DNA of 64,000 nucleotides from Pseudomonadota bacterium (GTDB lineage Bacteria; Pseudomonadota; Alphaproteobacteria; Acetobacterales; Acetobacteraceae). Every line of letters begins with the position of its first letter. The stretch's first letter is position 1. Below are positions 1 through 64,000 of the stretch, one piece after another. The notes below the pieces were generated by a model. That model searched no databases. It had not been told where the DNA came from and worked only from the letters and a program-made list of their open reading frames with translations. A program made the position numbers and the translations under genes. The stretch lies in assembly GCA_021809435.1 (NCBI GenBank), contig JAKBAD010000003.1, forward strand, positions 1-64,000. Reading direction: 5' to 3'.

Positions 1-101
1 AGGACTACGCCACGCAATGGCTATGGACGTACAACAACGAACGGCCCAATATGGGCATAGGCGGAATGACACCCGCTCAGAAACTGAAACTGGCCGCGTG
101 A
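1..101 (+). CDS. IS3-family transposase, C-terminal fragment
   Basis: The frame starting at base 3 reads through to a TGA at 99-101 and ends with YNNERPNMGIGGMTPAQKL followed by LAA. This is the characteristic end of the IS3 orfB integrase core (rve_3 region, usual form YNxxRPHxxLGxxTPxE). It is open at the window's left edge, so nothing can be said about the DDE residues or whether the element is active. Family assignment is firm; subgroup is not determinable. Confidence 0.75.
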   Translation, partial: DYATQWLWTYNNERPNMGIGGMTPAQKLKLAA

Positions 102-142
102 ATTCTACGAATAAGCCCCGTTAAAAACGGGGGGATTACCCA
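1..142 (+). mobile_element. Right end of an IS3-family insertion sequence (truncated by window edge)
   Basis: The first 101 bases encode the tail of an IS3-type transposase. About 15 bases after its stop is a GC-rich hairpin (CCCCGTTAAAAACGGGG, 116-132), and the sequence then runs to a CA dinucleotide at 141-142. IS3-family elements normally end in CA just downstream of orfB, so 114-142 is a plausible right inverted repeat. The left end lies outside the window, so the exact boundary and target duplication cannot be verified. The 143-368 stretch after it is less GC-rich than the rest and shows no recognisable gene. Confidence 0.5.
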
Positions 143-368
143 CCAGAAGACCGGTTGGTCTGGGTCTATGGACCAGATGGAGAAGGCACCCCAGCTTTCT
201 CAGACTTCGGCATAAAAAAACTTGGAAGATATCATCAGGGAACGCCGGCGCCCAAAAAAGTAGTTCCCGCGTCTTGCACTGGATGTATACTTCGTCTTGC
301 CGCCAATCCCGAGTCCAAAAATCAGATAAGCGCTGTATACTCATACGTCATGAAGGCTAAGCCAAAGC

Positions 369-2192
369 TCACTCGTCCCGATAAGCCATCACCGTCTCGG
401 CCACGCTGTCGGCGACATGCTCCTTGGTAATCACCCCCGCCACATCCGCCCCGCGCGGCATGGCCACATTATCGCGCACCACCACCGCCATCAGCGCCCC
501 CTTTGTCCAAATCCGGCGGATCACCTCATAGGCGATGGTGCTTTCGCGCACCACGGTGAAGTTGCGGTTGGCCAACTGGCCCAGCGTCATGCTGCGCTCG
601 GCCTCGGCCAAGCCCCGGCGCAGCGCCATGTTTATGCGCAGCACGCCTTTAATATGGCCGTCCTCTGTGACTACTACATGGCGCATGCGCCCGGTTTCCT
701 CCTCGGCGCTCAAAAACGCCCCAAATCCGGTTTCGGCGGGCAGAACCTGCACATCGCGCTCCATCACCGTCGCTGCCCGGCGCACCATGAACATATTGGC
801 GTGCCGCGCCTTGGGTATGGCATGGCCCCGCCCGACCAGCTTAATGGTGTAAATACTCTCGCGCGAGAGCAGCCGCCGCACGCCCAGCGCGGTGGCTACC
901 GCCACGATCATGGGCATGACGATGCCGTAATCACGGGTCATCTCGAAAATCATGGTCACCGCCGTCATGGCCGCGCCGGTGCTGCCGCCCACCATGGCGG
1001 CCATACCCACCATGGCAAAGCCCGGCACGCTCACCGGCAGCGGCACATGCAGCGCCTGCAAGGTGGCGGCCAGCGCCGCGCCAATGGTCGCGCCCATGAA
1101 CAGCGAGGGTGAGAAAATCCCGCCCGAAGAGCCCGAGCCCAGACTGACCGAGGTGGCAAACAGCTTGGCCGTGAACAGCAGCAGCAAAAACCCCGCCAGC
1201 ACCGGCAGGCTGGCGGTCATCTGCCCGTTCAGTAGCGCCTCGATGGTGGCGTAGCTCACGCCCTCCACATAATAATGCCCATAAGCCCGCTGGAGGATGT
1301 AAATCAGCAGCCCCACCATCGCCATGCCCAGCGCGTGGCGCGTATAGCGCCCGGGCACGCGCTCAAACAGCCGCTCGGCGCCGTGCAACCCGCGGATGAA
1401 CCCGGCCGCGGCCAGCCCGCACGCGGCCCCCAGCAGCGCGAACAACAGGAGCGTGGCGGCGGCCTGCGGGTTGGTTCCCAGCGGCGCCAGGGCGGGCACG
1501 GCAAAGGCTGGCTGGTCGCCAAAAAACGCCCGCCCCACAAAGGTGGCGGCGCCCGTGGCCAGTGCGGTGGGCAAAAACGAGGTCACGCCGATCTCGGGCA
1601 TCATCAGCTCGACCGCGAACATCACCCCGCCGATGGGGGTGTTGAACGTGGCGGCAATGCCTGCTCCGGCGCCGGCGGCCACCAGAATAATGCGCTGCTC
1701 GGGCGCCATGCGCACCCATTGCCCCAGCGTCGAGCCCAGAGCCGAGCCGATCTGGATGATCGGCCCCTCGCGCCCCACCGCCGCGCCGGTGCCAATCGCC
1801 ACCGCCGAGGCGAGCGACTTGATCACCGCCACCACCGGGCGGATGACCCCGCCCTGATAGAAGATCGCGTCCATCACCTCAGGCACGCCATGGCCGCGCG
1901 CCTCGGGCGCGAAATTGACCACCAGAAACGTCACCACCATGCCGCCGATCACCGGCACCATAATAATCCCCGCCCCCCAGGGAGCGGCGGCAGTGAAATG
2001 GTTGGCGTCATAATGCCAGGTGAAATGGCCCAGAAACGCCGCATCGTGAATCAGCCCGATCAGCCCCCTGAACACCACGGCGCCCAGGCCCGTGAACAGC
2101 CCCAGCCCCAGCGCCAGCAGCGAGAGCGCCAGCAGGCCAAGTGGCGGCGAGGGGAGGGCGCTGTCATTGGGTGAGGTGTCTGGCTGGGTCAT
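369..2192 (-). CDS. ClC-family chloride channel/transporter with C-terminal CBS region
   Basis: This 607-residue integral membrane protein moves chloride across the inner membrane, by family knowledge often as a Cl-/H+ antiporter. The selectivity motifs are visible: GHGVP (about 100-104, a variant of the usual GSGIP), GREGP (about 140-144, with the gating glutamate) and GSGSSGGIFSP (about 355-365). About ten hydrophobic segments are followed by a soluble tail from about residue 450 that looks like a CBS-domain pair. It lies 41 bp downstream of otsA on the same strand and may be the last gene of the osmotic-stress operon. The histidine in GHGVP replaces the usual serine, so anion preference could differ from chloride. 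Confidence 0.9.
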   Translation of the reverse strand: MTQPDTSPNDSALPSPPLGLLALSLLALGLGLFTGLGAVVFRGLIGLIHDAAFLGHFTWHYDANHFTAAAPWGAGIIMVPVIGGMVVTFLVVNFAPEARGHGVPEVMDAIFYQGGVIRPVVAVIKSLASAVAIGTGAAVGREGPIIQIGSALGSTLGQWVRMAPEQRIILVAAGAGAGIAATFNTPIGGVMFAVELMMPEIGVTSFLPTALATGAATFVGRAFFGDQPAFAVPALAPLGTNPQAAATLLLFALLGAACGLAAAGFIRGLHGAERLFERVPGRYTRHALGMAMVGLLIYILQRAYGHYYVEGVSYATIEALLNGQMTASLPVLAGFLLLLFTAKLFATSVSLGSGSSGGIFSPSLFMGATIGAALAATLQALHVPLPVSVPGFAMVGMAAMVGGSTGAAMTAVTMIFEMTRDYGIVMPMIVAVATALGVRRLLSRESIYTIKLVGRGHAIPKARHANMFMVRRAATVMERDVQVLPAETGFGAFLSAEEETGRMRHVVVTEDGHIKGVLRINMALRRGLAEAERSMTLGQLANRNFTVVRESTIAYEVIRRIWTKGALMAVVVRDNVAMPRGADVAGVITKEHVADSVAETVMAYRDE

Positions 2193-2233
2193 AAGCCGGT
2201 TTTCATGGTTCGGCGCGCCCTTGGCAATGGCGC

Positions 2234-3607
2234 TCAGCCCGAGGGCACGTGCAGCGCGGCCAAAAACCCCTTGGCGAACGAGGCCGCGGTGGTGTGTTGC
2301 ACCTTGGCCAGCAGCGCGGCATGGCGCGCGCGGCGCTCGCCGGCCTTCATGGTCAGCGCCTGGTGCAGCGCGCCGGCCACCTCCTCGGCATCATAGGGGT
2401 TCACCAGCAGCGCCTCCGTCAGCTCCTCGGCCGCCCCCGCGAAGCGCGAGAGAATCAGCACCCCCGGATCGGTTTCGTCCTGCGCGGCCACGAATTCCTT
2501 GGCCACCAGGTTCATGCCGTCGCGCAGCGGGGTCACCAGCCCAATGCGCGCCACCCGGTAAAACCCCGCCAGCGTCCGCCGCGAGAGCGCGCGGGTCATA
2601 TAGCGTATCGGCACCCAGTCGAAATCCGAGAACCGGCCGTTAATGTCGCCCGCCTTGCGGTCGAGTTCGCGGCGCAGATCGGCATATTCAAACACCTCCT
2701 CGCGTGAGCGCGCGGCCACCTGCAAAAAGCTGATCTGGCGCACATGCTCGGGATAATGGCCGAGCAGGCGGCTGAACGCCTCGAAGCGGTTGGGCAGCCC
2801 CTTGGTGTAGTCCAGCCGGTCGGCGCCAATGGCCAAAGCGCGCCCGGCCAGGCTTTCCACCAGCCGCCTGGCCTCGGGCCCGGCGGCGGCGCGCGCCGCG
2901 GTGCGGTTGAACTCGCGCGCGTTAATTCCCACCGGCGCCACCACCACCCGCACGCGCCGTGCGCCAAGGCACACATGCTCCCCCTCAATGGTGGCCCCCA
3001 AAATCTCGCGCGCCGAGTCAAAAAACGCCTCGCGGTCGCGGCTGGTCTGAAACCCCACCACATCGGCGGCGCACAGCGCGGCCAGCAGGTCGGCGGCGGG
3101 CGGCAGCACCTGCATCACCATCGCGGGCATGAAGGGAATATGCAGAAAAAACCCAATCCGGTTGGCCACCCCCAGCGCGCGCAGCTCCACCGCCAGCGTG
3201 AACAGCTGGTAGTCGTGAATCCAGATGACATCATCCTCGCGCAGCAACGGCCGCAGCGCGGCGGCAAAGGCGGCGTTCACGCGCCGGTAGCCCTCATAAT
3301 CCTCGCGCCGGTAATTCAGCAGCCCGGTGCGCAAATGCAGCAGCGGCCACAGCGCGCTGTTCGAGAAGCCGGCATAGAATTGCTGGTAATCCGCCTCCGC
3401 CAGATCGAGCGTGGCATAGCTGATCCCGTCGGCCTCCTGCATATGCGGCTCCTTCGGAGCGGGGCCGTGCCGGCGCTTGCCGCTCCAGCCAAACCACAAG
3501 GTGCCGGGCTGCAACGCCTCCGCCAGCACCACCGCCAGCCCGCCCGCGCGCACGCCGCGCTCCGAAGGAGCCGGTACCCGGTTTGAAACTACGACAAGCC
3601 GCGCCAC
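2234..3607 (-). CDS. otsA: Trehalose-6-phosphate synthase (GT20)
   Basis: The enzyme joins UDP-glucose to glucose-6-phosphate to give trehalose-6-phosphate in the cytoplasm. Seen are the N-terminal ARLVVVSNRVP segment, the WFGWSG motif, DRLDYTKGL and PLRDGMNLVAKEF, all hallmarks of family GT20. I chose the GTG at 3607, because the protein then begins as family members do and GGGAGGAGGG lies just upstream. This start overlaps the end of the GH15 gene by 19 bp, indicating translational coupling. The resulting 457 residues is the normal length. Its product is the substrate of OtsB, encoded two genes upstream. Confidence 0.93.
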   Translation of the reverse strand: MARLVVVSNRVPAPSERGVRAGGLAVVLAEALQPGTLWFGWSGKRRHGPAPKEPHMQEADGISYATLDLAEADYQQFYAGFSNSALWPLLHLRTGLLNYRREDYEGYRRVNAAFAAALRPLLREDDVIWIHDYQLFTLAVELRALGVANRIGFFLHIPFMPAMVMQVLPPAADLLAALCAADVVGFQTSRDREAFFDSAREILGATIEGEHVCLGARRVRVVVAPVGINAREFNRTAARAAAGPEARRLVESLAGRALAIGADRLDYTKGLPNRFEAFSRLLGHYPEHVRQISFLQVAARSREEVFEYADLRRELDRKAGDINGRFSDFDWVPIRYMTRALSRRTLAGFYRVARIGLVTPLRDGMNLVAKEFVAAQDETDPGVLILSRFAGAAEELTEALLVNPYDAEEVAGALHQALTMKAGERRARHAALLAKVQHTTAASFAKGFLAALHVPSG

Positions 3608-5385
3608 ATGCCCTCCTCCCAGCTGCGTGACAGCCTCATCGCCGATAAAATCAGCCCCACCTGCGAATAAGTCTGCGGAAAATTCCCCCACAGCTCACCG
3701 CCGCGCGGGTCCAAATCTTCAGAGAGCAGCCCGACATGGTTGCGCCGCTCCAAAATCTTCTCGAACAAACCGCGCGCCGCCTCGGGCCGTCCGGCCATCA
3801 CCAGCGCGTTCACATACCAAAAGCTGCACACCAAAAACGCCGTCTCGGGCGTGCCGAAATCATCGGGCGTTTCGTAGCGCAGCAAAAACCCGTCGCGCAT
3901 CAGCCGCGCCTCCACCACATCCAGCGTCTTCAAAAACGCCGGCGCGGTGGCCGAGATCATGCCGATCTCGGGCAGCAGCAGCACCGAGGCATCGAGCGCC
4001 GCGTCATCGAGCACGCCCGAAATCCAGCCCCCGTTGGGCACAATGGCGCGGGCCAGAATCTGTTCGCGCAGCTCATCGGCCTTGGCGGTCCAGGCGTCCC
4101 CCTCGGCGATCTGGCCAACCGCCCGCGCGATCAGCCCCAGCTTTGAAAGCGCGGCCCAGCACATGGCGGCCGAGAAGGTATGCACATCCGCGCGGGTGCG
4201 AAATTCCCAAGGTCCGGCATCGGGGGTGAGCGCGATGCGCTCGGCCATCTTTCCTAGCGGCCGCAACCGGCGATAGAGCGCCAAATCACCCCGCGCGGGC
4301 AGGCGGGCGTCGAAAAACATCTGCGCCAGGCTCAGAATAATCGCCCCATAGGCGTCATTCTGGCGCTGCGCGTGGGCGGCGTTGCCAATCCGCACCGGCC
4401 CCAACCCATGAAACCCGGCCAGCGCCGGGGCGATGCGCTCCTCGGTCTCCATGCCGGGGGCAATGGTGAATAGCGGCGCGATTTCGGCATTGGCGTCGCG
4501 CAGCATGGTATCTTGCACATAGCCGATGAAATTTTCCATCGTGCGTGTCGCGCTCAGCCGGTTGAGGGCGTTGATGGTGAAATAGGAATCACGTGGCCAG
4601 CAGAAGCGGTAATCCCAGTTGCGCGCCGAGCCGGGAGCCTCGGGAATCGAGGTGGTGAGCGCGGCCACCACGCCGCCGGTATCCTCATAGGTGCAGAGTT
4701 TGAGCGTGATGGCGGCGCGGATCACCGCCTCCTGCCAATCGAAGGGAATGTTGAGATCCGCCACCCAGCCCTGCCAATAGGCCATGGTCTCTTGCAAGAA
4801 CTGGTCGAGCAGCGGCCCGGGCGCGCTGGTCAGCGGCTCATCGGGGCCGAGCACGAAACTCACTGGCCGGCCGAGCGAAAAATCCGCCTCATGCAGCAAA
4901 TAAGAGAGCGGCATGTCGGTGGTCAGGCGCACCGCGGTCTCCGGCCCGGCAAAGCGCACATGGTGGCTGCCCGCCACCGCCTCGGGCCGCACCGCGCCAT
5001 ACTCAAAGCCCGGGCGCAGCACCACGGTCACGCGCGGCTGGCCGCTCACCAGCTCAACGCGGCGCATCAGCATGGCCGGGCGGAAGATCCGCCCATAGCG
5101 CCGGAAGCGCGGGCAGAAATCGACAATGCGCACGCACCCGCCATGCACATCGTGCAGCATGGTCTCGACAATGGCGGTATTGGGCAGATAACGCTGCGCG
5201 CTGCCCGCGAAATCGGCCACCCGCACCTCGAAATACCCGCTCTCGGGCGTCTCGCCGCCCAGCAGGGCATGAAAGAGCGGGTCGCCATCGAGGCGCGGAT
5301 AGCAGCACCACACATGGCGCCCCCGCGGGTCGATCAGCGAGGCGATCTCGCAATTCCCGGTCACGGCATAATCAAGCCCCGCCAT
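3589..5385 (-). CDS. Glycoside hydrolase family 15 protein (glucoamylase/trehalase type)
   Basis: This 598-residue cytoplasmic enzyme belongs to GH15. It has the N-terminal beta-domain start NCEIASLIDPRGRHVWCCYP, the core motif RNWDYRFCWPRDSYF (about 260-275), and the late segment SEDLDPRGGELWGNFPQ that carries the second catalytic acid. Prokaryotic GH15 proteins act on malto-oligosaccharides or on trehalose. The position between otsB and otsA, with 1-bp and 19-bp junctions, favours trehalose as substrate, but the sequence alone does not decide. If it is a trehalase, the operon encodes both synthesis and breakdown. Confidence 0.88.
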   Translation of the reverse strand: MAGLDYAVTGNCEIASLIDPRGRHVWCCYPRLDGDPLFHALLGGETPESGYFEVRVADFAGSAQRYLPNTAIVETMLHDVHGGCVRIVDFCPRFRRYGRIFRPAMLMRRVELVSGQPRVTVVLRPGFEYGAVRPEAVAGSHHVRFAGPETAVRLTTDMPLSYLLHEADFSLGRPVSFVLGPDEPLTSAPGPLLDQFLQETMAYWQGWVADLNIPFDWQEAVIRAAITLKLCTYEDTGGVVAALTTSIPEAPGSARNWDYRFCWPRDSYFTINALNRLSATRTMENFIGYVQDTMLRDANAEIAPLFTIAPGMETEERIAPALAGFHGLGPVRIGNAAHAQRQNDAYGAIILSLAQMFFDARLPARGDLALYRRLRPLGKMAERIALTPDAGPWEFRTRADVHTFSAAMCWAALSKLGLIARAVGQIAEGDAWTAKADELREQILARAIVPNGGWISGVLDDAALDASVLLLPEIGMISATAPAFLKTLDVVEARLMRDGFLLRYETPDDFGTPETAFLVCSFWYVNALVMAGRPEAARGLFEKILERRNHVGLLSEDLDPRGGELWGNFPQTYSQVGLILSAMRLSRSWEEGMWRGLS

Positions 5386-5386
5386 C

Positions 5387-6106
5387 TCAGCCCTCCCGCG
5401 TATCGCGCACGAGCGAGGTCAGCCACGCGCGCACCGCCGCCGGCCCGCCGGCGAAATCATGCCCCACATGCAGCCCCACGCCGCCATAATCATAAGCCGC
5501 GCCAATGGCCGGCTCGTCGGTCACGTCATCGCCAATAAACACCGGCAACCGCCCGGCAAAGGGCGCGCGGCCCATGAACCAGGCCAGCGCGCGCTCTTTC
5601 CCGGCCCGCGGCGGGCGCACTTCCCACGCCATGTTGGCGGGCAAAATCTCGGCCTGCGTGCCCACCAGCCGGCTGAGCGCATGGTGCAGCACCCCCGCCT
5701 GCGCCGGGGCCTTGCGAAAATGCACCGTAAAGCCCAGCCGCTTGGGCTCCAGCATCACGCCGGGCATCGCCGCCACCAGCACGGCCATCTCCGCCTGCCA
5801 GTTGCCCATGGCGCTTACCGGCCGGGCCAGCTGGTGCAGCGCGCCCGCGCCATCGCGCACAAAGGCGCCATGTTCGGCGGCGGTGGCGAAATCATCGCCA
5901 AACAGCGCATCCACATCGGCCATCGCCCGCCCGGTCACGAAGGCCAGCGCGCCATCGAGCTGGTCGCGCAGCCGGCGCAGCCGCGCGGCCAGCCCGGGCG
6001 GCACGCTCACCCCGCCGGGGGTGGGGGCGAAATCGAGCAGCGTGCCGTCAATATCGAGAAACAGCGCCTTGCGCGGCAGGCGCGCGGCGGCCAGCAGCGA
6101 GATCAT
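5387..6106 (-). CDS. otsB: Trehalose-6-phosphate phosphatase (HAD superfamily)
   Basis: It dephosphorylates trehalose-6-phosphate to trehalose. The 239-residue protein has the HAD nucleophile motif LDIDGTLLDF near residue 18, the second motif VTGRAMADVD, and the metal-binding GDDVTDEPA near residue 195, all standard for OtsB. The start ATG overlaps the stop of the mechanosensitive channel gene as ATGA (6103-6106), and only one base separates its stop from the GH15 start, so the four genes are very probably one transcript. Confidence 0.93.
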   Translation of the reverse strand: MISLLAAARLPRKALFLDIDGTLLDFAPTPGGVSVPPGLAARLRRLRDQLDGALAFVTGRAMADVDALFGDDFATAAEHGAFVRDGAGALHQLARPVSAMGNWQAEMAVLVAAMPGVMLEPKRLGFTVHFRKAPAQAGVLHHALSRLVGTQAEILPANMAWEVRPPRAGKERALAWFMGRAPFAGRLPVFIGDDVTDEPAIGAAYDYGGVGLHVGHDFAGGPAAVRAWLTSLVRDTREG

Positions 6107-8292
6107 GGCGCCCCCTGTCCGGCCAGCGCCACCAGCGCCTCGACATGGGCACTCGGCGCCTTGCCCTGCTTATCGGTGCCAAAATAAATGGTCTGATGCG
6201 GGAACGGAATATCGATCCCCAGCTCATCGAAGCGCCGCTTCATCCGGCGGTTGAATTCGCGCATCACGGTCCATTGCTGGATCGGTTTGGTCTTGATCCG
6301 CGCCTTGATGATGATGGCCGAATCCGCGAACTGATCGAGGCCAAAAATCTCGATTGGCGCCAGAATCAGCGGCGCGAATTCAGGCGTTTCCCGCAACTCC
6401 GCCCCCAGCGCCGCGATCACGCCCATCACCTCATCCACATCCTCGCGGTAAGCCACCCCGATGCTGAACAGCGCGTACGAGAATTCCTTGGTCATGTTCT
6501 GCACCGTCGTAACTTCCGAAAACGGAATGATAATCACCGTGCCGCTCATGTCGCGCAGCCGGATGGAGCGGATGGTGATCTGCTCCACCAGCCCCGAGCT
6601 GCCCGCGACCGACACAACATCCCCCACCGCCACCGCGTCCTGCATCAAAATGAACATCCCCGTAATGACATCCTTGACCAGGCTCTGCGCGCCAAACCCC
6701 ACCGCGATGCCGGCAATGCCCGCGCCCGCCAGCAGCGGCCCGATATTGATGCCAAGCGTCGCCAGCGCCACCAGCCCCACGCCAAGGCCCAGCACAATGG
6801 CCAGCATTTTGCGCGCCAGCGGCAGCAGCGTGCGCACGCGCGCGGTCTGCTCCAGGCTCACCCCGTCCTCGCCTGGCCGCGAGAGCGAAAACGTCACCAG
6901 TAAATTAGCCAGCTCCCACACCAGCACGGCGGCCCCGGCCGAGAGCCCGATGGTGGCCACCGCCCCCACCAGCCGCTCGCCGCCTGGCGTCGCCAGCAGC
7001 GCCAGCGCATCCAGCCCCCAGGCCTGCGCCACCATCAGCGCGGCCAGCGCATAAATCAGCACCCGCCCGGCATCGGTCATCAGCGGCGCATATAAATTAG
7101 CCCGCGCCTGCAACCCCGGCAGCCGCAGCTCCAGCGCCGGGCTCACCGTAAAAAACCGCGCGGCCAGAAAACTGCCCCCGCCATCGGCGCCACGCGCCAG
7201 CGCCAGCACCAGCACCGAACCCAGCGTGGCGCGGGCCAGAAAGCTAAATCCCCCCGGCACACTGGCCGCCCACACGCCATAAACCCCCAGCAAATAGGCA
7301 ATGGCCGCGATATGCCAAATCCCCGCCGCCCCGGCCCGCGCCTGGCCCAGCCAGCCGCCCCCGCCCGCACCGCGAATCCTGCGCGCCACCGGCTTGCGGT
7401 TTTGCAAAATCAGCATCGCCGCCAGCCCGGCCAGCGCCAGCCCGTAAGCGCGCTGGAGCGCCGCGCCTAAATCCGCGTCCAGCCCGGCCCGCCCGGCAAA
7501 TGTCAGGCCGAACCACCCATAAACCCCAAACCGCGAGAGGCGCTGCACCCACACCAATGCGTAATCGGCGCTGGCCTCGTCGAGCGGCAAAAAACGCCCG
7601 CCGCCTGGCCCGCCCAGCAGCAATGCTCCGGCCAGCGCGCCAATACCGCCGGCCAGCGCCGCCGCCTCCACCACCGCCCGCCCCAGCGCATCCGCCGCGG
7701 CGGCCACCGGCAGAATGGTGGGTGCCACCGCCAGCGCGCCCAGCCCGGCCGCCAGCAGCACCAGGGGCGGCGCCAGACTAATCAGCGCCGCGCCCAACCC
7801 GGCCAGTGTCCGTCGCCATGGGGGCGCGCTGGCCAGCGCGCCCAGCCGCCGCGCGGCGGGCGCCAGCAGGCGGCGCGCCAGCCAGCCCATCAGCCCCGCC
7901 AGCACCACCACCCCGCCGCTCACCCCCGCGCCTGCCAGCCATTGGCGCCGCAGCGCGGCGTTGCCCGCCAGCTGCCGTCCCCACGCCTCCAGCGCGGCCA
8001 CCGGCGCCAAACGCGCAATATGTGTGAGCGTTCCGCCCAGCCGCGCCGCTTGTGCCGAAACGCGCTCGGCCAGCCCTGCTGGCGGGGGCGCGGTTTGCGC
8101 ACGCACCGCCAGCAGGGCGTTGATCTCATCAATCAGCGCCGTCCGCGCGGTGGGGTCTTGCAGGGTTTGCGAAAGCGCATGCAACGCGGCGGCCGGCACG
8201 GGCACCACGGGCGTCGCGGCGCGCGCCCAGCCCAGCCCCATGGCCAGCGCCATCAAAAGGGCGAGGCCAACATGCCATGATCTGCTGCGCAT
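6103..8292 (-). CDS. MscS-family mechanosensitive ion channel with signal peptide
   Basis: This large MscS-type channel (729 residues) should release solutes on hypo-osmotic shock. The ATG at 8292 is chosen over an upstream in-frame ATG because AAGGAGGAG lies just before it and the product then begins MRSRSWHVGLALLMALAMGL, a clear signal peptide ending near AARA. A periplasmic region is followed by many alanine/leucine-rich transmembrane segments. The MscS core is seen near residues 515-560 (GPLLAGAGIAGIAVGFGAQS, the TM3 pore helix) and the beta domain follows with VGDVVSVAGSSGLVEQITI. It is the first gene of the trehalose operon. Confidence 0.9.
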   Translation of the reverse strand: MRSRSWHVGLALLMALAMGLGWARAATPVVPVPAAALHALSQTLQDPTARTALIDEINALLAVRAQTAPPPAGLAERVSAQAARLGGTLTHIARLAPVAALEAWGRQLAGNAALRRQWLAGAGVSGGVVVLAGLMGWLARRLLAPAARRLGALASAPPWRRTLAGLGAALISLAPPLVLLAAGLGALAVAPTILPVAAAADALGRAVVEAAALAGGIGALAGALLLGGPGGGRFLPLDEASADYALVWVQRLSRFGVYGWFGLTFAGRAGLDADLGAALQRAYGLALAGLAAMLILQNRKPVARRIRGAGGGGWLGQARAGAAGIWHIAAIAYLLGVYGVWAASVPGGFSFLARATLGSVLVLALARGADGGGSFLAARFFTVSPALELRLPGLQARANLYAPLMTDAGRVLIYALAALMVAQAWGLDALALLATPGGERLVGAVATIGLSAGAAVLVWELANLLVTFSLSRPGEDGVSLEQTARVRTLLPLARKMLAIVLGLGVGLVALATLGINIGPLLAGAGIAGIAVGFGAQSLVKDVITGMFILMQDAVAVGDVVSVAGSSGLVEQITIRSIRLRDMSGTVIIIPFSEVTTVQNMTKEFSYALFSIGVAYREDVDEVMGVIAALGAELRETPEFAPLILAPIEIFGLDQFADSAIIIKARIKTKPIQQWTVMREFNRRMKRRFDELGIDIPFPHQTIYFGTDKQGKAPSAHVEALVALAGQGAP

Positions 8293-8670
8293 TGTCTCCT
8301 CCTTGCGGTTTAGCGGAAGAGATCGTGCAGGCCCTCCCGGCAAGAACGGCCATTCTCCTCCACGCTCCCAATCGGAGCGCTCGGTGGGCACCTTCCCGGG
8401 GCACCTATGCGGGGTACCCAAGTCTTTCGCCACGAGACAGCTTTGTCAATGCATAAAGAATTTTAGTATGTACATAAATTAATAAAATAGAAACGACATC
8501 AAATCAATCGGCGTAACGATCAAAACATCGTAGCCCTGCTGTCAAGCTTCACCGTTCCAGCCCGCCCACGCTGGTGCCGCTCCGGGCCGTCCCGCCGTCG
8601 GGCACGCCTGGTTGGCCAAGGCGCCGGGCACCTTACATGAACAAATTGTAATCACGCCGACAGGGCAAAC
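8293..8670. other. Intergenic region upstream of the mscS-trehalose operon
   Basis: No gene is visible in these 378 bases. An AT-rich block at about 8450-8515 is unlike the surrounding DNA and is the likely promoter area for the leftward mscS operon. On the minus strand it contains TTGACA (from + strand tgtcaa near 8440), but no convincing -10 hexamer at the right distance. I looked for an EcfG-type GGAAC/CGTT pair, as expected for general-stress control of trehalose genes, and did not find one. Confidence 0.4.
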
Positions 8671-8697
8671 AAAACCCGGGAGCCACCGCCCCCGGGT
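8671..8697 (-). terminator. Rho-independent terminator after the outer-membrane protein gene
   Basis: The arms ACCCGGG (8674-8680) and CCCGGGT (8691-8697) form a 7-bp GC-rich stem with a 10-base loop. On the minus strand the stem is followed by TTTTG, giving a short U-tract. It begins 10 bp beyond the stop of the gene at 8707-9636. Confidence 0.65.
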
Positions 8698-8706
8698 CGC
8701 GGCGGT

Positions 8707-9636
8707 TCAGAACCGCGTGGTCAGGCGAACATTGAAAATATCGCCCGCCACATCGTTACGCGCGTGCAGATTATGGTTCCACGCCGCCATCACGCCGAAA
8801 TTCGAGAATTGATAGCCCACCAGCGGCCCCATCCCGAAATTGGTGACCGTGCTGTTGGCCACCTTGGCGCCGTTCTGGGTATCGGCGTTCAGCTGGTTCT
8901 CCTGCGCCAGCCCCAGCCCCAGCGTCCACGGCCCCATGGTCCTGGCAATGGTGTAATCAACCGAGATCTGGCTGCCCGACCGGTAGGTGATACCGGCATA
9001 ATGGTCCGAGGAGAGCGGCACATCGAGGTGGAATTCCGCGCTCACATTCCAGCCATTGCCCAGATAGCTCACCCCCAGATCGGGCTGCACCACCCCATAG
9101 CCATTGCCCGAGGGCAGGCCGCCATTATTGAGCGTGGTGGCCATGGTCGAGCTGGCGTCCGGCACCTGAAATTCCAACCCCACCTTCACAAACAGCGCGT
9201 GGGGCAGTTGCCATGAGAGCAGGCCCGGAATCAGCACCGTGTTGAACGTGCCCCAATTGCCCAGCCCCGCCTTGCCCGAGAGATCGGGTGAGACGTTATA
9301 ATCAAACGGCTGCGCGATGCCCGCGGCATAAGTCGCGCCCAGCACCCGCAGGCCCGGCACCCACAGTACCACCGGCACCTCCACCAGCGCCGACAGCCCG
9401 GTATTCGAAACCTTATGGCCATTGCCGCCGAAATAAGAATAGCTGGCCCAGTAATTGTTAAGCACCCCATACACGCCGGGCGGCGGCAGCGCGCCGGCGG
9501 GCACGCCCTCGTTCACGCCGCGCAAATAAGGGTCCCATAGCCGCGTCGCGTGCGCGCGGGGGGCAAAAAACCCGGTCATCAACGCGCCAAGCGCAGCCGC
9601 CTTCAGCCAGGCCCCACCGGGGCATGTCATCGTCAT
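8707..9636 (-). CDS. Outer-membrane beta-barrel protein, phenol MetA-degradation (SphA-like) type
   Basis: This 309-residue protein has an N-terminal signal peptide ending in PRAHA and then alternating beta-strand sequence rich in Tyr, Trp, Gly and Asn. It ends in RLTTRF, with the terminal phenylalanine typical of BAM-inserted outer-membrane proteins. The overall pattern matches the family annotated as MetA-pathway of phenol degradation (PF13557), thought to take up hydrophobic or aromatic compounds. It lies downstream of the cyclohexanecarboxylate operon on the same strand, 73 bp after the thiolase, but has its own strong ribosome-binding site (AAGGAGG). A role in taking up alicyclic acids is an inference from position. 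Confidence 0.7.
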   Translation of the reverse strand: MTMTCPGGAWLKAAALGALMTGFFAPRAHATRLWDPYLRGVNEGVPAGALPPPGVYGVLNNYWASYSYFGGNGHKVSNTGLSALVEVPVVLWVPGLRVLGATYAAGIAQPFDYNVSPDLSGKAGLGNWGTFNTVLIPGLLSWQLPHALFVKVGLEFQVPDASSTMATTLNNGGLPSGNGYGVVQPDLGVSYLGNGWNVSAEFHLDVPLSSDHYAGITYRSGSQISVDYTIARTMGPWTLGLGLAQENQLNADTQNGAKVANSTVTNFGMGPLVGYQFSNFGVMAAWNHNLHARNDVAGDIFNVRLTTRF

Positions 9637-9709
9637 GGTCGTCCTCCTTGTTGGTTATGGGCGCAATATCGCCCTGCTTTGCCGTCAATCGGCTAAAGAA
9701 TGTTCCGGC

Positions 9710-10909
9710 TCAAATATGTTCCAGCAAAATCGAAATCCCCTGCCCAACGCCCACGCACATCGAACACAGCGCATAGCGCCCGCCCTGCGCGTGCAGCCGG
9801 TTCACCGCCGTGCCGATGATCCGCGCCCCCGAGGCCCCCAGCGGATGCCCCAGCGCAATCGCCCCGCCCCAGGCATTCACGCGCGGGTCGTCATCGGCCA
9901 GCCCCAGCCCCCGCGTCACCGCCAGCGCCTGGGCGGCAAACGCCTCATTCAGCTCGATAACGTCAATCGCCTCCAGCCTCACCTCCAGCCGGGCCAGCAG
10001 CTTGGCGGTCGCGGGCACGGGGCCAATGCCCATCAGGCGCGGCGCCACCCCGGCACTGGCCATGCCCAGCACGCGCGCGCGTGGGGTCAGGCCCAGGCGC
10101 CGGGCGGTCTCGGCACTGGCCAGCAGCAGTGCCGCCGCCCCGTCATTCACCCCCGCGGCATTGCCGGCGGTCACCGTGCCGTTGGCCCGCACAATTGGCC
10201 GCAGCCCGGCCAGCGCCTCGGCGGTGGTGGCGCGCGGGTGCTCATCGGCGTCCACCACCAGGGGGCCTTTTTTGCCCGCCAGTGTCACCGGGGCAATTTC
10301 GCGGGCCAAATGCCCGGCCGCTTGCGCGGCCTGCGCGCGCATCTGGCTGCGCAGGGCGAAGGCATCCTGGTCGGCCCGGGCGATCTGGTAATCCGCCGCC
10401 ACGTTTTCGGCCGTCTCGGGCATCGAGTCCGTGCCATGGGCCGCGCGCATCGCGGGGTTGATGAACCGCCAGCCGATGGTGGTGTCATAAATCGCGTTCT
10501 CGCGGCCAAAGGCGGTTTCGGCCTTGGGCATCACAAAGGGCGCGCGGCTCATGCTTTCCACCCCGCCGGCAATCATCAGCCCCATCTCGCCCAGCCTGAT
10601 CGCCCGCGCCGCCGTGCCCACCGCATCCATGCCCGACCCGCACAGCCGGTTGAGCGTGGTGCCCGCCACGCCAACCGGCAGCCCGGCCAGCAGCGCGCTC
10701 ATCCGCGCGACATTGCGGTTATCCTCGCCCGCCTGGTTGGCGCAGCCCAGCACCACCTCTTCCACCAGCCCAGGCTCAAGCGCCTGGCTACGCGCGAGCA
10801 GCGCCCTGATCGGGTGCGCGGCCAGATCATCGGCGCGCATCGAGGCCAGCGCCCCGCCATAGCGGCCAAAGGGGGTGCGGATATAGTCGCAAATCAACGC
10901 CTCGGTCAT
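9710..10909 (-). CDS. Acetyl-CoA acyltransferase (thiolase; 3-oxoadipyl/3-oxopimeloyl-CoA type)
   Basis: Thiolases cleave 3-oxoacyl-CoA with CoA to acetyl-CoA and a shortened acyl-CoA. The 399-residue protein shows the nucleophilic cysteine in [12 protein letters not shown] (about residue 90), [11 protein letters not shown] near 350 and the second catalytic cysteine in [11 protein letters not shown] near 385. Its start [12 protein letters not shown] resembles PcaF/PaaJ, thiolases for dicarboxylic acyl-CoA esters, which fits 3-oxopimeloyl-CoA here. It overlaps the upstream gene by 4 bp and is the last gene of the operon. Confidence 0.9.
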
Positions 10910-12945
10910 GGCACGGCCTCCGTGAGCAAGAGATCAAGCGGGCCGCGCCGGAAGCCAAACCCCGTGGCGGCCTCGATAAGGTCGATATCGCGCGCGAGCG
11001 CCGCCCGGTCGCGCGTGCGCGCCCACTGCACCGGCCCGCCGCGAAAGCGCGGAAACCCATAGCCATGCACCATCACCACATCGATATCAGACGCCCGCGC
11101 CGCCACGCCCTCGGCCAGCAGCAGCGCCGCCTCGTTCACCATCGCCGCCAGCGCCCGGCGCACGATCTCCTCGGCCGCCAGCGCGCGGCGGGCACTGCCG
11201 CGCGCGGCGGCGGCGGCCAAAATCGCCCCGCGCACCACCTCATCGCTGCCCGCGCCGCGCTGGCCACCAGCATAATCATAATAGCCGGCGCCGGTCTTGC
11301 GCCCCAGCCGGCCCTGTTCGCACAGAGCATCGAGCACCGGCACATAGCGCACCCTGGCATCGCGCGTGGCGGCTTGGGCGGCGCGCATCCGCCAGGCAAT
11401 ATCGAGCCCCGAAAGATCGGCGACCGTGAACGGCCCCATGGCGAACCCAAAGGCTTCCAGCGCCGCATCCACCTCCTCGGGCCAGGCGCCGTCCTCGAGC
11501 ATGAATTCGCATTGCGTGCGATAAGCGTTGTAAACGCGGTTGCCGATGAACCCAAAGCCGTTGCCGCACAGCACGGCCAGCTTGCCCAGCCGCTGGCCAA
11601 AGGCCATGCCCGTGGCGGCCAGCCCCGGCGCGGCGTTTGGCGTGTTCACCACCTCGAGCAGCTTCATCACCGTGGCGGGCGCGAAAAAATGCAGCCCCAG
11701 CACGTCTTGCGGGCGCGATGTGGCGGCGGCAATGGCCTCGATATCGAGATAAGACGTGTTGGTGGCCAGCACCGCGCCGGGCTTGGCATATAAATCGATC
11801 CGCCCAAACACCTCCCGCTTCACCGCCAAATCCTCAAACACCGCCTCAATCACCAGATCCGCCGGCGCAATCGCCTCCCAGCCCGCCGCCAGCGTCAGGC
11901 GGAGCGGCGAGAGCCGCTCAGGGGCAATCCGCCCCGCCGCCGCCCGCTCGGCCAGCCTGGCCCGCAGCGCCTCTCCCGCCGCCGCCAGCTTCCCGCCCTC
12001 CATATCGAACAGCACCACCTCGAACCCGGCTTCCAGCGCCGCCTGGGCAATGCCCAGCCCCATCGTCCCCGCGCCAATCACCGCCACGCCCTCAACCCGC
12101 CGGGGCGCCGCGCGCAGCCCGGCGGGCAGGCGCCCGGCCGCGCGTTCGGCAAAAAACATATGCCGCAGCGCCGCCGCCTCGGGGCTGGCCCGCAACGCCA
12201 GAAACGCCGCCCGCTCGGCGGCCAGCCCCTGGGCAAAGGGCAGGGTGGCGGCGTCGCGCACCGCCGCCAGCGCGGCGCGCACGGCCGGGCGGCCCTTGCC
12301 CGCCTTCAGCGCGGCGGCCTCGGCGGCCAAAATCTCGTCGGGCGCCGCGGGCGGCACGGCCCGCGCGCTCACCCGCCGCTTAGGCCCCAGCCGGGCCATG
12401 GCGGCGCCCAGCGCATCGGCGGCCACCTCATCCACCAGCCCCAGGGCGTGCGCCGCCTCCGCGTCCACCCGCTCACCGGTGCCAATCAGCCGCATCGCCG
12501 CGCCCAGCCCGCACAAACGCGGCAAACGCTGCGTGCCGCCCGCGCCGGGTATCAGCCCCAGCGTCACCTCGGGCAGCCCCAGCCTTGTGCCGGGCTCGGC
12601 CACGCGCACATCGCAGGCCAGCGCCAGCTCCAGCCCCCCGCCCAGCGCCGCGCCCCGCATCGCCGCCGCCACGGGCTTTGGGCAAGCCTCGATCATCTCC
12701 AGCACGTCCGGCAGAAGCGGCGGCTCCGGCGGGCGGCCAAACTCCTGAAGATCCGCCCCGCCAATGAAACATCTGCCCGCGCCGGTAATCACCGCGCCGC
12801 GCAGGCGTTCATCCGCGCCCAGCCTGGCCAGCATCTCCACCAGCCCGGCCCGCACCGGGGCCGAGAGCGCGTTGACCGGCGGATGATCGATTTCCGCCAC
12901 CAGCACATCGCCGCGCACCAAAAGGGTCAGCCCGCCTCTGGTCAT
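10906..12945 (-). CDS. Bifunctional enoyl-CoA hydratase / 3-hydroxyacyl-CoA dehydrogenase (FadJ/PimF-like)
   Basis: This 679-residue fusion catalyses two consecutive beta-oxidation steps. Residues 1 to about 270 form a crotonase domain, with the oxyanion segments [13 protein letters not shown] and [15 protein letters not shown]. From about 285 comes the NAD-binding domain of a 3-hydroxyacyl-CoA dehydrogenase ([15 protein letters not shown]), followed by the C-terminal dimerisation domains with [13 protein letters not shown]. The arrangement equals that of R. palustris PimF, which acts on pimeloyl-CoA derivatives. It starts inside the ATGA overlap with the preceding acyl-CoA dehydrogenase gene. 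Confidence 0.92.
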
Positions 12946-14102
12946 GGCGCGCGCAGCATTTCGCGGCCAATGATGATCTGCTGAATCTGCGTGGTGCCTT
13001 CATAGAGCCGCAGCAGCCTCACATCGCGGTAAAACCGCTCGACCTTGTAGTCATTGATATACCCCGCCCCGCCATGAATCTGCACGCCCCGGTCGGCCAC
13101 CCGGCCCACCATCTCGGTGCAAAACATCTTCGCGCACGAGGCCTGCATGCTCACCTCGGGGTCGCTCACCTGGGGCGGCTTCTGGTCAAACCGCGCGCTC
13201 ACCTGCTGGGTCAGCGCCCATCCGGCCAGCATTTCGGCCTGCGAATCCGCCAGCATCGCCTGAATGAGCTGAAACTCCCCGATCGCCTTGCCAAATTGCC
13301 GGCGCTCGCGGGCATAGGCGGTGGCCTCCTCGATAATCCGCCGCGCCGTTCCGCACGCCACCGCCGAAATATGCAGCCGCCCGCGATCGAGCACCTTCAT
13401 GGCGGTGCGAAACCCCTCGCCCGGCACGCCGCCAATGATCGCCTCCGCCGGCACGCGCACATTTTCCAAAATCACGTCGCAAGTCTTGGTGCCGCGCTGG
13501 CCCATTTTCTTGTCGGTCTTGCCCAGCCTCAGCCCGGGCGCGTCGGCGGGCACAATAAACGCCGAAATCCCCCCCGCGCCCGGCCCGCCCGTACGCGCCA
13601 TCAGCGTAAACGCCCCGGCGCGCGGCGCGTTGGTAATGAACCGCTTGGTGCCGTTGAGCACATAATCATCGCCATCGCGCTCGGCGCGGGTTTTCAGCGC
13701 GGCGGCATCCGAGCCGGCATCGGGCTCGGTCAGCGCGAACGACATCACCACCGCGCCGCTCGCCACGCGCGGCAGGATTGCCGCCTTTTGCGCCGGCGTG
13801 CCATCCATCAAAATCCCCTGCGAGCCAATGCCGACATTGGTGCCAAACACCGAGCGGAAGGCGAGGGCGGTGCGCCCAAGCTCGAACGCCACCCGGCATT
13901 CCTGGCTCATCGAGAGCCCGATCCCGCCATATTCCTCGGGAATCGAGAGCCCGAACAGCCCGAGCGCCTTCATCTCCGCGACAATCTCCTCGGGCACCTC
14001 ATCGGTGTCCTCAACCAGGTTTTCCGCCGGCACCAGCCGCTCGCGGATGAAACGCTGAATGGTGGCCAGCAAAATCTCGAAGGATTCATGATCCAAAGCC
14101 AT
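12942..14102 (-). CDS. Acyl-CoA dehydrogenase (candidate pimeloyl-CoA dehydrogenase)
   Basis: A 386-residue FAD enzyme introducing a 2,3-double bond into an acyl-CoA. Seen are FALTEPDAGSDAAALKT (substrate/FAD region), GGAGYINDYKVERFYRD, and LYEGTTQIQQ near the C-terminus, whose glutamate is the usual catalytic base. The ATG at 14102 gives the standard family length; upstream in-frame sequence runs into the badK gene and is not homologous. Because the same operon already encodes AliB for the alicyclic ring acid, this second dehydrogenase most likely handles the ring-opened product pimeloyl-CoA or a shorter dicarboxylyl-CoA; that is inference. Confidence 0.88.
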   Translation of the reverse strand: MALDHESFEILLATIQRFIRERLVPAENLVEDTDEVPEEIVAEMKALGLFGLSIPEEYGGIGLSMSQECRVAFELGRTALAFRSVFGTNVGIGSQGILMDGTPAQKAAILPRVASGAVVMSFALTEPDAGSDAAALKTRAERDGDDYVLNGTKRFITNAPRAGAFTLMARTGGPGAGGISAFIVPADAPGLRLGKTDKKMGQRGTKTCDVILENVRVPAEAIIGGVPGEGFRTAMKVLDRGRLHISAVACGTARRIIEEATAYARERRQFGKAIGEFQLIQAMLADSQAEMLAGWALTQQVSARFDQKPPQVSDPEVSMQASCAKMFCTEMVGRVADRGVQIHGGAGYINDYKVERFYRDVRLLRLYEGTTQIQQIIIGREMLRAP

Positions 14103-14113
14103 GGCTTTGCTCC

Positions 14114-14887
14114 TCAGCGGTGGGTGAAATGCGGTTGGCGTTTTTCGAGAAAGGCCCGCAGCCCCTCGCGCGCATCCTGGCTGGCAAACCGCGCATAAAG
14201 CGCGCGCCGCTCGAACAATATGCCTTCCGAGAGGCTGGTCTCGAAGGCGCGGTCCACCGCCTCCTTCACCGCCATCAGCGCGGGCGCCGAAAACGCGGCG
14301 ATTTTGCCGGCCAGCGCCAAGGCCTGGTCCAGCACCGCGCCGGGCGCCACCACGCGCGCCACCAGCCCCGCCGCCTCGGCCTCGCGCGCGCCCATCAGCC
14401 GCGCCGAGAGGCACATATCCATCGTCTTCGCCTTGCCAATCGCGCGCGCCAGCCGTTGCGTCCCGCCCGCGCCCGGCAGCAGCGCCAGCTTGATCTCGGG
14501 CAGGCCGAATTTCGCATCCTCGGCCGCCACCACAATGTCGCAGGCCAGGGCCAGCTCGCAGCCTCCGCCCAGCGCCAGCCCGCCCACCGCCGCGATCACC
14601 GGCTTGCGCACGCGCCGTATCGTCTCCCAGTTGCGGGTAATAAACCGCGCCTCCGCCACATCGGCGCAGGAATAGCCGGCGATCTCGGCAATATCGGCGC
14701 CCGCCGCGAAGGCCCGCTCATCGCCGGTCACCACCAGCGCGCCAATGCCGGCATCGTCGTCCATCGCCAGCAGCGCCGCCCCCAGCGCGTCCATCAGCGC
14801 CTCATTCAGCGCGTTCATCTGTGCCGGGCGGTTGAGCCGTATCAGCCCCACCCGCCCCTGGCGTTCGGTGAGAATTTCCTCAGCCAT
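14114..14887 (-). CDS. badK: Enoyl-CoA hydratase, candidate cyclohex-1-ene-1-carboxyl-CoA hydratase
   Basis: This 257-residue crotonase has the oxyanion-hole segments ERAFAAGADIAEI and GGLALGGGCELALACD, and two glutamates (about 113 and 133) near [20 protein letters not shown] in the places of the catalytic acids of typical hydratases. In Rhodopseudomonas palustris BadK hydrates the cyclohexene product of AliB to the 2-hydroxy ester. The gene order here (badH-badI-aliB-aliA-badK) supports that role over generic PaaF. It overlaps the end of aliA by 8 bp. Confidence 0.8.
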   Translation of the reverse strand: MAEEILTERQGRVGLIRLNRPAQMNALNEALMDALGAALLAMDDDAGIGALVVTGDERAFAAGADIAEIAGYSCADVAEARFITRNWETIRRVRKPVIAAVGGLALGGGCELALACDIVVAAEDAKFGLPEIKLALLPGAGGTQRLARAIGKAKTMDMCLSARLMGAREAEAAGLVARVVAPGAVLDQALALAGKIAAFSAPALMAVKEAVDRAFETSLSEGILFERRALYARFASQDAREGLRAFLEKRQPHFTHR

Positions 14888-16538
14888 GGGCCGCCTCCGT
14901 CACATGCCGGCGCAATTGCTCGCGCAGCCGGAATTTCTGAATTTTCCCCGCCGGGGTGGCGGGCATGGAGGTCACCACCTCCAGCCGCTCGGGGATATAT
15001 TGCAGCGCCACCTGTTTCTCCTTGAGAAACGCGACAATCCCGGCCAGCGTCAGGCTCTGCCCCTCCTTGGGCACCACCACCGCGCAGGCCCGCTCGCCCA
15101 GCCGCTCATCGGGGTAGCCCACCACCGCCACCGCCGAAATGGCGGGGTGGAGATAGAGCAGCGATTCTATTTCCACCACCGGAATATTCTCGCCACCCCT
15201 GATGATCACATCCTTGCTGCGTCCGGTAATGCGGAGATAGCCCCGCTCATCCACCCGCGCGACATCGCCAGTGTCAAACCAGCCCTCGGCGTCGGTGGCG
15301 TTCAAATCGGGCGTGTGCAAATACCCGCCAAAATTCGAGCAGGCCCGCACCAGCAGCCGGCCCGGCTCGCCCACGGGCAGCTCATGCCCCTCGGCATCGG
15401 CAATCCGCACCGCCACGCCTGGCAGCGGCCGGCCATCGGTGTTCACCGCGCGCTCATCATCGTCTTCCGGGCAGGTGGTGGTCACCGCGCCATTCTCGGT
15501 CATGCCCCAGGCCGAAATAATCTTGGCCCCCAGCGCGCTTTGCGCGGCGGCCACGAGCGTGGAGGGAATGGGCGCGCCGGCGCACAGAAACACCTTGAGC
15601 GACGGCACGCCCAGCCCCGATGCCGTCACCGTTTGGGAGAGATCGGTGAGAAACGGCGTCGAGGCCATGGTAAAACTTGCTGATTCCGCGCGGATGATCT
15701 CAACCGCCCGCGGCGCCTGCCAGATATCTTGCAGCACGGCCCGCGCCTGCAGCATCACCGGCATCATCAGCCCATACATAAAGCCCGTCTGGTGCGCCAT
15801 GGGCGAGGCCATGAATACCACATCCTCCGCGCCCAGATGCAGCCGCGCCGCATAAGCCGTGATGTTCGCGCCAATCGTGTTGGCGCTGTGCATCACGCCC
15901 TTGGGCCGCCCCGTGGTGCCCGAGGTATAAAGCAGTTGCGTCACATCATCGCCAGTTGGCCGGTTGGCGGTCAAAATCTCGCGCGCGCCGGTGGTTTTCT
16001 CCCATTCCGGCCCCGAGAGCAGCGCCTCGAACCCATCTTGCCCCTCGCCATCCACCACCACCACATGCGCGAGCGAGGGCACATCGTCCTGCAACCCGCG
16101 CGCCATCTGCGCGAAGTCAAACCCCCTGAACCTGTTTGGCACGATCAGCAATTTCGTCTCGGCATGACCGAGCATGAAGCGCAGCTCATGGGCGCGGAAA
16201 ATGGGCATCAGCGGATTCATCACCGCGCCCAGGCGCGAACAGGCGAGATAGGTCAGCGTGAACTGCCACCAGTTCGGCAACTGGCAAGCCACCACATCAT
16301 TCTTGCCAATGCCAAGGCGCGCGAGCCCAACCGCGATCCGGTCCGCCATGCGCGCCATCTCGGCATAGGTAAAGCGCCGCGCATCGCCCGCCTCAACCCG
16401 GTAGGCCGATAGCGCGATCTTGTCTGGGCAGGCGCGCAGGCACGCCTCGAGCGCGTCATTGATGGTGCGGTCGCGCCACAGCCCTTGCGCGACCATCTCG
16501 GCCCGCCGGGGCGCGAGCAGCACGGCGTCGAACTTCAT
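14880..16538 (-). CDS. aliA: Cyclohexanecarboxylate-CoA ligase (AMP-forming)
   Basis: This 552-residue ANL-superfamily enzyme activates an acid with ATP and CoA. The phosphate-binding loop LLYTSGTTGRPKGVMHS is near residue 210, the adenine motif SAWGMTENGAV near 345, GWFDTGDVARVDERGYLRI near 420 and the C-terminal lysine in PAGKIQKFRLREQ near 535. The N-terminus and operon partners match AliA, which feeds cyclohexanecarboxylate into the BadKHI ring-opening route. Substrate specificity is inferred from context; other medium-chain or alicyclic acids are possible. Confidence 0.83.
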   Translation of the reverse strand: MKFDAVLLAPRRAEMVAQGLWRDRTINDALEACLRACPDKIALSAYRVEAGDARRFTYAEMARMADRIAVGLARLGIGKNDVVACQLPNWWQFTLTYLACSRLGAVMNPLMPIFRAHELRFMLGHAETKLLIVPNRFRGFDFAQMARGLQDDVPSLAHVVVVDGEGQDGFEALLSGPEWEKTTGAREILTANRPTGDDVTQLLYTSGTTGRPKGVMHSANTIGANITAYAARLHLGAEDVVFMASPMAHQTGFMYGLMMPVMLQARAVLQDIWQAPRAVEIIRAESASFTMASTPFLTDLSQTVTASGLGVPSLKVFLCAGAPIPSTLVAAAQSALGAKIISAWGMTENGAVTTTCPEDDDERAVNTDGRPLPGVAVRIADAEGHELPVGEPGRLLVRACSNFGGYLHTPDLNATDAEGWFDTGDVARVDERGYLRITGRSKDVIIRGGENIPVVEIESLLYLHPAISAVAVVGYPDERLGERACAVVVPKEGQSLTLAGIVAFLKEKQVALQYIPERLEVVTSMPATPAGKIQKFRLREQLRRHVTEAAHG

Positions 16539-16577
16539 GGATCCTGTTCCTCATTCTGACGTTATTATCGTTCGTCG

Positions 16578-17744
16578 TTACGCGGGCACGGCCTCGCGCC
16601 CGGCGCGCGCGCGGGCAATGATCGTCTTCATGATCTGCGCCGTGCCATCGCCGATCTGAAACCCCAGCACATCGCGCAAACGCTGCTCCATCACCCCGCG
16701 GTCATAGCCGCCATGGCCAAAACACAGCAGGCACTGGTGCACCACGTCATAAGCCAGCTTGGGCCCCCACCATTTGCACATCGCGGCCTCGGCGCTGTGG
16801 GGCAAATGCTGGTCTTTCAGCCACAAGGTCTGCAAACACAGCAGCCGCGCGGCCGCCACCTGCGTGTCAAAATCCGCCAGCGGATGCGAAACCCCCTGGA
16901 ACGCCGAGAGCGGTTTGCCAAAGGCCTCGCGCCCGGCGACATAATCCCAGGTTTCCTCGAGCGCCGCGCGCGCCACCGCCAGCACCTGCAAGCCAATCAG
17001 CGCGCGCGAGAAATCAAACCCCTGCATCACCTGCACAAAGCCCTTGTTCTCGTCGCCCAAACGGTGGTTCACCGGCACGCGCACATTCTCGAAAAAGATC
17101 GAGCCCCGGCCAATCGCGCGCTGCCCATGGCAGTCAAAGCGGGCGCGGGTTATGCCGGGCAAATCCATCGGCACCAGCAGCGCGCTCACGCCGTGCGCGC
17201 CGCTGTCCACGCTGCCCGTGCGCCCAAACACCACCGCCGCATCGGCCTGGTCCGCCGCCGAAATCGAGGTTTTTTCCCCGTTCAGCACATAGTCATCGCC
17301 CACGCGCTCCACCCGCAGGCGCAAATTGGCGGCATCCGAGCCGCCCCTCGGCTCGGTCAGCGCAATGGCCACCAGCACCTCGCCCGCCACCAGTTTGCGC
17401 AGCCACGGCGCCACCACGCCGGGCACGCCATGCGCGGCCAAAATCTGGCCATTGAGCGAGGCCAGCAGGTTGATATAGGAAATACTCAGATCCGCCCTGG
17501 CGATTTCCTCATGAATAACCCCCGCCGCCAGCCGGCTCATGCCCAGCCCGCCAAATTCCTCGGGCAGCTCGGGCGCGATCAGCCCCATGGCGCCCATCTC
17601 GCGCATCACATCGCGGTCGAGCACGCGGTTCTGGTCGCGGGCCAAAAATCCCGGCGCCACGCGCTCGGTGGCAAAGCGCCGTGCCATATCGGCGAGCGCC
17701 CGCAATTCCTCCGTGATATAAGGGTTCATGGCGCCCGCGCTCAT
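16578..17744 (-). CDS. aliB: Cyclohexanecarboxyl-CoA dehydrogenase
   Basis: A 388-residue acyl-CoA dehydrogenase with ALTEPRGGSDAANLRL, NGEKTSISAADQADA and a C-terminal segment GFQIGDGTAQIMKT. At the position where most family members have the catalytic glutamate (YEGT), this sequence reads GDGT, an aspartate; to my knowledge the same exchange occurs in alicyclic-acid dehydrogenases. It should convert cyclohexanecarboxyl-CoA to cyclohex-1-ene-1-carboxyl-CoA. The ATG at 17744 overlaps the badI stop (ATGA), so it is preferred over the internal methionine at residue 6. Confidence 0.83.
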   Translation of the reverse strand: MSAGAMNPYITEELRALADMARRFATERVAPGFLARDQNRVLDRDVMREMGAMGLIAPELPEEFGGLGMSRLAAGVIHEEIARADLSISYINLLASLNGQILAAHGVPGVVAPWLRKLVAGEVLVAIALTEPRGGSDAANLRLRVERVGDDYVLNGEKTSISAADQADAAVVFGRTGSVDSGAHGVSALLVPMDLPGITRARFDCHGQRAIGRGSIFFENVRVPVNHRLGDENKGFVQVMQGFDFSRALIGLQVLAVARAALEETWDYVAGREAFGKPLSAFQGVSHPLADFDTQVAAARLLCLQTLWLKDQHLPHSAEAAMCKWWGPKLAYDVVHQCLLCFGHGGYDRGVMEQRLRDVLGFQIGDGTAQIMKTIIARARAGREAVPA

Positions 17745-18520
17745 TTCACGAACTTGCGGAATTCAGGATTGCGCTTCTCTTTCAGCGCCGCCACGCCCTC
17801 GCGTGATTCATCGGTATCGTAATAAAGTTTCAGCGCATACATGCCCAGGCCCGCAATGCCGGCCTGGTGGGCGGTGTCCATGTTGAAACTGCGCTTGGCA
17901 ATGGCCAGCGCGGTCGGGCTGCGCGCGCACAGCTCCTCGCCCCAGTTCTGCACCTCGGCGTCGAGCTGCTCATGGGGCACGCATAAATTGGCCAGCCCCA
18001 TGGCCTCCGCCTCGCGCCCCGTATAGCGCCGGCACATATACCAAATCTCGCGGGCCTTTTTCTCGCCCACCACGCGCGCCAGAAACGCCGTGCCATAGCC
18101 TGGGTCCACCGATCCCATCTTCGGCCCCACCTGGCCAAAAATGGCTTTTTCCGAGCAAATGGTCAGGTCGCAAATGGTGGCCAGCACATTGCCCCCGCCA
18201 ATGGCATAGCCCTGCACACGCGCGATCACGGGCTTGGGCACGTCGCGTATGGCCGCGTGCAGCTCCTCCATCGGCAGCCCGATGGTGCCGCGCCCATCAT
18301 AATTCCCATCATGCGCCGTCTGGTCGCCGCCCGTGCAAAACGCCTTGTCCCCCGCTCCTGTGAGCACAATGGCGCCAATGCTCTTGTCATACCCCGCCCG
18401 GTTCATCGCGCGGATGATCTCATCGCACGTCGTGCCCCGGAAAGCGTTCATCTTGTCCGGGCGGTTGATGATGATCCACGCCACGCCATTACGAACTTCA
18501 TAGAGAATATCTTTAAACAT
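17741..18520 (-). CDS. badI: 2-ketocyclohexanecarboxyl-CoA hydrolase (ring-opening)
   Basis: This crotonase-superfamily enzyme (259 residues) opens the ring of 2-ketocyclohexanecarboxyl-CoA to give pimeloyl-CoA. It resembles dihydroxynaphthoyl-CoA synthase, with DKAFCTGGDQTAHD, QGYAIGGGNVLATICDL and GSVDPGYGTAFLAR, which is how BadI of R. palustris looks. The ATG at 18520 is chosen because GGAGAG lies 7 bases upstream; a GTG at 18535 overlapping the badH stop is the alternative. BadI is the diagnostic gene of this pathway. Confidence 0.87.
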   Translation of the reverse strand: MFKDILYEVRNGVAWIIINRPDKMNAFRGTTCDEIIRAMNRAGYDKSIGAIVLTGAGDKAFCTGGDQTAHDGNYDGRGTIGLPMEELHAAIRDVPKPVIARVQGYAIGGGNVLATICDLTICSEKAIFGQVGPKMGSVDPGYGTAFLARVVGEKKAREIWYMCRRYTGREAEAMGLANLCVPHEQLDAEVQNWGEELCARSPTALAIAKRSFNMDTAHQAGIAGLGMYALKLYYDTDESREGVAALKEKRNPEFRKFVK

Positions 18521-18531
18521 TTTGTCTCTCC

Positions 18532-19299
18532 TCACCCCGCCATGGTCAGCCCGCCCGACACGCTCAGCACCTGCCCGGTGATGAAGGCGGCATCGTCGGA
18601 GCCCAGAAACAGCATTGCCCTCGCCACATCCCCCGGCTGGCCCAACCGGCCGAGCGGAATGGCGCGCGTGAACGCCTCGATCAGCTTTTCAGGATTCGCC
18701 GCCCCCTCGGCCACGCCGGCCAGCAGGGCGGTGTCGGTCGGGCCGGGGCACACCACATTCAGCGTGATGTTGTGGCGCGCATGTTCGCGCGCCAGCGTCT
18801 TGGTCAGCGCCACCAGCCCGCCCTTGCAGGCCGCATAAACCGCCTCGCCCGAAGATCCCACCCGCGCCGCATCCGAGGCGACATTGACAATCCGCCCATA
18901 TTTGCGCGCCGCCATCCCGGGCAGCACCGCATGGTGCATATGCAGCGCGCCGGTCAGGTTAATGGCCATCAGCCGCTCCCACTCCGCCGGCACCGTTTGC
19001 GTAAATGGCTTGAACACATCCCACCCGGCATTGTTCACCAGCACATCCACCGGCCCCAGCTCGGCCTCCACGGCCCCCAGCGCGCCATCCACCGCGGCGC
19101 GGTCGGTAATATCGGCGACAAAGGCCCGCGCCATGCCGCCCGCGGTGGCAATTTCCCCCGCCACCGCCTGCGCGGCCGCCTGGTTCATGTCAAACACCGC
19201 CACCCGCGCGCCCTCGGCGCCAAACAGCCGGCAAGCCGCCCCGCCAATGCCGCCGCCGCCGCCCGTCACCACAACGGTTTTGCCCGTGAACTTCGCCAT
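18532..19299 (-). CDS. badH: 2-hydroxycyclohexanecarboxyl-CoA dehydrogenase (SDR)
   Basis: A 255-residue classical short-chain dehydrogenase. The dinucleotide motif TGGGGGIG is at 12-19, NNAG at 89-92, a serine in NVASDAA at about 142 and the YxxxK pair at Tyr155/Lys159. By family it oxidises 2-hydroxycyclohexanecarboxyl-CoA to the 2-keto ester for BadI. GGAGG precedes the ATG. It is the first gene of the leftward operon, directly downstream of the operator-like palindrome at 19324-19343. Confidence 0.86.
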   Translation of the reverse strand: MAKFTGKTVVVTGGGGGIGGAACRLFGAEGARVAVFDMNQAAAQAVAGEIATAGGMARAFVADITDRAAVDGALGAVEAELGPVDVLVNNAGWDVFKPFTQTVPAEWERLMAINLTGALHMHHAVLPGMAARKYGRIVNVASDAARVGSSGEAVYAACKGGLVALTKTLAREHARHNITLNVVCPGPTDTALLAGVAEGAANPEKLIEAFTRAIPLGRLGQPGDVARAMLFLGSDDAAFITGQVLSVSGGLTMAG

Positions 19300-19323
19300 G
19301 TTTCCTCCGCTGGCGCAATGTGC

Positions 19324-19343
19324 GTAAATATGTTGTCATTTAC
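19324..19343. promoter_or_regulatory. badR: Palindromic operator 1, candidate BadR site (badH-proximal)
   Basis: The 20-bp sequence is a perfect 6-bp inverted repeat, GTAAAT and ATTTAC, separated by 8 bases (ATGTTGTC). It lies 25 bp upstream of the badH start codon and shares its sequence closely with the second site at 19380-19401. MarR-family repressors bind such palindromes over their target promoters. Assignment to BadR is inference from position. Confidence 0.6.
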
Positions 19344-19379
19344 CTAACGCCGCAGGGCCGGGTCTGCAAGCGTTTTTTA

Positions 19380-19401
19380 GTAAATATATTGTCTCATTTA
19401 T
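19380..19401. promoter_or_regulatory. badR: Palindromic operator 2, candidate BadR site
   Basis: GTAAATATATTGTCTCATTTAT repeats operator 1 with a two-base longer spacer: arms TAAAT and ATTTA. It lies 94 bp before the badR start and 81 bp before badH, so it could serve divergent promoters and autoregulation. The site stands out as AT-rich in a GC-rich genome. Confidence 0.55.
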
Positions 19402-19494
19402 GCCGCGCCGCACAAACGCGCGCAGATCCGCGCGGGGCCATCGCCCACCCCGGGCTTGCGCGCCGCGAAATCTCAGTCATTTAAGGATTAATCT

Positions 19495-20025
19495 GTGTTC
19501 CACGAGGCCTTCATGCCGTCCTCCGCCCCGCCGCCCGCCTCGGTCGCGCGCCTCGAGCTCGCCAACCGGATTTTCTTCCGGCTCTATCAATGTGCCAACA
19601 TGTTGCATAAAACCGGCACGCGCGCGGTCGCCGAAGATGGCCTGACCACCCAGCAATGGGCGGTCATGGGCGCGCTCTCGCGCACCAAGGCGGCGTCTGG
19701 CATGGCGGTGAACGAGCTGGCCCGCTACCTCATGGTCAGCCGGCAAAATCTCTCCGGCGTGCTCAAGCGTATGGAAGCGGCGGGCCATATCCAAATCGTC
19801 CCCGATTCCCGCGACCGGCGCTCGCGCATCGTGCAAATCACCATTGCCGGCCGCGCCGTCTGGGCCCACAGCGCCCAGCCCAAAATCGCCGCTTATTACG
19901 AGCAGGCCCTGCGGGATTTCTCCCTCTCCGACATGAGCCACACCCTGCATTATTTCATGAAGCTGCTCGACAACATGAAAGAGATCGACGCCACCCAGGG
20001 CGGCGGCGCCGACGATGAGCCCTGA
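19495..20025 (+). CDS. badR: MarR-family transcriptional regulator of cyclohexanecarboxylate genes
   Basis: This 176-residue protein has the MarR winged-helix domain: DGLTTQQWAVMGALS (helices 1-2), NELARYLMVSRQNLSGVLKRME (recognition helix) and DSRDRRSRIVQITIAG (wing). It is divergent from badH, as in R. palustris, where BadR represses the pathway until the 2-keto CoA intermediate appears. The GTG at 19495 has AAGGA 7 bases upstream; an ATG at 19513 is possible. A long C-terminal helical extension after residue 140 is visible. Confidence 0.82.
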   Translation: MFHEAFMPSSAPPPASVARLELANRIFFRLYQCANMLHKTGTRAVAEDGLTTQQWAVMGALSRTKAASGMAVNELARYLMVSRQNLSGVLKRMEAAGHIQIVPDSRDRRSRIVQITIAGRAVWAHSAQPKIAAYYEQALRDFSLSDMSHTLHYFMKLLDNMKEIDATQGGGADDEP

Positions 20026-20034
20026 CCCCGCCGC

Positions 20035-21060
20035 TCAGGGCGTGGGCGCGTAAATATAGAGCGCCAGCGTGCCGGGCACGAAGCGATAATGCGTCCGCCC
20101 CTGCGGGGTGGCGGGGGCGATGGTGGCGGCCACCTTGGCGGTGACCGTGAATAAATCACCGCTCCTGGGGTCCACCGCCAGCGTGCGCGCGCCGGGTTCG
20201 GTGTGCAGCGTCGCCAGCAGTTTCGGCACCGCCGGGCGGGTATCGATCACGCTGATCGTCCCCTCCCCATTGGCCGAGAACGCGCGCTGGCGCACCGGGT
20301 CAAAGGCCGCGCCATCCGTGCCCTTCCCAATGGGCAGCGTCACCATCACCCGCCCGGTCCGTTCATCGAGCACATCCAGGCTGCCGCCCCGGCAGGAGAC
20401 AAAAATCCGTCCCCGCGCCTCATCCAGCGCCAGCCCGGTGGGGGCGAGGCAGCCGGTGGTCGGCCAGCGGGCGGTCACCTGGCGGGTGCGCGTATCCACC
20501 CGCGCCACCTCATTGGCCTCCACCATCGCCACATATAAATTCCCCTGGCCATCGGGGGCAAACGCCTCGGGCGCGCTGCCCAGCGCGATGGTGGGATAGG
20601 CCGTGCGGGTGGCGGGGTTGATTGGCGTCAGCCCGTGCCCATCGCCACCGCTGACAAAAATCGTCCGGCTGGCCGGATCATAAGCCATGCCATCGGCGTC
20701 ATCGAGCACCGGCACGCTGGCCAGCGGCGCCAGGCTGTGGGGGTCAAATACGGTGGCCACGCTCTTGGTGGCGCTATCGGCCCAAATCTCGCCGGTCGCG
20801 GGGTCAAACGCCACGCCGTGGCTGCCGGGCAGCCCGCTCAGCCTGCCCACCACCTGGCGGGTGGCGGGGTTCACCACCAGCTCCTCGGTGCCATGCGAGA
20901 TGAACAGCCGCCCGGTGGGTTTATCGAGCTTGAGATAATCCCATTTGGTCGCCCCGCTCAGCTTCACCACGGCGGCCAGATGATAAAGCGGCTGGGCGGC
21001 GGCGGGCAGGGGGGCGAGCAGCACCGCCAGGGCGGTCAGCGTCTTCAGGGCGTCTTTCAT
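20035..21060 (-). CDS. YncE-like periplasmic beta-propeller protein
   Basis: The 341-residue product starts with a signal peptide (ALKTLTALAVLLAPLPAAAQ) and then consists of about seven repeats with the pattern VDxxTxxVxxxxxxG, for example VNPATRQVVGRL, FDPHSLAPLASVPV and LDERTGRVMVTLPIG. This is the YncE/lactonase-like beta-propeller fold. The ATG at 21060 is chosen because GGGAG lies 8 bases upstream and the signal peptide follows directly; an ATG at 21093 would overlap tonB. It is the last gene after tonB, so a ligand- or metal-handling role for the neighbouring receptor is likely but unproven. Confidence 0.75.
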   Translation of the reverse strand: MKDALKTLTALAVLLAPLPAAAQPLYHLAAVVKLSGATKWDYLKLDKPTGRLFISHGTEELVVNPATRQVVGRLSGLPGSHGVAFDPATGEIWADSATKSVATVFDPHSLAPLASVPVLDDADGMAYDPASRTIFVSGGDGHGLTPINPATRTAYPTIALGSAPEAFAPDGQGNLYVAMVEANEVARVDTRTRQVTARWPTTGCLAPTGLALDEARGRIFVSCRGGSLDVLDERTGRVMVTLPIGKGTDGAAFDPVRQRAFSANGEGTISVIDTRPAVPKLLATLHTEPGARTLAVDPRSGDLFTVTAKVAATIAPATPQGRTHYRFVPGTLALYIYAPTP

Positions 21061-21082
21061 GGGCAAGGCTCCCGTCATCGTG

Positions 21083-21805
21083 TCAGTCGCCATCCACGCT
21101 GGTGGCGGCGGGGCGGAAAATCACCTCGACGGTGACGCTATATGTGCGCCCCGCGAAGCCCTGGGGCGGCAGCGGATAATGCGCCACGCGCGCGGCCAGC
21201 AGGGCGGCCTGGTCGAGCAGGGGGTAGCCGCTGCTGCGCGTGAGCGCGATGCCGGTCACCTGCCCGTCATTATAGGTAAACGTCACCTCGGCGCTGCCGC
21301 CCTGGCCGGTCATTTGCGCGGCCGCCGGATAAACCTGGTTGGCCACCGCCTGCACGGCATCGCGCATCGCCTGGCGAAACAGCCCGAGCTGGTCGGGGCT
21401 GGGGGCGGGCGGCGCGGGCGGCGCGCTGGGGGCGGGGGGGGTCACGGGCGGCGGCGGCGGGGGCGGCGCCACATGTTTGGGCGGCGGCGGCAAATGCCGC
21501 ACCACATGGTGCATGGCGGGCCTGGGCGTCGGCACCGGCTTGGGCGGTGTCACGGGCTTGGGCGGCTGGGGCACGGGCGGCGGCGGCGGGGTCACCGGCT
21601 TTGGCGGGGCGGGCTTGGGCGGCGGCGGGTTTTGTATGGTCAGCTTCACCACGCTGGGCGGGGTGGCGGCGGGCGCGTGGTGCAACACCGGCACCAGCAC
21701 GGCCAAAGCGGCGAATTCGAGCGCCAGCCCCAAGCCAAGGGCGGCCATGAAGCGCCGGCCATCTTGTTCCGGCTCCGGGGTGAGCCACATCGTCGCGTTG
21801 TTCAT
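21083..21805 (-). CDS. tonB: TonB energy-transducing protein
   Basis: This 240-residue protein has one N-terminal membrane anchor (ALGLGLALEFAALAVLVPV, about 22-40), a very proline-rich periplasmic spacer (about 45-140, Pro-Pro-Lys and Pro-Pro-Pro-Val runs), and a C-terminal TonB domain with GSAEVTFTYNDGQVTGIAL and RSSGYPLLDQAAL. It transmits the proton-motive force from ExbBD to an outer-membrane receptor. The ATG at 21805 is preferred to an upstream one because the anchor then has normal spacing. It follows the receptor gene, separated by a strong hairpin. Confidence 0.88.
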   Translation of the reverse strand: MNNATMWLTPEPEQDGRRFMAALGLGLALEFAALAVLVPVLHHAPAATPPSVVKLTIQNPPPPKPAPPKPVTPPPPPVPQPPKPVTPPKPVPTPRPAMHHVVRHLPPPPKHVAPPPPPPPVTPPAPSAPPAPPAPSPDQLGLFRQAMRDAVQAVANQVYPAAAQMTGQGGSAEVTFTYNDGQVTGIALTRSSGYPLLDQAALLAARVAHYPLPPQGFAGRTYSVTVEVIFRPAATSVDGD

Positions 21806-21844
21806 CTTAAAATTTCCGATCAATCCGGCAGCCAGATAGCGCAT

Positions 21845-21870
21845 CGGGGCCCGGTGGAAACCGGGCCCCG
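21845..21870 (-). other. Strong intercistronic hairpin between receptor and tonB genes
   Basis: The arms CGGGGCCCGGT (21845-21855) and ACCGGGCCCCG (21860-21870) form a perfect 11-bp stem closed by a four-base loop. There is no T-tract on either side, so it is not a typical intrinsic terminator. It may protect the upstream receptor message or lower expression of tonB. Confidence 0.6.
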
Positions 21871-21898
21871 ACATATTTCACACAACCGTCACAGGGGT

Positions 21899-24205
21899 TT
21901 AGAAGTTGATAGGCACTTCCAGGTTCACAAAGGCGCTGATGCCGGTGAGGCTGGTATAAGCCAGCTGGTCGCCATTCACGCCAAAATAACCCTGGTCGAA
22001 AATCACCTGCTTGTTGTTGGTCAGGTTATCAACATTCAGCTTCACCTTCACCGGCGTGCGGTTCGGGTCGGCATGGTTGAAGGTGTAAGCCACCGCGAGG
22101 TTGACGACATTGTACGGATCGTACCAGCCGCCAGGAGACTTCCCAACCGCCGGGCTGTTGGCATAGGGGTTGGTGGCGGTCGTACCCGTGCCGCCATTGC
22201 CCGAATACTCGCCGCCCGTCCACTGATCCATGATCGAGGCGTAGAGGCCATCCTTGTCATAGATCAGGCCGAAATTGGCCGTACCCTGCGGGGCCTGGGC
22301 CACATAGTCCTTGGTGCCGGTCTGGAAGGCCTCATTATAGCCGGCATTGGCGAACGCGGTCAGGCCATAGCCCAGCGTATAAGCCGCCTCACCCTCGATG
22401 CCGCGATAAATCACGCCACCAATGTTGGTGTAGTAGCTGTTGGGCCCGGCCGAGACCTTCTGCATGTAGTTCTGGAAGTGGATGTTATAAACATCCGCCG
22501 AGAGCGCCAGATTCTGGTTCTGATACGTGCCGCCGGCCTGGAAGTTGATCGTGGTCTCAGGCTTGAAATTGCTGTTCGACGGGTTGGGGATGTAGAGAAT
22601 CTTCATGTTGGGCGCCAGAAAGCCTTCGGCCGCCTGCGCATACACCGTGAAGTTCGGGTTGAAGGCATAGCGCACTTCGGCGCTCGGCAGCAGCTTGCCC
22701 CAGGTATGGTCATAGCCCAGCGCGGTCTGCGTGCCCTGGTTATAAGGCGCGTCCATGGTCCGGCGGAACATGCTGTATTTCACGCCCGCGGTCAGGGTCA
22801 GCCCGTCAATCGGCTTCCAGTCGATCTGGCCATAAGGCTGCAAGGTGTAGAGCTGGTTATGCTGCAAACGGTCGATCTGGCCGTAATTGCCCGGCGTGGG
22901 CGAGGGATAGCCCGTATAGTTGGGCAAAATGCCCTGGCCGGCCACATACACATACTCGCCCTGGAAGCGGGTATTATACTGCCAGTCATACCACAAACCG
23001 GTCTTCACATCGCCAAACGACAGGTTCTTCTGCAAACGCTGAATGGTGCCGAACGAGCGGTAAGCCATCTCCATTTGCTGCAACGGCACGCCCGAGACGA
23101 TGGTGCCGGTGGTGGTCACCACATTCCCCGCGATGATGCCCTGCGTCGGATCAACGCCGTTCATGCCACGGTGATCATAAGCATAGGTGTAGAGCTTGCC
23201 GTCATAGAGCCAGCCATTGCCGAAATTCGACTGCAGGTCGATATATTCCATATCGGTGGTGATATGGTCGGTGTTATACTTATAATAGCCCTGGCTGGTC
23301 GGGTCGGTGCTGTTGCCGTAATCGCTGCCATACATCGCCATCTGCGCGGCGGTGGCGCCGGTGTCGAAGCTCTGGAACAGCTTGTTATAATCAACCATCA
23401 CGGTCACGACCGTGCCGGCATTCACCGGAACCATCACCTTGCCAAAGAAGTTCGAGCGTTCCTGCGGCGTGTTGGTCTTGCCGCCATTGCTCTGCATATG
23501 CTCGGCGTCAATCACCGCCGAGGTGCCGTTGGCGCTCTGGATCGAGCCGGTATTGAGCGTCACGCCGCCAATATTGGTATCCCACGAACCCCATTCGCCA
23601 TAAGGCGTCACGCTGCGCTGCGCGCTCGGGTCGATCGTGCGGATCGACATGGTGCCGCCAAAGGTCGCATCGCCCACCGTCTCGGCGGTGCCCGGACCAC
23701 GGTCGATGATCATCTGGCCGATCTGGTGCGCGGCGAAGAACGAGGTCGAGTGGTGGGTGAAGTCGTTGGAATCACCAAAGGGAATGCCATCGAACGTGAC
23801 ATTGTACTGGCCATCCTGGAAGCCGCGCAGCACGGGGCCGTTCGATTCCTGCAGACCCGGACCATTGGGATCGATCGTCGAAACCGACGGCGTGAGGCGC
23901 GCGATATCGGCGAAGCTCTCCGTGCCCGTGGTCATGTTGGAGATGGTGTTGTGCGTCACCTGCGAGGTCGGCTGCGACGAGTTCAGCGGCGCTTTCGAGG
24001 GCGCCTCATAAGGCGCGGTGCCCGGCGTATGCACCAGATCAGCCGCCGCGCCCGTCGCCGTCGCCAGCACCGAGCCAAGATCGAGATTGACCGGCGCGTC
24101 GGACACGGTCTGCGCCACGGCGGGCGCCGCCGCCAGGCTCAGCGCCAGCGCCAGCGGCGAGCAGGCGCGCACGAGCACGCGCCGGCGTGTGAAACGATAT
24201 CGCAT
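21899..24205 (-). CDS. TonB-dependent outer-membrane receptor
   Basis: A 768-residue receptor that imports a large nutrient across the outer membrane. It starts with a signal peptide ending in AAAPAVAQ. The plug domain has TESFADIARLTPSVSTID and QDGQYNVTFDGIPFGDSND (about 100-165); the rest is a 22-strand barrel ending in FVNLEVPINF with the terminal aromatic residue. GGGAG precedes the ATG at 24205. Substrate is not evident from sequence; no siderophore or cobalamin gene is adjacent. The company of its own tonB, exbB and exbD suggests a dedicated system. Confidence 0.88.
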   Translation of the reverse strand: MRYRFTRRRVLVRACSPLALALSLAAAPAVAQTVSDAPVNLDLGSVLATATGAAADLVHTPGTAPYEAPSKAPLNSSQPTSQVTHNTISNMTTGTESFADIARLTPSVSTIDPNGPGLQESNGPVLRGFQDGQYNVTFDGIPFGDSNDFTHHSTSFFAAHQIGQMIIDRGPGTAETVGDATFGGTMSIRTIDPSAQRSVTPYGEWGSWDTNIGGVTLNTGSIQSANGTSAVIDAEHMQSNGGKTNTPQERSNFFGKVMVPVNAGTVVTVMVDYNKLFQSFDTGATAAQMAMYGSDYGNSTDPTSQGYYKYNTDHITTDMEYIDLQSNFGNGWLYDGKLYTYAYDHRGMNGVDPTQGIIAGNVVTTTGTIVSGVPLQQMEMAYRSFGTIQRLQKNLSFGDVKTGLWYDWQYNTRFQGEYVYVAGQGILPNYTGYPSPTPGNYGQIDRLQHNQLYTLQPYGQIDWKPIDGLTLTAGVKYSMFRRTMDAPYNQGTQTALGYDHTWGKLLPSAEVRYAFNPNFTVYAQAAEGFLAPNMKILYIPNPSNSNFKPETTINFQAGGTYQNQNLALSADVYNIHFQNYMQKVSAGPNSYYTNIGGVIYRGIEGEAAYTLGYGLTAFANAGYNEAFQTGTKDYVAQAPQGTANFGLIYDKDGLYASIMDQWTGGEYSGNGGTGTTATNPYANSPAVGKSPGGWYDPYNVVNLAVAYTFNHADPNRTPVKVKLNVDNLTNNKQVIFDQGYFGVNGDQLAYTSLTGISAFVNLEVPINF

Positions 24206-24265
24206 GAAAGACTCCCAGTTATAAAAAGCAACCACCCTGTCAGAGGTTCGCTGGGCTGGGCCTTA

Positions 24266-24294
24266 TCTTAAATTTTGGAAAAATACTGTTACAA
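24266..24294 (-). promoter_or_regulatory. Possible promoter of the receptor gene
   Basis: On the minus strand TTGTAA (24289-24294) and TTAAGA (24266-24271) are separated by 17 bases, a sigma-70-like arrangement in an AT-rich gap just downstream of the exbD terminator. No clear Fur box could be recognised. Confidence 0.35.
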
Positions 24295-24360
24295 CTCGGC
24301 GAAATAAATCTTAAACTTCCAAGACAGCGTCAATAATATTCAACACTCACCCAAAACAAA

Positions 24361-24391
24361 AAACGCCCGCCTCTCCAAGAGGCGGGCGTTT
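24361..24391 (-). terminator. Rho-independent terminator after exbD
   Basis: AAACGCCCGCCTCT (24361-24374) and AGAGGCGGGCGTTT (24378-24391) form a perfect 14-bp stem with a three-base loop. On the minus strand a T-rich tract follows. It separates exbB-exbD from the receptor gene, implying independent transcription of the two halves. Confidence 0.88.
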
Positions 24392-24412
24392 TACTCAGCT
24401 CATAATTTTTTT

Positions 24413-24820
24413 TTACGAGCCGCTGGCCGGCTGCGCGGCAATCCCCACATCGCTCACCCCGGCCTTGCGCGCGTCATCAATCACATTCATGAATTTCTGA
24501 AACGGCGTGGTCTTATCAGTGGCAATCGTCAGCTCAACCTTGCTCGGGTCGCCGCTGGCCTGAAACAGCGCCACCAGCTGGGCGTCGGTCATGGTCTGGC
24601 CCTTCACCTGAATGGTGCCGTCGGGCAGCACATTCACCGTGATCTTGGGATGCGGCAGATCGACGGACTGGCTGGAGGTCGGCAGTTGCAGGCTCACCCC
24701 GGCATCGGGAATCATCTGCAACGTGACGATGACGAAAAACACCAGCAGGAACAGCATCACGTCGATCATCGGAATGATCTCGATGCGGGCCTTGCGGTAT
24801 TCGAAATAGCGCATCTTCAT
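24413..24820 (-). CDS. exbD: ExbD/TolR-family biopolymer transport protein
   Basis: The 135-residue protein has a short cytoplasmic start (YFEYRKARIEI), one transmembrane helix (IPMIDVMLFLLVFFVIVT) with the conserved aspartate that carries protons at about residue 20, and a periplasmic domain ending in DDARKAGVSDVGIAAQ. It forms the proton-driven motor with ExbB. It lies 6 bp downstream of exbB and is followed by a strong terminator. Confidence 0.9.
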   Translation of the reverse strand: MKMRYFEYRKARIEIIPMIDVMLFLLVFFVIVTLQMIPDAGVSLQLPTSSQSVDLPHPKITVNVLPDGTIQVKGQTMTDAQLVALFQASGDPSKVELTIATDKTTPFQKFMNVIDDARKAGVSDVGIAAQPASGS

Positions 24821-24826
24821 GGTGGC

Positions 24827-25510
24827 TCAGGCTTCCACGAAGGCCATGCCATGGGCGGCGGGTTGGGCGGCGGCGCCATGGGTGGCAAGGTTGGGCGCGC
24901 CATCGGTGCGGTTGACAATCAGCATCTTCATGCAATCGAGCTGATGCAGCACATGGCGCACCTGGTTCGAGAGCGCATTGAACCCGGTCAGCCCGAGCAT
25001 GGCGATGAAAATACCAAACGCCGTGGCCACCAGCGCGTCGGCGACGCCGCCGGTCACCTCGGCGGGGGCATGGCCGGGCTGGGCCAGCACGTTAAAGGCA
25101 TGGAACATGCCAATAATGGTGCCAAACAGCCCGAGCAGCGGGGCCAGCGTCACCACGGTGTCCAGCATCCACAGCCGGCGATCGAGCCTGGGCGCCACCA
25201 GCATCACCGTTTCATCCAGCCGGTTGGCCATGGCGTCCGTGCTCACCATGCCCACATGGCGCGCGGCCATATCGAGCAGCGCGGCCTCGGGCAGGTTCCC
25301 CGCCTTGTCGCGCAGGCGGGCCAGCTCGCCCGCGCCCAGCGTCGGCGCGGCGGTGGTGGCGTTGATAATCGAGGCGCCATGCAAAATAGTGCTGCGCAGC
25401 GACCAGAAGCGGTCAATCATGACCCCCAGCGCCACCACGAGCAGCCCCGCCAGCACATACAGCACGCCGTCTGAATAATCGGCGAGATAAATAATATAAT
25501 TGATCGACAA
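24827..25510 (-). CDS. exbB: ExbB/TolQ-family proton channel protein
   Basis: This 227-residue membrane protein has three hydrophobic segments: residues about 11-30, then VTLAPLLGLFGTIIGMFHAF (120-140) and VADALVATAFGIFIAMLGLTGF (155-178), as in MotA/TolQ/ExbB proteins. The start is a TTG at 25510; it is supported by AAGGAG 8 bases upstream and the absence of a better ATG. With ExbD it powers TonB. No in-window promoter is obvious in the 76 bp to the LysR gene. Confidence 0.88.
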   Translation of the reverse strand: MSINYIIYLADYSDGVLYVLAGLLVVALGVMIDRFWSLRSTILHGASIINATTAAPTLGAGELARLRDKAGNLPEAALLDMAARHVGMVSTDAMANRLDETVMLVAPRLDRRLWMLDTVVTLAPLLGLFGTIIGMFHAFNVLAQPGHAPAEVTGGVADALVATAFGIFIAMLGLTGFNALSNQVRHVLHQLDCMKMLIVNRTDGAPNLATHGAAAQPAAHGMAFVEA

Positions 25511-25586
25511 GACACACTCCTTCGGCTGAGCGCCCGTTAGCGCACCCAGCCCCCGCGCAGTGTGATAGATTAATGACTTTTGCGTT

Positions 25587-26480
25587 TCATTCCGGTGGCA
25601 CGCCCGTGGTCAGCAGCGGCGCGGCGGCGCGCATCTGCCCCGCCACCGCCTCCGCCACCGCCCGGATTCGCGCCACATCGCGTGTGTCTTGGTGCTGCAC
25701 CAGCCATAATTCGCGACTGGGCAGGGGGGGCGAGTCCAGCCGCGCCAGCCCGGTTCCGGCGGCCACATGGTGGCCCAGCGCGGCAATGCCCAGCCCGGCC
25801 CGCGCGGCGGCCAGCTGGCTGGCGCGGTCATCGGTGCGCAGCGCCACGGCGGCGCGTGGCGCCATCGCGGCCAGCGCGTCGCTTTCGGCATAAACCCCGC
25901 TCTCATCACGCGCGAGTATAAGCCGGTGCCCCGTGCCATCGCCTCCGCCCGGCGCGCCATGCGCCGCCAGATAGGCCGGGCTCGCATACAGCCCGAACGA
26001 CACCGCCCCCACCCGCCGCCCAACCAGAGACCGCCCGCGCGGCCGCGCCAGTCGCAGCGCCAGATCCGCCTCGCGCGCCGCCAGCGAGAGCGTGCGGTCA
26101 TCCTCGATCAGTTCGACCACAATGCCCGGATAGCGCGCCGCCAGCCCGGCCAGGGCGGGCATCAGCAGCGCGCCGGCGAAATCGCTCACCGTGGTCAGCC
26201 GCACCACCCCCTCCAGCCGCACATCGCGCCCGCTCACCGCCCGCGCGGCGGCCAGCGCGGCGGTTTCCATGTGTTCCACCTCGGCGCGCGCGGCCTCCCC
26301 GGCGGCGGTCAGCCGCAGCCCGCGCGGCGTGCGTTCCAAAAGCCGCACCCCGGCCTTGTCCTCCAGCGCCGCCAGCCGCCGCCCCATGGTCGATTGCCGC
26401 ACCCCCAGCCGCCGCGCCGCCCCCGAGAGCGTACCCTCGCGCGCAATGGCCAGAAAACTCCGCAGCGCCTCCCAGTCCAT
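25587..26480 (-). CDS. LysR-family transcriptional regulator
   Basis: A 297-residue regulator with the N-terminal helix-turn-helix WEALRSFLAIAREGTLSGAARRLGVRQSTMGRRLAALE (described by its ends, residues 3-40) and a C-terminal periplasmic-binding-like effector domain. The ATG at 26480 is preferred because GGAGG lies 5-6 bases upstream; four in-frame ATGs exist further upstream. It is divergent from the dioxygenase gene with a 97-bp AT-rich gap, the usual layout for a LysR regulator and its target. It ends with the other LysR hallmark, an effector domain containing GRRVGAVSFGLYASPAYLA. Confidence 0.85.
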   Translation of the reverse strand: MDWEALRSFLAIAREGTLSGAARRLGVRQSTMGRRLAALEDKAGVRLLERTPRGLRLTAAGEAARAEVEHMETAALAAARAVSGRDVRLEGVVRLTTVSDFAGALLMPALAGLAARYPGIVVELIEDDRTLSLAAREADLALRLARPRGRSLVGRRVGAVSFGLYASPAYLAAHGAPGGGDGTGHRLILARDESGVYAESDALAAMAPRAAVALRTDDRASQLAAARAGLGIAALGHHVAAGTGLARLDSPPLPSRELWLVQHQDTRDVARIRAVAEAVAGQMRAAAPLLTTGVPPE

Positions 26481-26577
26481 CCCCGCCTCCATGCGAAAAC
26501 GCATAATCATAACCAAAATTTTGCCAGTTAACCACCAATCACCGCATGGCTAAATAAACCGTGAAAGGACCACCGAA

Positions 26578-27369
26578 ATGACCCTCCCCAGCCTGTTCGT
26601 GAGCCATGGCTCGCCCATGATCGCCCTCACCCCCACCCCGGCGCACGACTTCCTGGCCGGCCTTGCCGCCAGCCTGCCCAGGCCGCGCGCCATCCTGGTC
26701 GTCTCCGCCCATTGGGAGACCCAAGCCCCCGCCCTCACAGCGGTCGCGCAAAACGCCACGATTCACGATTTTTTCGGCTTCCCGCGCCCGCTCTATCAGC
26801 TGCGCTATCCCGCCCCCGGCGATGCCGCGCTCGCGCAAGCCATCGCCACCCGCCTGGCTGGCGCGGGCTTCCCCGCCACGCTCGACACCGCCCGCGGCCT
26901 CGATCACGGCGCCTGGGTGCCCCTGCGGCTGGCCTGGCCGGAGGCCAACATCCCCGTGCTCCAGCTTTCCGTGCAAAGCCATCTCGGCCCGGCTCATGCC
27001 TACGAGGTCGGCCTGGCCCTGGCGCCGCTGCGCGATGAGGGCGTGCTCATCATCGGCTCGGGCAGCTTCACCCACGATCTGCGCCGCTTCCGTGGCCAGC
27101 CCGTCACCGCCCCCGAATCCCCCGACGTCACCGCCTTCTCCGCCTGGATGCACGACGCCCTGACCCGCGCCGATGTGCCCGCCCTGCTGGCCTATCGCCG
27201 CCTCGCCCCCTTCGCCGCCGATGAACACCCGACCGAGGAACATCTCCTGCCCCTCTTCACCGCCCTGGGCGCGGGCGGCCCCATCGCGCGCCGCCTGCAC
27301 AGCTCCACCGAGCACGCCATCCTGCGCATGGATGCCTACGGCTTCGGCCTCCCCGCCGGCGCGGCCTAA
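26578..27369 (+). CDS. Extradiol ring-cleavage dioxygenase, DODA/LigB (YgiD) family
   Basis: This 263-residue protein matches the 4,5-DOPA extradiol dioxygenase family. The metal ligand histidines are in FVSHGSPM (about residue 10), VVSAHWE (about 45) and LDHGAWVPLRL (about 105), and GSGSFTHDLRR is near 165. Members cleave catechols such as DOPA or caffeate using Fe or Zn. AAAGGA precedes the ATG. It is probably controlled by the divergent LysR gene. Its stop is only one base from the stop of the convergent EF-G-like gene. Confidence 0.85.
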   Translation: MTLPSLFVSHGSPMIALTPTPAHDFLAGLAASLPRPRAILVVSAHWETQAPALTAVAQNATIHDFFGFPRPLYQLRYPAPGDAALAQAIATRLAGAGFPATLDTARGLDHGAWVPLRLAWPEANIPVLQLSVQSHLGPAHAYEVGLALAPLRDEGVLIIGSGSFTHDLRRFRGQPVTAPESPDVTAFSAWMHDALTRADVPALLAYRRLAPFAADEHPTEEHLLPLFTALGAGGPIARRLHSSTEHAILRMDAYGFGLPAGAA

Positions 27370-27370
27370 A

Positions 27371-29359
27371 TCAGAGCCCCGCCGGCTTGGCCGCCCGCTC
27401 GGCCAAATGCGCCGCCGCCTCGGCCAAATGGTCGAATTCATGCACAAACGTGCCCAGGCCGGCGGTCTGGGCGCGCAGGTCCAAAATCAGCCGGTGCAGC
27501 TCGGCCTCGGGCACCAGCGCCAGCGTCTCGTCCCAGCCATGCCAGCCGGGCTTGGCCTCATAGCCCAAAATCTGCCCGCGCTTGGCGCTCAGCAGCCGCT
27601 GCACGGCGGCGGTGTGGGTGTTGGGCGCGCTCACCCGCACTTTATGCACGGGCTCGAGCAGCATTGTCCCGGCCTTGGCCAGCGCCTCGGCAATGCCGGT
27701 GCGCGTGGCGGTCTTAAACGCCATGTCCGAGCTGTCCACGCTATGAAACCCGCCATCTTGCAGCGTCACCGTCACATCCACCACCGGGTAGCCAAATGGC
27801 CCCTTGGCCATCGCCTCCTCGGCCGCCGCCGCCACGGCGGGAATATATTGCCTGGGCACCGCGCCGCCGGTCACCCGGTCGATGAACAAAAACCCCTCAC
27901 CCCGCGCGCGCGGCGCCACTTCCAGTTTCACATCGGCAAACTGCCCATGGCCGCCGGTCTGGCGTTTGAGCCGCGCATGCTCCTGCACGGTGGCGCGAAT
28001 GGTTTCTTTCAGCCGCAATTTCGGCCCCGCCAGGGTCACATTCAGCCCCCAGCCCTTGCGCAGCCGCTCCACCGCCCGGGCCAGATGCGCCTCGCCCTGG
28101 CCTTCGAGCCGCGTATCCCCCGTCTCCGGGTCGCGGGTCAGGCTGAGCGCCGTGTCCTCCTCCAGCAGCCGCCCCAGCGCGGTCGAGAGCCGCACATCAT
28201 CCTTATGGTCGGGCACCGTGATGGCCAGCGCATAAACCGCGGGCGGCGGGGCGGGAAAGCCCAGCCTGCCCTGCGCCGCGCCAAACACCGTGCCCGCCAC
28301 CGCGCCCTCCAGCCTGCCCAGCGCCACCAGCTCACCGGCCCGCGCCTCGGCGCGCTTTTGCGCCTCTGGCCCCGGAAAGGCGAAAATCCCGCCCACCCGC
28401 ATCACCCCGTCGCTGGCCCCGTCGCGCAGCGTGCCGCGCCAGATGCGCGCATAGCAAAGCTTGCCCGCCTGCGAGGCATAAGAAACCTTGAACACCTGCG
28501 CCAGCGGTCCGCCCTCGGGCGCCACCCCATGGCGGCGCGCGGCGGCGCTGGGGTCTGGCGCATCGTGGCGCAATGTCTTCCACAGCCGCGCCACGCCATT
28601 GCCGTGCAGGCCAGAGCCAAACATCACCTCGGCCAGCGTGCCCTCGCCCACATCGTGGCGCAACCGCGCGAACAACTCCGCCGCGCTCACCGCCTCGCCG
28701 CCAATCACCTTTTCCAGCAGCGCGTCGTCGCGGTCGGCCAGCGTGTCCACCAGCGCGTCATGGGCGCTGTGCTCCTCGCCGGCCACGTCACCGGGCAGCG
28801 CCACCACCGCCGAGGCCAGGCGCTCCCGGTAGCGATAAGCCCGCTCCGAGACCAGATCCACATACCCCACCATCCGCCCCTGCTCCAAAATCGGCAGTTC
28901 GCGCGCCACCAGCCTTGTGCCGGTCTCGGCCTGAATGGCGGAGATCAGCTCGGCGGCCGGCACGGCCAGCTGGTCGGCTTTATTAATAAACAGCACAAAC
29001 GGCACGCAAGCCGCCGCCAGCGCGGCCAAAGCCGGGCGCAGAGCCGGGGCGCGCGTGGGGTCGGGTTCGGCCACCACCACCGCCATGTCGGCCACGCATA
29101 ATGCCGCCGCCGCCTCGGCCCCAAACTCAATGCCGCCGGGGCAGTCGAGCAGCGACCAGTCATCGCCCATATAAGTGCAGTTGAACAGCCGGGTCTCGGT
29201 GCCGGGCTCGGGCAGGCTCTTATCGCCGGCATGGCGCAGCTTCACCCCGGCCATATCCATCAACGCTTCGAGCAACATGGTCTTGCCCCCGCCATGCGGG
29301 CCAATCAGCGCGCAAGAGCGAGGGGCGTGGCGCCCCGCATGGGGTTCATGACCAGACAT
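27371..29359 (-). CDS. EF-G-like translational GTPase (FusA2 type)
   Basis: This 662-residue protein has GTPase motifs GPHGGGKT (20-27), DCPG (about 72-75) and NKAD (about 129-132), followed by the EF-G domains II-V, including the domain IV segment GGHGQFADVKLEV. It is shorter than canonical EF-G and the G3 motif DCPG and G-domain are diverged, as in the second EF-G-like protein common in Alphaproteobacteria. No ribosomal-protein neighbours are present, so it is not the str-operon fusA. Its cellular role, perhaps ribosome recycling or stress, is unknown. GGGAG lies 8 bases before the ATG. Confidence 0.85.
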   Translation of the reverse strand: MSGHEPHAGRHAPRSCALIGPHGGGKTMLLEALMDMAGVKLRHAGDKSLPEPGTETRLFNCTYMGDDWSLLDCPGGIEFGAEAAAALCVADMAVVVAEPDPTRAPALRPALAALAAACVPFVLFINKADQLAVPAAELISAIQAETGTRLVARELPILEQGRMVGYVDLVSERAYRYRERLASAVVALPGDVAGEEHSAHDALVDTLADRDDALLEKVIGGEAVSAAELFARLRHDVGEGTLAEVMFGSGLHGNGVARLWKTLRHDAPDPSAAARRHGVAPEGGPLAQVFKVSYASQAGKLCYARIWRGTLRDGASDGVMRVGGIFAFPGPEAQKRAEARAGELVALGRLEGAVAGTVFGAAQGRLGFPAPPPAVYALAITVPDHKDDVRLSTALGRLLEEDTALSLTRDPETGDTRLEGQGEAHLARAVERLRKGWGLNVTLAGPKLRLKETIRATVQEHARLKRQTGGHGQFADVKLEVAPRARGEGFLFIDRVTGGAVPRQYIPAVAAAAEEAMAKGPFGYPVVDVTVTLQDGGFHSVDSSDMAFKTATRTGIAEALAKAGTMLLEPVHKVRVSAPNTHTAAVQRLLSAKRGQILGYEAKPGWHGWDETLALVPEAELHRLILDLRAQTAGLGTFVHEFDHLAEAAAHLAERAAKPAGL

Positions 29360-29464
29360 GGCATCATCTCCCTGTTATTCGGGATTATTGTGCATGGTGT
29401 CCGGCCCCGTGGCCCCGTGGCAATGGCCTATCAAAGGCCCCCGGTGCCCTCAACCGCCACCAGC

Positions 29465-30241
29465 CTACGCCCGCCACCCGGTCAGCGCAATCAGCCCGCG
29501 CTTCGTCTCCGTGCCCGCCCCGTTGGTGTCCATGCCCGCCCGGCGGGGGGGCGGCACAATGTCGGCGCGCATCTGCACGCGCCCCAGCAATTCCTGAAAC
29601 AGCGCTTCCAGATCATCGCGGCTGATATCGACCGTCTCGCCATAATCGGCCAGCACCTCGTCAAGGTCGCCGGCCGTCAGCACCAGCGGCACCGGCGCCG
29701 GGTGGGGGTGCAGCGAGGCATGCGCGCGGTGCGGATAAGCCCGGCCCGTGGCGCGGTGATAGATCAGCGCCACCGCCACCAGCAGCAGCGAGTTCAGCAC
29801 CACCGGCGCCCACACATAGCCATAGCCCAGCGCGGCAATGTGCGGCCCACCCAGCGCCGCCAGCAGCGCCACCGCGCCGCCCGGCGGATGCACACAGCGC
29901 AGCGCCGCCATGGCCACCAGCGCCACCCCCACGGCCACCGCCCCGGCATAAACCGGCTGGCCAATCAGCAAGCCCGCGCTCACCCCCGCCAGCGCCCCCA
30001 CCACATTGCCGCCCAGCACCGCCCAGGGCTGGGTGAGCGGGCTGGCCGGCACCCCGAACACCAGCACCGCCGAAGCCCCGATGGGCGCGATCAACGCGGG
30101 CGCCAGCCCGCCATGGCCCAGCCAAAGGCGGCTGAGCAGGCCGGTCAGCACCAACCCCACACAGGCGCCCACCCCGCCGCGCAGCGCATCGCGCCACACC
30201 ACGGGCTGCTGGGTTGGCAAAAACCGCCGCCACACACTCAT
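29465..30241 (-). CDS. HPP-family membrane protein
   Basis: A 258-residue protein with four hydrophobic helices in its first 160 residues and the family-naming motif RCVHPPGGAVAL (about 115-126). Its last 90 residues are soluble and charged. Some HPP proteins move nitrite in chloroplasts and cyanobacteria. The ATG at 30241 has GAGGAG 7 bases upstream and is preferred to upstream codons. It lies downstream of the ammonium transporter amtB, so a role in nitrogen assimilation is conceivable, but the family function is poorly known. Confidence 0.82.
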   Translation of the reverse strand: MSVWRRFLPTQQPVVWRDALRGGVGACVGLVLTGLLSRLWLGHGGLAPALIAPIGASAVLVFGVPASPLTQPWAVLGGNVVGALAGVSAGLLIGQPVYAGAVAVGVALVAMAALRCVHPPGGAVALLAALGGPHIAALGYGYVWAPVVLNSLLLVAVALIYHRATGRAYPHRAHASLHPHPAPVPLVLTAGDLDEVLADYGETVDISRDDLEALFQELLGRVQMRADIVPPPRRAGMDTNGAGTETKRGLIALTGWRA

Positions 30242-30262
30242 CACCGCACTCCTCATAACAAA

Positions 30263-30280
30263 GGGCCCCAACCGGGGCCC
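30263..30280 (-). terminator. Putative terminator between amtB and the HPP gene
   Basis: GGGCCCC (30263-30269) and GGGGCCC (30274-30280) form a 7-bp stem with a four-base loop, followed on the minus strand by TTTGTTAT. It lies about 165 bp beyond the amtB stop and just upstream of the HPP gene ribosome-binding site. Confidence 0.5.
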
Positions 30281-30443
30281 CGTCCGCGCCTCTCCTTGCC
30301 CGATTGCCGGGCGGTTCAGCCAGCCGGGCGAGCGGCTGACTGCTATGCAGGCCCGCCCGGCGTGAGCCAGGCCAAGCGGGCCGCAGCGCGATATTGGGTT
30401 GAACCGAATCGCCAGATACGAGTTAAACCCATGAAACTAAACG

Positions 30444-31688
30444 TTAAAACACCTGCTCTCCATGGAGCACGATATCGAGCCCCTCGCGCTCTTCCTCGCG
30501 GGTCACGCGCAGCCCCACCATCATGTCGGTGAGCTTGAGCAGCACCCAGCTCACGCCGGCGCAATAGATAATCGTCACCGCCACGCCCAGCGCCTGCACG
30601 GCGAGCAAATGCGCCCCGCCCACCGCCGCGCCGTTCGAGAGCGGCCCAAACGCGAACCAGCCGGTCGCCAGCGTGCCGATGATGCCGGCAATGCCATGCA
30701 CGCCAAACGCGTCCAGGCTGTCATCATAGCTGAAATAATGTTTGAGTTCGGTGGCGGTCCAGAAGCACACGCCCCCCGCCACCAGCCCGATCAGCAGCGC
30801 CGGCCCCGGCAGCACAAAGCCCGAAGCCGGGGTAATGGCCACCAGCCCGGCCACCGCGCCCGAAATGGCGCCCAGTACCGAGGGCTTGCCCCGCACGAAC
30901 CATTCCACAAAGGTCCAGGCCACCGTGGCCCCGCCGGCGGCGATCTGGGTCACCAGCACCGCCATGCCGGCCCGGCCATTGGCGCCCATGGCGCCGCCCG
31001 AGTTAAAGCCCATCCAGCCCACCCACAGCAGCGAGGCGCCGATCACCGCATAGCTCAAATTCCACGGCGCCATGTTTTCCTGCCCATAGCCCAGCCGCTT
31101 GCCCAGCATCAGCGCGCACACCAGCCCGGTGATGCCGCAATTAATCTCCACCACCGTGCCACCCGCGAAATCGGCGATGCCCATTTTGGCCAGCCAGCCG
31201 GTCGGCTCCCACACCCAATGGGCGAGCGGCGCGTAAACCAGCAGCGACCAGGCCGAGAAAAACACCAGCAGCGCCGAGAATTTCATGCGGTCCGCGCAGG
31301 CCCCGGTCACCACCGCGGGGGTGATGATGGCGAAGCTCATCTGGAACATCAAAAACACGCTCTCGGGAATGGTGGTCTGCACGGCAAAGGGGGTGCCGGC
31401 GGCAATGGTGAAGGGCTTGTCCCAGCCCGCGCCCAGCCCGGCCAGCATCAGCCGCGAGCCATCGCCAATCCAGCCATTGCCGGTGCCAAAGGCCAGCGAA
31501 TAGCCGGCCACCATCCACAGCACCGTCACCACCGCGCACAGCATGAAAGACTGCATCATGATGGCCAGCACATTTTTCTTGCGCACCATGCCGGCATAAA
31601 ACAGCGCCAGCCCCGGCACGGTCATCAGCAGCACGAGAACCGTGCACATCAAAACCCAGGCGGTATCGCCCGGCACCACATTCTGCAT
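30444..31688 (-). CDS. amtB: Ammonium transporter, AmtB family, with altered twin-histidine motif
   Basis: This 414-residue protein has eleven transmembrane helices starting with VLMCTVLVLLMTVPGLALFYAG, and the family core FGVHGIAGIIGTL near residue 325. The first pore histidine of E. coli AmtB (GGTVVHIN) is replaced by glutamate here, GGTVVEIN (codon GAG), while the second histidine is retained. Yeast Mep1 and Mep3 also carry glutamate there. No leader peptide is evident, and no glnK gene is adjacent, which is unusual because amtB usually follows glnK. It conducts ammonia/ammonium into the cell. Confidence 0.92.
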   Translation of the reverse strand: MQNVVPGDTAWVLMCTVLVLLMTVPGLALFYAGMVRKKNVLAIMMQSFMLCAVVTVLWMVAGYSLAFGTGNGWIGDGSRLMLAGLGAGWDKPFTIAAGTPFAVQTTIPESVFLMFQMSFAIITPAVVTGACADRMKFSALLVFFSAWSLLVYAPLAHWVWEPTGWLAKMGIADFAGGTVVEINCGITGLVCALMLGKRLGYGQENMAPWNLSYAVIGASLLWVGWMGFNSGGAMGANGRAGMAVLVTQIAAGGATVAWTFVEWFVRGKPSVLGAISGAVAGLVAITPASGFVLPGPALLIGLVAGGVCFWTATELKHYFSYDDSLDAFGVHGIAGIIGTLATGWFAFGPLSNGAAVGGAHLLAVQALGVAVTIIYCAGVSWVLLKLTDMMVGLRVTREEEREGLDIVLHGEQVF

Positions 31689-31891
31689 TTTACTTCCTTA
31701 TACCAGCCGTGAACTGCGTTATTTTGCCCCTGTTAGCAGGGCTTACGCGCGGGGTAGTCCCTCCGTCCCAGCGCGTCAAGCTAGCAGGCCAGCCATACCA
31801 TCTCTGCATGGACAATGGCCTCGGGCATGGTTCGAGAGGTGAGTGACGGACGGGAGATCGCCAGATCTCCACCGGCCTGTGGGCGGGCCCC

Positions 31892-32293
31892 TCAGCCCGG
31901 CGCGGCGGGCGCCATGGCGGCCAGCGCCTCGGCGTGGGTCTGGCGCTGGGTGTGGGTGGTGTAAAACCCGGCCAGTATCTCGGGGGTGAGGATGAAGCCG
32001 GCGGGCTGGCGGGCGGCAAAGCGCAGGGCGGCTTGCATCATGTCGAGCGTCTGGCGGGCCATGTCGAGCTGCTGGGCCTGGAGGACGGACAGCGCGTCCA
32101 GCTCGGCATCGAGCCGGGCGATCTGGCCCGCCGCCTCGCCCCCCGTCGCCAGCCGCCCGGCCAAGCCGGGCAGCACCTCGGCGAAATACCAGAGCCGCTC
32201 GAACAGCGCCTCGCCGGTGATCAAATCGCCCAGCAACTCCAGCTGCGCGGCCAGCACCGCGTAAATTTTGCGGCGCTCCAGAGGGTCGATCAT
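31892..32293 (-). CDS. Hypothetical helical protein paired with a CheY-like regulator
   Basis: I do not recognise this 133-residue protein. It is mostly alpha-helical by composition (many Ala, Leu, Gln, Arg), with no signal peptide, membrane segment or cysteine. Its start overlaps the stop of the CheY-like gene as ATGA, so the two are translated together and probably act together. A histidine phosphotransfer role was considered, but the only nearby histidines (THTQRQTHAEAL) are in the C-terminal tail rather than in a helical bundle core, so no function is claimed. Confidence 0.7.
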   Translation of the reverse strand: MIDPLERRKIYAVLAAQLELLGDLITGEALFERLWYFAEVLPGLAGRLATGGEAAGQIARLDAELDALSVLQAQQLDMARQTLDMMQAALRFAARQPAGFILTPEILAGFYTTHTQRQTHAEALAAMAPAAPG

Positions 32294-32682
32294 GCGCGGC
32301 AGGGGCTCAGCGCCAGATTGGCGGAAATGGCGTCGAGCAGCACGGCCTGTTCGGCGGGTTTGCTGAGCCAGCCATTGGCGCCCAGCGCCCGCGCGGCGCG
32401 CGCCGCGCTTTCGCTGGTTTCGGCGGTGAGCACGATGATGGGGGTGGCACCCACCCCCTGGCGCGCCCGCACTTCCCGGATCAGGCCAAGCCCGTCGAGT
32501 TCAGGCATGTTGAGGTCGGTGAGGATGAGCGCCGGGCGGGCGCCTGATTCCAGCTTGGCCAGGGCCTCCTGCCCGTCATGGGCGGTGATGACATGATAAC
32601 CGGCCTTACGCAGCACCCGCGCCAGGGTGAGCACCATGGTGCGTGAATCATCGACCACCAGAATGGGGACCGGAACGCTCAT
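32290..32682 (-). CDS. Single-domain CheY-like response regulator
   Basis: This 130-residue receiver domain has the acidic pocket VVDDS (9-13), the phospho-acceptor aspartate in LILTDLNMPELDG (about residue 56), the conserved threonine in IVLTAETS and the lysine in WLSKPAEQ (about 107). There is no output domain. No sensor kinase is in the window, so its partner is unknown; chemotaxis-type signalling or phosphorelay is possible. Its coupled neighbour is the unknown 133-residue protein. Confidence 0.85.
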   Translation of the reverse strand: MSVPVPILVVDDSRTMVLTLARVLRKAGYHVITAHDGQEALAKLESGARPALILTDLNMPELDGLGLIREVRARQGVGATPIIVLTAETSESAARAARALGANGWLSKPAEQAVLLDAISANLALSPCRA

Positions 32683-33017
32683 GGTCTTGGTCCCGTGGCG
32701 TTCATTCCTGCTCTCCCCGCGCCTTTTGCACTGGCCATGGCCGACCCCAGCTCCGTTCCTGATTTCTGGAAACCGCGTCTATGAAATCCGCGGGCCGTGG
32801 CGGGCCGCGCATGGGCCGAATTTAAAGGCAAATGCTTACTGTTGGGTTTAAGGCGCCAACCCCACACATCCCCACAAACCCACGCGCCAAATCCACAATT
32901 TTCCGGGCCAAAACCACATAAACCCACACAAACCCACAATCAGGCGGCGCCGCCGGATGATTTGCCGCCACGGCGCGGGGCTGCTATGCGCGGGGCAGAA
33001 CAAAGGGGGCTTTCGTG
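32683..33017. other. Intergenic region with ACAAACCCACA-type repeats
   Basis: No gene is supported in these 335 bases between the divergent CheY-like and acyltransferase genes. At 32855-32940 it is C- and A-rich and carries several degenerate copies of CACAAACCCACA (also CACATAAACCCACA and ACAAACCCACGC). It must contain both promoters. The bcerS ribosome-binding site AAAGGGGG is at 33002-33009. Confidence 0.5.
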
Positions 33018-34148
33018 ATGAGCGCGATCCAGATCGTACCGGTCACCGACAAGAAGATGCTGGGGCGCTTCATTCGGCTTCCAGAACGGCTTCACGCCGA
33101 CGACCCGGCCTATATCGCGCCGCTGCATATGGAGCGCGAGGAAGCGCTCAGCCCCAAGAACCCGTTTTTTGGCCATGCCGAGGTGCAGTTCTGGCTGGCG
33201 GTGCGGGGCGGGCGCGATGTTGGGCGGATTTCGGCGCAGATCGACGCCAATAACGAGCAGCTCAAGGCCCGCCATGCCGGGCAGTTTGGCATGCTGGCGG
33301 CCGAGGATGACCGCGAGGTGATCAGCGCCCTGGTCGATACCGCCGCGCACTGGCTGAAGGCGCGCGGGATGGTGGCGATGCAGGGGCCGTTCAACCTCAA
33401 TATCAATGAGGAAACCGGCCTGCTGATCGACGGGTTTACCACCCCGCCGGTGCTGCTCATGCCCCACGACAAGGCATATTTGCGCGGCCATCTCGAGGCG
33501 TTGGGCTTCGAGAAGGCCAAGGATGTGATTGCCTATTGGTATGATATGCGGGTCGAGCTGCCCAAATCGGTGCGCCGGCTGCTCGAGCGGCCTTTGCCCG
33601 CCAACATCTCGGTGCGCAAGCTCGATTTCAAGCGCTATAACGAGGAGATCCGCATGGTGACGCGGATTTTCAACGATGCCTGGGCCGGGAACTGGGGGTT
33701 TGTGCCGCTCACCGAGATTGAGACCGAATATCTGGCCAAATCGCTCAAGCCGCTGATCAAGCCTGATTTCACCTCGGTGGTGGAGCGCGATGGCGAGCCG
33801 GTGGGGTTTTTGATCGCGCTGCCCAATTTGAACGAGGCGATCCACGATCTGGGCGGCAAGCTGTTGCCGTTTGGCCTTGTGAAGATGCTCTGGCGGCTGG
33901 AGGTGGCGGGGGTGAAGACCGCGCGCGTGCCGCTGATGGGGGTGAAGCGGGCGGTGGCCAAGGATATGATTGGCGGGTTGCTGCCGTTTCTGATGGTGGA
34001 CATGGTGCGCCAGGCCGGGCTGAAGAAAGGCCTCACGCATATTGAGCTGTCATGGATTCTGGAAGACAATTTGCCGATGCGGCGGATGAATGAGAGCCTG
34101 GGCGCCGACCCTTACAAGACTTACCGGGTATTCGAGCGCAAGATTTAA
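33018..34148 (+). CDS. bcerS: GNAT-like N-acyltransferase, candidate bacterial ceramide synthase
   Basis: The 376-residue protein belongs to the large GNAT-like family that includes the bacterial ceramide synthase of Caulobacter (CCNA_01212), which N-acylates the sphingoid base. Visible are an N-terminal half with PERLHADDPAYIAPLHME and GRISAQIDANN, and a C-terminal GNAT half with VGFLIALPNLNEAI and HIELSWILEDNLPMRRMNE near residue 345. It has no signal peptide. The proximity to spt, acpR, cerR and acsR (within 10 kb) is the main support for ceramide synthase. An unrelated acyltransferase role is possible. GTG at 33015 is an alternative start. Confidence 0.62.
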   Translation: MSAIQIVPVTDKKMLGRFIRLPERLHADDPAYIAPLHMEREEALSPKNPFFGHAEVQFWLAVRGGRDVGRISAQIDANNEQLKARHAGQFGMLAAEDDREVISALVDTAAHWLKARGMVAMQGPFNLNINEETGLLIDGFTTPPVLLMPHDKAYLRGHLEALGFEKAKDVIAYWYDMRVELPKSVRRLLERPLPANISVRKLDFKRYNEEIRMVTRIFNDAWAGNWGFVPLTEIETEYLAKSLKPLIKPDFTSVVERDGEPVGFLIALPNLNEAIHDLGGKLLPFGLVKMLWRLEVAGVKTARVPLMGVKRAVAKDMIGGLLPFLMVDMVRQAGLKKGLTHIELSWILEDNLPMRRMNESLGADPYKTYRVFERKI

Positions 34149-34154
34149 AAACTC

Positions 34155-34259
34155 AAAAGTTTTTGGGGGTTTGGCCCCTTTTTTCAAAAAGGGGCCAAGA
34201 AACACCAGGGAAGACGTGGACCCTTTTTGTAAAAAGGGTCCACACCCCCAAAAACTTTT
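34155..34259. repeat. Nested palindrome, bidirectional terminator-like element (copy 1)
   Basis: Outer arms AAAAGTTTTTGGGGGT (34155-34170) and ACCCCCAAAAACTTTT (34244-34259) are perfectly complementary. Inside are two perfect 13-bp hairpins with two-base loops: 34171-34198 and 34216-34243. Each has A/T tracts flanking a GC stem, so either strand can terminate. It lies between the convergent bcerS and CDP-alcohol phosphotransferase genes and includes the latter's stop codon. A related copy is at 52194-52336. Confidence 0.85.
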
Positions 34260-35109
34260 AAAATTTGAAGCTTTCGTAGAGGGCGCGCTGGCGGGTGAGG
34301 TACCAGGCCAGGGCGGCGCTCAGGCCCAGCAGCTCGAGCGCGAAATAGAGCAGCGGCCAGCCAGTGATGGCGCACAGAAAAATCAGCCCCGTGCGGGTGT
34401 TGGAGGAAAACAGCGACCATTGGCGCACGATGGGCGCGAATGTGGCGCGAAAGCGGGCGCGCAGCGTGTCGGGGTCCGGGCTGGTGGCGAGGGCCGCGGT
34501 GAAGCTAGGCGCGAAGCTGGCGACGCCGCCCGACACCAGGATTTGCACGCGCTCATAAAGCCGGTAGAGCCCGCCGGCGAGGCCGGGTTTGGCGGCAATG
34601 CCGAGATCGGGCAGGGCCGCCGAGCGGCGGCCGAGGCCGAGCGCGTTATAGGCTTGGCGCTGCATCTCGAACGCCGCCGATTGCAGAGCGTGCGCCACGC
34701 CCGCGAGGATGATGAGCCCGAGCACCCAATGCCCCGCGCGCGGCATGAGCAGCACCGCGAAGCCGAGATAGACGGCGGTGAAGGTGACATAGTCGCACAC
34801 GCCATCGATGAGTTTGCCAAGCTCTGAGAAGCTGTTGGTGAGGCGGGCGAGCTGGCCGTCGGCGCCGTCGAGCACATGCCAGGCGAACATGAGGGCGAAG
34901 CCCAGCGCCGCGAAGGCCGGATGGTCGGCGCGCGCATAGGAAGCGCCCGCCAGCACGCCGCAGGCCAGCCCCGCCAGCGAGACCTGATTGGGCGTGATGC
35001 CCAGCCGCGCGAAAACCGGCACCAGGGCACCCGAGAGCGGGTGCACCAGGTACAGATTGCTCCAGCTCTCGATTTCCTCGGTGCGTTTGACCGGTTCTGG
35101 GCTGGTCAC
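34258..35109 (-). CDS. CDP-alcohol phosphatidyltransferase-family enzyme (candidate CDP-inositol phosphotransferase)
   Basis: This 283-residue membrane enzyme has the signature D-x2-DG-x2-AR-x8-G-x3-D-x3-D: LDGADGQLAR, then G and DGVCD (about residues 83-107). Several hydrophobic helices follow. Family members transfer a phospho-alcohol from a CDP carrier to an acceptor. It overlaps the nucleotidyltransferase gene by 4 bp, and inositol-phosphate synthase is next. The layout resembles the IPCT/DIPPS pair that makes di-myo-inositol phosphate in hyperthermophiles via CDP-inositol. In this lipid island I infer that the acceptor is a ceramide or other lipid; a CDP-diacylglycerol-dependent reaction is the alternative. 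Confidence 0.82.
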   Translation of the reverse strand: MTSPEPVKRTEEIESWSNLYLVHPLSGALVPVFARLGITPNQVSLAGLACGVLAGASYARADHPAFAALGFALMFAWHVLDGADGQLARLTNSFSELGKLIDGVCDYVTFTAVYLGFAVLLMPRAGHWVLGLIILAGVAHALQSAAFEMQRQAYNALGLGRRSAALPDLGIAAKPGLAGGLYRLYERVQILVSGGVASFAPSFTAALATSPDPDTLRARFRATFAPIVRQWSLFSSNTRTGLIFLCAITGWPLLYFALELLGLSAALAWYLTRQRALYESFKF

Positions 35110-35822
35110 AGCTTGCCGGTGGCCAGCAACTGCTCGGCTTTGCCGAAGGCGAGGGGGTCATCGACATCGAGCCATAAACGCGAACCGATATCGAACACGC
35201 GCGCCTTGTCCCATTCGGCCAGCACGGTCATGCCACCCGAGATGCTGTCATCCCCGCGCGCCTGGGATTCGGCCAGGGCCTCGAACATCACGGGGGAGCA
35301 GCGGAACACGCCGGTATCGAAGCCGTTGAAATCGCGGATGACCTTGCCGATGGCGCGCAGATGGTTGCCTTCGAACTTGACGCGCGTCACGTCCTCGGGG
35401 TCGTTCAGCGGGCGGTCGATCTGGCGGTCGATGGCGAGGGTCACGGTGCCCGGCTCAACCGGCGCGGCGAGGAGGTCGGAGATCAGGTCCGGCTCGACCA
35501 GATGGTCGCACATGGTGAGCAGGAATTCACCCTCGATGAACTGGCGCGCCGCCGAGACGGAGACGCCATTGGCCCGCTGCCAGGCCGGATTATAAGCCGG
35601 GATGATGGTGACAGCGTGCTTCTGGCCGATCTCGCGCAGGCGGGGCGTCAGCGCTTCGGCCCGGTAGCCGGTGACGACCACGATCTCCTCGAGCCCGGCC
35701 TGGGCCAGGGTGGCGATGACACGCTCGATCAGCGGCACGCCGCGAATGGGGATGAGCGGCTTTTGCTCACCTTTTTCGCGCAGGCGCGTGCCCTGGCCGG
35801 CGGCGACGATCAGCCCCTTCAT
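35106..35822 (-). CDS. Nucleotidyltransferase, candidate CTP:inositol-1-phosphate cytidylyltransferase
   Basis: A 238-residue sugar-phosphate nucleotidyltransferase. The nucleotide-binding start is LIVAAGQGTRLREKGEQKPL (residues 4-23); later motifs are WQRANGVSVSAA, FLLTMCDHLVEP and FDTGVFRCS. The NGxS, MxDH and DTGxF motifs are shared with archaeal IPCT enzymes. Its position between a CDP-alcohol phosphotransferase (4-bp overlap) and myo-inositol-phosphate synthase (6-bp gap) supports CDP-inositol formation. Nucleotide and sugar specificity cannot be read with certainty from sequence. Confidence 0.8.
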   Translation of the reverse strand: MKGLIVAAGQGTRLREKGEQKPLIPIRGVPLIERVIATLAQAGLEEIVVVTGYRAEALTPRLREIGQKHAVTIIPAYNPAWQRANGVSVSAARQFIEGEFLLTMCDHLVEPDLISDLLAAPVEPGTVTLAIDRQIDRPLNDPEDVTRVKFEGNHLRAIGKVIRDFNGFDTGVFRCSPVMFEALAESQARGDDSISGGMTVLAEWDKARVFDIGSRLWLDVDDPLAFGKAEQLLATGKL

Positions 35823-35828
35823 GGCGGC

Positions 35829-36962
35829 TTACTCGGCCGCCACGACCTTGGCGGCCGGCTTGGTCTTGATGAAATCCTCGGTCATCTCATAGGCGACATC
35901 GTCGGTGAACTGCGCGGGCGGGTGCTTGCAGAAAAAGGCCGAGGGGCCGGTGAGCACGCCGCCGATGCCGGCATCGAGCGCGATTTTGCAGCAGCGGACC
36001 ATGTCGATCACCACGCCGGCGGAATTCGGGCTGTCTTGCACCGAGAGGCGCAGCTCGAGGTCGAGCGGGACATCGCCGAACATATGGCCTTCCATGCGGA
36101 TGAAGCAGACCTTGTTGTCGTTCTGCCAGGGCACGTAATCGCTGGGGCCGATATGGATGTTCTCGGCCTCCAGGCGCTTCTTGGTGACCGACTGCACGGC
36201 CTCGGTCTTCGACTTCTTCTTGGAGACCAGGCGCTCCTGGTTCTTCATGTTCAGGAAGTCGGTGTTGCCGCCGGTGTTGAGCTGGTAGGTGCGCAGCAGC
36301 TTGATGCCGCGCTTGGCGAACAGGTCGGTCAGGACGCGGTGGGTGATGGTGGCGCCGACCTGGGATTTGATGTCATCGCCGATGATGGGCACGTTGCGGT
36401 CGGCGAATTTTTTGGCGTAGGCCGGGTCGGAGGCGATGAACACCGGCATGTTGTTGACGAAGCCGATGCCGGCCTCGAGCGCGCAATCGGCGTAGAACCG
36501 CGCGGCGGCCTCGGAGCCGACGGGCATGTAGTTGAGCAGCACATCGACCTTGCGGTCCTTGAGGATGGCGACGATCTCGTCCTGGCTCAGCTCGGGCGCG
36601 GTCGAGCGGAGGAAGGTGCGGTCATCCTCGTAATTTGCCATATGGGGGGAAATGCCGTCGAGCACCTGACCCATTTGCACGATGACGCCGCTCTCGGGGA
36701 TGTTGGGCTCGAACACCACGCAGCAATTGGGCTTGGCGAAAATGGCGGTGGCGACATCCTGGCCAACCTTGCGGGCATCGACATCGAACGCCGCCACCAC
36801 CTTGATGTCACACGGGCGGAAGCCGCCGATTTCGGTGTGCATGAGGCCGACCACGCCGGTTTCGCAGCGCTCGGGCGTGTAATAATGCAGCCCCTGGATG
36901 AGCGCGCTGGCGCAATTCCCGAGACCGGCGATCGCGATGCGGATGCCGTCTTTCTTAGCCAT
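35829..36962 (-). CDS. ino1: myo-Inositol-1-phosphate synthase (short bacterial/archaeal type)
   Basis: This 377-residue NAD enzyme cyclises glucose-6-phosphate to inositol-1-phosphate. Seen are the Rossmann start IAIAGLGNCASALIQGLHYY (about 9-28), LNYMPVGSEAAARFYADCAL, FVNNMPVFIASD and the active-site stretch GDDIKSQVGATITHRVL with its lysine (about 205-221). The ATG at 36962 is chosen because GAGG precedes it and the NAD-binding motif then starts normally. As first gene of a tight three-gene unit it supplies the inositol phosphate for the next two enzymes. Confidence 0.92.
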   Translation of the reverse strand: MAKKDGIRIAIAGLGNCASALIQGLHYYTPERCETGVVGLMHTEIGGFRPCDIKVVAAFDVDARKVGQDVATAIFAKPNCCVVFEPNIPESGVIVQMGQVLDGISPHMANYEDDRTFLRSTAPELSQDEIVAILKDRKVDVLLNYMPVGSEAAARFYADCALEAGIGFVNNMPVFIASDPAYAKKFADRNVPIIGDDIKSQVGATITHRVLTDLFAKRGIKLLRTYQLNTGGNTDFLNMKNQERLVSKKKSKTEAVQSVTKKRLEAENIHIGPSDYVPWQNDNKVCFIRMEGHMFGDVPLDLELRLSVQDSPNSAGVVIDMVRCCKIALDAGIGGVLTGPSAFFCKHPPAQFTDDVAYEMTEDFIKTKPAAKVVAAE

Positions 36963-37262
36963 GATCAACCTCGTTCCAATCAACGTCTGAGCGCCATGGC
37001 GCGCGGACGCCACGGTTTGGACCAGGGGCGGCCGCGCGCGGGAGCGCGGCCGGCTGGCCCTGACGCAATGTTAAGCTTCAGCCGTAACTACCCGTTCGGG
37101 GCGTGTGTCGCAAGTGTGACGCGAGCAGCGGGCGGCTGGGCGGGGCGCGCGGCCGTGACATGGTGTGAAAGACTTGTTTACCGCCCGCTTTTGCCGTGGC
37201 GCATTGCGTTCGGGGCGTCAGTCTGTTAGCCCGGACAATCGTGACACGATACGCGCCCCAGA
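36963..37262. promoter_or_regulatory. Divergent promoter region between ino1 and acsR
   Basis: These 300 bases separate the leftward inositol operon from the rightward acsR-cerR pair and must hold both promoters. An 11-base direct repeat GTTCGGGGCGT is at 37094-37104 and 37208-37218, one near each side of the region; it could be a shared regulator site. No clear -35/-10 pair was identified. No reading frame is credible here. Confidence 0.4.
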
Positions 37263-39014
37263 ATGACTGAGCTTCAAGCTGTTTTCCGTGCAGAGCCCCC
37301 ATTGCGGAGGGCCGATTTCGGTACCATCGCCGAGGCGCTGGATTATGCCGCCCGCACCTCGCGGGGGATGAATTTTTACTCCGGCAAGGGGGTGCTGATC
37401 GAGGCGCTGCCCTACGTCACCCTGCGCGCGCAGGCGCAGGCGCTGGCCCGCAAGCTGCTGGGCGCCGGGCTGAAGCCGGGCGAGACGGTGGGGCTGGTGG
37501 CCGAAAGCGATGGCGATTTCGCCCGCGCCTTCTATGCCTGCCAATATGCCGGGCTGATTCCCGCGCCGCTGCCGCTGCCCGCGGCCTTTGGCGGCCGCGA
37601 GGGCTATATTGCCCATTTGCGCCGCATGCTGGAGCGCGCCCATGCCAGGGCGCTGTTTGGGCCCGAGGTGCTGGCCGGGTGGATGAGCGAGATCGAGGGG
37701 CTGGAGGGGCTGAAATTCTGCGGCCCCTATGCGCTGCTGCAAGACGCCCCCGAGGCCGAGACCCTGCCCGCCCAGGACCCGCACGCGCTGGCTTATCTGC
37801 AATTCTCCTCGGGCTCGACGCGGTTTCCCCACGGCGTGGCGGTGACCCAGGCGGCTTTCATGGCCAATGCCCGCCACATGGCCGCCTATGGGCTGAAAGT
37901 GACCGAGGCCGACCATGCCGTGACCTGGCTGCCCTTTTACCACGATATGGGGCTGGTGGGGTTTTTCCTCATGCCCATGAGCTGCCAGGTGGGGGTGGAG
38001 GTGCTGGCCACCCGCGATTTCGCCCGCCGGCCGCTGCTGTGGCTGGAGCTGATCGGGCGCACGGGGGCGACCATCTCGTTCAGCCCGTCTTTTGGCTATG
38101 AATTATGCGTGCGCCGGGCGGAGACGGCCTCGACCGAGGGGCTCGACCTCTCGCGTTGGCGCGCGGCGGGCATTGGCGGCGATATGGTGCGCCCCGGCGT
38201 GCTCACCCGCTTCGCCGCCCGCTTCGCGGGCAATGGCTTCGCCCACACCGCCTTTGTGCCCAGCTATGGCATGGCCGAGGCGACGCTGGCGCTCTCCTTC
38301 ACGCCGCTGGGCGTGGGCGCGGTGACCGATGTGATCGACGGCGCCGTGCTCGAGGCCGAGCACCGCGCCCTGCCCGCCACGGCCGCCACCCAGCGCGTGC
38401 GCGCCTTTGTGCGCTGCGGGCGGATGCTGCCCAACCATGAGGCCGAGATACGCGACGAGGCCGGGGCGCTGGCGCCCGAGCGCGTGGTGGGGCGGATTTA
38501 TGTGCGCGGCCCCAGCCTGATGGAAGGCTATTTCGACAGCCCCGCGGAGACCGAGGCCGTGCTGAGCGCGGATGGGTGGCTGGACACTGGCGATCTGGGC
38601 TATTGGGTGGGCGATGAGCTGGTGATCACCGGGCGGGCGAAAGACCTGATTCTGGTCAATGGCCGCAATGTCTGGCCGCAGGACCTGGAATGGACGGCGG
38701 AGGCCGAATTTGGGCCGCTGCGCAGCGGCGATGTGGCGGTGGTTTCGGTGGATCAGGGCGAGGCCGAGGAGGTGGTGGTGCTGGTGCAGTGCCGCGTGCT
38801 CGAGCGCGAGGCGCGCGAGGCGCTGCGGGGCGAGATCGGCAAGTTCTTCCGCGGCCGCTTTGGGCTGGAGACCCGCGTGGTGCTGGTGCCGCCGCGCAGC
38901 CTGCCCCAGACCTCGAGCGGCAAGCTCTCGCGCTCGAAGGCCAAGGCCATGTATCTGGCCGGCGCGTTTGGCGCCGAGGCCAAGGCGCTGGAGCCGACCC
39001 CGGACGCGGCATGA
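37263..39014 (+). CDS. acsR: Fatty acyl-AMP ligase/acyl-ACP synthetase of the ceramide cluster
   Basis: This 583-residue ANL enzyme activates a fatty acid with ATP. The phosphate loop is LQFSSGSTRFPHGVAVTQ (about 178-195); TWLPFYHDMGLVGFF, PSYGMAEATLAL, WLDTGDLGYW and the C-terminal lysine in QTSSGKLSR follow. These forms are typical of fatty acyl-AMP ligases, which load acyl groups on carrier proteins. In Caulobacter the homologous gene (AcsR) supports ceramide synthesis with AcpR, and an acpR candidate is 3.3 kb downstream. It overlaps cerR by 4 bp. Confidence 0.8.
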   Translation: MTELQAVFRAEPPLRRADFGTIAEALDYAARTSRGMNFYSGKGVLIEALPYVTLRAQAQALARKLLGAGLKPGETVGLVAESDGDFARAFYACQYAGLIPAPLPLPAAFGGREGYIAHLRRMLERAHARALFGPEVLAGWMSEIEGLEGLKFCGPYALLQDAPEAETLPAQDPHALAYLQFSSGSTRFPHGVAVTQAAFMANARHMAAYGLKVTEADHAVTWLPFYHDMGLVGFFLMPMSCQVGVEVLATRDFARRPLLWLELIGRTGATISFSPSFGYELCVRRAETASTEGLDLSRWRAAGIGGDMVRPGVLTRFAARFAGNGFAHTAFVPSYGMAEATLALSFTPLGVGAVTDVIDGAVLEAEHRALPATAATQRVRAFVRCGRMLPNHEAEIRDEAGALAPERVVGRIYVRGPSLMEGYFDSPAETEAVLSADGWLDTGDLGYWVGDELVITGRAKDLILVNGRNVWPQDLEWTAEAEFGPLRSGDVAVVSVDQGEAEEVVVLVQCRVLEREAREALRGEIGKFFRGRFGLETRVVLVPPRSLPQTSSGKLSRSKAKAMYLAGAFGAEAKALEPTPDAA

Positions 39015-39931
39015 CAGCCCCGCGCGCCGCGCTGACCGGCGCGAGCGGGTTTTTGGGCGGGCATGTGCTGGCGGCCTTGCGCGGGCGGGGCGTTGCGGTG
39101 CGCGCGCTGGTGCGGCGCGCGGCGGCGCTGGAGGCCGAGCTGGTGCGCGGCACGCTCGCGGATGAGGCGGCGCTGGCCCGGCTGGTGGCGGGGGCCGATG
39201 TGGTTGTGCATGTGGCGGGCGCGGTGAAGGCGCGCGGGCGGGCGGAGTTTTTCGCCGTGAACGCCCATGCCGCCGGGCGGCTGGCCCGCGTGACCCGCGA
39301 GCTGGCGCCAAAGGCGCGGTTTGTGCTCATTTCATCGCTGGCGGCGCGCGAGCCGGGGCTTTCGGATTATGCCGCCAGCAAGCGCGCGGGCGAGGAGGCG
39401 GTGCGCGCCGTGTATGGCGAGGAGGCGCTGATTTTGCGCCCGCCCGCGCTCTACGGCCCGTATGACCGTGAAACCCTGGCGCTGTTCAAGGTCGCGCGCC
39501 TGAGGCTGGTGCCGCTGACCGGGCGCGGGCGGGCGGCGATGATGTATGGCGCGGATGCCGGGGAGGCCGTGGCGGCGGCGGCGCTGGGCGAGCGGGCGGG
39601 GTGTTTCGCGCTCGCCGATGAGCGGCCCGAGGGCTATGAAATGGCCGAGATTTTGCGCGCGGCGGCGGCGGCGCAGGGGCGCGCGCCGTGGGCGCTGCTG
39701 CCGGTGCCGGGCTTGGTGTTGCGCGGGCTTGGGGGGCTGAACGGGGCGTTGGGCGCGCTGAGCGGCCGGGCGGTGATGTTCACGGCTGGCAAGGCGCGCG
39801 AGCTGGCGCACCCGGATTGGGCCGTGGGGCCGGATGAGCTGCTGCCCCGCGAGGTGTATGCGCCCCGCACCAGCCTGGGGGAGGGGTTTGCGGAGAGCGT
39901 TTCGTGGTACCGGGCGCAAGGCTGGCTGTAG
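39011..39931 (+). CDS. cerR: NAD(P)-dependent epimerase-type ceramide reductase
   Basis: This 306-residue extended short-chain dehydrogenase has the Rossmann motif TGASGFLG (9-16), catalytic Tyr120/Lys124 (YAASK) and a serine pair at 108-109. Its Caulobacter counterpart CerR reduces the 3-keto group of the sphingoid lipid. Start ATG lies in the ATGA overlap with acsR. Only the tight link to acsR and nearby spt separates this from generic NAD-dependent epimerases, so the specific role is an inference with good context. Confidence 0.8.
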   Translation: MTAPRAALTGASGFLGGHVLAALRGRGVAVRALVRRAAALEAELVRGTLADEAALARLVAGADVVVHVAGAVKARGRAEFFAVNAHAAGRLARVTRELAPKARFVLISSLAAREPGLSDYAASKRAGEEAVRAVYGEEALILRPPALYGPYDRETLALFKVARLRLVPLTGRGRAAMMYGADAGEAVAAAALGERAGCFALADERPEGYEMAEILRAAAAAQGRAPWALLPVPGLVLRGLGGLNGALGALSGRAVMFTAGKARELAHPDWAVGPDELLPREVYAPRTSLGEGFAESVSWYRAQGWL

Positions 39932-39952
39932 CGGGCGGGGAGGGGCTGGCCG

Positions 39953-41047
39953 CTATGTCGCCCGCCGGCGGGTGAGGTGGTTTTGCTGCTGACTGAGCAG
40001 GCTGAGCGCGATGATCAGCAGCAGGGTGCTGGGCAGCAGGGCGGTGAGCGGGGCGGGCAGGGCCAGGCGCTCGCCGGTTTGGGTGATGAGCTGCTGGCAT
40101 AGCTCGAAGGCCAGCCCGATGAGCGCGCCGATGAACAAGGGCCGCCCGGCATTGGTTTGGCGTGGCGCGCCAAAGCCGAAGGGGGCGGCGATGAGCACCA
40201 TGGCCAGCGCGCTGAGCGGCAGGCTGAGCAGCGCCCACAGGCTTTGCTCGTAGCGCGAGACCTCGGCGCCTTGCTGGTGGCCGGCATGGATGAAGCGGAT
40301 GAGCGAGAGCGGCGAGAGCGCGGCGGGGGGCAGGGAGAGCAGGCGCATCTGGCGGGTGGTTAAAAAGGGTGTCCAGCTTTGGGTGGGGTGATCGGCGGTG
40401 GTGATGATGCCCGAGGGGGTGATGTCGGTTTCCTGCACCTGCACCAGAGTCCAGGTGCCATCGGGGGCGATGGTGGCGCGCTTGGCATGCAGGGCGGTGG
40501 TGAGCTGGCCGTCGGGGGTGAAGGCGTAAATATCGATCTGCTGGGGGGTGTTGTCGTAATTGAAGCGGCGGACGTTGAGATATTGCCCCTCATGCTCGGC
40601 CCAGAAGCCACCATTGGCCAGCACCGGGGCGCCGGGGCCAAGCGCCTGGGCCTGATGGGTTTGGGCGATGAACTGCGCCGCCGGCACCACGAATTGCGCC
40701 AGCCCCAGAATCACCAGGGTGAGCGGCAGCACCAGCCGGGCCTGGGCGCCGATGAGCCGGGCGGGCGGGTGGCCGAGCGCCTGGAAGGCTTGCAGCTCGG
40801 ACCAGCGGGCGAGGCTGCCCAGTGCCAGAAGGCAGGCCAGCAGCAGCGCCACGGGGCTGAGCGTGACAAAGCGCCCCGGCGCGGTGAGCAGGGTGTTGAG
40901 CAGGGCATCGGTGACATGATAGCCGCCGCTGCCCACCAGCGAGAGCTGGGAGACGAAGCCGAACAGGCTGACCAGCCCCGTGATGCCGGCCGAGACCAAC
41001 ATAAACAGCCGGGCGGTGAGGCCGCCGAGATAGCGCTCGAGCGTCAT
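39953..41047 (-). CDS. LptG-like permease of the LptF/LptG family
   Basis: A 364-residue inner-membrane protein with an N-terminal cytoplasmic start (MTLERYLGGLTARLF), three helices, a periplasmic beta domain (about 150-270, including GGFWAEHEGQYLNVRRF) and three C-terminal helices. This is the YjgP/YjgQ architecture of the LPS exporter permeases. The ATG overlaps the stop of the partner gene (ATGA). It ends 21 bp from convergent cerR. Canonical lptF/lptG usually lie near other envelope genes; here they are embedded among ceramide genes, so a sphingolipid-dedicated role is plausible. No LptB ATPase gene is present. Confidence 0.8.
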   Translation of the reverse strand: MTLERYLGGLTARLFMLVSAGITGLVSLFGFVSQLSLVGSGGYHVTDALLNTLLTAPGRFVTLSPVALLLACLLALGSLARWSELQAFQALGHPPARLIGAQARLVLPLTLVILGLAQFVVPAAQFIAQTHQAQALGPGAPVLANGGFWAEHEGQYLNVRRFNYDNTPQQIDIYAFTPDGQLTTALHAKRATIAPDGTWTLVQVQETDITPSGIITTADHPTQSWTPFLTTRQMRLLSLPPAALSPLSLIRFIHAGHQQGAEVSRYEQSLWALLSLPLSALAMVLIAAPFGFGAPRQTNAGRPLFIGALIGLAFELCQQLITQTGERLALPAPLTALLPSTLLLIIALSLLSQQQNHLTRRRAT

Positions 41048-42123
41048 GCGCGGCGCGACAGGGGGAGGCTGGGCCAGAGCGAGAGCCCGAGCGTGACCAG
41101 CGCCAGCGTCAGCGGCGCCACCCACAGGCCGGGAAAGGCCGGCAGATGGCCATATTGCACCCAGGTGCGCGCCGCGCTGCAGAACAGATAATAGCCGATA
41201 TAGAGCAGCACGGCGGGCAGGAAGCGGGTGAGGCGGTTTTGGCGCGGGCGGGCGCGCGAGAGCGGCACGGCGAGCAGGGCCAGCAAAATGGTCGAGAGGG
41301 GGGTGGAAAGCCGCCATTGCAGCTCGGCGATGTCGGCGGAGTCACCGCTATGCAGCAAACGCCCGAGGCTGGCGACCACCGGGCTGTAGCCGGGGGAGCC
41401 GATGGCTTCCTCGTTGACGTTCAGCTCCAGCCCCTGGGAGGCGACGATTTGGTTTTTGAGGGGGGATTGGGGGTAGAGGTCGTAGATATGGGCGTTTTGC
41501 AGATAGACGCGGTCGGTGGTGCGGGCGTTGCCGTCGTGCAGGGGGGCGGCGAGCTGGGCGAAGACCAGCTCGGCATGGTCGGAAAGCTGGCGGCGCACGA
41601 ATACGTCCTGCGCGGGGCCGCCATGGCCCTCGCGGTGGGTGATGAAAATGACCTGAGCGCCATCGGCGCTGGTGTAGAAAATGCCCGCGCGCAGGGCATC
41701 GACATCGAGGGAGAAGGCCGCTTGCCAGCTCAGGATGTGGGATTCGCGGTAGGCCCAGGGGCGGACGAAGGCCGATAACAGCCCAACCCCCAGCGCCACC
41801 GTGAGCGCGAAGCCCAGCACGGCGCGCGCCAGCTCGGCCGGGGAAATGCCAAGTGCCGCCATGGCGATGGTTTCGGATGCGCCGGCCAGCCGGGCGAGGG
41901 CCAGCAGCACCGAGAGATAGAGCGCGATGGGGATGAGCACATCGAGCGCGATGAGCAGCTTGAGGGCCGAGAGCGCCAGCAGGGTGAGCGGGGGCATCAG
42001 GCCGGCGGCGGAATCGGCCAGCTCCTCGGCCATGCCGTAGAAGGCGAACAGCACGCCGAGCAGCCCCAGAATCGCCGCCAGGGGTTTTGCAATCTCGGAG
42101 GTGAGGTAGCGCGTGATGACCAA
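41044..42123 (-). CDS. LptF-like permease of the LptF/LptG family
   Basis: This 359-residue protein begins VITRYLTSEIAKPLAAILGL, as LptF proteins do, followed by a periplasmic jellyroll region and paired C-terminal helices (LPAVLLYIGYYLFC). The start is not certain: no ATG or GTG fits, and a TTG at 42123 gives the standard N-terminus. It faces acpR across a 159-bp divergent gap and is coupled to the LptG-like gene. LptF/LptG form the membrane part of an ABC transporter that extracts lipids from the inner membrane. Confidence 0.77.
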   Translation of the reverse strand: MVITRYLTSEIAKPLAAILGLLGVLFAFYGMAEELADSAAGLMPPLTLLALSALKLLIALDVLIPIALYLSVLLALARLAGASETIAMAALGISPAELARAVLGFALTVALGVGLLSAFVRPWAYRESHILSWQAAFSLDVDALRAGIFYTSADGAQVIFITHREGHGGPAQDVFVRRQLSDHAELVFAQLAAPLHDGNARTTDRVYLQNAHIYDLYPQSPLKNQIVASQGLELNVNEEAIGSPGYSPVVASLGRLLHSGDSADIAELQWRLSTPLSTILLALLAVPLSRARPRQNRLTRFLPAVLLYIGYYLFCSAARTWVQYGHLPAFPGLWVAPLTLALVTLGLSLWPSLPLSRRA

Positions 42124-42282
42124 GACCGCCCGTGCCCTTAAAGCGCGCCCTGGGTGAGAGGGCGCGCAAATGGCGTGCTCTTTAAATAATCCACCTGGGC
42201 CTGTATAGCTTGAGGAAAGCTTTATCATCGGCGCCAGGGGCCAGCTTGCCCTTTGCGCGCAGGACAGGACTGGCCACAAGAC

Positions 42283-42534
42283 ATGAGCGATAATGACGCC
42301 GAGCTGAAGACCGTGATTTTCGAGACCCTGCGCGCCGCCCTGACCAAACCGGCGGAGCTGAGCGAGGCGACCCATATCGTCGATGATCTGGGGTTGGATT
42401 CGGTGGCGGTGATGGATTTTGTCATGGAGATCGAGGACCGGCTCGACCTGTCGGTGCCGCTCGACAAGATCGCCGAGATTCAGACGCTGGGGGATTTGCT
42501 GACCGTGCTGCGCGGGCTCAAGGCCGGCGCTTAA
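42283..42534 (+). CDS. acpR: Acyl carrier protein of the ceramide cluster
   Basis: The 83-residue acidic protein has the phosphopantetheine attachment motif DDLGLDSVAVMDF with Ser40. It should carry the acyl chain for the adjacent palmitoyltransferase, which starts 4 bp after its stop. In Caulobacter a dedicated carrier (AcpR) lies beside spt in the same way. The ATG at 42283 was chosen over an upstream in-frame ATG because family members begin a few residues before the first helix. Confidence 0.86.
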   Translation: MSDNDAELKTVIFETLRAALTKPAELSEATHIVDDLGLDSVAVMDFVMEIEDRLDLSVPLDKIAEIQTLGDLLTVLRGLKAGA

Positions 42535-42538
42535 GCCC

Positions 42539-43753
42539 ATGGCGCTGCTGGATAAATATGCCGCGCTGGGCGCGCAATACGCGCAGGTTGAGGCGCAGGG
42601 CGCGAACCCGTTCAATGTCACGTTCGAGGCGATGATCTCGGCCACCGAGGGGCGCTATCGCGGCAAGCCGGTGCTGCTGCTGGGGACCAATAATTATCTT
42701 GGCCTGACCTATGACCCCGAGGTGGTGGAGGCCGCGCTGGCCGCCACCCGCGCCGAGGGCACGGGCACCACGGGATCGCGCATCGCCAATGGCTCTTATG
42801 GCGGGCATAAGGGGCTGGAGACCGAGCTGGCGGCGTTTTATGGCCGCAAGCATGGCATGGTGTTCACCACCGGCTATCAGGCCAATCTGGGCATGCTCTC
42901 GGTGCTGGCGGGCAAGGATGACCATCTGATTCTGGATGCGGATTCGCATGCCTCGATTTATGACGGGGCCAAGCTGGGCACTGCCCAGGTGACGCGCTTT
43001 CGCCATAACAGCCCCGAGGATCTGGATGCGCGGCTGCGCCGGCTGGATGGCACGCCGGGCGAGAAGGTGATTGTCGTCGAGGGGATTTACTCGATGCTGG
43101 GCGACACCGCGCCGCTGAAGGAATTCGCCGAGGTGAAGCGCAAATGGGGCGCTTATCTGGTGGTGGATGAGGCGCACTCGCTGGGGGTGCTGGGCGCCAC
43201 CGGGCGCGGGCTGGCCGAGGCCGCCGGGGTGGAGGGCGATGTCGATTTCATCGTCGGCACCTTCTCGAAGAGCCTGGCCGGGGTTGGGGGGTTTTGCGTC
43301 AGCGATATCGAGGGGTTCGATGTGCTGCGGGTGGCGACGCGGCCTTATATGTTCACCGCCTCGCTGCCGCCCGGCGTGATTGCCGCGACGCGCGCCGCCC
43401 TGGCCGCGCTGCGCGCCCGCCCCGAACTGCGCGCGCGGCTGAACGAGAATGCCGTGCGGCTTTATAACGGGCTGGCCCGGCTGGGCTTTGCCCTGGGGCC
43501 CGAGCCCAACCCGGTGGTTTCGGCCATTATGCCAAGCCCCGAGGTGGCGTTTGCCTTCTGGGCCAGGCTGCTCGAGGCCGGGCTTTATACCAATGTCAGC
43601 CTGCCGCCGGCCACGCCCAAGGGGCTGGCGCTGCTGCGCTCGAGCGTGAGCGCGGCGCATGGCGCGGCGCAGATTGACCAGGCGATTGGCATGTTCGAGG
43701 CGGTGGGCCGGGAGATGGGGATTATCGGCGCGGATGCGCCCATTGCCGGGTGA
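42539..43753 (+). CDS. spt: Serine palmitoyltransferase (PLP, alpha-oxoamine synthase family)
   Basis: This 404-residue enzyme condenses serine with an acyl thioester to 3-ketosphinganine, the first step of sphingolipid synthesis. Motifs are LLGTNNYLGLTYDPEV (48-63), GTGTTGSRIANGSYGGHKGLE, DEAHSLGVLGATGRG and the PLP lysine in GTFSKSLAGVGGF near residue 244. Soluble, without membrane segments, as in bacterial SPTs. The preceding carrier-protein gene supports acyl-ACP as the donor. KBL and AONS are related enzymes, but operon context decides for SPT. Confidence 0.87.
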   Translation: MALLDKYAALGAQYAQVEAQGANPFNVTFEAMISATEGRYRGKPVLLLGTNNYLGLTYDPEVVEAALAATRAEGTGTTGSRIANGSYGGHKGLETELAAFYGRKHGMVFTTGYQANLGMLSVLAGKDDHLILDADSHASIYDGAKLGTAQVTRFRHNSPEDLDARLRRLDGTPGEKVIVVEGIYSMLGDTAPLKEFAEVKRKWGAYLVVDEAHSLGVLGATGRGLAEAAGVEGDVDFIVGTFSKSLAGVGGFCVSDIEGFDVLRVATRPYMFTASLPPGVIAATRAALAALRARPELRARLNENAVRLYNGLARLGFALGPEPNPVVSAIMPSPEVAFAFWARLLEAGLYTNVSLPPATPKGLALLRSSVSAAHGAAQIDQAIGMFEAVGREMGIIGADAPIAG

Positions 43754-43757
43754 GGCG

Positions 43758-44882
43758 ATGAGCGCGCCGGTCGCGCTGATTCTGCGCCATAATCTGTTCC
43801 GGCGCTCGGAGCCGTTCATTACCCAGCAGGCCGGGGCGTTTGCGCGCTACCGGCCGCTTTATTTGGGCCGGTTGCGCTATGGCCCGGCGCCGGGTGAGGC
43901 CTTGGCGCTCGAGGATCTGGCGCCGCGCTTTAAATATGGGCTGGCGGCGTGGCAGATGCTGAGCCGCGATGTTGGGCCCTATATGCGCTTGCTGGCCGGG
44001 CGGCGGGTGGCGGTGGTGCACGCGCATTTTGGCATTGAGGGCGCTTATGCGCTGCCCCTGGCCGCGCGGCTGAACGCGCCGCTGGTAACCACGTTTCATG
44101 GGTTTGACGCCACGCTGGGCACGGCCGGGCTGCTCTCCTCGCCCGCCTGGGCGGCTTATCCGTTTTTGCGCGGGCGGCTGGCGCGGCGGGGCGATTTGTT
44201 TTTGTGCGTGTCGGATTTCATCCGGGGCAAGCTGCTGGCGCAGGGGTTTCCGGCGGAGAAGACCCGCGTGCATTATATCGGCGTGGATACCGCGCGCCTG
44301 ACGCCCCGCGCGGCGGGCGGGGATGAGGGGTTTGTGCTGCATGTGGCCCGGCTGGTGGAGGTCAAGGGCACGGAATATCTGCTCCGCGCCGTAGCCAAAA
44401 TGGCGCGCCCGCCCCGGCTGGTGATGATTGGCGAGGGGCCGCTGCGCGCGCGGCTGGCGGCGCTGGCGGGAGAGCTGGGGGTGCGGGCCGAGTTTCTGGG
44501 CGCCATGGCGCATGAGGAGGTGCTGGGCTGGATGCGCCGCGCCGGAGTGCTGGTGCTGCCTTCGGTGCGCACGAGATCGGGGCGCGAGGAGGGCCTGGGC
44601 ATGGTGACGCTGGAGGCGGCGGCGCTGGGCGTGCCGGTGATTGGCGCCGATGTTGGCGGGATTGGCGAGGCGGTGGCGGACGGGGTGAGCGGGTTTTTGG
44701 TGCCCTCCCGTGACCCCGAGGCCCTGGCCGCGCGGCTGGAGCTGGTGCTGGGCGATGCGGCGCTGCGCGCGCGGCTGGGCGCGGGCGGGCGGGCGCGGGT
44801 GGTGGCGGGGTTCGACCTTGCTCGCCAGAGCGCGGCGCTGGAGGCGATGTATGACGAGTTGCGGGCCGCCCGTGCGCGCTGA
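43758..44882 (+). CDS. GT4-family glycosyltransferase downstream of spt
   Basis: A 374-residue GT-B enzyme: N-terminal acceptor domain with HAHFGIEGAYALPLAARL and TTFHGFDAT, C-terminal nucleotide-sugar domain with VLHVARLVEVKGTEYLLRA and REEGLGMVTLEAAALGVPVIG, the E-x7-E retaining motif of family GT4. The ATG at 43758 follows spt by 4 bp with GAGG before it. The next gene, overlapping by 11 bp, is a PIG-L deacetylase, the combination found in MshA/MshB of mycothiol synthesis and in GPI-anchor formation. I infer GlcNAc transfer to inositol, free or lipid-linked; sugar identity is not visible. Confidence 0.82.
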   Translation: MSAPVALILRHNLFRRSEPFITQQAGAFARYRPLYLGRLRYGPAPGEALALEDLAPRFKYGLAAWQMLSRDVGPYMRLLAGRRVAVVHAHFGIEGAYALPLAARLNAPLVTTFHGFDATLGTAGLLSSPAWAAYPFLRGRLARRGDLFLCVSDFIRGKLLAQGFPAEKTRVHYIGVDTARLTPRAAGGDEGFVLHVARLVEVKGTEYLLRAVAKMARPPRLVMIGEGPLRARLAALAGELGVRAEFLGAMAHEEVLGWMRRAGVLVLPSVRTRSGREEGLGMVTLEAAALGVPVIGADVGGIGEAVADGVSGFLVPSRDPEALAARLELVLGDAALRARLGAGGRARVVAGFDLARQSAALEAMYDELRAARAR

Positions 44883-45609
44883 GACCACCGCCCTGGTGGT
44901 GGCCCACCCCGATGATGAGGCGCTGTGGTTCTCGGGCGTGCTGGGCGCGGCCGGGCGGGTGGTGATTTGTTTTGGCGACCAGCTGGGGGGCGGGGCTAAA
45001 AACGCCCGGCGCGCGCGCGCGGTGGCGGCGCTGCCGCTGCCGGGGCTGGTGAATTTGGCCATTCCCGAGAGCGGTGTGCGGTTGAGCGTGGCGTGGGGCC
45101 GCGCCCGTGAGACGGCGTTTGGCGTGGAGATTGCCGATGAGGCCGGGCGGGCGCGCTATGAGGCGAATTTTGCCCGGCTGAAGGCGGCGCTGCGGCCATG
45201 GCTCGTGGGCATGACGGATGTGGTGAGCCATAATCCGTGGGGGGAATATGGCCACCCGGAGCATGTGCAGCTTTACCGGGCGGTGAGCGATTTGCGGGCC
45301 GAGCTGGGGTTCGCGCAGTGGTGCACGGGCTATGGCGCGCCGCTGAGCCAAGGGTTTGGCGCGCGCGCGGCGGCGCGCTGGGTGGCGCGGCGGGTGGTGC
45401 CCACCAATGCCCGCCTCGCCCGCCGGCTGGAGCTGATATATTTGCGCCACCGCGTGTGGACCTGGCCCGTGCTGCACCGCTGGCCGGGGCGCGAGACGCT
45501 CTATGAGCTGGGCGAAACCGGCCAGGGGTTTGGCGGGGAGGCGCTGTGGGACTGCACGAGGCTGCGGCTGTGGCGGTGGGGACGCCGACATATGGTGATG
45601 GGCGTGTGA
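44872..45609 (+). CDS. PIG-L family N-acetylglucosamine de-N-acetylase
   Basis: This 245-residue zinc enzyme has the motif VVAHPDDEALW (residues 9-19) and the second ligand set HNPWGEYGHPEH (about 119-130), both hallmarks of PIG-L/MshB/LmbE deacetylases. They remove acetyl from GlcNAc linked to inositol or other groups. The start is GTG 44872, overlapping the GT4 stop, which indicates coupling. There is no signal peptide, so it acts in the cytoplasm or on the inner leaflet. It should act on the product of the neighbouring glycosyltransferase. Confidence 0.84.
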   Translation: MRAETTALVVAHPDDEALWFSGVLGAAGRVVICFGDQLGGGAKNARRARAVAALPLPGLVNLAIPESGVRLSVAWGRARETAFGVEIADEAGRARYEANFARLKAALRPWLVGMTDVVSHNPWGEYGHPEHVQLYRAVSDLRAELGFAQWCTGYGAPLSQGFGARAAARWVARRVVPTNARLARRLELIYLRHRVWTWPVLHRWPGRETLYELGETGQGFGGEALWDCTRLRLWRWGRRHMVMGV

Positions 45610-45631
45610 TCAGCCTTCCAGAGCCGGATGC

Positions 45632-45666
45632 CATGAGATGGACGCGCTTGGCGATCCCATCTCATG
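45632..45666. terminator. Hairpin between convergent PIG-L and glycosyltransferase genes
   Basis: CATGAGATGG (45632-45641) and CCATCTCATG (45657-45666) pair perfectly over 10 bp, with a 15-base loop. No U-tract follows, so it may be a rho-aided or bidirectional stop. Confidence 0.45.
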
Positions 45667-45671
45667 TCATC

Positions 45672-46913
45672 TCACTCTAGGGCGCCGGGCGGCAGGATGA
45701 CCGAGCGTGTGGTGAGCAGGTGCTTGAGCCAGCGGCGCGATTGTTTGCCAAAGCGGCGCCATTTGGCGCCATCCCACGGCTCTGGCGCGGGGGCGGGCGC
45801 GGCGCGCCAGGCTTCGATGGCGGCGGCGATTTTGGCCGCCCGCCCTTCCCAGGTGAAGCCCTTGGCGTGGCGCGCGGCGCCGGCCGAGAGATGGGCGGCG
45901 TAGGGGGCGTCGGTGGTCAGGCGTTTGAGGCCGGCGACCAGTTCGGGCAGGGAGTCGGGGGGGACGAGATGGGCGGTTTCGCCAGAGGTCAGGATTTCGG
46001 CGATGTCGGGCGTCTGGCCGGCCAGGATGGGGCGGGTGGAGCCCAGATAGAAGAACAGCTTGAGCGGCAGCACGGTGGAGCCGAACTTGGCCAGCGGCGC
46101 GGCGGAAGGCGGGATGAGCAGGACATCGGCCGCGAAAATATAGGCGGGCAGGGTGGCGTCGGTCTGCCAGGGGATGATTCGGACATTGGGCAGGTCAGCG
46201 GCCTGGCGCTCGATGGGGCCGTTGGGGTCTTCGGAGCCGACCAGCAGGAAGGTCAGCTCGGGGCAAAGGCGCGCGGCTTGGAGCACCAGCTCGAGGCCTT
46301 TTTTGTGGTTGACGCGGCCTGTGTAGACCACCGTTTTGGCCGCGGGGTCGAGGCCGATATGGGCCTTGGCCTCGGCCGGCCCGAGGGGGGCGTGGAAGCG
46401 CCCGGGCTCGAAGCCGTTATGGACGCAGGTGAGTTTTTCGGGCGGGACGCCGAGCTCGATATATTTTTGCCGGGTATAGGCTGAGTGGCAGATGGCGCCG
46501 ATGAAGCGCTGATGGCCAAACAGGGTGAAGAGATAATGCTGGAGGGGGGGGATCTGGTCGGGCCAGGGGCGGTAATGGTCGAACACCACGCGCTGGCCGA
46601 ACAGGATGGCCAGGCCCGAGACCCAGAGATTGCGGGTGTAGATGAAATCGGCCTGTTTGAAGGCTTGGCGCAGCGGCAGGGTGAGGCCGCAGCAAAAATG
46701 GCGCAGCGCGGGCGGTGAGAGCGGCGCCCAGGCGCGGATGACCGGCACCCCCAGCGAGCGCCACAGCGCGCCCAGGCTGGTGCCCCGCGCCAGCGGCGTG
46801 TGCAGCCAGGACTCGGTGGCGTGGCGGGCGAGATAGCGCGCGGTGGTGGCGAACACTTCGGCGTCGGCCTGGGAATTGGGCAGCGGATTTTCGAAGGCAA
46901 ACAGGATTTTCAT
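45672..46913 (-). CDS. Second GT4-family glycosyltransferase
   Basis: This 413-residue protein has a GT-B fold: an N-terminal part with KILFAFENPLPNSQADAEVF, and the C-terminal domain with VVYTGRVNHKKGLELVLQAA and LIPPSAAPLAKFGSTVLPLK. The last conserved glutamate segment of typical GT4 enzymes is altered here (FGSTVLPLKLFFYLGSTRPI), as in several polysaccharide and lipid glycosyltransferases. The ATG at 46913 lacks a strong ribosome-binding site but yields a normal N-terminus. Convergent with the PIG-L gene; it may extend the lipid glycan. Confidence 0.8.
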   Translation of the reverse strand: MKILFAFENPLPNSQADAEVFATTARYLARHATESWLHTPLARGTSLGALWRSLGVPVIRAWAPLSPPALRHFCCGLTLPLRQAFKQADFIYTRNLWVSGLAILFGQRVVFDHYRPWPDQIPPLQHYLFTLFGHQRFIGAICHSAYTRQKYIELGVPPEKLTCVHNGFEPGRFHAPLGPAEAKAHIGLDPAAKTVVYTGRVNHKKGLELVLQAARLCPELTFLLVGSEDPNGPIERQAADLPNVRIIPWQTDATLPAYIFAADVLLIPPSAAPLAKFGSTVLPLKLFFYLGSTRPILAGQTPDIAEILTSGETAHLVPPDSLPELVAGLKRLTTDAPYAAHLSAGAARHAKGFTWEGRAAKIAAAIEAWRAAPAPAPEPWDGAKWRRFGKQSRRWLKHLLTTRSVILPPGALE

Positions 46914-47084
46914 GCAGGCGCGCCCGGCTGGTGGTTGGCCCCCCAAGGGGGGCGGGGGCAAACTAGGCGGGGTGGCGGGCGCGATCAACTCCGGGGCGGT
47001 GGGGCGTGTGTTCCAAAGTCTTGTCTGCGGGCGGTGGACAGAGCAACATGCGGCCCGCCCCAAACCTCCCTGGAAGGTGTTGAA

Positions 47085-49394
47085 GTGACCCAGTCTTTGC
47101 GTCTTGTTGCCTTGAAAACCAGCCCGCCGGCCTTCGCGCTGGAGCAGGCCGAGGGGTTTGCCCGCGAGATGTTTGGGGTGAGCGGCGAGGCGCGCCAGCT
47201 TTATGGCGAACGGGACCAGAATTTCCGCATCAAGACCACGCTGGGGCCGGGGATTATCTTCAAGATTCTGGGGCCCGGCGAGGACCCGCAGGCGGTGGAG
47301 TTTCAGGTGGGCGCGCTTGAGCATATCGCGCGGATGGACCCCAGCCTGCCGGTGCCGCGCGTGCGCCGCACCCGCGATGGCGCGGCCTATGGCTGGGTGG
47401 AGGATGAGCAGGGCACCGCGCATATGGTGCGCGCGCTCGAATTTCAGCCCGGCAAGGTGATGGACGGGGTGGAGCCCGGCCGCGCGCTGCTGCGCCATGC
47501 CGGCGCCACGCTGGCCAGGCTCGACCGCGCGCTGGAGAATTTTTTTCACCCCGCCGCCGGGCAGAAAATTGTCTGGGATTTGCGCGCCATTGCCCAGATG
47601 CGGCCCTTTGGCGCGCTGATCGAGGATGGCGAGGCGCGGGTGCTGGTGGAGGCCGTGCTCGACCGGTTTTTGAATTATTTGCCCCAGATTAGCCGCTTGC
47701 CGCACCAGCTGGTGCATAATGATTTGCACCCCGGCAACATGATTGTGGCCGAGGATGAGCGGAGCGTGACCGGGCTGCTCGATTTTGGCGATATGATTCA
47801 TGGGCCGCGCGTGTTCGACATTGCCGTGACCGCCGCCGAGACGGTGGGCGAGGGGCTGGGCGCGCTGGACTATGCCGCCGAGGTGGTGGCGGGGTATGAG
47901 GGGGTTTCACGCCTGCGCGAGGGCGAGGCGGAGGCGCTGTTTGAGTGCATCATCGCCCGCCATGCGCTCTCGGCCACCATTCATGCCTGGCGTGGCCAGA
48001 ACGACCCCGAGGGGGCGGCCAAGCTGGGAGGGCTGAGCGCGCTGGCGGTGCCGGCGATCGAGGCGTATTTGACCGCCGGGCGGGATGCGGTGGTGGCGAA
48101 ATTCCGCGCCGCCGCCGCTTCTGGCGTGGCGCCCGATAGTGAGGCGCTCAAGGCCCGGCGCTACCAGGTGATGGGCCGGGGATTGGAGCTTTCTTATAAC
48201 GATCCGGTGCATTTTGTGCGTGGCGAGGGGGTGTTTTTATATGCCCCCGACGGCACGCGCTATTTGGACGCTTATAACAACGTGCCCAGCGTGGGGCACG
48301 GCAATAAGCGCGTGGCCGAGGCGGTGGGCGCGCAGATGGCGACGCTGTGCTCGAACACGCGCTATTTGCACGAGGCGGTGGTGGAGTATGCCGAGGCGCT
48401 GACCGCCACCATGCCCGAGGGGCTGGACCGCGCGCTGTTTGTGAATTCGGGCTCGGAGGCCAATGATGCCGCCTACCGGATTGCCCGGGCGGTGACCGGC
48501 AAGCGCGGCGCGATTGTGATTAAAAACGCCTATCACGGCGTGACCGAGCTGGTGGCGGCGCTCTCGCCTTATTATGGCGCCCAGGCCCAGCCGCGCATGA
48601 GTTTTGTGCAGGAGCTGGAGCCGCCTGATGTTTATCGGGGGCGGTTCAGGGGCGAGGATGCGGCGGCGGCCTATGCGCAGGACGTGGAGCGCGCGATTGA
48701 GACGCTGGAGGCGCGCAAATTTGGCGTGGCCATGCTGCTGGTGGATTCGGGCTTTGTGTCGCACGGGATTCTGGACGTGCCGGGCGGGTATTTCGCGCGC
48801 ATTGCCGAGAAGGTGCGCGCGGCCGGCGGGATTGTGGTGGGCGATGAGGTGCAGTCCGGCTTTGGGCGCATGGGCGAGGCGTTTTGGGGCTTTGAGCGCC
48901 ATGGCGTGGTGCCCGACCTGGTGACGCTGGGCAAGCCGATGGCCAATGGGTTTCCGGTGGGCGCGGTGGTGGCGAAATCGGCGCTGCTCGAGGCGTTTTT
49001 GAGCAAGATCGAGTTTTTCTCGACTTTTGGGGGCAATCCGGTCTCGGCCGCGGCGGCGATGGCGACGCTGCGGGAGTTGCAGGGGCGGGGATTGGCCGAA
49101 AATGCCCGGGCGACGGGGGATTTGCTGCGCGCGGAGCTTAAGGCGCTGCGGCATAATGCGATTGGCGATGTGCGCGGGGCCGGGCTGATGGTGGGGGTGG
49201 AGATTACCCGCGACGGCGCGCCCGACCGGGCACTGGCCAGGAAGATTGCCAATGGCATGCGCGCGCGCCGGGTGCTGATTGGCACCGAGGGGCCGGAGGG
49301 CAATGTGCTCAAAATCCGCCCGCCGCTGCCTTTTGCGCCCGAACATGGGGCGATGCTGGTGGATGCGCTGGAGAAGACGCTGCGCGAAGTGTGA
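47085..49394 (+). CDS. Fusion of APH-type kinase and class III aminotransferase-fold phospho-lyase
   Basis: In this 769-residue protein residues 1 to about 340 form an aminoglycoside-phosphotransferase-like kinase with the Brenner motif HNDLHPGNM (about 213) and DFGDM (about 234). Residues about 350-769 form a class III PLP enzyme with NSGSEANDAAYRIA, GDEVQSGFGRMG and the PLP lysine in LGKPMANGFPVG (about 616). Human homologs of the two parts phosphorylate hydroxylysine and then remove phosphate and ammonia from phospho-hydroxylysine or phosphoethanolamine. The GTG at 47085 is chosen because GGAAGG lies 7 bases upstream and no ATG fits. The substrate is unknown. Confidence 0.83.
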   Translation: MTQSLRLVALKTSPPAFALEQAEGFAREMFGVSGEARQLYGERDQNFRIKTTLGPGIIFKILGPGEDPQAVEFQVGALEHIARMDPSLPVPRVRRTRDGAAYGWVEDEQGTAHMVRALEFQPGKVMDGVEPGRALLRHAGATLARLDRALENFFHPAAGQKIVWDLRAIAQMRPFGALIEDGEARVLVEAVLDRFLNYLPQISRLPHQLVHNDLHPGNMIVAEDERSVTGLLDFGDMIHGPRVFDIAVTAAETVGEGLGALDYAAEVVAGYEGVSRLREGEAEALFECIIARHALSATIHAWRGQNDPEGAAKLGGLSALAVPAIEAYLTAGRDAVVAKFRAAAASGVAPDSEALKARRYQVMGRGLELSYNDPVHFVRGEGVFLYAPDGTRYLDAYNNVPSVGHGNKRVAEAVGAQMATLCSNTRYLHEAVVEYAEALTATMPEGLDRALFVNSGSEANDAAYRIARAVTGKRGAIVIKNAYHGVTELVAALSPYYGAQAQPRMSFVQELEPPDVYRGRFRGEDAAAAYAQDVERAIETLEARKFGVAMLLVDSGFVSHGILDVPGGYFARIAEKVRAAGGIVVGDEVQSGFGRMGEAFWGFERHGVVPDLVTLGKPMANGFPVGAVVAKSALLEAFLSKIEFFSTFGGNPVSAAAAMATLRELQGRGLAENARATGDLLRAELKALRHNAIGDVRGAGLMVGVEITRDGAPDRALARKIANGMRARRVLIGTEGPEGNVLKIRPPLPFAPEHGAMLVDALEKTLREV

Positions 49395-49402
49395 GGCGGG
49401 GA

Positions 49403-50326
49403 TCAGCGCCGGGCCAGGAGGTCGAGATAATCGCCGTCGGTTGGTTGGGCGGTGGCGAGGAAGGCGCGCAGGCGGGGCAGGGCATCGTTGGGGGATAAAA
49501 AGACCGGCTTGCCCGGCTTGCCGCCCGGGCTGACGGCGATGGCCGAGAACCCCGCGAGCTGGGCCAGCATGGCGTCGATGTCGCCGCCGAGCTGGCGCAT
49601 GAGGAAGGGGCAGAACTCGGCCGCCAGCAGCCCGGCGCGGGCGATGGCTTGGCGCCCGCCCGCGAAGATGAAGGGCTCGGCGCCTTGGGTGTCGATTTTG
49701 AGGGCGAGCGGGGCGGTGAGCGCGGGCAGGAATTCATCGAGCGGGCGGGCCTGGACGGTGATGGTCTCGCGCCCGGGGAGGGCTGTTCGGGTGATGCGAT
49801 GATCGCCGATATTGGCGGGGGCCTTGGCCAGGGTGAGGGTGGCGGGCTGATCGAACAGGGCCAGCTGGTGCGGGCGGACGCGGTTGGCGGGCAGGTTGCG
49901 GGCGAGGTTGCGTTCAAGCAGGGCGAAATTCACCGGGTCGGGCTCGAAGGCGAGGCACTGGGCCGGGGTGGATTGGGCCACCGGCAGGGTGGTGAGGCCG
50001 ATATTGGCGCCGATATCGACGTAAGTGCCGCCTTGGGCCAGGAAGGCGGAGATTTCATCGGTCAGGTCGGGGGCGAAGCTGCCGGAATCGAGATATTGCT
50101 TGAAGATGGTGCTGTCGGTGGCGAGCGAGGTGATGGCGCCGAGATCGCCTTGGGCGGTGAGCTCGGTGATGTTGAGGCGGGGCGCGAGGCGGCGGATGAG
50201 GCGCTGCATGATTTCGGGATCGTCGAGCGAGGCGCAGGCGGTTTCGAACAGCCGGGTTTTGAGCCGCCAGGGCAGCAGGGCGAGGGCGCGGCGGATGAGG
50301 CGCTCGGGGAGGTTGTGATTTGCCAT
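49403..50326 (-). CDS. FkbM-family methyltransferase
   Basis: The 307-residue protein has the S-adenosylmethionine-binding motif TYVDIGANIGLTTLP (about 120-134), CLAFEPDPVNFALLERNL and LKIDTQGAEPF, all typical of FkbM O-methyltransferases. These often modify sugars or glycolipids. The ATG at 50326 is chosen over upstream codons because homologous sequence starts after it. It is convergent with the kinase/phospho-lyase gene, only 8 bp away, at the right end of the lipid island, so methylation of the head group is a reasonable guess. Confidence 0.8.
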   Translation of the reverse strand: MANHNLPERLIRRALALLPWRLKTRLFETACASLDDPEIMQRLIRRLAPRLNITELTAQGDLGAITSLATDSTIFKQYLDSGSFAPDLTDEISAFLAQGGTYVDIGANIGLTTLPVAQSTPAQCLAFEPDPVNFALLERNLARNLPANRVRPHQLALFDQPATLTLAKAPANIGDHRITRTALPGRETITVQARPLDEFLPALTAPLALKIDTQGAEPFIFAGGRQAIARAGLLAAEFCPFLMRQLGGDIDAMLAQLAGFSAIAVSPGGKPGKPVFLSPNDALPRLRAFLATAQPTDGDYLDLLARR

Positions 50327-50372
50327 CGCGCCGAGGGTGTGCGCGGGGCGGGGTGGCGTCAAGGCGTAAAAA

Positions 50373-50404
50373 AACCGCCAGTCTTCCCTCAAAGACTGGC
50401 GGTT
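50373..50404 (-). terminator. Rho-independent terminator after ald
   Basis: AACCGCCAGTCTT (50373-50385) and AAGACTGGCGGTT (50392-50404) form a perfect 13-bp stem with a six-base loop, followed on the minus strand by seven Ts. It lies 44 bp beyond the ald stop. Confidence 0.9.
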
Positions 50405-50447
50405 CAAGGTGCCCGGCACGGAGATGCCGGGTCTCACGGCGAAAAAT

Positions 50448-51566
50448 TTACGCGGCGAGCGCGCGGTCGGCGGCCAGCAGCGGCAGGTTGAGGGCCGCGG
50501 CCACGGCGGGGTGGGTGATTTGCCCGGCCGAGACGTTGAGGCCGTTGCGCAGGTGGGTATCGTCGGCCAGGGCCTGTTTCCAGCCCTTGTTGGCCAGGGC
50601 CACGATGTAGGGCAGGGTGGCGTTGGTGAGCGCGAAGGTGGAGGTGCGCGCGACGCCGCCGGGCATGTTGGCCACGCAATAATGGGTCACGCCATCGACC
50701 ACATAGACCGGGTCGGTGTGGGTGGTGGCGTGGGAGGTCTCGGTGCAGCCGCCTTGATCGATGGCGACATCGACGATGACCGAGCCGGGACGCATGGTTT
50801 TGAGCATGGCGCGCGTGACCAGCTTGGGCGCCGAGGCGCCGGGGATGAGCACGGTGCCGACCACCAGATCGGCGCCCGAGACCAGCTTGGCGACCGTGGC
50901 CTGGGTGGAGAAGGCGGTTTTCACGCGGGTGCCGAAATTGGCGATGATGCGGCGCAGAACGTCGGGCGAGCGGTCGACGACCGTGACATCGGCGCCAAGG
51001 CCGACCGCCATGAGCGTGGCGTTGGTGCCGGCCACGCCGCCGCCCAGAATGACCACGTTGGCGGGCGTGACGCCAGCCACGCCGCCCAGCAACATGCCGG
51101 GGCCGCCATAGGCGTTCTCGAGATATTGCGCGCCGACCTGGATGGACATGCGGCCAGCGACCTCGGACATGGGCTGCAGCAGGGGCAGGGTGCCGGCGGG
51201 GCTGGTGACGGTTTCGTAGGCGATGCAGGTGGCGCCCGAGGCGATCAGGTCGCGGGTTTGCTCGGGGTCGGGGGCGAGGTGGAGATAGGTGAAGAGCAAT
51301 TGGTCGGCGCGGAGCTTTTTGCGCTCGACGGCCTGGGGCTCTTTGACTTTCACGATCATCTCGGCATTGGCCCAGATTTCATCGGCGCTGGCGGCGATAT
51401 GGGCGCCGGCGGCGGCGAAATCCTCGTTGGTGATGCCGATATTCTTGCCGGCGTCACGCTCGATGGTGACGCTGTGGCCGTGGGCAACCAGCTCATGGAC
51501 CAGGCTGGGCACCATGCCGACGCGGTCTTCATGATCCTTGATCTCTTTGGGTACGCCGATACGCAT
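50448..51566 (-). CDS. ald: Alanine dehydrogenase
   Basis: This 372-residue enzyme reversibly converts alanine to pyruvate and ammonia with NAD. Seen are the N-terminal [20 protein letters not shown], the substrate region [11 protein letters not shown] and the NAD motif [20 protein letters not shown] near 170. The length is the norm for the family. The ATG at 51566 begins the conserved N-terminus; the longer upstream frame is not homologous. It is divergent from an Lrp/AsnC gene, the usual arrangement for alanine-responsive control. Confidence 0.94.
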
Positions 51567-51607
51567 TGCTTTGTCCCTTCGCGGTTCGAGCGGAGTTTGG
51601 CTCTGAA

Positions 51608-51718
51608 TTATATGCGAAGGATATGAGAGAATGTGAAAGATTTGCTGCCTATTTGGGGGCGGAAACCCCTTATATGCGCTGCAACATGGATTGTTCTTGG
51701 TAAAATATTCGCATAAAA
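51608..51718. promoter_or_regulatory. Repeated TTATATGCG motifs in the ald-lrp gap, candidate Lrp sites
   Basis: TTATATGCG is at 51608-51616 and 51670-51678, and its near-complement TTCGCATAAAA is at 51708-51718. The three copies lie in the 160-bp AT-rich gap between divergent ald and lrp. Lrp-family octamers bind several spaced degenerate sites over such gaps. Assignment is by position and recurrence only. Confidence 0.45.
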
Positions 51719-51726
51719 TTCGAAAG

Positions 51727-52185
51727 ATGAAACTCGATGACACCGACCGCAAGATTTTGAATGCGTTGCAAGAGGATGGGCGGTTGACCAATGCCGAGCT
51801 GGCGGAGCGGGTGCATCTTTCGCCCTCGGCTTGTTTGCGGCGCCTGCATTTGCTGCTGGGGACGGATTTGGTGGCCGGCACGCATTTGGTGCTGGACCAG
51901 AAGATTGCCGGGTTTCGGGGCACGGCCTATGTGTTTATCACGCTCGATGGCCAGGACCGCGCGCAGCTCGATGCGTTTGAGGCGCGGGTGAAGCTGATTC
52001 CGCAGGTGCAGGAATGTTATTTGCTGGCCGGGCAGGCGGATTATTTGCTGCGGGTGGTGTACCGGGATTCGGAGGATTTGGAGCGGCTGCACTCGGAGGT
52101 GCTGACCAAGCTGCCCGGGATCAGGCGGGTGCAATCGACCATGACGCTGCGGACGGTGAAGCGGACCAGCGCGCTGCCGGTGTGA
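51727..52185 (+). CDS. Lrp/AsnC-family regulator, probable regulator of ald
   Basis: A 152-residue protein with the N-terminal helix-turn-helix (DRKILNALQEDGRL, then LAERVHLSPSACLRRLHLL) and the C-terminal RAM effector domain (VQECYLLAGQADYLLRVVYRD). The ATG at 51727 gives the usual family start; an in-frame TTG at 51691 is not needed. In other Alphaproteobacteria such divergent Lrp proteins activate alanine dehydrogenase when alanine is present. It is followed by the repeat element at 52194-52336. Confidence 0.87.
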   Translation: MKLDDTDRKILNALQEDGRLTNAELAERVHLSPSACLRRLHLLLGTDLVAGTHLVLDQKIAGFRGTAYVFITLDGQDRAQLDAFEARVKLIPQVQECYLLAGQADYLLRVVYRDSEDLERLHSEVLTKLPGIRRVQSTMTLRTVKRTSALPV

Positions 52186-52193
52186 GGGGATAG

Positions 52194-52336
52194 AAGTTTT
52201 TGGGGGTGTGGCCCCTTTTTTCAAAAAGGGGCCACGTCTTCCCGCAAAAAAGCCCCCAATTTTGGGGGCTTTTTTGCGGGAACGAGAAAGAGGCGACCCT
52301 TTTTTGAAAAAAAGGGTCGCGCCCCAAAAAACTTTT
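52194..52336. repeat. Nested palindrome, three hairpins (copy 2)
   Basis: Left arm AAGTTTTTGGGGG (from 52194) and right arm CCCCAAAAAACTTTT (52322-52336) are almost complementary. Inside are hairpins at 52208-52235 (13-bp stem), 52241-52280 (19-bp stem, two-base loop) and 52293-52320 (13-bp stem), each with T/A tracts. Shared with copy 1 are the outer arms, the GTGGnCCC/TTTTT stem pattern and the linker CCACGTCTTCCC in inverse orientation. It lies between convergent lrp and ilvH and should stop transcription from both sides. Confidence 0.85.
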
Positions 52337-52341
52337 GGGCC

Positions 52342-52851
52342 TTATCCGATCGTCTTGGCGCCGCGCGCGATGGCGGCGACGCCGGTGCGCGAGACCTCGG
52401 CCAGGCCGAGCGGGCGCATCAGGTCGAGGAAGGCGTCGAGCTTGTCGGTCGCGCCGGTCAGTTCGAAGGTGAAGCTCTCGGTGGTGGCGTCGATCACCCG
52501 GGCGCGGAAGGCGTCGGCCAGGCGCAAAGCCTCCTGACGCTTCTCGCCAATGCCGATGACCTTGATCAGCGCCAGCTCACGCGAGAGATGCGGGCCCTCG
52601 GTGAGGTCGAGCACCTTATAGACCGGCACCAGACGGTCGAGCTGGGCCTTGATCTGCTCGATCACCATGTCGGTGCCCTGGGTGACCACGGTGATGCGCG
52701 ATTTGGAGCCGTCACGCTCGACCGGGGCGACGGTGAGGCTGTCGATGTTATAGCCGCGGCCCGAGAACAGGCCGATGACACGGGCCAGCACGCCAGCCTC
52801 GTTCTCGACCAGCACGGAAATGGTGGCGCTGCGGAGATGATTGTCGGGCAT
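52342..52851 (-). CDS. ilvH: Acetolactate synthase small (regulatory) subunit
   Basis: This 169-residue protein has an N-terminal ACT domain (ATISVLVENEAGVLARVIGLFSG described by its ends, with RGYNIDSLTVAP following) and a C-terminal regulatory half (RELALIKVIGIGEKR). It binds valine and stimulates the large subunit. Its ATG overlaps the ilvI stop by one base (TGATG), so translation is coupled. Length is typical. Confidence 0.95.
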   Translation of the reverse strand: MPDNHLRSATISVLVENEAGVLARVIGLFSGRGYNIDSLTVAPVERDGSKSRITVVTQGTDMVIEQIKAQLDRLVPVYKVLDLTEGPHLSRELALIKVIGIGEKRQEALRLADAFRARVIDATTESFTFELTGATDKLDAFLDLMRPLGLAEVSRTGVAAIARGAKTIG

Positions 52852-54644
52852 CAGACGAGGGCCTTTCCGGCGCTGGTGACGGCGGGCTGGCCCGCATCGT
52901 CGTGTTCGGGGCCAAGCAGCATCTGGTTATGCGCGGCGCCGGACGGGATCATGGGGAAGACATTCTCTTTTTCATCGACGCAAATATCGGCGATGACGGG
53001 TTTGTCGGTGGCGATCATCTCGGCGATCACGCGGTCGAGGTCATCGACCGTTTCGGCGCGCAGGCCGACGCCGTGGAAACTATCGGCCAGCTTGACGAAA
53101 TCGGGCAGGGCCTCGGAATAGGAGTTGGAATAGCGCGAGCCGTGCAGAAGCTCCTGCCACTGGCGCACCATGCCCATGTAATGATTGTTGAGGATGAACA
53201 CCTTCACCGGCAGGCGGTACTGGGCCAGCGTGCTCATTTCCTGAATGTTCATCAGGATCGAGGCCTCGCCCGCGATGTCGATGACCAGAGCATCGGGGTG
53301 GGCCACCTGCACGCCCATGGCGGCGGGCAGGCCGTAGCCCATGGTGCCCAAGCCGCCCGAGGTCATCCAGCGGTTGGGTTTTTCAAATTTGAAATACTGG
53401 GCCGCCCACATCTGGTGCTGGCCGACCTCGGTGGTGACGTAGGTTTCACGCCCGCGGGTGGCTTTATAGAGCTGCTCGATGGCGTATTGCGGCTTGATGA
53501 TGCTGCCCGGGTCGCGGCTTTGGGTGTAGCGCAGCGATTGCTTGGCGCGCCAGATGTCGATCTGTGCCCACCACTGGGCCAGGGCGTCCTTGTCCTGGGG
53601 CGTGGGGTCGGCGTTCCAGGCCTCGATGAGGGCTTTCAGGGCGTTGCAGGCATCGGCCACGATGGGAATATCGACCGCCACGGATTTGTTGATGTTGGCG
53701 GGGTCGATGTCGATATGGATTTTTTTCGAGCTGGGGGCGAAGGCGTTGAGCCGGCCGGTCACGCGGTCATCGAAACGGGCGCCGATATTGAGCATGACAT
53801 CCGCGCCATGCATGGTCAGGTTGGCCTCATAGGTGCCGTGCATGCCCAGCATGCCCAGGAATTGCGGGTCGGAGGCGGGGAAGGTGCCCAGGCCCATCAG
53901 CGTGTTGGTGCAGGGCATGCCGGTGAGGCGCACGAACTCGGTGAGCAGGCGCGAGGCCTCGGGGCCGGCATTGACGATGCCGCCGCCCGCATAAACCACC
54001 GGATGCTTGGCGCGCTTGAGCAGGGCCACCGCCTCTTTGATTTTGGCGGTGTCGGGCTCGGTGCGCGGGCGGTAGGAGCGGTGCACCTTGGCCGTGGGCT
54101 CGTGATAGGGGGCGGGGTTGATCAGGATGTCCTTGGGGAGGTCGATGACCACGGGGCCCGGGCGGCCGGTGCGCGCGACGTGGAAGGCCTCGTGCACCAC
54201 GCGCACCAGATCGGCGGATTTTTTGACCAGGTAATTATGCTTGGTGGCCTGGCGGGTGATGCCGGTGGTGTCGGCTTCCTGGAAGGCGTCGTTGCCGATG
54301 AGATGGGTGGGCACCTGGCCAGTGAGGCAGACCAGGGGGATGCTGTCCATCAGGGCATCGACCAGGCCGGTGACGGCGTTGGTGGCGCCGGGGCCGGAGG
54401 TGACCAGCACGCAGCCGACCTTGCCGGTGGAGCGGGCATAGCCCTCGGCCGCGTGCACGGCGGCCTGCTCGTGGCGGACCAGGATGTGGCGGATCTCGGT
54501 CTGTTGGAAAATGGCGTCGTAGATCGGCAGCACGGCGCCGCCGGGATAACCGAAAATGACGTCGACGCCCTGCGCCTTGAGGGCGCGCAGGACCGCCTCC
54601 GCGCCTGAGTTCATCTGTTCCGTTGCCGGTATGGTGCCGTCCAT
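52851..54644 (-). CDS. ilvI: Acetolactate synthase large (catalytic) subunit
   Basis: A 597-residue thiamine-diphosphate enzyme that starts branched-chain amino-acid synthesis by making acetolactate or acetohydroxybutyrate. Seen are the catalytic glutamate region LVRHEQAAVHAAEGYARSTG (about 54-73), FQEADTTGITRQATKH, and the ThDP motif near residue 450 (DIAGEASILMNIQEMSTLAQ). AGGG lies 8 bases before the ATG at 54644. It lies 55 bp after miaA on the same strand; no attenuator leader is visible in that gap. Confidence 0.95.
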   Translation of the reverse strand: MDGTIPATEQMNSGAEAVLRALKAQGVDVIFGYPGGAVLPIYDAIFQQTEIRHILVRHEQAAVHAAEGYARSTGKVGCVLVTSGPGATNAVTGLVDALMDSIPLVCLTGQVPTHLIGNDAFQEADTTGITRQATKHNYLVKKSADLVRVVHEAFHVARTGRPGPVVIDLPKDILINPAPYHEPTAKVHRSYRPRTEPDTAKIKEAVALLKRAKHPVVYAGGGIVNAGPEASRLLTEFVRLTGMPCTNTLMGLGTFPASDPQFLGMLGMHGTYEANLTMHGADVMLNIGARFDDRVTGRLNAFAPSSKKIHIDIDPANINKSVAVDIPIVADACNALKALIEAWNADPTPQDKDALAQWWAQIDIWRAKQSLRYTQSRDPGSIIKPQYAIEQLYKATRGRETYVTTEVGQHQMWAAQYFKFEKPNRWMTSGGLGTMGYGLPAAMGVQVAHPDALVIDIAGEASILMNIQEMSTLAQYRLPVKVFILNNHYMGMVRQWQELLHGSRYSNSYSEALPDFVKLADSFHGVGLRAETVDDLDRVIAEMIATDKPVIADICVDEKENVFPMIPSGAAHNQMLLGPEHDDAGQPAVTSAGKALV

Positions 54645-54699
54645 CGTCGTGCCCTGAAAGAATTTTGTTGGAAGCGATTAGCTTGTGTGGGGGCGGAGG

Positions 54700-55668
54700 T
54701 CAACCGGTATGATTTAGGAAATTAGCTAAATCGGCGATCATACTTTCCGAAAGTTGCGTGGCGGAGGTGATTCTTGAATGAATTATTTGCATGTCTGTGC
54801 TGCTGACCGGTTTCTGGTGCCGGAACCAGGTGGCTTGGCGCTTGGTGTAGCGGGCGGTGGCGGCGATGGCGCGGGCCCGGGCCTCGGGCAGGCTCAGCTC
54901 ACCGCGCAGATGGGCGGCGAGTTCGGGCACGCCGTGGGCGCGCATCAGGGGCAGGCTGGGATCGGGGGTTTGGGCGAGCAGGGCGCGGACTTCGTCGAGC
55001 GCGCCCATGTCGAGCATGGTGTCGAAGCGGTGGGCGATGGCGGCTTTGAGCGCGTCACGCGGCGGGTCGAGCAGGATGAGGCGGGGGGTGAAGCCGGTGA
55101 GGCGCTGGGTGGGCTGGGATTGCCAATGGGCGAGGCCCTGGCCGGTGGAGCGCAGCACCTCATAGGCGCGGGCGATGCGCTGGCTGTCTTGGGGTTTTAA
55201 TTTGGCGGCGGTCTCGGGGTCGAGGCGTTTGTGCAGGGCCTCGGGGCCGAGCTGGGCGAGCAGGGCGCGGGCTTCGTGGCGGGCAGCCTCGGTGGGGGGG
55301 GGGATGGTGGCGAGGCCGTTGATGAGGGCGGAGATATAGAGCCCCGTGCCGCCGCAGAGGATGGGGAAGGTGGCGGTGGCCAGCTCCGCGAGCGCGGCTT
55401 CGCGCCACCAGGCGGCGCTGGTGGACTGGCTGAGCGCGCGCACGCCATAGAGCCGGTGGGGGGCTTGGGATTCATCGGCCACCGAGGGGCGGGCGGTGAG
55501 AATGCGCAGCGCCGCGTAGCATTGCATGGCGTCGGCGTTGATGATGGTGCCGCCCAGCCGCGCGGCCAGCGCCAGCGCCAGCGCGGATTTGCCGCTGGCG
55601 GTGGGGCCCACGATGAGGGCGAGCGGGCGTTGCGGGATGTCGCGGTCTGTCCTATCGGGTGCGGCCAT
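54700..55668 (-). CDS. miaA: tRNA dimethylallyltransferase
   Basis: The enzyme isoprenylates A37 of tRNAs that read UNN codons. The 322-residue protein has the P-loop GPTASGKS (21-28), the NADAMQCYAALRI substrate segment with the DSxQxY-like motif altered to DAMQCY, the GGTGLYISAL motif near 113 and TARYTKRQATWFR near 285. Its start codon is complementary to, and overlaps by 2 bp, that of divergent serB (CATG at 55666-55669). No good ribosome-binding site precedes it, so leaderless translation is possible. Confidence 0.93.
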   Translation of the reverse strand: MAAPDRTDRDIPQRPLALIVGPTASGKSALALALAARLGGTIINADAMQCYAALRILTARPSVADESQAPHRLYGVRALSQSTSAAWWREAALAELATATFPILCGGTGLYISALINGLATIPPPTEAARHEARALLAQLGPEALHKRLDPETAAKLKPQDSQRIARAYEVLRSTGQGLAHWQSQPTQRLTGFTPRLILLDPPRDALKAAIAHRFDTMLDMGALDEVRALLAQTPDPSLPLMRAHGVPELAAHLRGELSLPEARARAIAATARYTKRQATWFRHQKPVSSTDMQIIHSRITSATQLSESMIADLANFLNHTG

Positions 55669-56542
55669 GTCTTATATCGTCACTTTGGTGGCCAACCGGC
55701 AAGCGGGGCCATTGTCTGTTCAGGATGTCAAACGCGCGCAGGCGCTGTGCGGCGTGAGTTCGGCAATCACCTGGCTCTCGGATGGCGAGGCGGCGGAGTT
55801 TCTGGCGCCCGCCTTGCCCGCGCGCGATGAGCTGCGGGCGGTGCTGACGCACAAGGCGGTGGACCCGTTCTTCACCAAGCCGCGCGGCCGGCGCAAGGCC
55901 GTGCTGGTGGCGGATATGGACAGCACCATCGTGACCGCCGAGACGCTCGACGAGCTGGCGGCCTTTGCCGGGATCAAGGACCAGATCGCCGAGATTACCA
56001 AACGCGCGATGAATGGCGAGCTGGATTTCAAGGCCGCGCTGCGCGAGCGCGTGGCCATGCTGAAGGGGCTCTCGCTCGACGCGCTGGAGAAGACCTGGGC
56101 GGCAATTGAGTTTTGCGAGGATGCCAAGACGCTGGTGCGCACCATGAAGGGGTTTGGCGCCACCACGGCGCTGGTCTCGGGCGGGTTCACGTTTTTCACC
56201 GGCCGGGTGGCCGAGGCGGTGGGGTTTGATGTGCACCGCTCGAACCAGCTGATTGACGATGGCGCGGCGCTGACCGGCGAGGTGGTGGAGCCGATTTTGG
56301 ACAAGGACAGCAAGCTGGCCGCGCTGACCGAATTCGCCGCCACGCGGGGCGTGACGCTCCAGGCCACGCTGGCGGTGGGCGATGGCGCCAATGATCTGCC
56401 GATGCTCAAGGCCGCGGGGCTCGGCGTGGCGTATCACGCCAAGCCGGTGGTGGCCGCCGAGGTGACCAACCGTGTGGAGCACAGCACCCACCGGGCGCTG
56501 CTGTTCGCGCAGGGCTACCGGGCCGAGACGTTTGTTTTGTAA
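55667..56542 (+). CDS. serB: Phosphoserine phosphatase
   Basis: This 291-residue HAD enzyme makes serine from phosphoserine. Residues 1-80 form an N-terminal ACT-like region; the nucleophile motif is VADMDSTIV (81-89), then LVSGGFTFFTGRVAEAVGF (motif II) and AVGDGANDLPMLKAAGLGVAYHA (motif III, described by its ends). The ATG at 55667 is the only start giving the standard N-terminus. Serine is the substrate of the spt gene product in this window, but no operon link exists. Confidence 0.93.
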   Translation: MSYIVTLVANRQAGPLSVQDVKRAQALCGVSSAITWLSDGEAAEFLAPALPARDELRAVLTHKAVDPFFTKPRGRRKAVLVADMDSTIVTAETLDELAAFAGIKDQIAEITKRAMNGELDFKAALRERVAMLKGLSLDALEKTWAAIEFCEDAKTLVRTMKGFGATTALVSGGFTFFTGRVAEAVGFDVHRSNQLIDDGAALTGEVVEPILDKDSKLAALTEFAATRGVTLQATLAVGDGANDLPMLKAAGLGVAYHAKPVVAAEVTNRVEHSTHRALLFAQGYRAETFVL

Positions 56543-56726
56543 GTCAGGCTGTTTCATAACGGGGCGGGGGTTTTCCGGCCCCGCTCGGCTGCTTTAGAGC
56601 AATATGCGTTTGGAGTGACGCGGTAGCGCCTGGATAAACACATGAAATTGCTTGATAAAACAATGTTGGGCGGTTTTTCATTTGAGGGAAAACAGTCTAA
56701 GGCCGCACCGCATTCGGGAGATTGAC

Positions 56727-58478
56727 ATGGGGCAGGGTTCCGCCGCCAAGGCACCGCGTATCGATCCGCGCTTGATGCGCGAGGGCAAGCGCACCCGGGG
56801 GGCGTTGAAGCTCTCGGTGTTGCTGGGGATGGTGGCGGGGTGGCTGATCATTGCCCAGGCGGTGCTGCTGGCCCATGTGGTGAATGGGGTGATTTTCGCG
56901 CATCAGCGCCTGGCGGATGTGACCGGGCTGCTCTGGGGCCTGGCCGGGCTGTTTGTGCTGCGCGCTTTGCTGGCTTTTGCGGCCGAGCTGGCGGCGTTTC
57001 GGGCCAGCCGGGCGATCAGGGCCGAGCTGCGCCATGATTTGCTGGCGCATATGTTCGCGCGCGGGCCGGTGGATATGGCGGGCGATGCCAGCGCCGACCT
57101 CGCCGCCACGCTGACCGATGGTATCGAGGCGCTCGAGCCTTATTTCTCGCGCTATGTGCCGCAGATGGCGCTGTGCGTGGCGGTGCCGCTGGCGATTTTG
57201 GCGCTGGTGTTGCCGCTGGACTGGATCAGCGGGGTGATTTTGCTGGTCGCGGGGCCGCTGATTCCGTTTTTCATGGTGCTGGTGGGCTACCGGGCCGAGG
57301 CGATCAATCAGCGCCAATGGCAGAAGCTGCTGCGGATGAGCACGCATTTTCTCGACATGCTGCAGGGGCTGACAACGCTCAAGCTGTTTGGCCGGGCGCG
57401 CGATGAGGTGGCGATCATCGCCAGGCTCTCGGATGAGTACCGGCGCGTGACCATGGAAGGCTTGCGGGTGGCGTTTCTGACCTCGGCCGTGCTGGAGTTT
57501 TTCGCCACCCTCGCCATCGCCCTGGTGGCGGTGCTGTTTGGCGCGCGGCTGATTCATGGCCATATCAGCTTCTATCCGGCGTTTTTGGTGCTGCTGCTGG
57601 CACCGGAATTTTTTGTGCCGCTGCGCGGACTGTCGCTGCATTACCATGCGCGCATGACCGCCATTGCCGCCGCCAGGCGGATTTATGAACTGCTCGATGC
57701 CCCGGTGAGCCCCAGGGGCGCGGGCGTGCTGGCGCCCATGGCGCGGGTGGAGATTGCCTGCGAGGGCGTGGGCTTTGCCTATGAAGGCGGGCCCGCGGTG
57801 CTGGCCGGGCTGGATGTGCGCTTTGGCGCCACGGGTATGACGGCGATTTTGGGCGAGAGTGGCGCAGGCAAGACCACGCTGATCAAGCTGCTGCTGGGGT
57901 TCATGCCCCCGAGCGCCGGGCGGATTTTGGTCAATGGCCAGGATTTGGCCGGGATCGCCCCGGAATCCTGGTGGGGGCAGGTGGCTTATGTGCCGCAATC
58001 GCCCCGGCTGCTGCATGGCTCGGTGGCGGATAATTTGCGCCTGGGCGCGCCCGATGCCCCCGATGACGCGCTGTGGGCAGCGCTGAACATGGCGCGGGCG
58101 GCGGAATTTGTGCGCGCGCTGCCGGGCGGGCTGGCGGCCGCCGTGGGCGAGGGGGGATCGGCGCTCTCGGGCGGGCAGGTGCAGCGGATCGCGCTGGCCA
58201 GGGCTTATTTGAAGAACCCGCGCGTGCTGGTGCTGGATGAGGCGACCAACAGCCTGGATGGCGAGAGCGAGGCGCTGGTGCTGGACGCGCTGACCGAGAT
58301 GGCGGCCAGCCGGGCGGTGATGATCATCGCTCACCGGTTGAGCGTGGCCGAGCGGGCCGCGCGCGTGCTGGTGCTGGACCAGGGGCGGGTGGCGCAGGAC
58401 GGCACGGCGGCGGCGCTGATGGCGGCGCCGGGCGTTTATCAGCGCTTGCGCCAGGCTTACGGGGAGATGGTGGCATGA
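56727..58478 (+). CDS. cydD: Thiol exporter ABC protein CydD
   Basis: This 583-residue half-transporter has six transmembrane helices and an ATPase domain with GESGAGKTTL (about 375), SALSGGQVQRIALARAY and VLVLDEATNSLDGESEAL. CydDC exports cysteine and glutathione and is needed for assembly of cytochrome bd. The ATG at 56727 has CGGGAG upstream. The gene overlaps cydC by 4 bp and lies upstream of cydAB, as in many proteobacteria. Confidence 0.92.
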   Translation: MGQGSAAKAPRIDPRLMREGKRTRGALKLSVLLGMVAGWLIIAQAVLLAHVVNGVIFAHQRLADVTGLLWGLAGLFVLRALLAFAAELAAFRASRAIRAELRHDLLAHMFARGPVDMAGDASADLAATLTDGIEALEPYFSRYVPQMALCVAVPLAILALVLPLDWISGVILLVAGPLIPFFMVLVGYRAEAINQRQWQKLLRMSTHFLDMLQGLTTLKLFGRARDEVAIIARLSDEYRRVTMEGLRVAFLTSAVLEFFATLAIALVAVLFGARLIHGHISFYPAFLVLLLAPEFFVPLRGLSLHYHARMTAIAAARRIYELLDAPVSPRGAGVLAPMARVEIACEGVGFAYEGGPAVLAGLDVRFGATGMTAILGESGAGKTTLIKLLLGFMPPSAGRILVNGQDLAGIAPESWWGQVAYVPQSPRLLHGSVADNLRLGAPDAPDDALWAALNMARAAEFVRALPGGLAAAVGEGGSALSGGQVQRIALARAYLKNPRVLVLDEATNSLDGESEALVLDALTEMAASRAVMIIAHRLSVAERAARVLVLDQGRVAQDGTAAALMAAPGVYQRLRQAYGEMVA

Positions 58479-60178
58479 ACGAGATGCGGCGCCTGGTGCG
58501 GCTGTTTGCCGCGCAAAAGGGCTGGATGATTTCTGGCCTCGCCATTGCCTGCGTGACGGTGATGGCGAATTTTTGGCTGATGACGCTCTCGGGCTGGTTT
58601 TTGGCCTCGACCGGGATTGTTGGCCTGTCGAGCTTCGCGGTGCAGAACCAGTTTAATTTTTTCACCCCCGCCGCCTCGGTGCGGTTTTTCGCCACGCTGC
58701 GCGTGGGCGCGCGCTATGGCGAGCGGCTAGTGACGCATGAGGCGACCTTCCGGCTGCTGGCCGAGCTGCGGGCGTGGTTTTTTGGCCGTCTGGTGCCGCT
58801 GGCGCCGGCGGGGCTGAAGGATCAGCGCACGGGCGACCTGCTGGCGCGGCTCTCGGGTGATATTGACACGCTGAATCTGTTTTATCTGCGCGTTTATGTG
58901 CCGGCGCTGGCGGCGGGGATCACGGTTGGGCTGATGACGCTGTTTTTCGCCTGGTTCTCGGGCTGGGCGGCGCTGTGGCTGCTGGTGGGGCTGGGGCTGA
59001 ACGGCGTGGCGGTGCCGATGCTGACCGCGCGGCTGGGGCATAAGGCGGGCGCGGAGGTGACCAGCACCATGGCCGCGCTGCGCACGCATTATGTGGAGGC
59101 CGCGCAAAGCCTGCCCGAGCTGCTGACCTATGGCGCGGCGCCGGGCGCGCTGGCCGAGGCGGCGGCGCTGAACGGGCGGCTGCAGGCGGCGCAGGGGCGC
59201 ATGGCGGGGTATGCGGGGCTTTCGCTCGCGGCTTCGGGGCTGGCCACCAATTTCACGCTGCTGGCGGTGTTGGTCGCCGGCATCAAGGCCGTGACCGGGG
59301 CGGGGCTGAACCCGGCCGATCTGGCCTTGCTGGCGCTGGGCGCGGTGGCGGCGTTTGAGGCCGTGGCGCCGCTGCCCCAGGCGTTTGCGCAATATGGGCA
59401 GATAAAAGCCGCCGCTCGGCGGGTGTTTGAGGTGGCCGACCTGCCCGTGCCGGTGGCCGAGCCGGCCGTGACGGCGGCGCGGCCCGCGCGGTTTGATCTG
59501 GCGTTGGAGGGGGTTTCGCTGCGCTATGGCGCGGACCGGCCCTGGGCGCTGGAAGACGTGACGCTGCGCGTGGCGGAGGGCCAGCGGATTGGCGTTATCG
59601 GCCCGACGGGCGCGGGCAAGAGCACGCTGATTAATCTGCTGCTGCGGTTTTATGAGTATCAGGCGGGCAGCGCGCGGCTGGGCGGGCAGGAGCTGCGGAA
59701 CTTTACGCCCGAGCAGATGGCCCGGCTGGTCACGGTGGTTTCGCAACGCAGCCATCTGTTTCACACCACCATCCGCGATAATTTGCTGCTCGCGCGCGGC
59801 GATGCCGATGAGGCGGCGCTGATGAACGCGCTGGAGGTGGCGCAGCTGGCCGATTTTGTGCGCGGGCTGCCCGAGGGGCTGGACACCGTGGTGGGCGAGG
59901 CGGGGATTGCGCTCTCGGGCGGGCAGGGGCGGCGGATTGCCCTGGCGCGCGCGGTGCTGCGCCCCACCCCCTGGCTGATTCTGGACGAGCCGACCGAGGG
60001 GCTGGATGCCGGCACGGAAGCGGCGTTTTTGCGCGATCTGGCCCCCGTGCTGGCCGGGCGCACCGTGCTGGTGATTACCCACCGGCCCGCGCCGCTGGCG
60101 CTGGTGGATGAGGTGTGGCGGCTGGAGGCCGGGCGGCTGATGGCCGGTCCGGCGGTTGCTGCTTTGCACAAAGCTTGA
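58475..60178 (+). CDS. cydC: Thiol exporter ABC protein CydC
   Basis: A 567-residue partner half-transporter. Six transmembrane helices lie in residues 15-300; the ATPase has GPTGAGKSTL (about 378), ALSGGQGRRIALARAV and LDEPTEGLDAGTEAAFL. The ATGA overlap with cydD implies coupled translation. The 528-bp gap that follows before cydA carries FNR-type boxes, so cydAB may also be transcribed separately. Confidence 0.92.
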   Translation: MNEMRRLVRLFAAQKGWMISGLAIACVTVMANFWLMTLSGWFLASTGIVGLSSFAVQNQFNFFTPAASVRFFATLRVGARYGERLVTHEATFRLLAELRAWFFGRLVPLAPAGLKDQRTGDLLARLSGDIDTLNLFYLRVYVPALAAGITVGLMTLFFAWFSGWAALWLLVGLGLNGVAVPMLTARLGHKAGAEVTSTMAALRTHYVEAAQSLPELLTYGAAPGALAEAAALNGRLQAAQGRMAGYAGLSLAASGLATNFTLLAVLVAGIKAVTGAGLNPADLALLALGAVAAFEAVAPLPQAFAQYGQIKAAARRVFEVADLPVPVAEPAVTAARPARFDLALEGVSLRYGADRPWALEDVTLRVAEGQRIGVIGPTGAGKSTLINLLLRFYEYQAGSARLGGQELRNFTPEQMARLVTVVSQRSHLFHTTIRDNLLLARGDADEAALMNALEVAQLADFVRGLPEGLDTVVGEAGIALSGGQGRRIALARAVLRPTPWLILDEPTEGLDAGTEAAFLRDLAPVLAGRTVLVITHRPAPLALVDEVWRLEAGRLMAGPAVAALHKA

Positions 60179-60194
60179 GAACCGGGCTGGTTTA

Positions 60195-60208
60195 TTGATC
60201 TGGATCAA
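60195..60208. promoter_or_regulatory. FNR/Anr-type box 1 upstream of cydAB
   Basis: TTGATCTGGATCAA matches the FNR consensus TTGAT-N4-ATCAA exactly. It lies 17 bp after the cydC stop. Oxygen-responsive regulators of this family control cytochrome bd genes in many proteobacteria. A TACAAT hexamer (60220-60225) downstream could be a -10 element, though the spacing (box centre near -31) differs from the classical -41.5. Confidence 0.8.
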
Positions 60209-60216
60209 TGGCCAAA

Positions 60217-60234
60217 CCTTACAATATGGTAAGG
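60217..60234. promoter_or_regulatory. Palindrome next to FNR box 1
   Basis: CCTTAC and GTAAGG form a perfect 6-bp inverted repeat around AATATG. It overlaps the putative -10 region and could be an operator for a second regulator. Confidence 0.35.
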
Positions 60235-60292
60235 AACCCGGCATGTGAGGCTGCCCGAGGGCAGCCAGAGTGCGCGCAAGCAAGGAGGTGGC

Positions 60293-60325
60293 ATGGATCT
60301 GACCGCTGTGGACGCCGGGAATTGA
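60293..60325 (+). CDS. Ten-codon leader reading frame upstream of cydA
   Basis: An ATG at 60293 is preceded by AAGGAGGTG, an almost perfect complement of the 16S rRNA tail at optimal spacing, and the frame stops after ten codons (MDLTAVDAGN). Three hairpins follow. Such a strong ribosome-binding site on so short a frame suggests a regulatory leader peptide or upstream frame. A chance occurrence cannot be excluded; no runs of one amino acid are present. Confidence 0.45.
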   Translation: MDLTAVDAGN

Positions 60326-60346
60326 GGCTTGGGGCCGCCCCTTAGA

Positions 60347-60437
60347 GTCTTCAGCGATTTGCTGAAGACGCTAGCTCTTCGTTTGAGCGAAGCAATTTCA
60401 TGTGTTTAGTTTGCGCTGGCGCGTCGATCTAAACACA
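60347..60437 (+). other. Hairpin cluster in the cydA leader region
   Basis: Hairpin A: GTCTTCAGC (60347-60355) with GCTGAAGAC (60361-60369), five-base loop. Hairpin B: CTTCG (60377-60381) with CGAAG (60388-60392). Hairpin C: TGTGTTTAG (60401-60409) with CTAAACACA (60429-60437). None is followed by a U-tract. They lie directly after the ten-codon frame and before a second FNR-like box, so they may be part of a structured 5' leader. Confidence 0.55.
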
Positions 60438-60488
60438 GAGCGCGCTAAGGTGTTGCGGTAAAACAACGAAAATTCCCTGCGCTGGCTT

Positions 60489-60502
60489 ATGATCTGGATC
60501 AA
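60489..60502. promoter_or_regulatory. FNR/Anr-type box 2 upstream of cydA
   Basis: ATGATCTGGATCAA differs from the FNR consensus by one base and is nearly identical to box 1, 294 bp upstream. It lies 205 bp before the cydA start. The 60503-60706 stretch holds a small hairpin (ATACGC/GCGTAT, 60526-60541) and nothing else recognisable. Confidence 0.65.
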
Positions 60503-60706
60503 TTCCAGGAGTTTGAGAATCGCTTATACGCGGCAGCGTATGGGTGATTGCCGTGCAGGTTTTTGGGCTGTTGGCGGGGCTTTCGCACATGGTGGAGGCT
60601 CGCGGCGGCGGAGAAGGACCGAAGCGCGGCGATAAAAATTTTTGAAAGGTCCTGCCGGTGAAGGGTTTGCCGGGCAGGGTGATTGTTTAGAAACGGAGCA
60701 TATGGA

Positions 60707-62332
60707 ATGCCGTTAATCGATCCAAGTGTCGTAGACCTGTCGCGAGCGCAATTCGCGCTCACGGCGCTTTATCACTTCCTGTTCGTGCCTCTGACGTTGG
60801 GCATGACCTTCCTGATCGCGGCGATGGAGACTGTTTATGTCATCACCGGTAAGGAAATTTACAAGGAGATGACCCATTTCTGGGCCAAGCTCTTTGGCAT
60901 CAACTTCGCCATTGGCGTGGCCACCGGCCTGACCATGGAATTCGAGTTCGGCACCAACTGGTCGATGTACTCGCATTTCGTGGGCGACGTGTTCGGCACC
61001 CCGCTGGCGATTGAGGGGCTGATGGCCTTCTTCATGGAATCCACCTTCATCGGTCTGATGTTCTTTGGCTGGAACCGCCTCTCGCGGCCCGCGCATCTGG
61101 CCGTGACGTATCTGACCGCGCTGGGCTCGAACCTCTCGGCGCTGTGGATTCTGATCGCCAATGGCTTCATGCAGAACCCGCAGGGCGCCGCCTTCGACCC
61201 CGTGACCATGCGCATGCAGTTCAACTCGTTCCTGAATCTGGTGTTCTCGCCCGATGCCCAGGCCAAGTTCGTGCATACCTCGATCGCCGGGTTCGTGGCT
61301 GGCGCGCTGTTTGTGATGGGCGTTTCGTCCTTCTACATTCTGCGCGGCGTGCACAAGGAGTTCGCGGCCCGCTCGTTCCGCATGGCGGCGCTGTTTGGCA
61401 TTGTCTCCTCGATGGCCGTGGTGACGCTGGGCGATGCGCTCGGGCGCCTGGATTATCTGGTGCAGCCGACCAAGATCGCCGCGATCGAGGGGCTGTGGCA
61501 GGACAGCAACGCCAACAGCTCGGCCGCGGCCTCGCCCTGGCTGCTGTTTGCCCTGCCCAACGACGCCACCCAGTCCAACGTGGCCGAGATCGGCATTCCT
61601 TATGTGCTGACCCCGCTGATCACCCACTCGGAGAGCCGGGTTATTCCGGGTCTGCTCACGCTTGAGCAGCAGGCCGGGCCGCGCATTGATAGCGGGATCA
61701 CCGCCATTAACGCGCTGCAGCAATTTGGCGAGACGCATGACCCCGCCGCGCTGGCCACCTTCCAGCAGCACGAGCAGGATATGGGCTATGGCTTCCTGGC
61801 GCAGGAATTCGCGCCCAACCAGGACCTGACCCAGATCACCCCGGCCAACCATGATGCCATCATCGCGCAGACCGAGAAGGCGACCATCCCGAATGTGTTC
61901 GTGACCTTCTGGGCCTTCCGCATCATGATGTATCTGGGCTTCTATTTCGTGGTGCTGTTCGCGTTCGCGGCCTATTACTCGCTGCGTAACGAGCTGGAGA
62001 AGCACCCGCTGGTGCTCAAGGCGGCTTTGTTCTCGATCCCGCTGCCCATTCTCGCTTGCGAGTTTGGCTGGATCACCGCCGAGGCCGGGCGTCAGCCTTG
62101 GTCGGTTTATGGCTGGCTGCCGACCTTCCAGGCGGCGTCCTCCCATCCGGTGGGGTATATGGCCTTCTCGCTGGTCGGGTTTGCGCTGCTCTATTCGTGC
62201 TTCATCGCCGCTGAACTGTACTTGATGTTCAAGTTCGGCCGCCTGGGCCCGCAGCACCATGAAGACCATGAGCCCGCCGGCCATGCGGCGCCGATGTTCG
62301 CCACCGGCGCCGCCGATAAATCCTGGCAGTAA
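60707..62332 (+). CDS. cydA: Cytochrome bd ubiquinol oxidase subunit I
   Basis: This 541-residue inner-membrane protein oxidises quinol and binds the three hemes. The heme d/b595 ligand is His23 in LYHFLFVPLTLG; a further histidine is in AKFVHTSIAGF (about 190), and the b558 methionine is in FWAFRIMMYLG (about 408). The quinol-loop stretch PTKIAAIEGLWQ and the hallmark GRQPW are present. The ATG at 60707 gives a start typical of the family; an out-of-frame ATG at 60702 is ignored. With CydB it is a high-affinity oxidase. Confidence 0.95.
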   Translation: MPLIDPSVVDLSRAQFALTALYHFLFVPLTLGMTFLIAAMETVYVITGKEIYKEMTHFWAKLFGINFAIGVATGLTMEFEFGTNWSMYSHFVGDVFGTPLAIEGLMAFFMESTFIGLMFFGWNRLSRPAHLAVTYLTALGSNLSALWILIANGFMQNPQGAAFDPVTMRMQFNSFLNLVFSPDAQAKFVHTSIAGFVAGALFVMGVSSFYILRGVHKEFAARSFRMAALFGIVSSMAVVTLGDALGRLDYLVQPTKIAAIEGLWQDSNANSSAAASPWLLFALPNDATQSNVAEIGIPYVLTPLITHSESRVIPGLLTLEQQAGPRIDSGITAINALQQFGETHDPAALATFQQHEQDMGYGFLAQEFAPNQDLTQITPANHDAIIAQTEKATIPNVFVTFWAFRIMMYLGFYFVVLFAFAAYYSLRNELEKHPLVLKAALFSIPLPILACEFGWITAEAGRQPWSVYGWLPTFQAASSHPVGYMAFSLVGFALLYSCFIAAELYLMFKFGRLGPQHHEDHEPAGHAAPMFATGAADKSWQ

Positions 62333-62351
62333 GCCCTAGGAGTTTTAAGAC

Positions 62352-63488
62352 ATGGAAATGTATGTTGTTCTGAAAGTCATCTGGGCCGTTCTGCTAGGCG
62401 TGCTGCTCTCGGGCCTGGGCACGATGGTGGGCATGGACATGGGCGTGGGCACGCTGCTGCGCTTTGTGGGCAAGAATGATGGCGAGCGCCGCGTGGCGCT
62501 CAACATCATCGGCCCGCACTGGGACGGTAACCAGGTGTGGTTCATTCTGGGCGGCGGCGCGATCTTCGCGGCCTTCCCGACCCTCTACGCCACCTCGTTC
62601 TCGGTGTTCTATGTGGTCATGATCCTGCTGCTGTTCAGCATGATCATGCGCCCCGTGGCGTTCGAGTACCGCTCGAAGGCGGGCAGCACGTGGCGCGCCA
62701 CCTGGGACTGGGCCTTTCTGATCTCGGGCGCGCTGCCCATGATCGTGTACGGTGCCGCGTTTGGTAACGTGCTTGAGGGGGTTGGCTACCATTACAGCTG
62801 GACGGGGCAGTATTTCCAGGATGAGTCGTTCCTGGGCTATCTGCTCAACCCCTTTGCGGTGATGTGCGGCGTGGTTTCGCTCAGCCTCTCCATCGCCCAG
62901 GGTGGCACCATGCTGATGCTGCGCGGTGAGGAGCCGATTTTTGGCCGCGCCCGCGTGGCCGCCATTGGCGCCGCCGTGGTCGCCGCCGTGCTGTTCGCGC
63001 TGGGTGGCGTGTGGGTTGCCCACATGAACGGCTTTGTGTTCACCGCCCCCGTTGACCCCAACATGCCCGCCACCCCGCTCACCGGCCAGACCGTTGGCCT
63101 GGCGCCCGGCGCGTGGCTGAACAATTTCCACGCTTATCCGCTGCTGTGGGCGCTGCCCGCCATCGGGTTTGTGGGGATGCTGGGCAATGCCTTCTTCAAC
63201 GCGGTGCGGGTGCCGGTTGTGGCCTGGTGGTGCGGTGCGCTGTCTTGGATTGGCGCCATCTTCACCACCGGCGCGGCGATGTTCCCCTTCCTGATGCCGT
63301 CCTCGACGGACCCGAATGTGAGCCTCACCGTGTGGAACGCCACCGGGTCGCAGTATAACCTGGGCTGGATGTTGTTCTTCGCCCTGGTGTTCACCCCGAT
63401 CATTCTCGCTTACACCTCGTGGTGCTTCTATGTGATGCGCGGCAAGGTGAAGGTTGAGAATGTCGTTAATGACAGCCACAGCTACTAA
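62352..63488 (+). CDS. cydB: Cytochrome bd ubiquinol oxidase subunit II
   Basis: The 378-residue membrane protein has the typical start VLKVIWAVLLGVLLSGLGTM with GMDMGVGTLL, then GPHWDGNQVWFI (about 56-67), a stretch diagnostic of CydB, and eight or nine helices. It forms the oxidase with CydA, 19 bp upstream, and is followed closely by the CydX-like gene. Confidence 0.95.
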   Translation: MEMYVVLKVIWAVLLGVLLSGLGTMVGMDMGVGTLLRFVGKNDGERRVALNIIGPHWDGNQVWFILGGGAIFAAFPTLYATSFSVFYVVMILLLFSMIMRPVAFEYRSKAGSTWRATWDWAFLISGALPMIVYGAAFGNVLEGVGYHYSWTGQYFQDESFLGYLLNPFAVMCGVVSLSLSIAQGGTMLMLRGEEPIFGRARVAAIGAAVVAAVLFALGGVWVAHMNGFVFTAPVDPNMPATPLTGQTVGLAPGAWLNNFHAYPLLWALPAIGFVGMLGNAFFNAVRVPVVAWWCGALSWIGAIFTTGAAMFPFLMPSSTDPNVSLTVWNATGSQYNLGWMLFFALVFTPIILAYTSWCFYVMRGKVKVENVVNDSHSY

Positions 63489-63500
63489 GGAGCTTTGATT

Positions 63501-63692
63501 ATGGGTAAGTTTTTCAAACTCGCTGGGCTGGCCGTGGTGATTGCCTTGGCCATTGCGCTGGCGGTGGTCGCGGGGGATTATGGGCCTTGGTACTTTGCCT
63601 GGCTGGTCGGCACGACGATGATCGTGCTGATTGCCGCGGCGGGGGCTGTGCTCTTTGATACCCAGGAACCCAACTCCAACGGGAAGGTGTAA
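63501..63692 (+). CDS. cydX: Extended CydX-like small subunit with two membrane segments
   Basis: The 63-residue protein contains GPWYFAWLVGTTMIVLIAA (about 28-46), which matches the WYFAWxLG core of CydX, the small stabilising subunit of cytochrome bd. Unlike normal CydX (about 30-40 residues, one helix), it has an additional N-terminal helix (LAGLAVVIALAIALAVVAG, 7-25). AAGGAG lies 8 bases before the ATG at 63501. A TTG six bases upstream is also in frame. It ends with a polar tail. Confidence 0.75.
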   Translation: MGKFFKLAGLAVVIALAIALAVVAGDYGPWYFAWLVGTTMIVLIAAAGAVLFDTQEPNSNGKV

Positions 63693-63695
63693 CCC

Positions 63696-63797
63696 ATGCT
63701 TGGTGATCTTGAAGGCCTGATCTTCTTTGTCCCCTTTGTGTATCTGGGATTGATGGTGGTGGCCTATGCCCTCACCCGTGAGAAATTCAACCCTTAA
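63696..63797 (+). CDS. Small 33-residue single-helix protein of the cyd operon
   Basis: A short reading frame starts at ATG 63696, three bases after the CydX-like stop, with GGAAGG 8 bases upstream, and ends at TAA 63795-63797, just before the operon terminator. The 33 residues (MLGDLEGLIFFVPFVYLG to TREKFNP) form one hydrophobic helix at about 8-27. Position and size suggest a further accessory subunit of the oxidase, comparable to the 29-residue CydH of E. coli, but the sequence is not recognisably related. Confidence 0.65.
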   Translation: MLGDLEGLIFFVPFVYLGLMVVAYALTREKFNP

Positions 63798-63819
63798 GCT
63801 GAACGGGGTTTGAGACCAG

Positions 63820-63852
63820 CCCGCGGCGGAGTCATCCGCCGCGGGTTTTTTT
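63820..63852 (+). terminator. Rho-independent terminator of the cyd operon
   Basis: CCCGCGGCGGA (63820-63830) and TCCGCCGCGGG (63835-63845) form a perfect 11-bp stem with a four-base loop, followed by seven Ts. It is downstream of the 33-residue frame and closes the operon. Confidence 0.92.
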
Positions 63853-63914
63853 GTGCCTGGTTTGTGCACTGACGCGCCGGACGGTAAGGTGGCGGACGAG
63901 CAGGAGGGGGCGAC

Positions 63915-64000
63915 ATGGGTGAGCGGATTATCGCGGTGCTGTTTCCGCTGTTCGCGGTGGTGGCGCTGGGCTATGTGGTGGGGCGCAAGGCGAGGCCCGA
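63915..64000 (+). CDS. AEC-family (auxin efflux carrier-like) transporter, N-terminal fragment
   Basis: An ATG at 63915 with AGGAGGGGG just upstream begins a frame open to the window's right edge. The visible 28 residues (MGERIIAVLFPLFAVVALGY onward) form the first helix, and FPLFAVVALGYVVGR is typical of the AEC permease family, which exports organic acids. The assignment rests on one helix only. Confidence 0.5.
   Translation, partial: MGERIIAVLFPLFAVVALGYVVGRKARP

Follow-up and report, generated by a model that had tools for sequence, protein, structure and literature searches.

Glycosyl-inositol-phosphoceramides (GIPCs) are regarded as lipids of plants and fungi. In eukaryotic GIPC and GPI lipids, inositol phosphoceramide bears sugars and the hexosamine on inositol is N-deacetylated, and eukaryotes obtain phosphoinositol from phosphatidylinositol via AUR1/IPCS. 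Among bacteria, inositol phosphodihydroceramide is known from Bacteroidetes, where a CDP-inositol route was predicted, with clusters of the BT_1522-1526 type and a predicted alternative consisting of myo-inositol-phosphate synthase (MIPS), an NTP transferase, a CDP-alcohol phosphotransferase and a HAD protein (PMC9246714). In Caulobacter crescentus, the cluster CC_1152-CC_1168 is described as carrying ceramide, phosphosphingolipid and LptF2/G2 genes (PMC11324152).

The window, by which we mean the whole analyzed stretch of 64,000 nucleotides from an acid-loving bacterium, contains at 33018-46913 a cluster of 13 genes comprising five Caulobacter-type ceramide genes, MIPS, an enzyme of the CTP:inositol-1-phosphate cytidylyltransferase (IPCT) family, a CDP-alcohol phosphotransferase, two GT4 glycosyltransferases, a PIG-L-type deacetylase and an LptF/LptG pair. 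Compared by description, it resembles the Caulobacter cluster in aasR, cerR, acpR, spt, cerS and the second LptF/LptG pair, in having a CDP-alcohol phosphotransferase-domain protein and nucleotidyltransferases in the same region, and in the transport to the outer membrane that was proposed there for the sphingolipid (PMC11324152). While Caulobacter employs the ceramide kinase CpgB and produces ceramide phosphoglycerate (PMC10331486), the window carries MIPS with IPCT, two conserved GT4 genes and PIG-L, and none of the 13 genes belongs to a kinase family; the main text describing the Caulobacter cluster contains no word that starts with "inositol" (PMC11324152). Bacteroidetes share the grouping of MIPS, nucleotidyltransferase and CDP-alcohol phosphotransferase and an inositol phosphodihydroceramide product, but the route proposed there runs through a diacylglycerol intermediate and includes transfer by a HAD (AUR1-like) step, and the available portion of that report names no glycosyltransferase or PIG-L for the cluster (PMC9246714). 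The archaeal IPCT-DIPPS enzymes (2xme, 4mnd) share the IPCT sequence family and the CDP-alcohol phosphotransferase fold, whereas the window has two separate proteins, of which the phosphotransferase resembles DIPPS only remotely (phmmer E 0.0016). With respect to eukaryotic GIPC and GPI lipids, sugars on inositol phosphoceramide and N-deacetylation of a hexosamine are both predicted from the genes of the window, for which CDP-inositol is proposed as the phosphoinositol donor instead; we assume that this likeness reflects convergence and not descent.

The initial annotation knew of no described bacterial pathway with this combination. As a whole the combination was indeed unmatched among the papers listed from the open-access full-text literature, while parts of it have been described in Bacteroidetes and Caulobacter. 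Among those listed, none concerned a glycosylated inositol phosphoceramide from a proteobacterium, and none joined inositol, sphingolipid and Acidocella. What looks new is the combination itself, how widely it is spread, and the association with radical SAM and DXD-glycosyltransferase genes.

Gene content of the cluster

Open reading frames were found where the initial annotation had placed them, and its family assignments were confirmed by Pfam, NCBIfam, PDB, motif or fold matches (synteny for cerS), together with conserved co-occurrence and synteny. The Caulobacter-type ceramide set was complete, cerS and cerR being recognized by synteny. The serine palmitoyltransferase gene (spt, SPT; 42539..43753, plus strand) matched NF047599 with 652 bits against a cut-off of 500 and Pfam Aminotran_1_2 at 9e-49, and lies next to an acpR-type acyl carrier protein gene (42283..42534, plus strand; PF00550, PP-binding, 8.1e-11) that adjoins spt in relatives as well. 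The aasR-type product (37263..39014, plus strand) scored 815 bits against a cut-off of 600 with the NCBIfam fatty acyl-AMP ligase model NF006624 and 2.3e-47 with Pfam AMP-binding, and the cerR-type NAD(P) reductase (39011..39931, plus strand) matched PF01370 (Epimerase, 5.6e-20). The product of the gene at 33018..34148 (plus strand) matched no Pfam model, NCBIfam model or PDB chain, and was named a cerS-like N-acyltransferase (bacterial ceramide synthase) because of its conserved place beside the ceramide genes; in relatives, homologues with 53-96% identity have further ceramide or inositol genes next to them, and a homologue with 49% lies on the edge of a Roseomonas ceramide cluster. Its role is borrowed from Caulobacter CC_1154, compared by description only (PMC11324152).

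All three genes of a CDP-inositol route were present on the minus strand, with CDP-inositol as the predicted product. MIPS (35829..37013) matched PF01658 at 1.1e-35 and TIGR03450 at 1.1e-132, the latter below its cut-off. For the IPCT-like protein (35109..35822; NTP_transf_3, 1.5e-17), whose assignment also draws on an alignment, the top two PDB matches were archaeal CTP:inositol-1-phosphate cytidylyltransferases (2xme, 7e-16; 4mnd, 2.8e-15), and the best NCBIfam model was the IPCT-DIPPS fusion, below the full-length cut-off. The CDP-alcohol phosphotransferase (34258..35109; PF01066, CDP-OH_P_transf, 8.6e-13), proposed as a CDP-inositol:ceramide phosphoinositol transferase, carries the motif DGxDGxxAR...G...D...D, which was invariant in all 28 aligned sequences including its own. 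Its structural model (pLDDT 94) recovered the same superfamily at Foldseek ranks 1-26, only one match having E<=0.001, and was closest to AF2299 and PIP synthases, so that ceramide is only a candidate acceptor. The Bacteroides PIP route (BT_1522/23/25) uses a PIP synthase of the BT1523 type and a PIP phosphatase; against the PIPSynBT1523 model, the window gene, scored alone, reached 30 bits (cut-off 350). No Pfam match to the diacylglycerol-kinase family (CpgB type) was obtained among the scanned proteins of 33-51 kb, and none to a HAD hydrolase among the 13 cluster genes.

GT4a, a proposed head-group sugar transferase (43758..44882, plus strand; PF00534), had PimB' as its best PDB match, followed by BshA and MshA among others, and an exopolysaccharide transferase as its top NCBIfam match, below cut-off. 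GT4b (45672..46913, minus strand; PF13692) gave weak PDB matches including MshA and PimA. Between them lies the PIG-L/LmbE-type N-deacetylase gene (44872..45609, plus strand, start at 44872 or 44851), whose product scored 1.6e-5 with Pfam (25.8 bits, under the curated cut-off of 28.2); by sequence, none of its 15 PDB matches up to E 1 was to a related protein, the best of them reaching E 0.23. The motifs HPDDE and GHxxH, which we take to be those of the metal site, were invariant in 24/24 aligned sequences, the window's included, and all seven Foldseek matches at E<=0.001 were MshB or glycopeptide deacetylases, with moderate TM-scores of 0.41-0.56. The LmbE fold of the predicted structure supports the assignment and settles what the PDB sequence search could not.

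The two LptF/G-like permeases of the initial annotation form an extra pair: the genome holds four matches to the family, two of them inside the cluster, at 39953..41047 (F2-like; PF03739, 2.7e-64) and 41044..42126 (G2-like, start codon approximate; PF03739, 1.1e-51), both on the minus strand. A second pair beside sphingolipid genes is what an LptF2/LptG2 exporter requires, and transport is predicted.

Distribution among relatives

The order was sampled with 150 genomes, the window's own included. IPCT orthologues (51-100% identity) were found in 18, nine of the 27 matching genomes having been left out at identities of only 28-38%. SPT was present in 17 of the 18 IPCT genomes versus 83 of the 132 others (Fisher one-sided p 0.0046); since SPT is common anyway (100/150), this co-occurrence alone is modest evidence. 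GT4a and GT4b each had an orthologue in 18/18 IPCT genomes and in 1/132 others (Fisher p 2e-22 for each, in a test that ignores relatedness). The presence of IPCT and of the GT4s changes together: G116, the sole IPCT genome of genus code g13 (at least 21 sampled), carries both GT4s, and G027, among the eight g7 genomes listed, is without IPCT and both GT4s. In genus g8 a stretch of about 17 kb holds all 13 genes, differently arranged. SPT was not found in one IPCT genome (G058), which does carry the hydroxylase that goes with SPT in other genomes; its SPT gene may lie in an assembly gap. No IPCT match was obtained in G146, which has LptF/G-like genes, both GT4s and a phosphotransferase of 38% identity; it is uninformative on IPCT, as the 5000 bases beside its phosphotransferase are N. 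Stretches of four of the nine genomes left out at 28-38% were examined: the match adjoins aasR and cerR, with spt further along in a different layout, in G138 and G125, and had no other cluster gene near it in G121 and G061.

Named loci, found via two peptide patterns (80 of 82 taken), overlap partly with this sample and are related by descent; 62 of the 80 listed have IPCT at 50% identity or more. Of these 62, MIPS accompanied 56, the phosphotransferase 57, LptF/G-like genes 48 and any ceramide gene 35. The other 27, ten of them from Gluconacetobacter, had no counted ceramide gene; 24 of their genomes have SPT elsewhere, and the three in which SPT was not found (L117, L131 and L145) are all metagenome bins, L117 probably being the same genome as G058. 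Inositol and ceramide genes are joined in operon-like same-strand runs in L095, L104, L118 and L139, so the refuting condition named in the initial annotation, that the two are never neighbours, does not hold. These counts uphold the earlier claim that they form one conserved set. Judged from sequence, the grouping goes beyond chance, because the set is found again, rearranged, in other genera and in loci labelled as belonging to other classes; as a largely identical set is present in many further bacteria, it probably represents a real, still predicted, pathway. In Roseomonas mucosa, similar ceramide and LptF/G genes are accompanied by a gene of the diacylglycerol-kinase family and a distant CDP-alcohol phosphotransferase, which we read as the kinase-based Caulobacter type, one ceramide set being combined with exchanged head-group modules. 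A related three-gene set occurs on a Sphingomonas parapaucimobilis plasmid (IPCT 37%, phosphotransferase 35% and MIPS 66% identity).

Co-occurrence of spt, IPCT and PIG-L had been suggested as a check. In the order sample, spt followed IPCT as given above, but PIG-L was present in only 7/18 IPCT genomes, which rules out an amino sugar as a general feature; we infer a free amino sugar only where PIG-L occurs. One genome without an IPCT match (G101) has a 43% PIG-L relative in a stretch with no other cluster genes and only weak partial glycosyltransferase matches. Among the named IPCT loci listed, PIG-L was found in 26/62 and adjoined GT4a in 26/26. Radical SAM and DXD-glycosyltransferase genes accompany the cluster in relatives and are absent from the window's genome; Gluconacetobacter has the radical SAM gene and Acidocella aromatica lacks it. 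The DXD glycosyltransferase (PF04488) occurs in 27/80 related loci listed, with no PDB match up to E 0.1; fungal IPC mannosyltransferases are presumably of this broad kind (GT32).

Predicted pathway and alternatives

With roles taken from Caulobacter, AasR would charge AcpR with a fatty acid, Spt would condense the AcpR-borne acyl group with serine, and CerS and CerR would N-acylate and reduce the product to ceramide. MIPS would supply inositol phosphate and IPCT would convert it to CDP-inositol. A single Kennedy-type step by the phosphotransferase may then place phosphoinositol from CDP-inositol on the hydroxyl of ceramide, requiring neither a ceramide kinase nor a phosphatidylinositol intermediate. 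GT4a and GT4b would then attach sugars, and the PIG-L beside GT4a suggests that one is probably an N-acetylhexosamine, deacetylated to the amine. The second LptF/G pair would carry the completed lipid in the direction of the outer membrane. We consider it likely that the 13 genes make and export a glycosylated inositol-phosphoceramide with CDP-inositol donating phosphoinositol directly to ceramide; every substrate, the order of the sugars, ceramide and not diacylglycerol as the acceptor, and export are deduced from the genes. The glucosamine-bearing, exported inositol-phosphoceramide of the initial annotation is partly supported, with glucosamine, ceramide as the acceptor and export as its predicted parts.

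Alternatively, the inositol module could build a glycosylated phosphatidylinositol on diacylglycerol (PIM- or GPI-like), the ceramide genes being neighbours that share only the Lpt-type exporter; in Gluconacetobacter and others MIPS, IPCT, the phosphotransferase, LptF/G and GT4b do lie apart from the ceramide genes, and a step joining CDP-inositol and diacylglycerol has been proposed for some Bacteroidetes (PMC9246714). However, ceramide genes accompany 59 of the 62 named IPCT loci or genomes listed, 35 within the locus itself and 24 at another place, the four loci above mix both sets in same-strand runs, and the whole set is re-clustered in g8 with different gene order, and we regard this reading as unlikely. 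It is still less probable that GT4, PIG-L and LptF/G constitute a lipopolysaccharide or exopolysaccharide locus placed among lipid genes by chance. A Wzx-type flippase in 26/80 related loci listed and the exopolysaccharide transferase match of GT4a would fit such a locus, but both GT4s are confined to IPCT genomes save 1/132, and for GT4a this holds even where it sits elsewhere in the genome. We give very little credence to a mycothiol-like GlcN-inositol thiol made by MIPS, an MshA-like GT4 and an MshB-like PIG-L; GT4a and GT4b distantly match MshA, PIG-L has the MshB fold and MIPS is nearest a mycothiol-type model (below cut-off), but this does not account for the ceramide genes, the LptF/G pair, IPCT or the phosphotransferase, and 11/18 IPCT genomes are without PIG-L. 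Equally improbable is a di-myo-inositol phosphate stress solute made by IPCT and the phosphotransferase, as in hyperthermophiles, with lipid genes adjacent by chance: the closest solved IPCTs do come from Archaeoglobus, one being the IPCT-DIPPS fusion 4mnd, but LptF/G-like, GT4 and ceramide genes are neighbours again and again in different genera, the phosphotransferase is remote from DIPPS (E 0.0016), and the genera named in IPCT loci are mostly not thermophiles.

If the ceramide-based reading is true, the cluster would be a bacterial counterpart of GIPC synthesis, reached by a shorter, phosphatidylinositol-free route as convergent chemistry, and Acidocella, Gluconacetobacter diazotrophicus and Nitrospirillum would offer cultured organisms for the study of glycosylated inositol sphingolipids. 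It would also suggest how Proteobacteria without the Bacteroides genes make inositol sphingolipids, such as the one reported from Novosphingobium acidiphilum without a known cluster (PMC9246714); Sphingomonas parapaucimobilis, with the plasmid set above, is another sphingomonad. It would further sharpen the view that, in this group, sphingolipid head groups can be exchanged as modules while the ceramide and Lpt core stays the same. More tentatively, Proteobacteria may have independently evolved the whole glycosyl-inositol-phosphoceramide class from CDP-inositol and ceramide, with a dedicated Lpt-type pair delivering it to the outer membrane as a second LPS-like surface lipid, lineage-wise decoration by GT4, DXD-type (GT32-like) and PIG-L enzymes, and a radical SAM change to a sugar or cyclitol not known from plant or fungal GIPCs.

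Boundaries and flanking genes

The lipid island had been drawn from 33018 to 50326. It holds up to 46913, and its end is placed near 46.9 kb because the FkbM methyltransferase and the kinase-aminotransferase that lie to its right show no conserved association with the cluster. The methyltransferase (49403-50326; 2.9e-10), claimed as a member, had no match in the 80 named loci or 19 other stretches and was rejected. Also rejected was the kinase-aminotransferase (ending at 49394), which in the stretches examined was near the cluster only in the congener G149 (65-67%); matches of 30-32% were found in six Chloroflexi or Dehalococcoidia loci among the 80 named loci and other stretches. A HAD gene at 55526, considered as a missing phosphatase, had no match in the 80 named loci or 19 other stretches, and ABC transporter genes at 56652 and 58475, considered as a missing flippase, gave only 27-38% matches. 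Genes of general types make up the flanks (EF-G-like, ammonium transporter, TPP enzyme and IPP transferase), and the left flank is common only to the nearest relative, L080.

Gene content of the cluster

The genes listed in the initial annotation were confirmed as open reading frames at their coordinates in the window, which forms the first part of contig C3 in a genome of 2.65 Mb. Family scans assigned a CDP-alcohol phosphotransferase to 34258-35109, a nucleotidyltransferase (IPCT) to 35109-35822 and an inositol-phosphate synthase (MIPS) to 35829-37013, as well as a fatty acyl-AMP ligase (aasR, 37263-39014), a reductase (cerR, 39011-39931), two LptF/LptG-family permeases (39953-42126), an acyl carrier protein (acpR, 42283-42534) and two GT4 glycosyltransferases (GT4a and GT4b). 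The serine palmitoyltransferase (spt, 42539-43753) scored above NCBI's cut-off. No family model matched the gene at 33018 in these scans, and it was named cerS because homologues 53-96% identical to it accompany the rest of the set in relatives.

Judged by its sequence, the nucleotidyltransferase is an IPCT-family member. Among solved structures in the PDB, its two best matches were the CTP:inositol-1-phosphate cytidylyltransferases of Archaeoglobus (2xme, 7e-16; 4mnd, 2.8e-15), followed by an unspecified nucleotidyl transferase (4jd0, 1.3e-13) and then by a match at 4.8e-8; the best NCBIfam model was the archaeal IPCT-DIPPS fusion, with a score under the full-length cut-off. The complete DGxDGxxAR-G-D-D signature of the phosphotransferase was kept in 28 aligned sequences including that of the window, and its structural model (pLDDT 94) retrieved the same superfamily at Foldseek ranks 1-26, with AF2299 the best match and the only one at E<=0.001. 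The PIG-L-like protein scored under Pfam's cut-off; its HPDDE and GHxxH motifs did not vary across 24 aligned sequences. The seven structural matches of its model (pLDDT 90) at E<=0.001 were without exception MshB or glycopeptide deacetylases, and their TM-scores were moderate.

Distribution and gene order

Cluster genes were profiled in 150 genomes of the order (G-numbers), the window's own genome among them. IPCT orthologues (51-100% identity) were present in 18 of these, a count which leaves out nine more genomes with weaker matches (28-38%). SPT (E<=1e-90) was found in 100 genomes and in 17 of the 18 carrying IPCT, the sole exception (G058) being an assembly of 350 contigs; the SPT match of G086 contains an internal stop codon. 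GT4a (E<=1e-60) and GT4b (E<=1e-40) each occurred in 19 genomes, namely all 18 with IPCT and G146, in which LptF/G-like genes and a phosphotransferase adjoin the GT4 genes and which was scored without an IPCT match, though the adjoining 5000 bases read N. PIG-L (E<=1e-6) was found in eight genomes: four from the window's genus, three from a genus coded g8, and G101, which had no IPCT match. Conserved co-occurrence of spt with the IPCT-like gene and PIG-L had been put forward as a check in the initial annotation; among the 18 IPCT genomes, spt was present in 17 and PIG-L in seven. Fisher p values against IPCT, which ignore kinship among the genomes, were 0.0046 for SPT, 2e-22 for each GT4 and 8e-7 for PIG-L. 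The presence of IPCT and both GT4s changes together across genomes: G116 alone among at least 21 genomes of genus g13 has all three, and among the eight g7 genomes listed all three are missing from G027 only.

With respect to gene order, the phosphotransferase followed IPCT in all 18 stretches and MIPS preceded IPCT in 17; in the exception, G109, a DXD glycosyltransferase gene precedes IPCT, with the end of the contig at that point. Ceramide genes shared the IPCT locus in 7/18 genomes (four of the window's genus and three of g8). All 13 genes lie within about 17 kb in g8, in an order and orientation unlike the window's, and that they are rearranged yet clustered argues for selection keeping them together.

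The genome_contigs collection (84,980 species) was scanned once with two peptide patterns from the IPCT alignment, yielding 106 stretches, 82 of which encoded a relative; 80 were kept as named loci (L-numbers), overlapping partly with the 150-genome sample. IPCT was at least 50% identical to the window's in 62 loci, and by bit thresholds these contained MIPS (56), phosphotransferase (57), LptF-like (48), LptG-like (48), GT4a (31), GT4b (30), PIG-L (26) and spt (28) genes, counts which are lower bounds because contig ends cut many loci. Against the refuting case named in the initial annotation, inositol and ceramide genes were found as neighbours, with at least one ceramide gene in 35 of the 62 loci and same-strand operon-like runs (gaps <300 bases) uniting both arms in L095 and L118 (labelled Gammaproteobacteria), L104 (Rhodospirillales) and L139 (Proteobacteria). 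For 24 of the 27 loci without a counted ceramide gene, SPT was found elsewhere in the genome (49-75% identity); L117, L131 and L145, all metagenome bins, had neither a ceramide gene in the locus nor SPT elsewhere. None of the 18 loci with IPCT below 50% identity contained a ceramide gene, and an SPT match above 40% identity occurred in only two of their genomes. PIG-L adjoins GT4a in all 26 named loci that possess it.

Seven loci from Chloroflexi and Dehalococcoidia (L150-L155, L159) encode an IPCT relative at 34-37% identity, and all but L153 have a kinase-aminotransferase relative 4-6 kb from it. At 46800-49394 the window encodes a fusion of a kinase domain (PF01636) with a class-III aminotransferase (PF00202), which is not tied to the cluster.

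Predicted product and alternatives

Gene identity, fold, motif and co-occurrence suggest that the cluster very probably makes an inositol-phosphate ceramide, with all substrates, and transport by the permeases, predicted from these features. That this lipid would be glycosylated, with the gene roles proposed, is probable, and in genomes with PIG-L a free amino sugar is somewhat favoured. The serious alternative is diacylglycerol, rather than ceramide, as acceptor of the inositol phosphate, because Gluconacetobacter keeps the inositol module apart from the ceramide genes: MIPS, IPCT, phosphotransferase, LptF/G-like genes and GT4b share one locus, and GT4a and SPT each have a separate locus of their own. 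A diacylglycerol acceptor would leave part of the conserved gene set unexplained, as would a mycothiol-like thiol or a di-inositol phosphate as product, or a polysaccharide locus.

As to inositol-phosphate ceramides elsewhere, inositol phosphodihydroceramide has been shown in Bacteroidetes, and a CDP-inositol variant involving a HAD protein predicted, in PMC9246714; the CDP-inositol route is reviewed in PMC10191378. No description of the present gene combination was found among the matches listed from the open-access literature, outside which most subscription journals lie.

Partner genes and related head-group modules

Four further gene families are repeatedly found among or next to the cluster genes in the 80 named loci: a DXD glycosyltransferase (PF04488; 27), a Wzx-type flippase (26), a radical SAM protein (PF04055; 18) and a fatty-acid hydroxylase-family protein (16). 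The DXD transferase, which we take to be GT32-like, is of the same broad kind as the fungal IPC mannosyltransferases. Among the 150 genomes it was found in 15 of the 18 with IPCT and in G063; examples close to cluster genes such as MIPS or GT4a are L084 1070-2035 and L080 3932-4879. The radical SAM protein was confined to IPCT genomes (15 of the 18), and GT4a is often its neighbour (examples L112 18180-19211 and L137 15224-16150). The hydroxylase (example L094 2451-3227) occurred in 100 of the 150 genomes and tracks SPT, not IPCT, since 98 of these are among the 100 SPT genomes and only two are not. Of the two SPT genomes that lack the hydroxylase, one is the window's own.

No DXD transferase, radical SAM or hydroxylase match was obtained in the window's whole genome at the thresholds used, nor was a Wzx-type flippase, for which this one genome was searched without a positive control. 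L080, with an IPCT 91% identical to the window's, has a DXD transferase gene in the interval from aasR to MIPS, where the window has only about 250 bases (37014-37262). Given these missing partner genes, the window cluster is apparently a reduced form of a richer pathway.

On a Roseomonas mucosa plasmid (annotated Acetobacteraceae; L168 20001-40717), ceramide genes lie with those for LptF/G permeases, a sterol-desaturase-family protein, a diacylglycerol-kinase-family protein, a metallophosphoesterase and another CDP-alcohol phosphotransferase, 34% identical to the window's over 121 residues. By annotation this cluster resembles the Caulobacter type described in PMC11324152 and PMC10331486, which is based on a kinase; the former gives an account of the Caulobacter cluster with its LptF2/G2 and of relatives, with no word starting "inositol" in its main text, and the latter shows a ceramide kinase. 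Family scans found no kinase-family protein among the 13 window genes. The head-group modules appear to have been exchanged, with kinase-based phosphoglycerate in one cluster and CDP-inositol in the other.

For Novosphingobium acidiphilum, an inositol-type sphingolipid without known genes is noted in PMC9246714. A Sphingomonas parapaucimobilis plasmid carries a trio of phosphotransferase, MIPS and IPCT-like genes (L167 8044-10711), with no annotated ceramide genes within 8-10 kb, and this trio is a candidate source of the unexplained inositol-type sphingolipids in sphingomonads.
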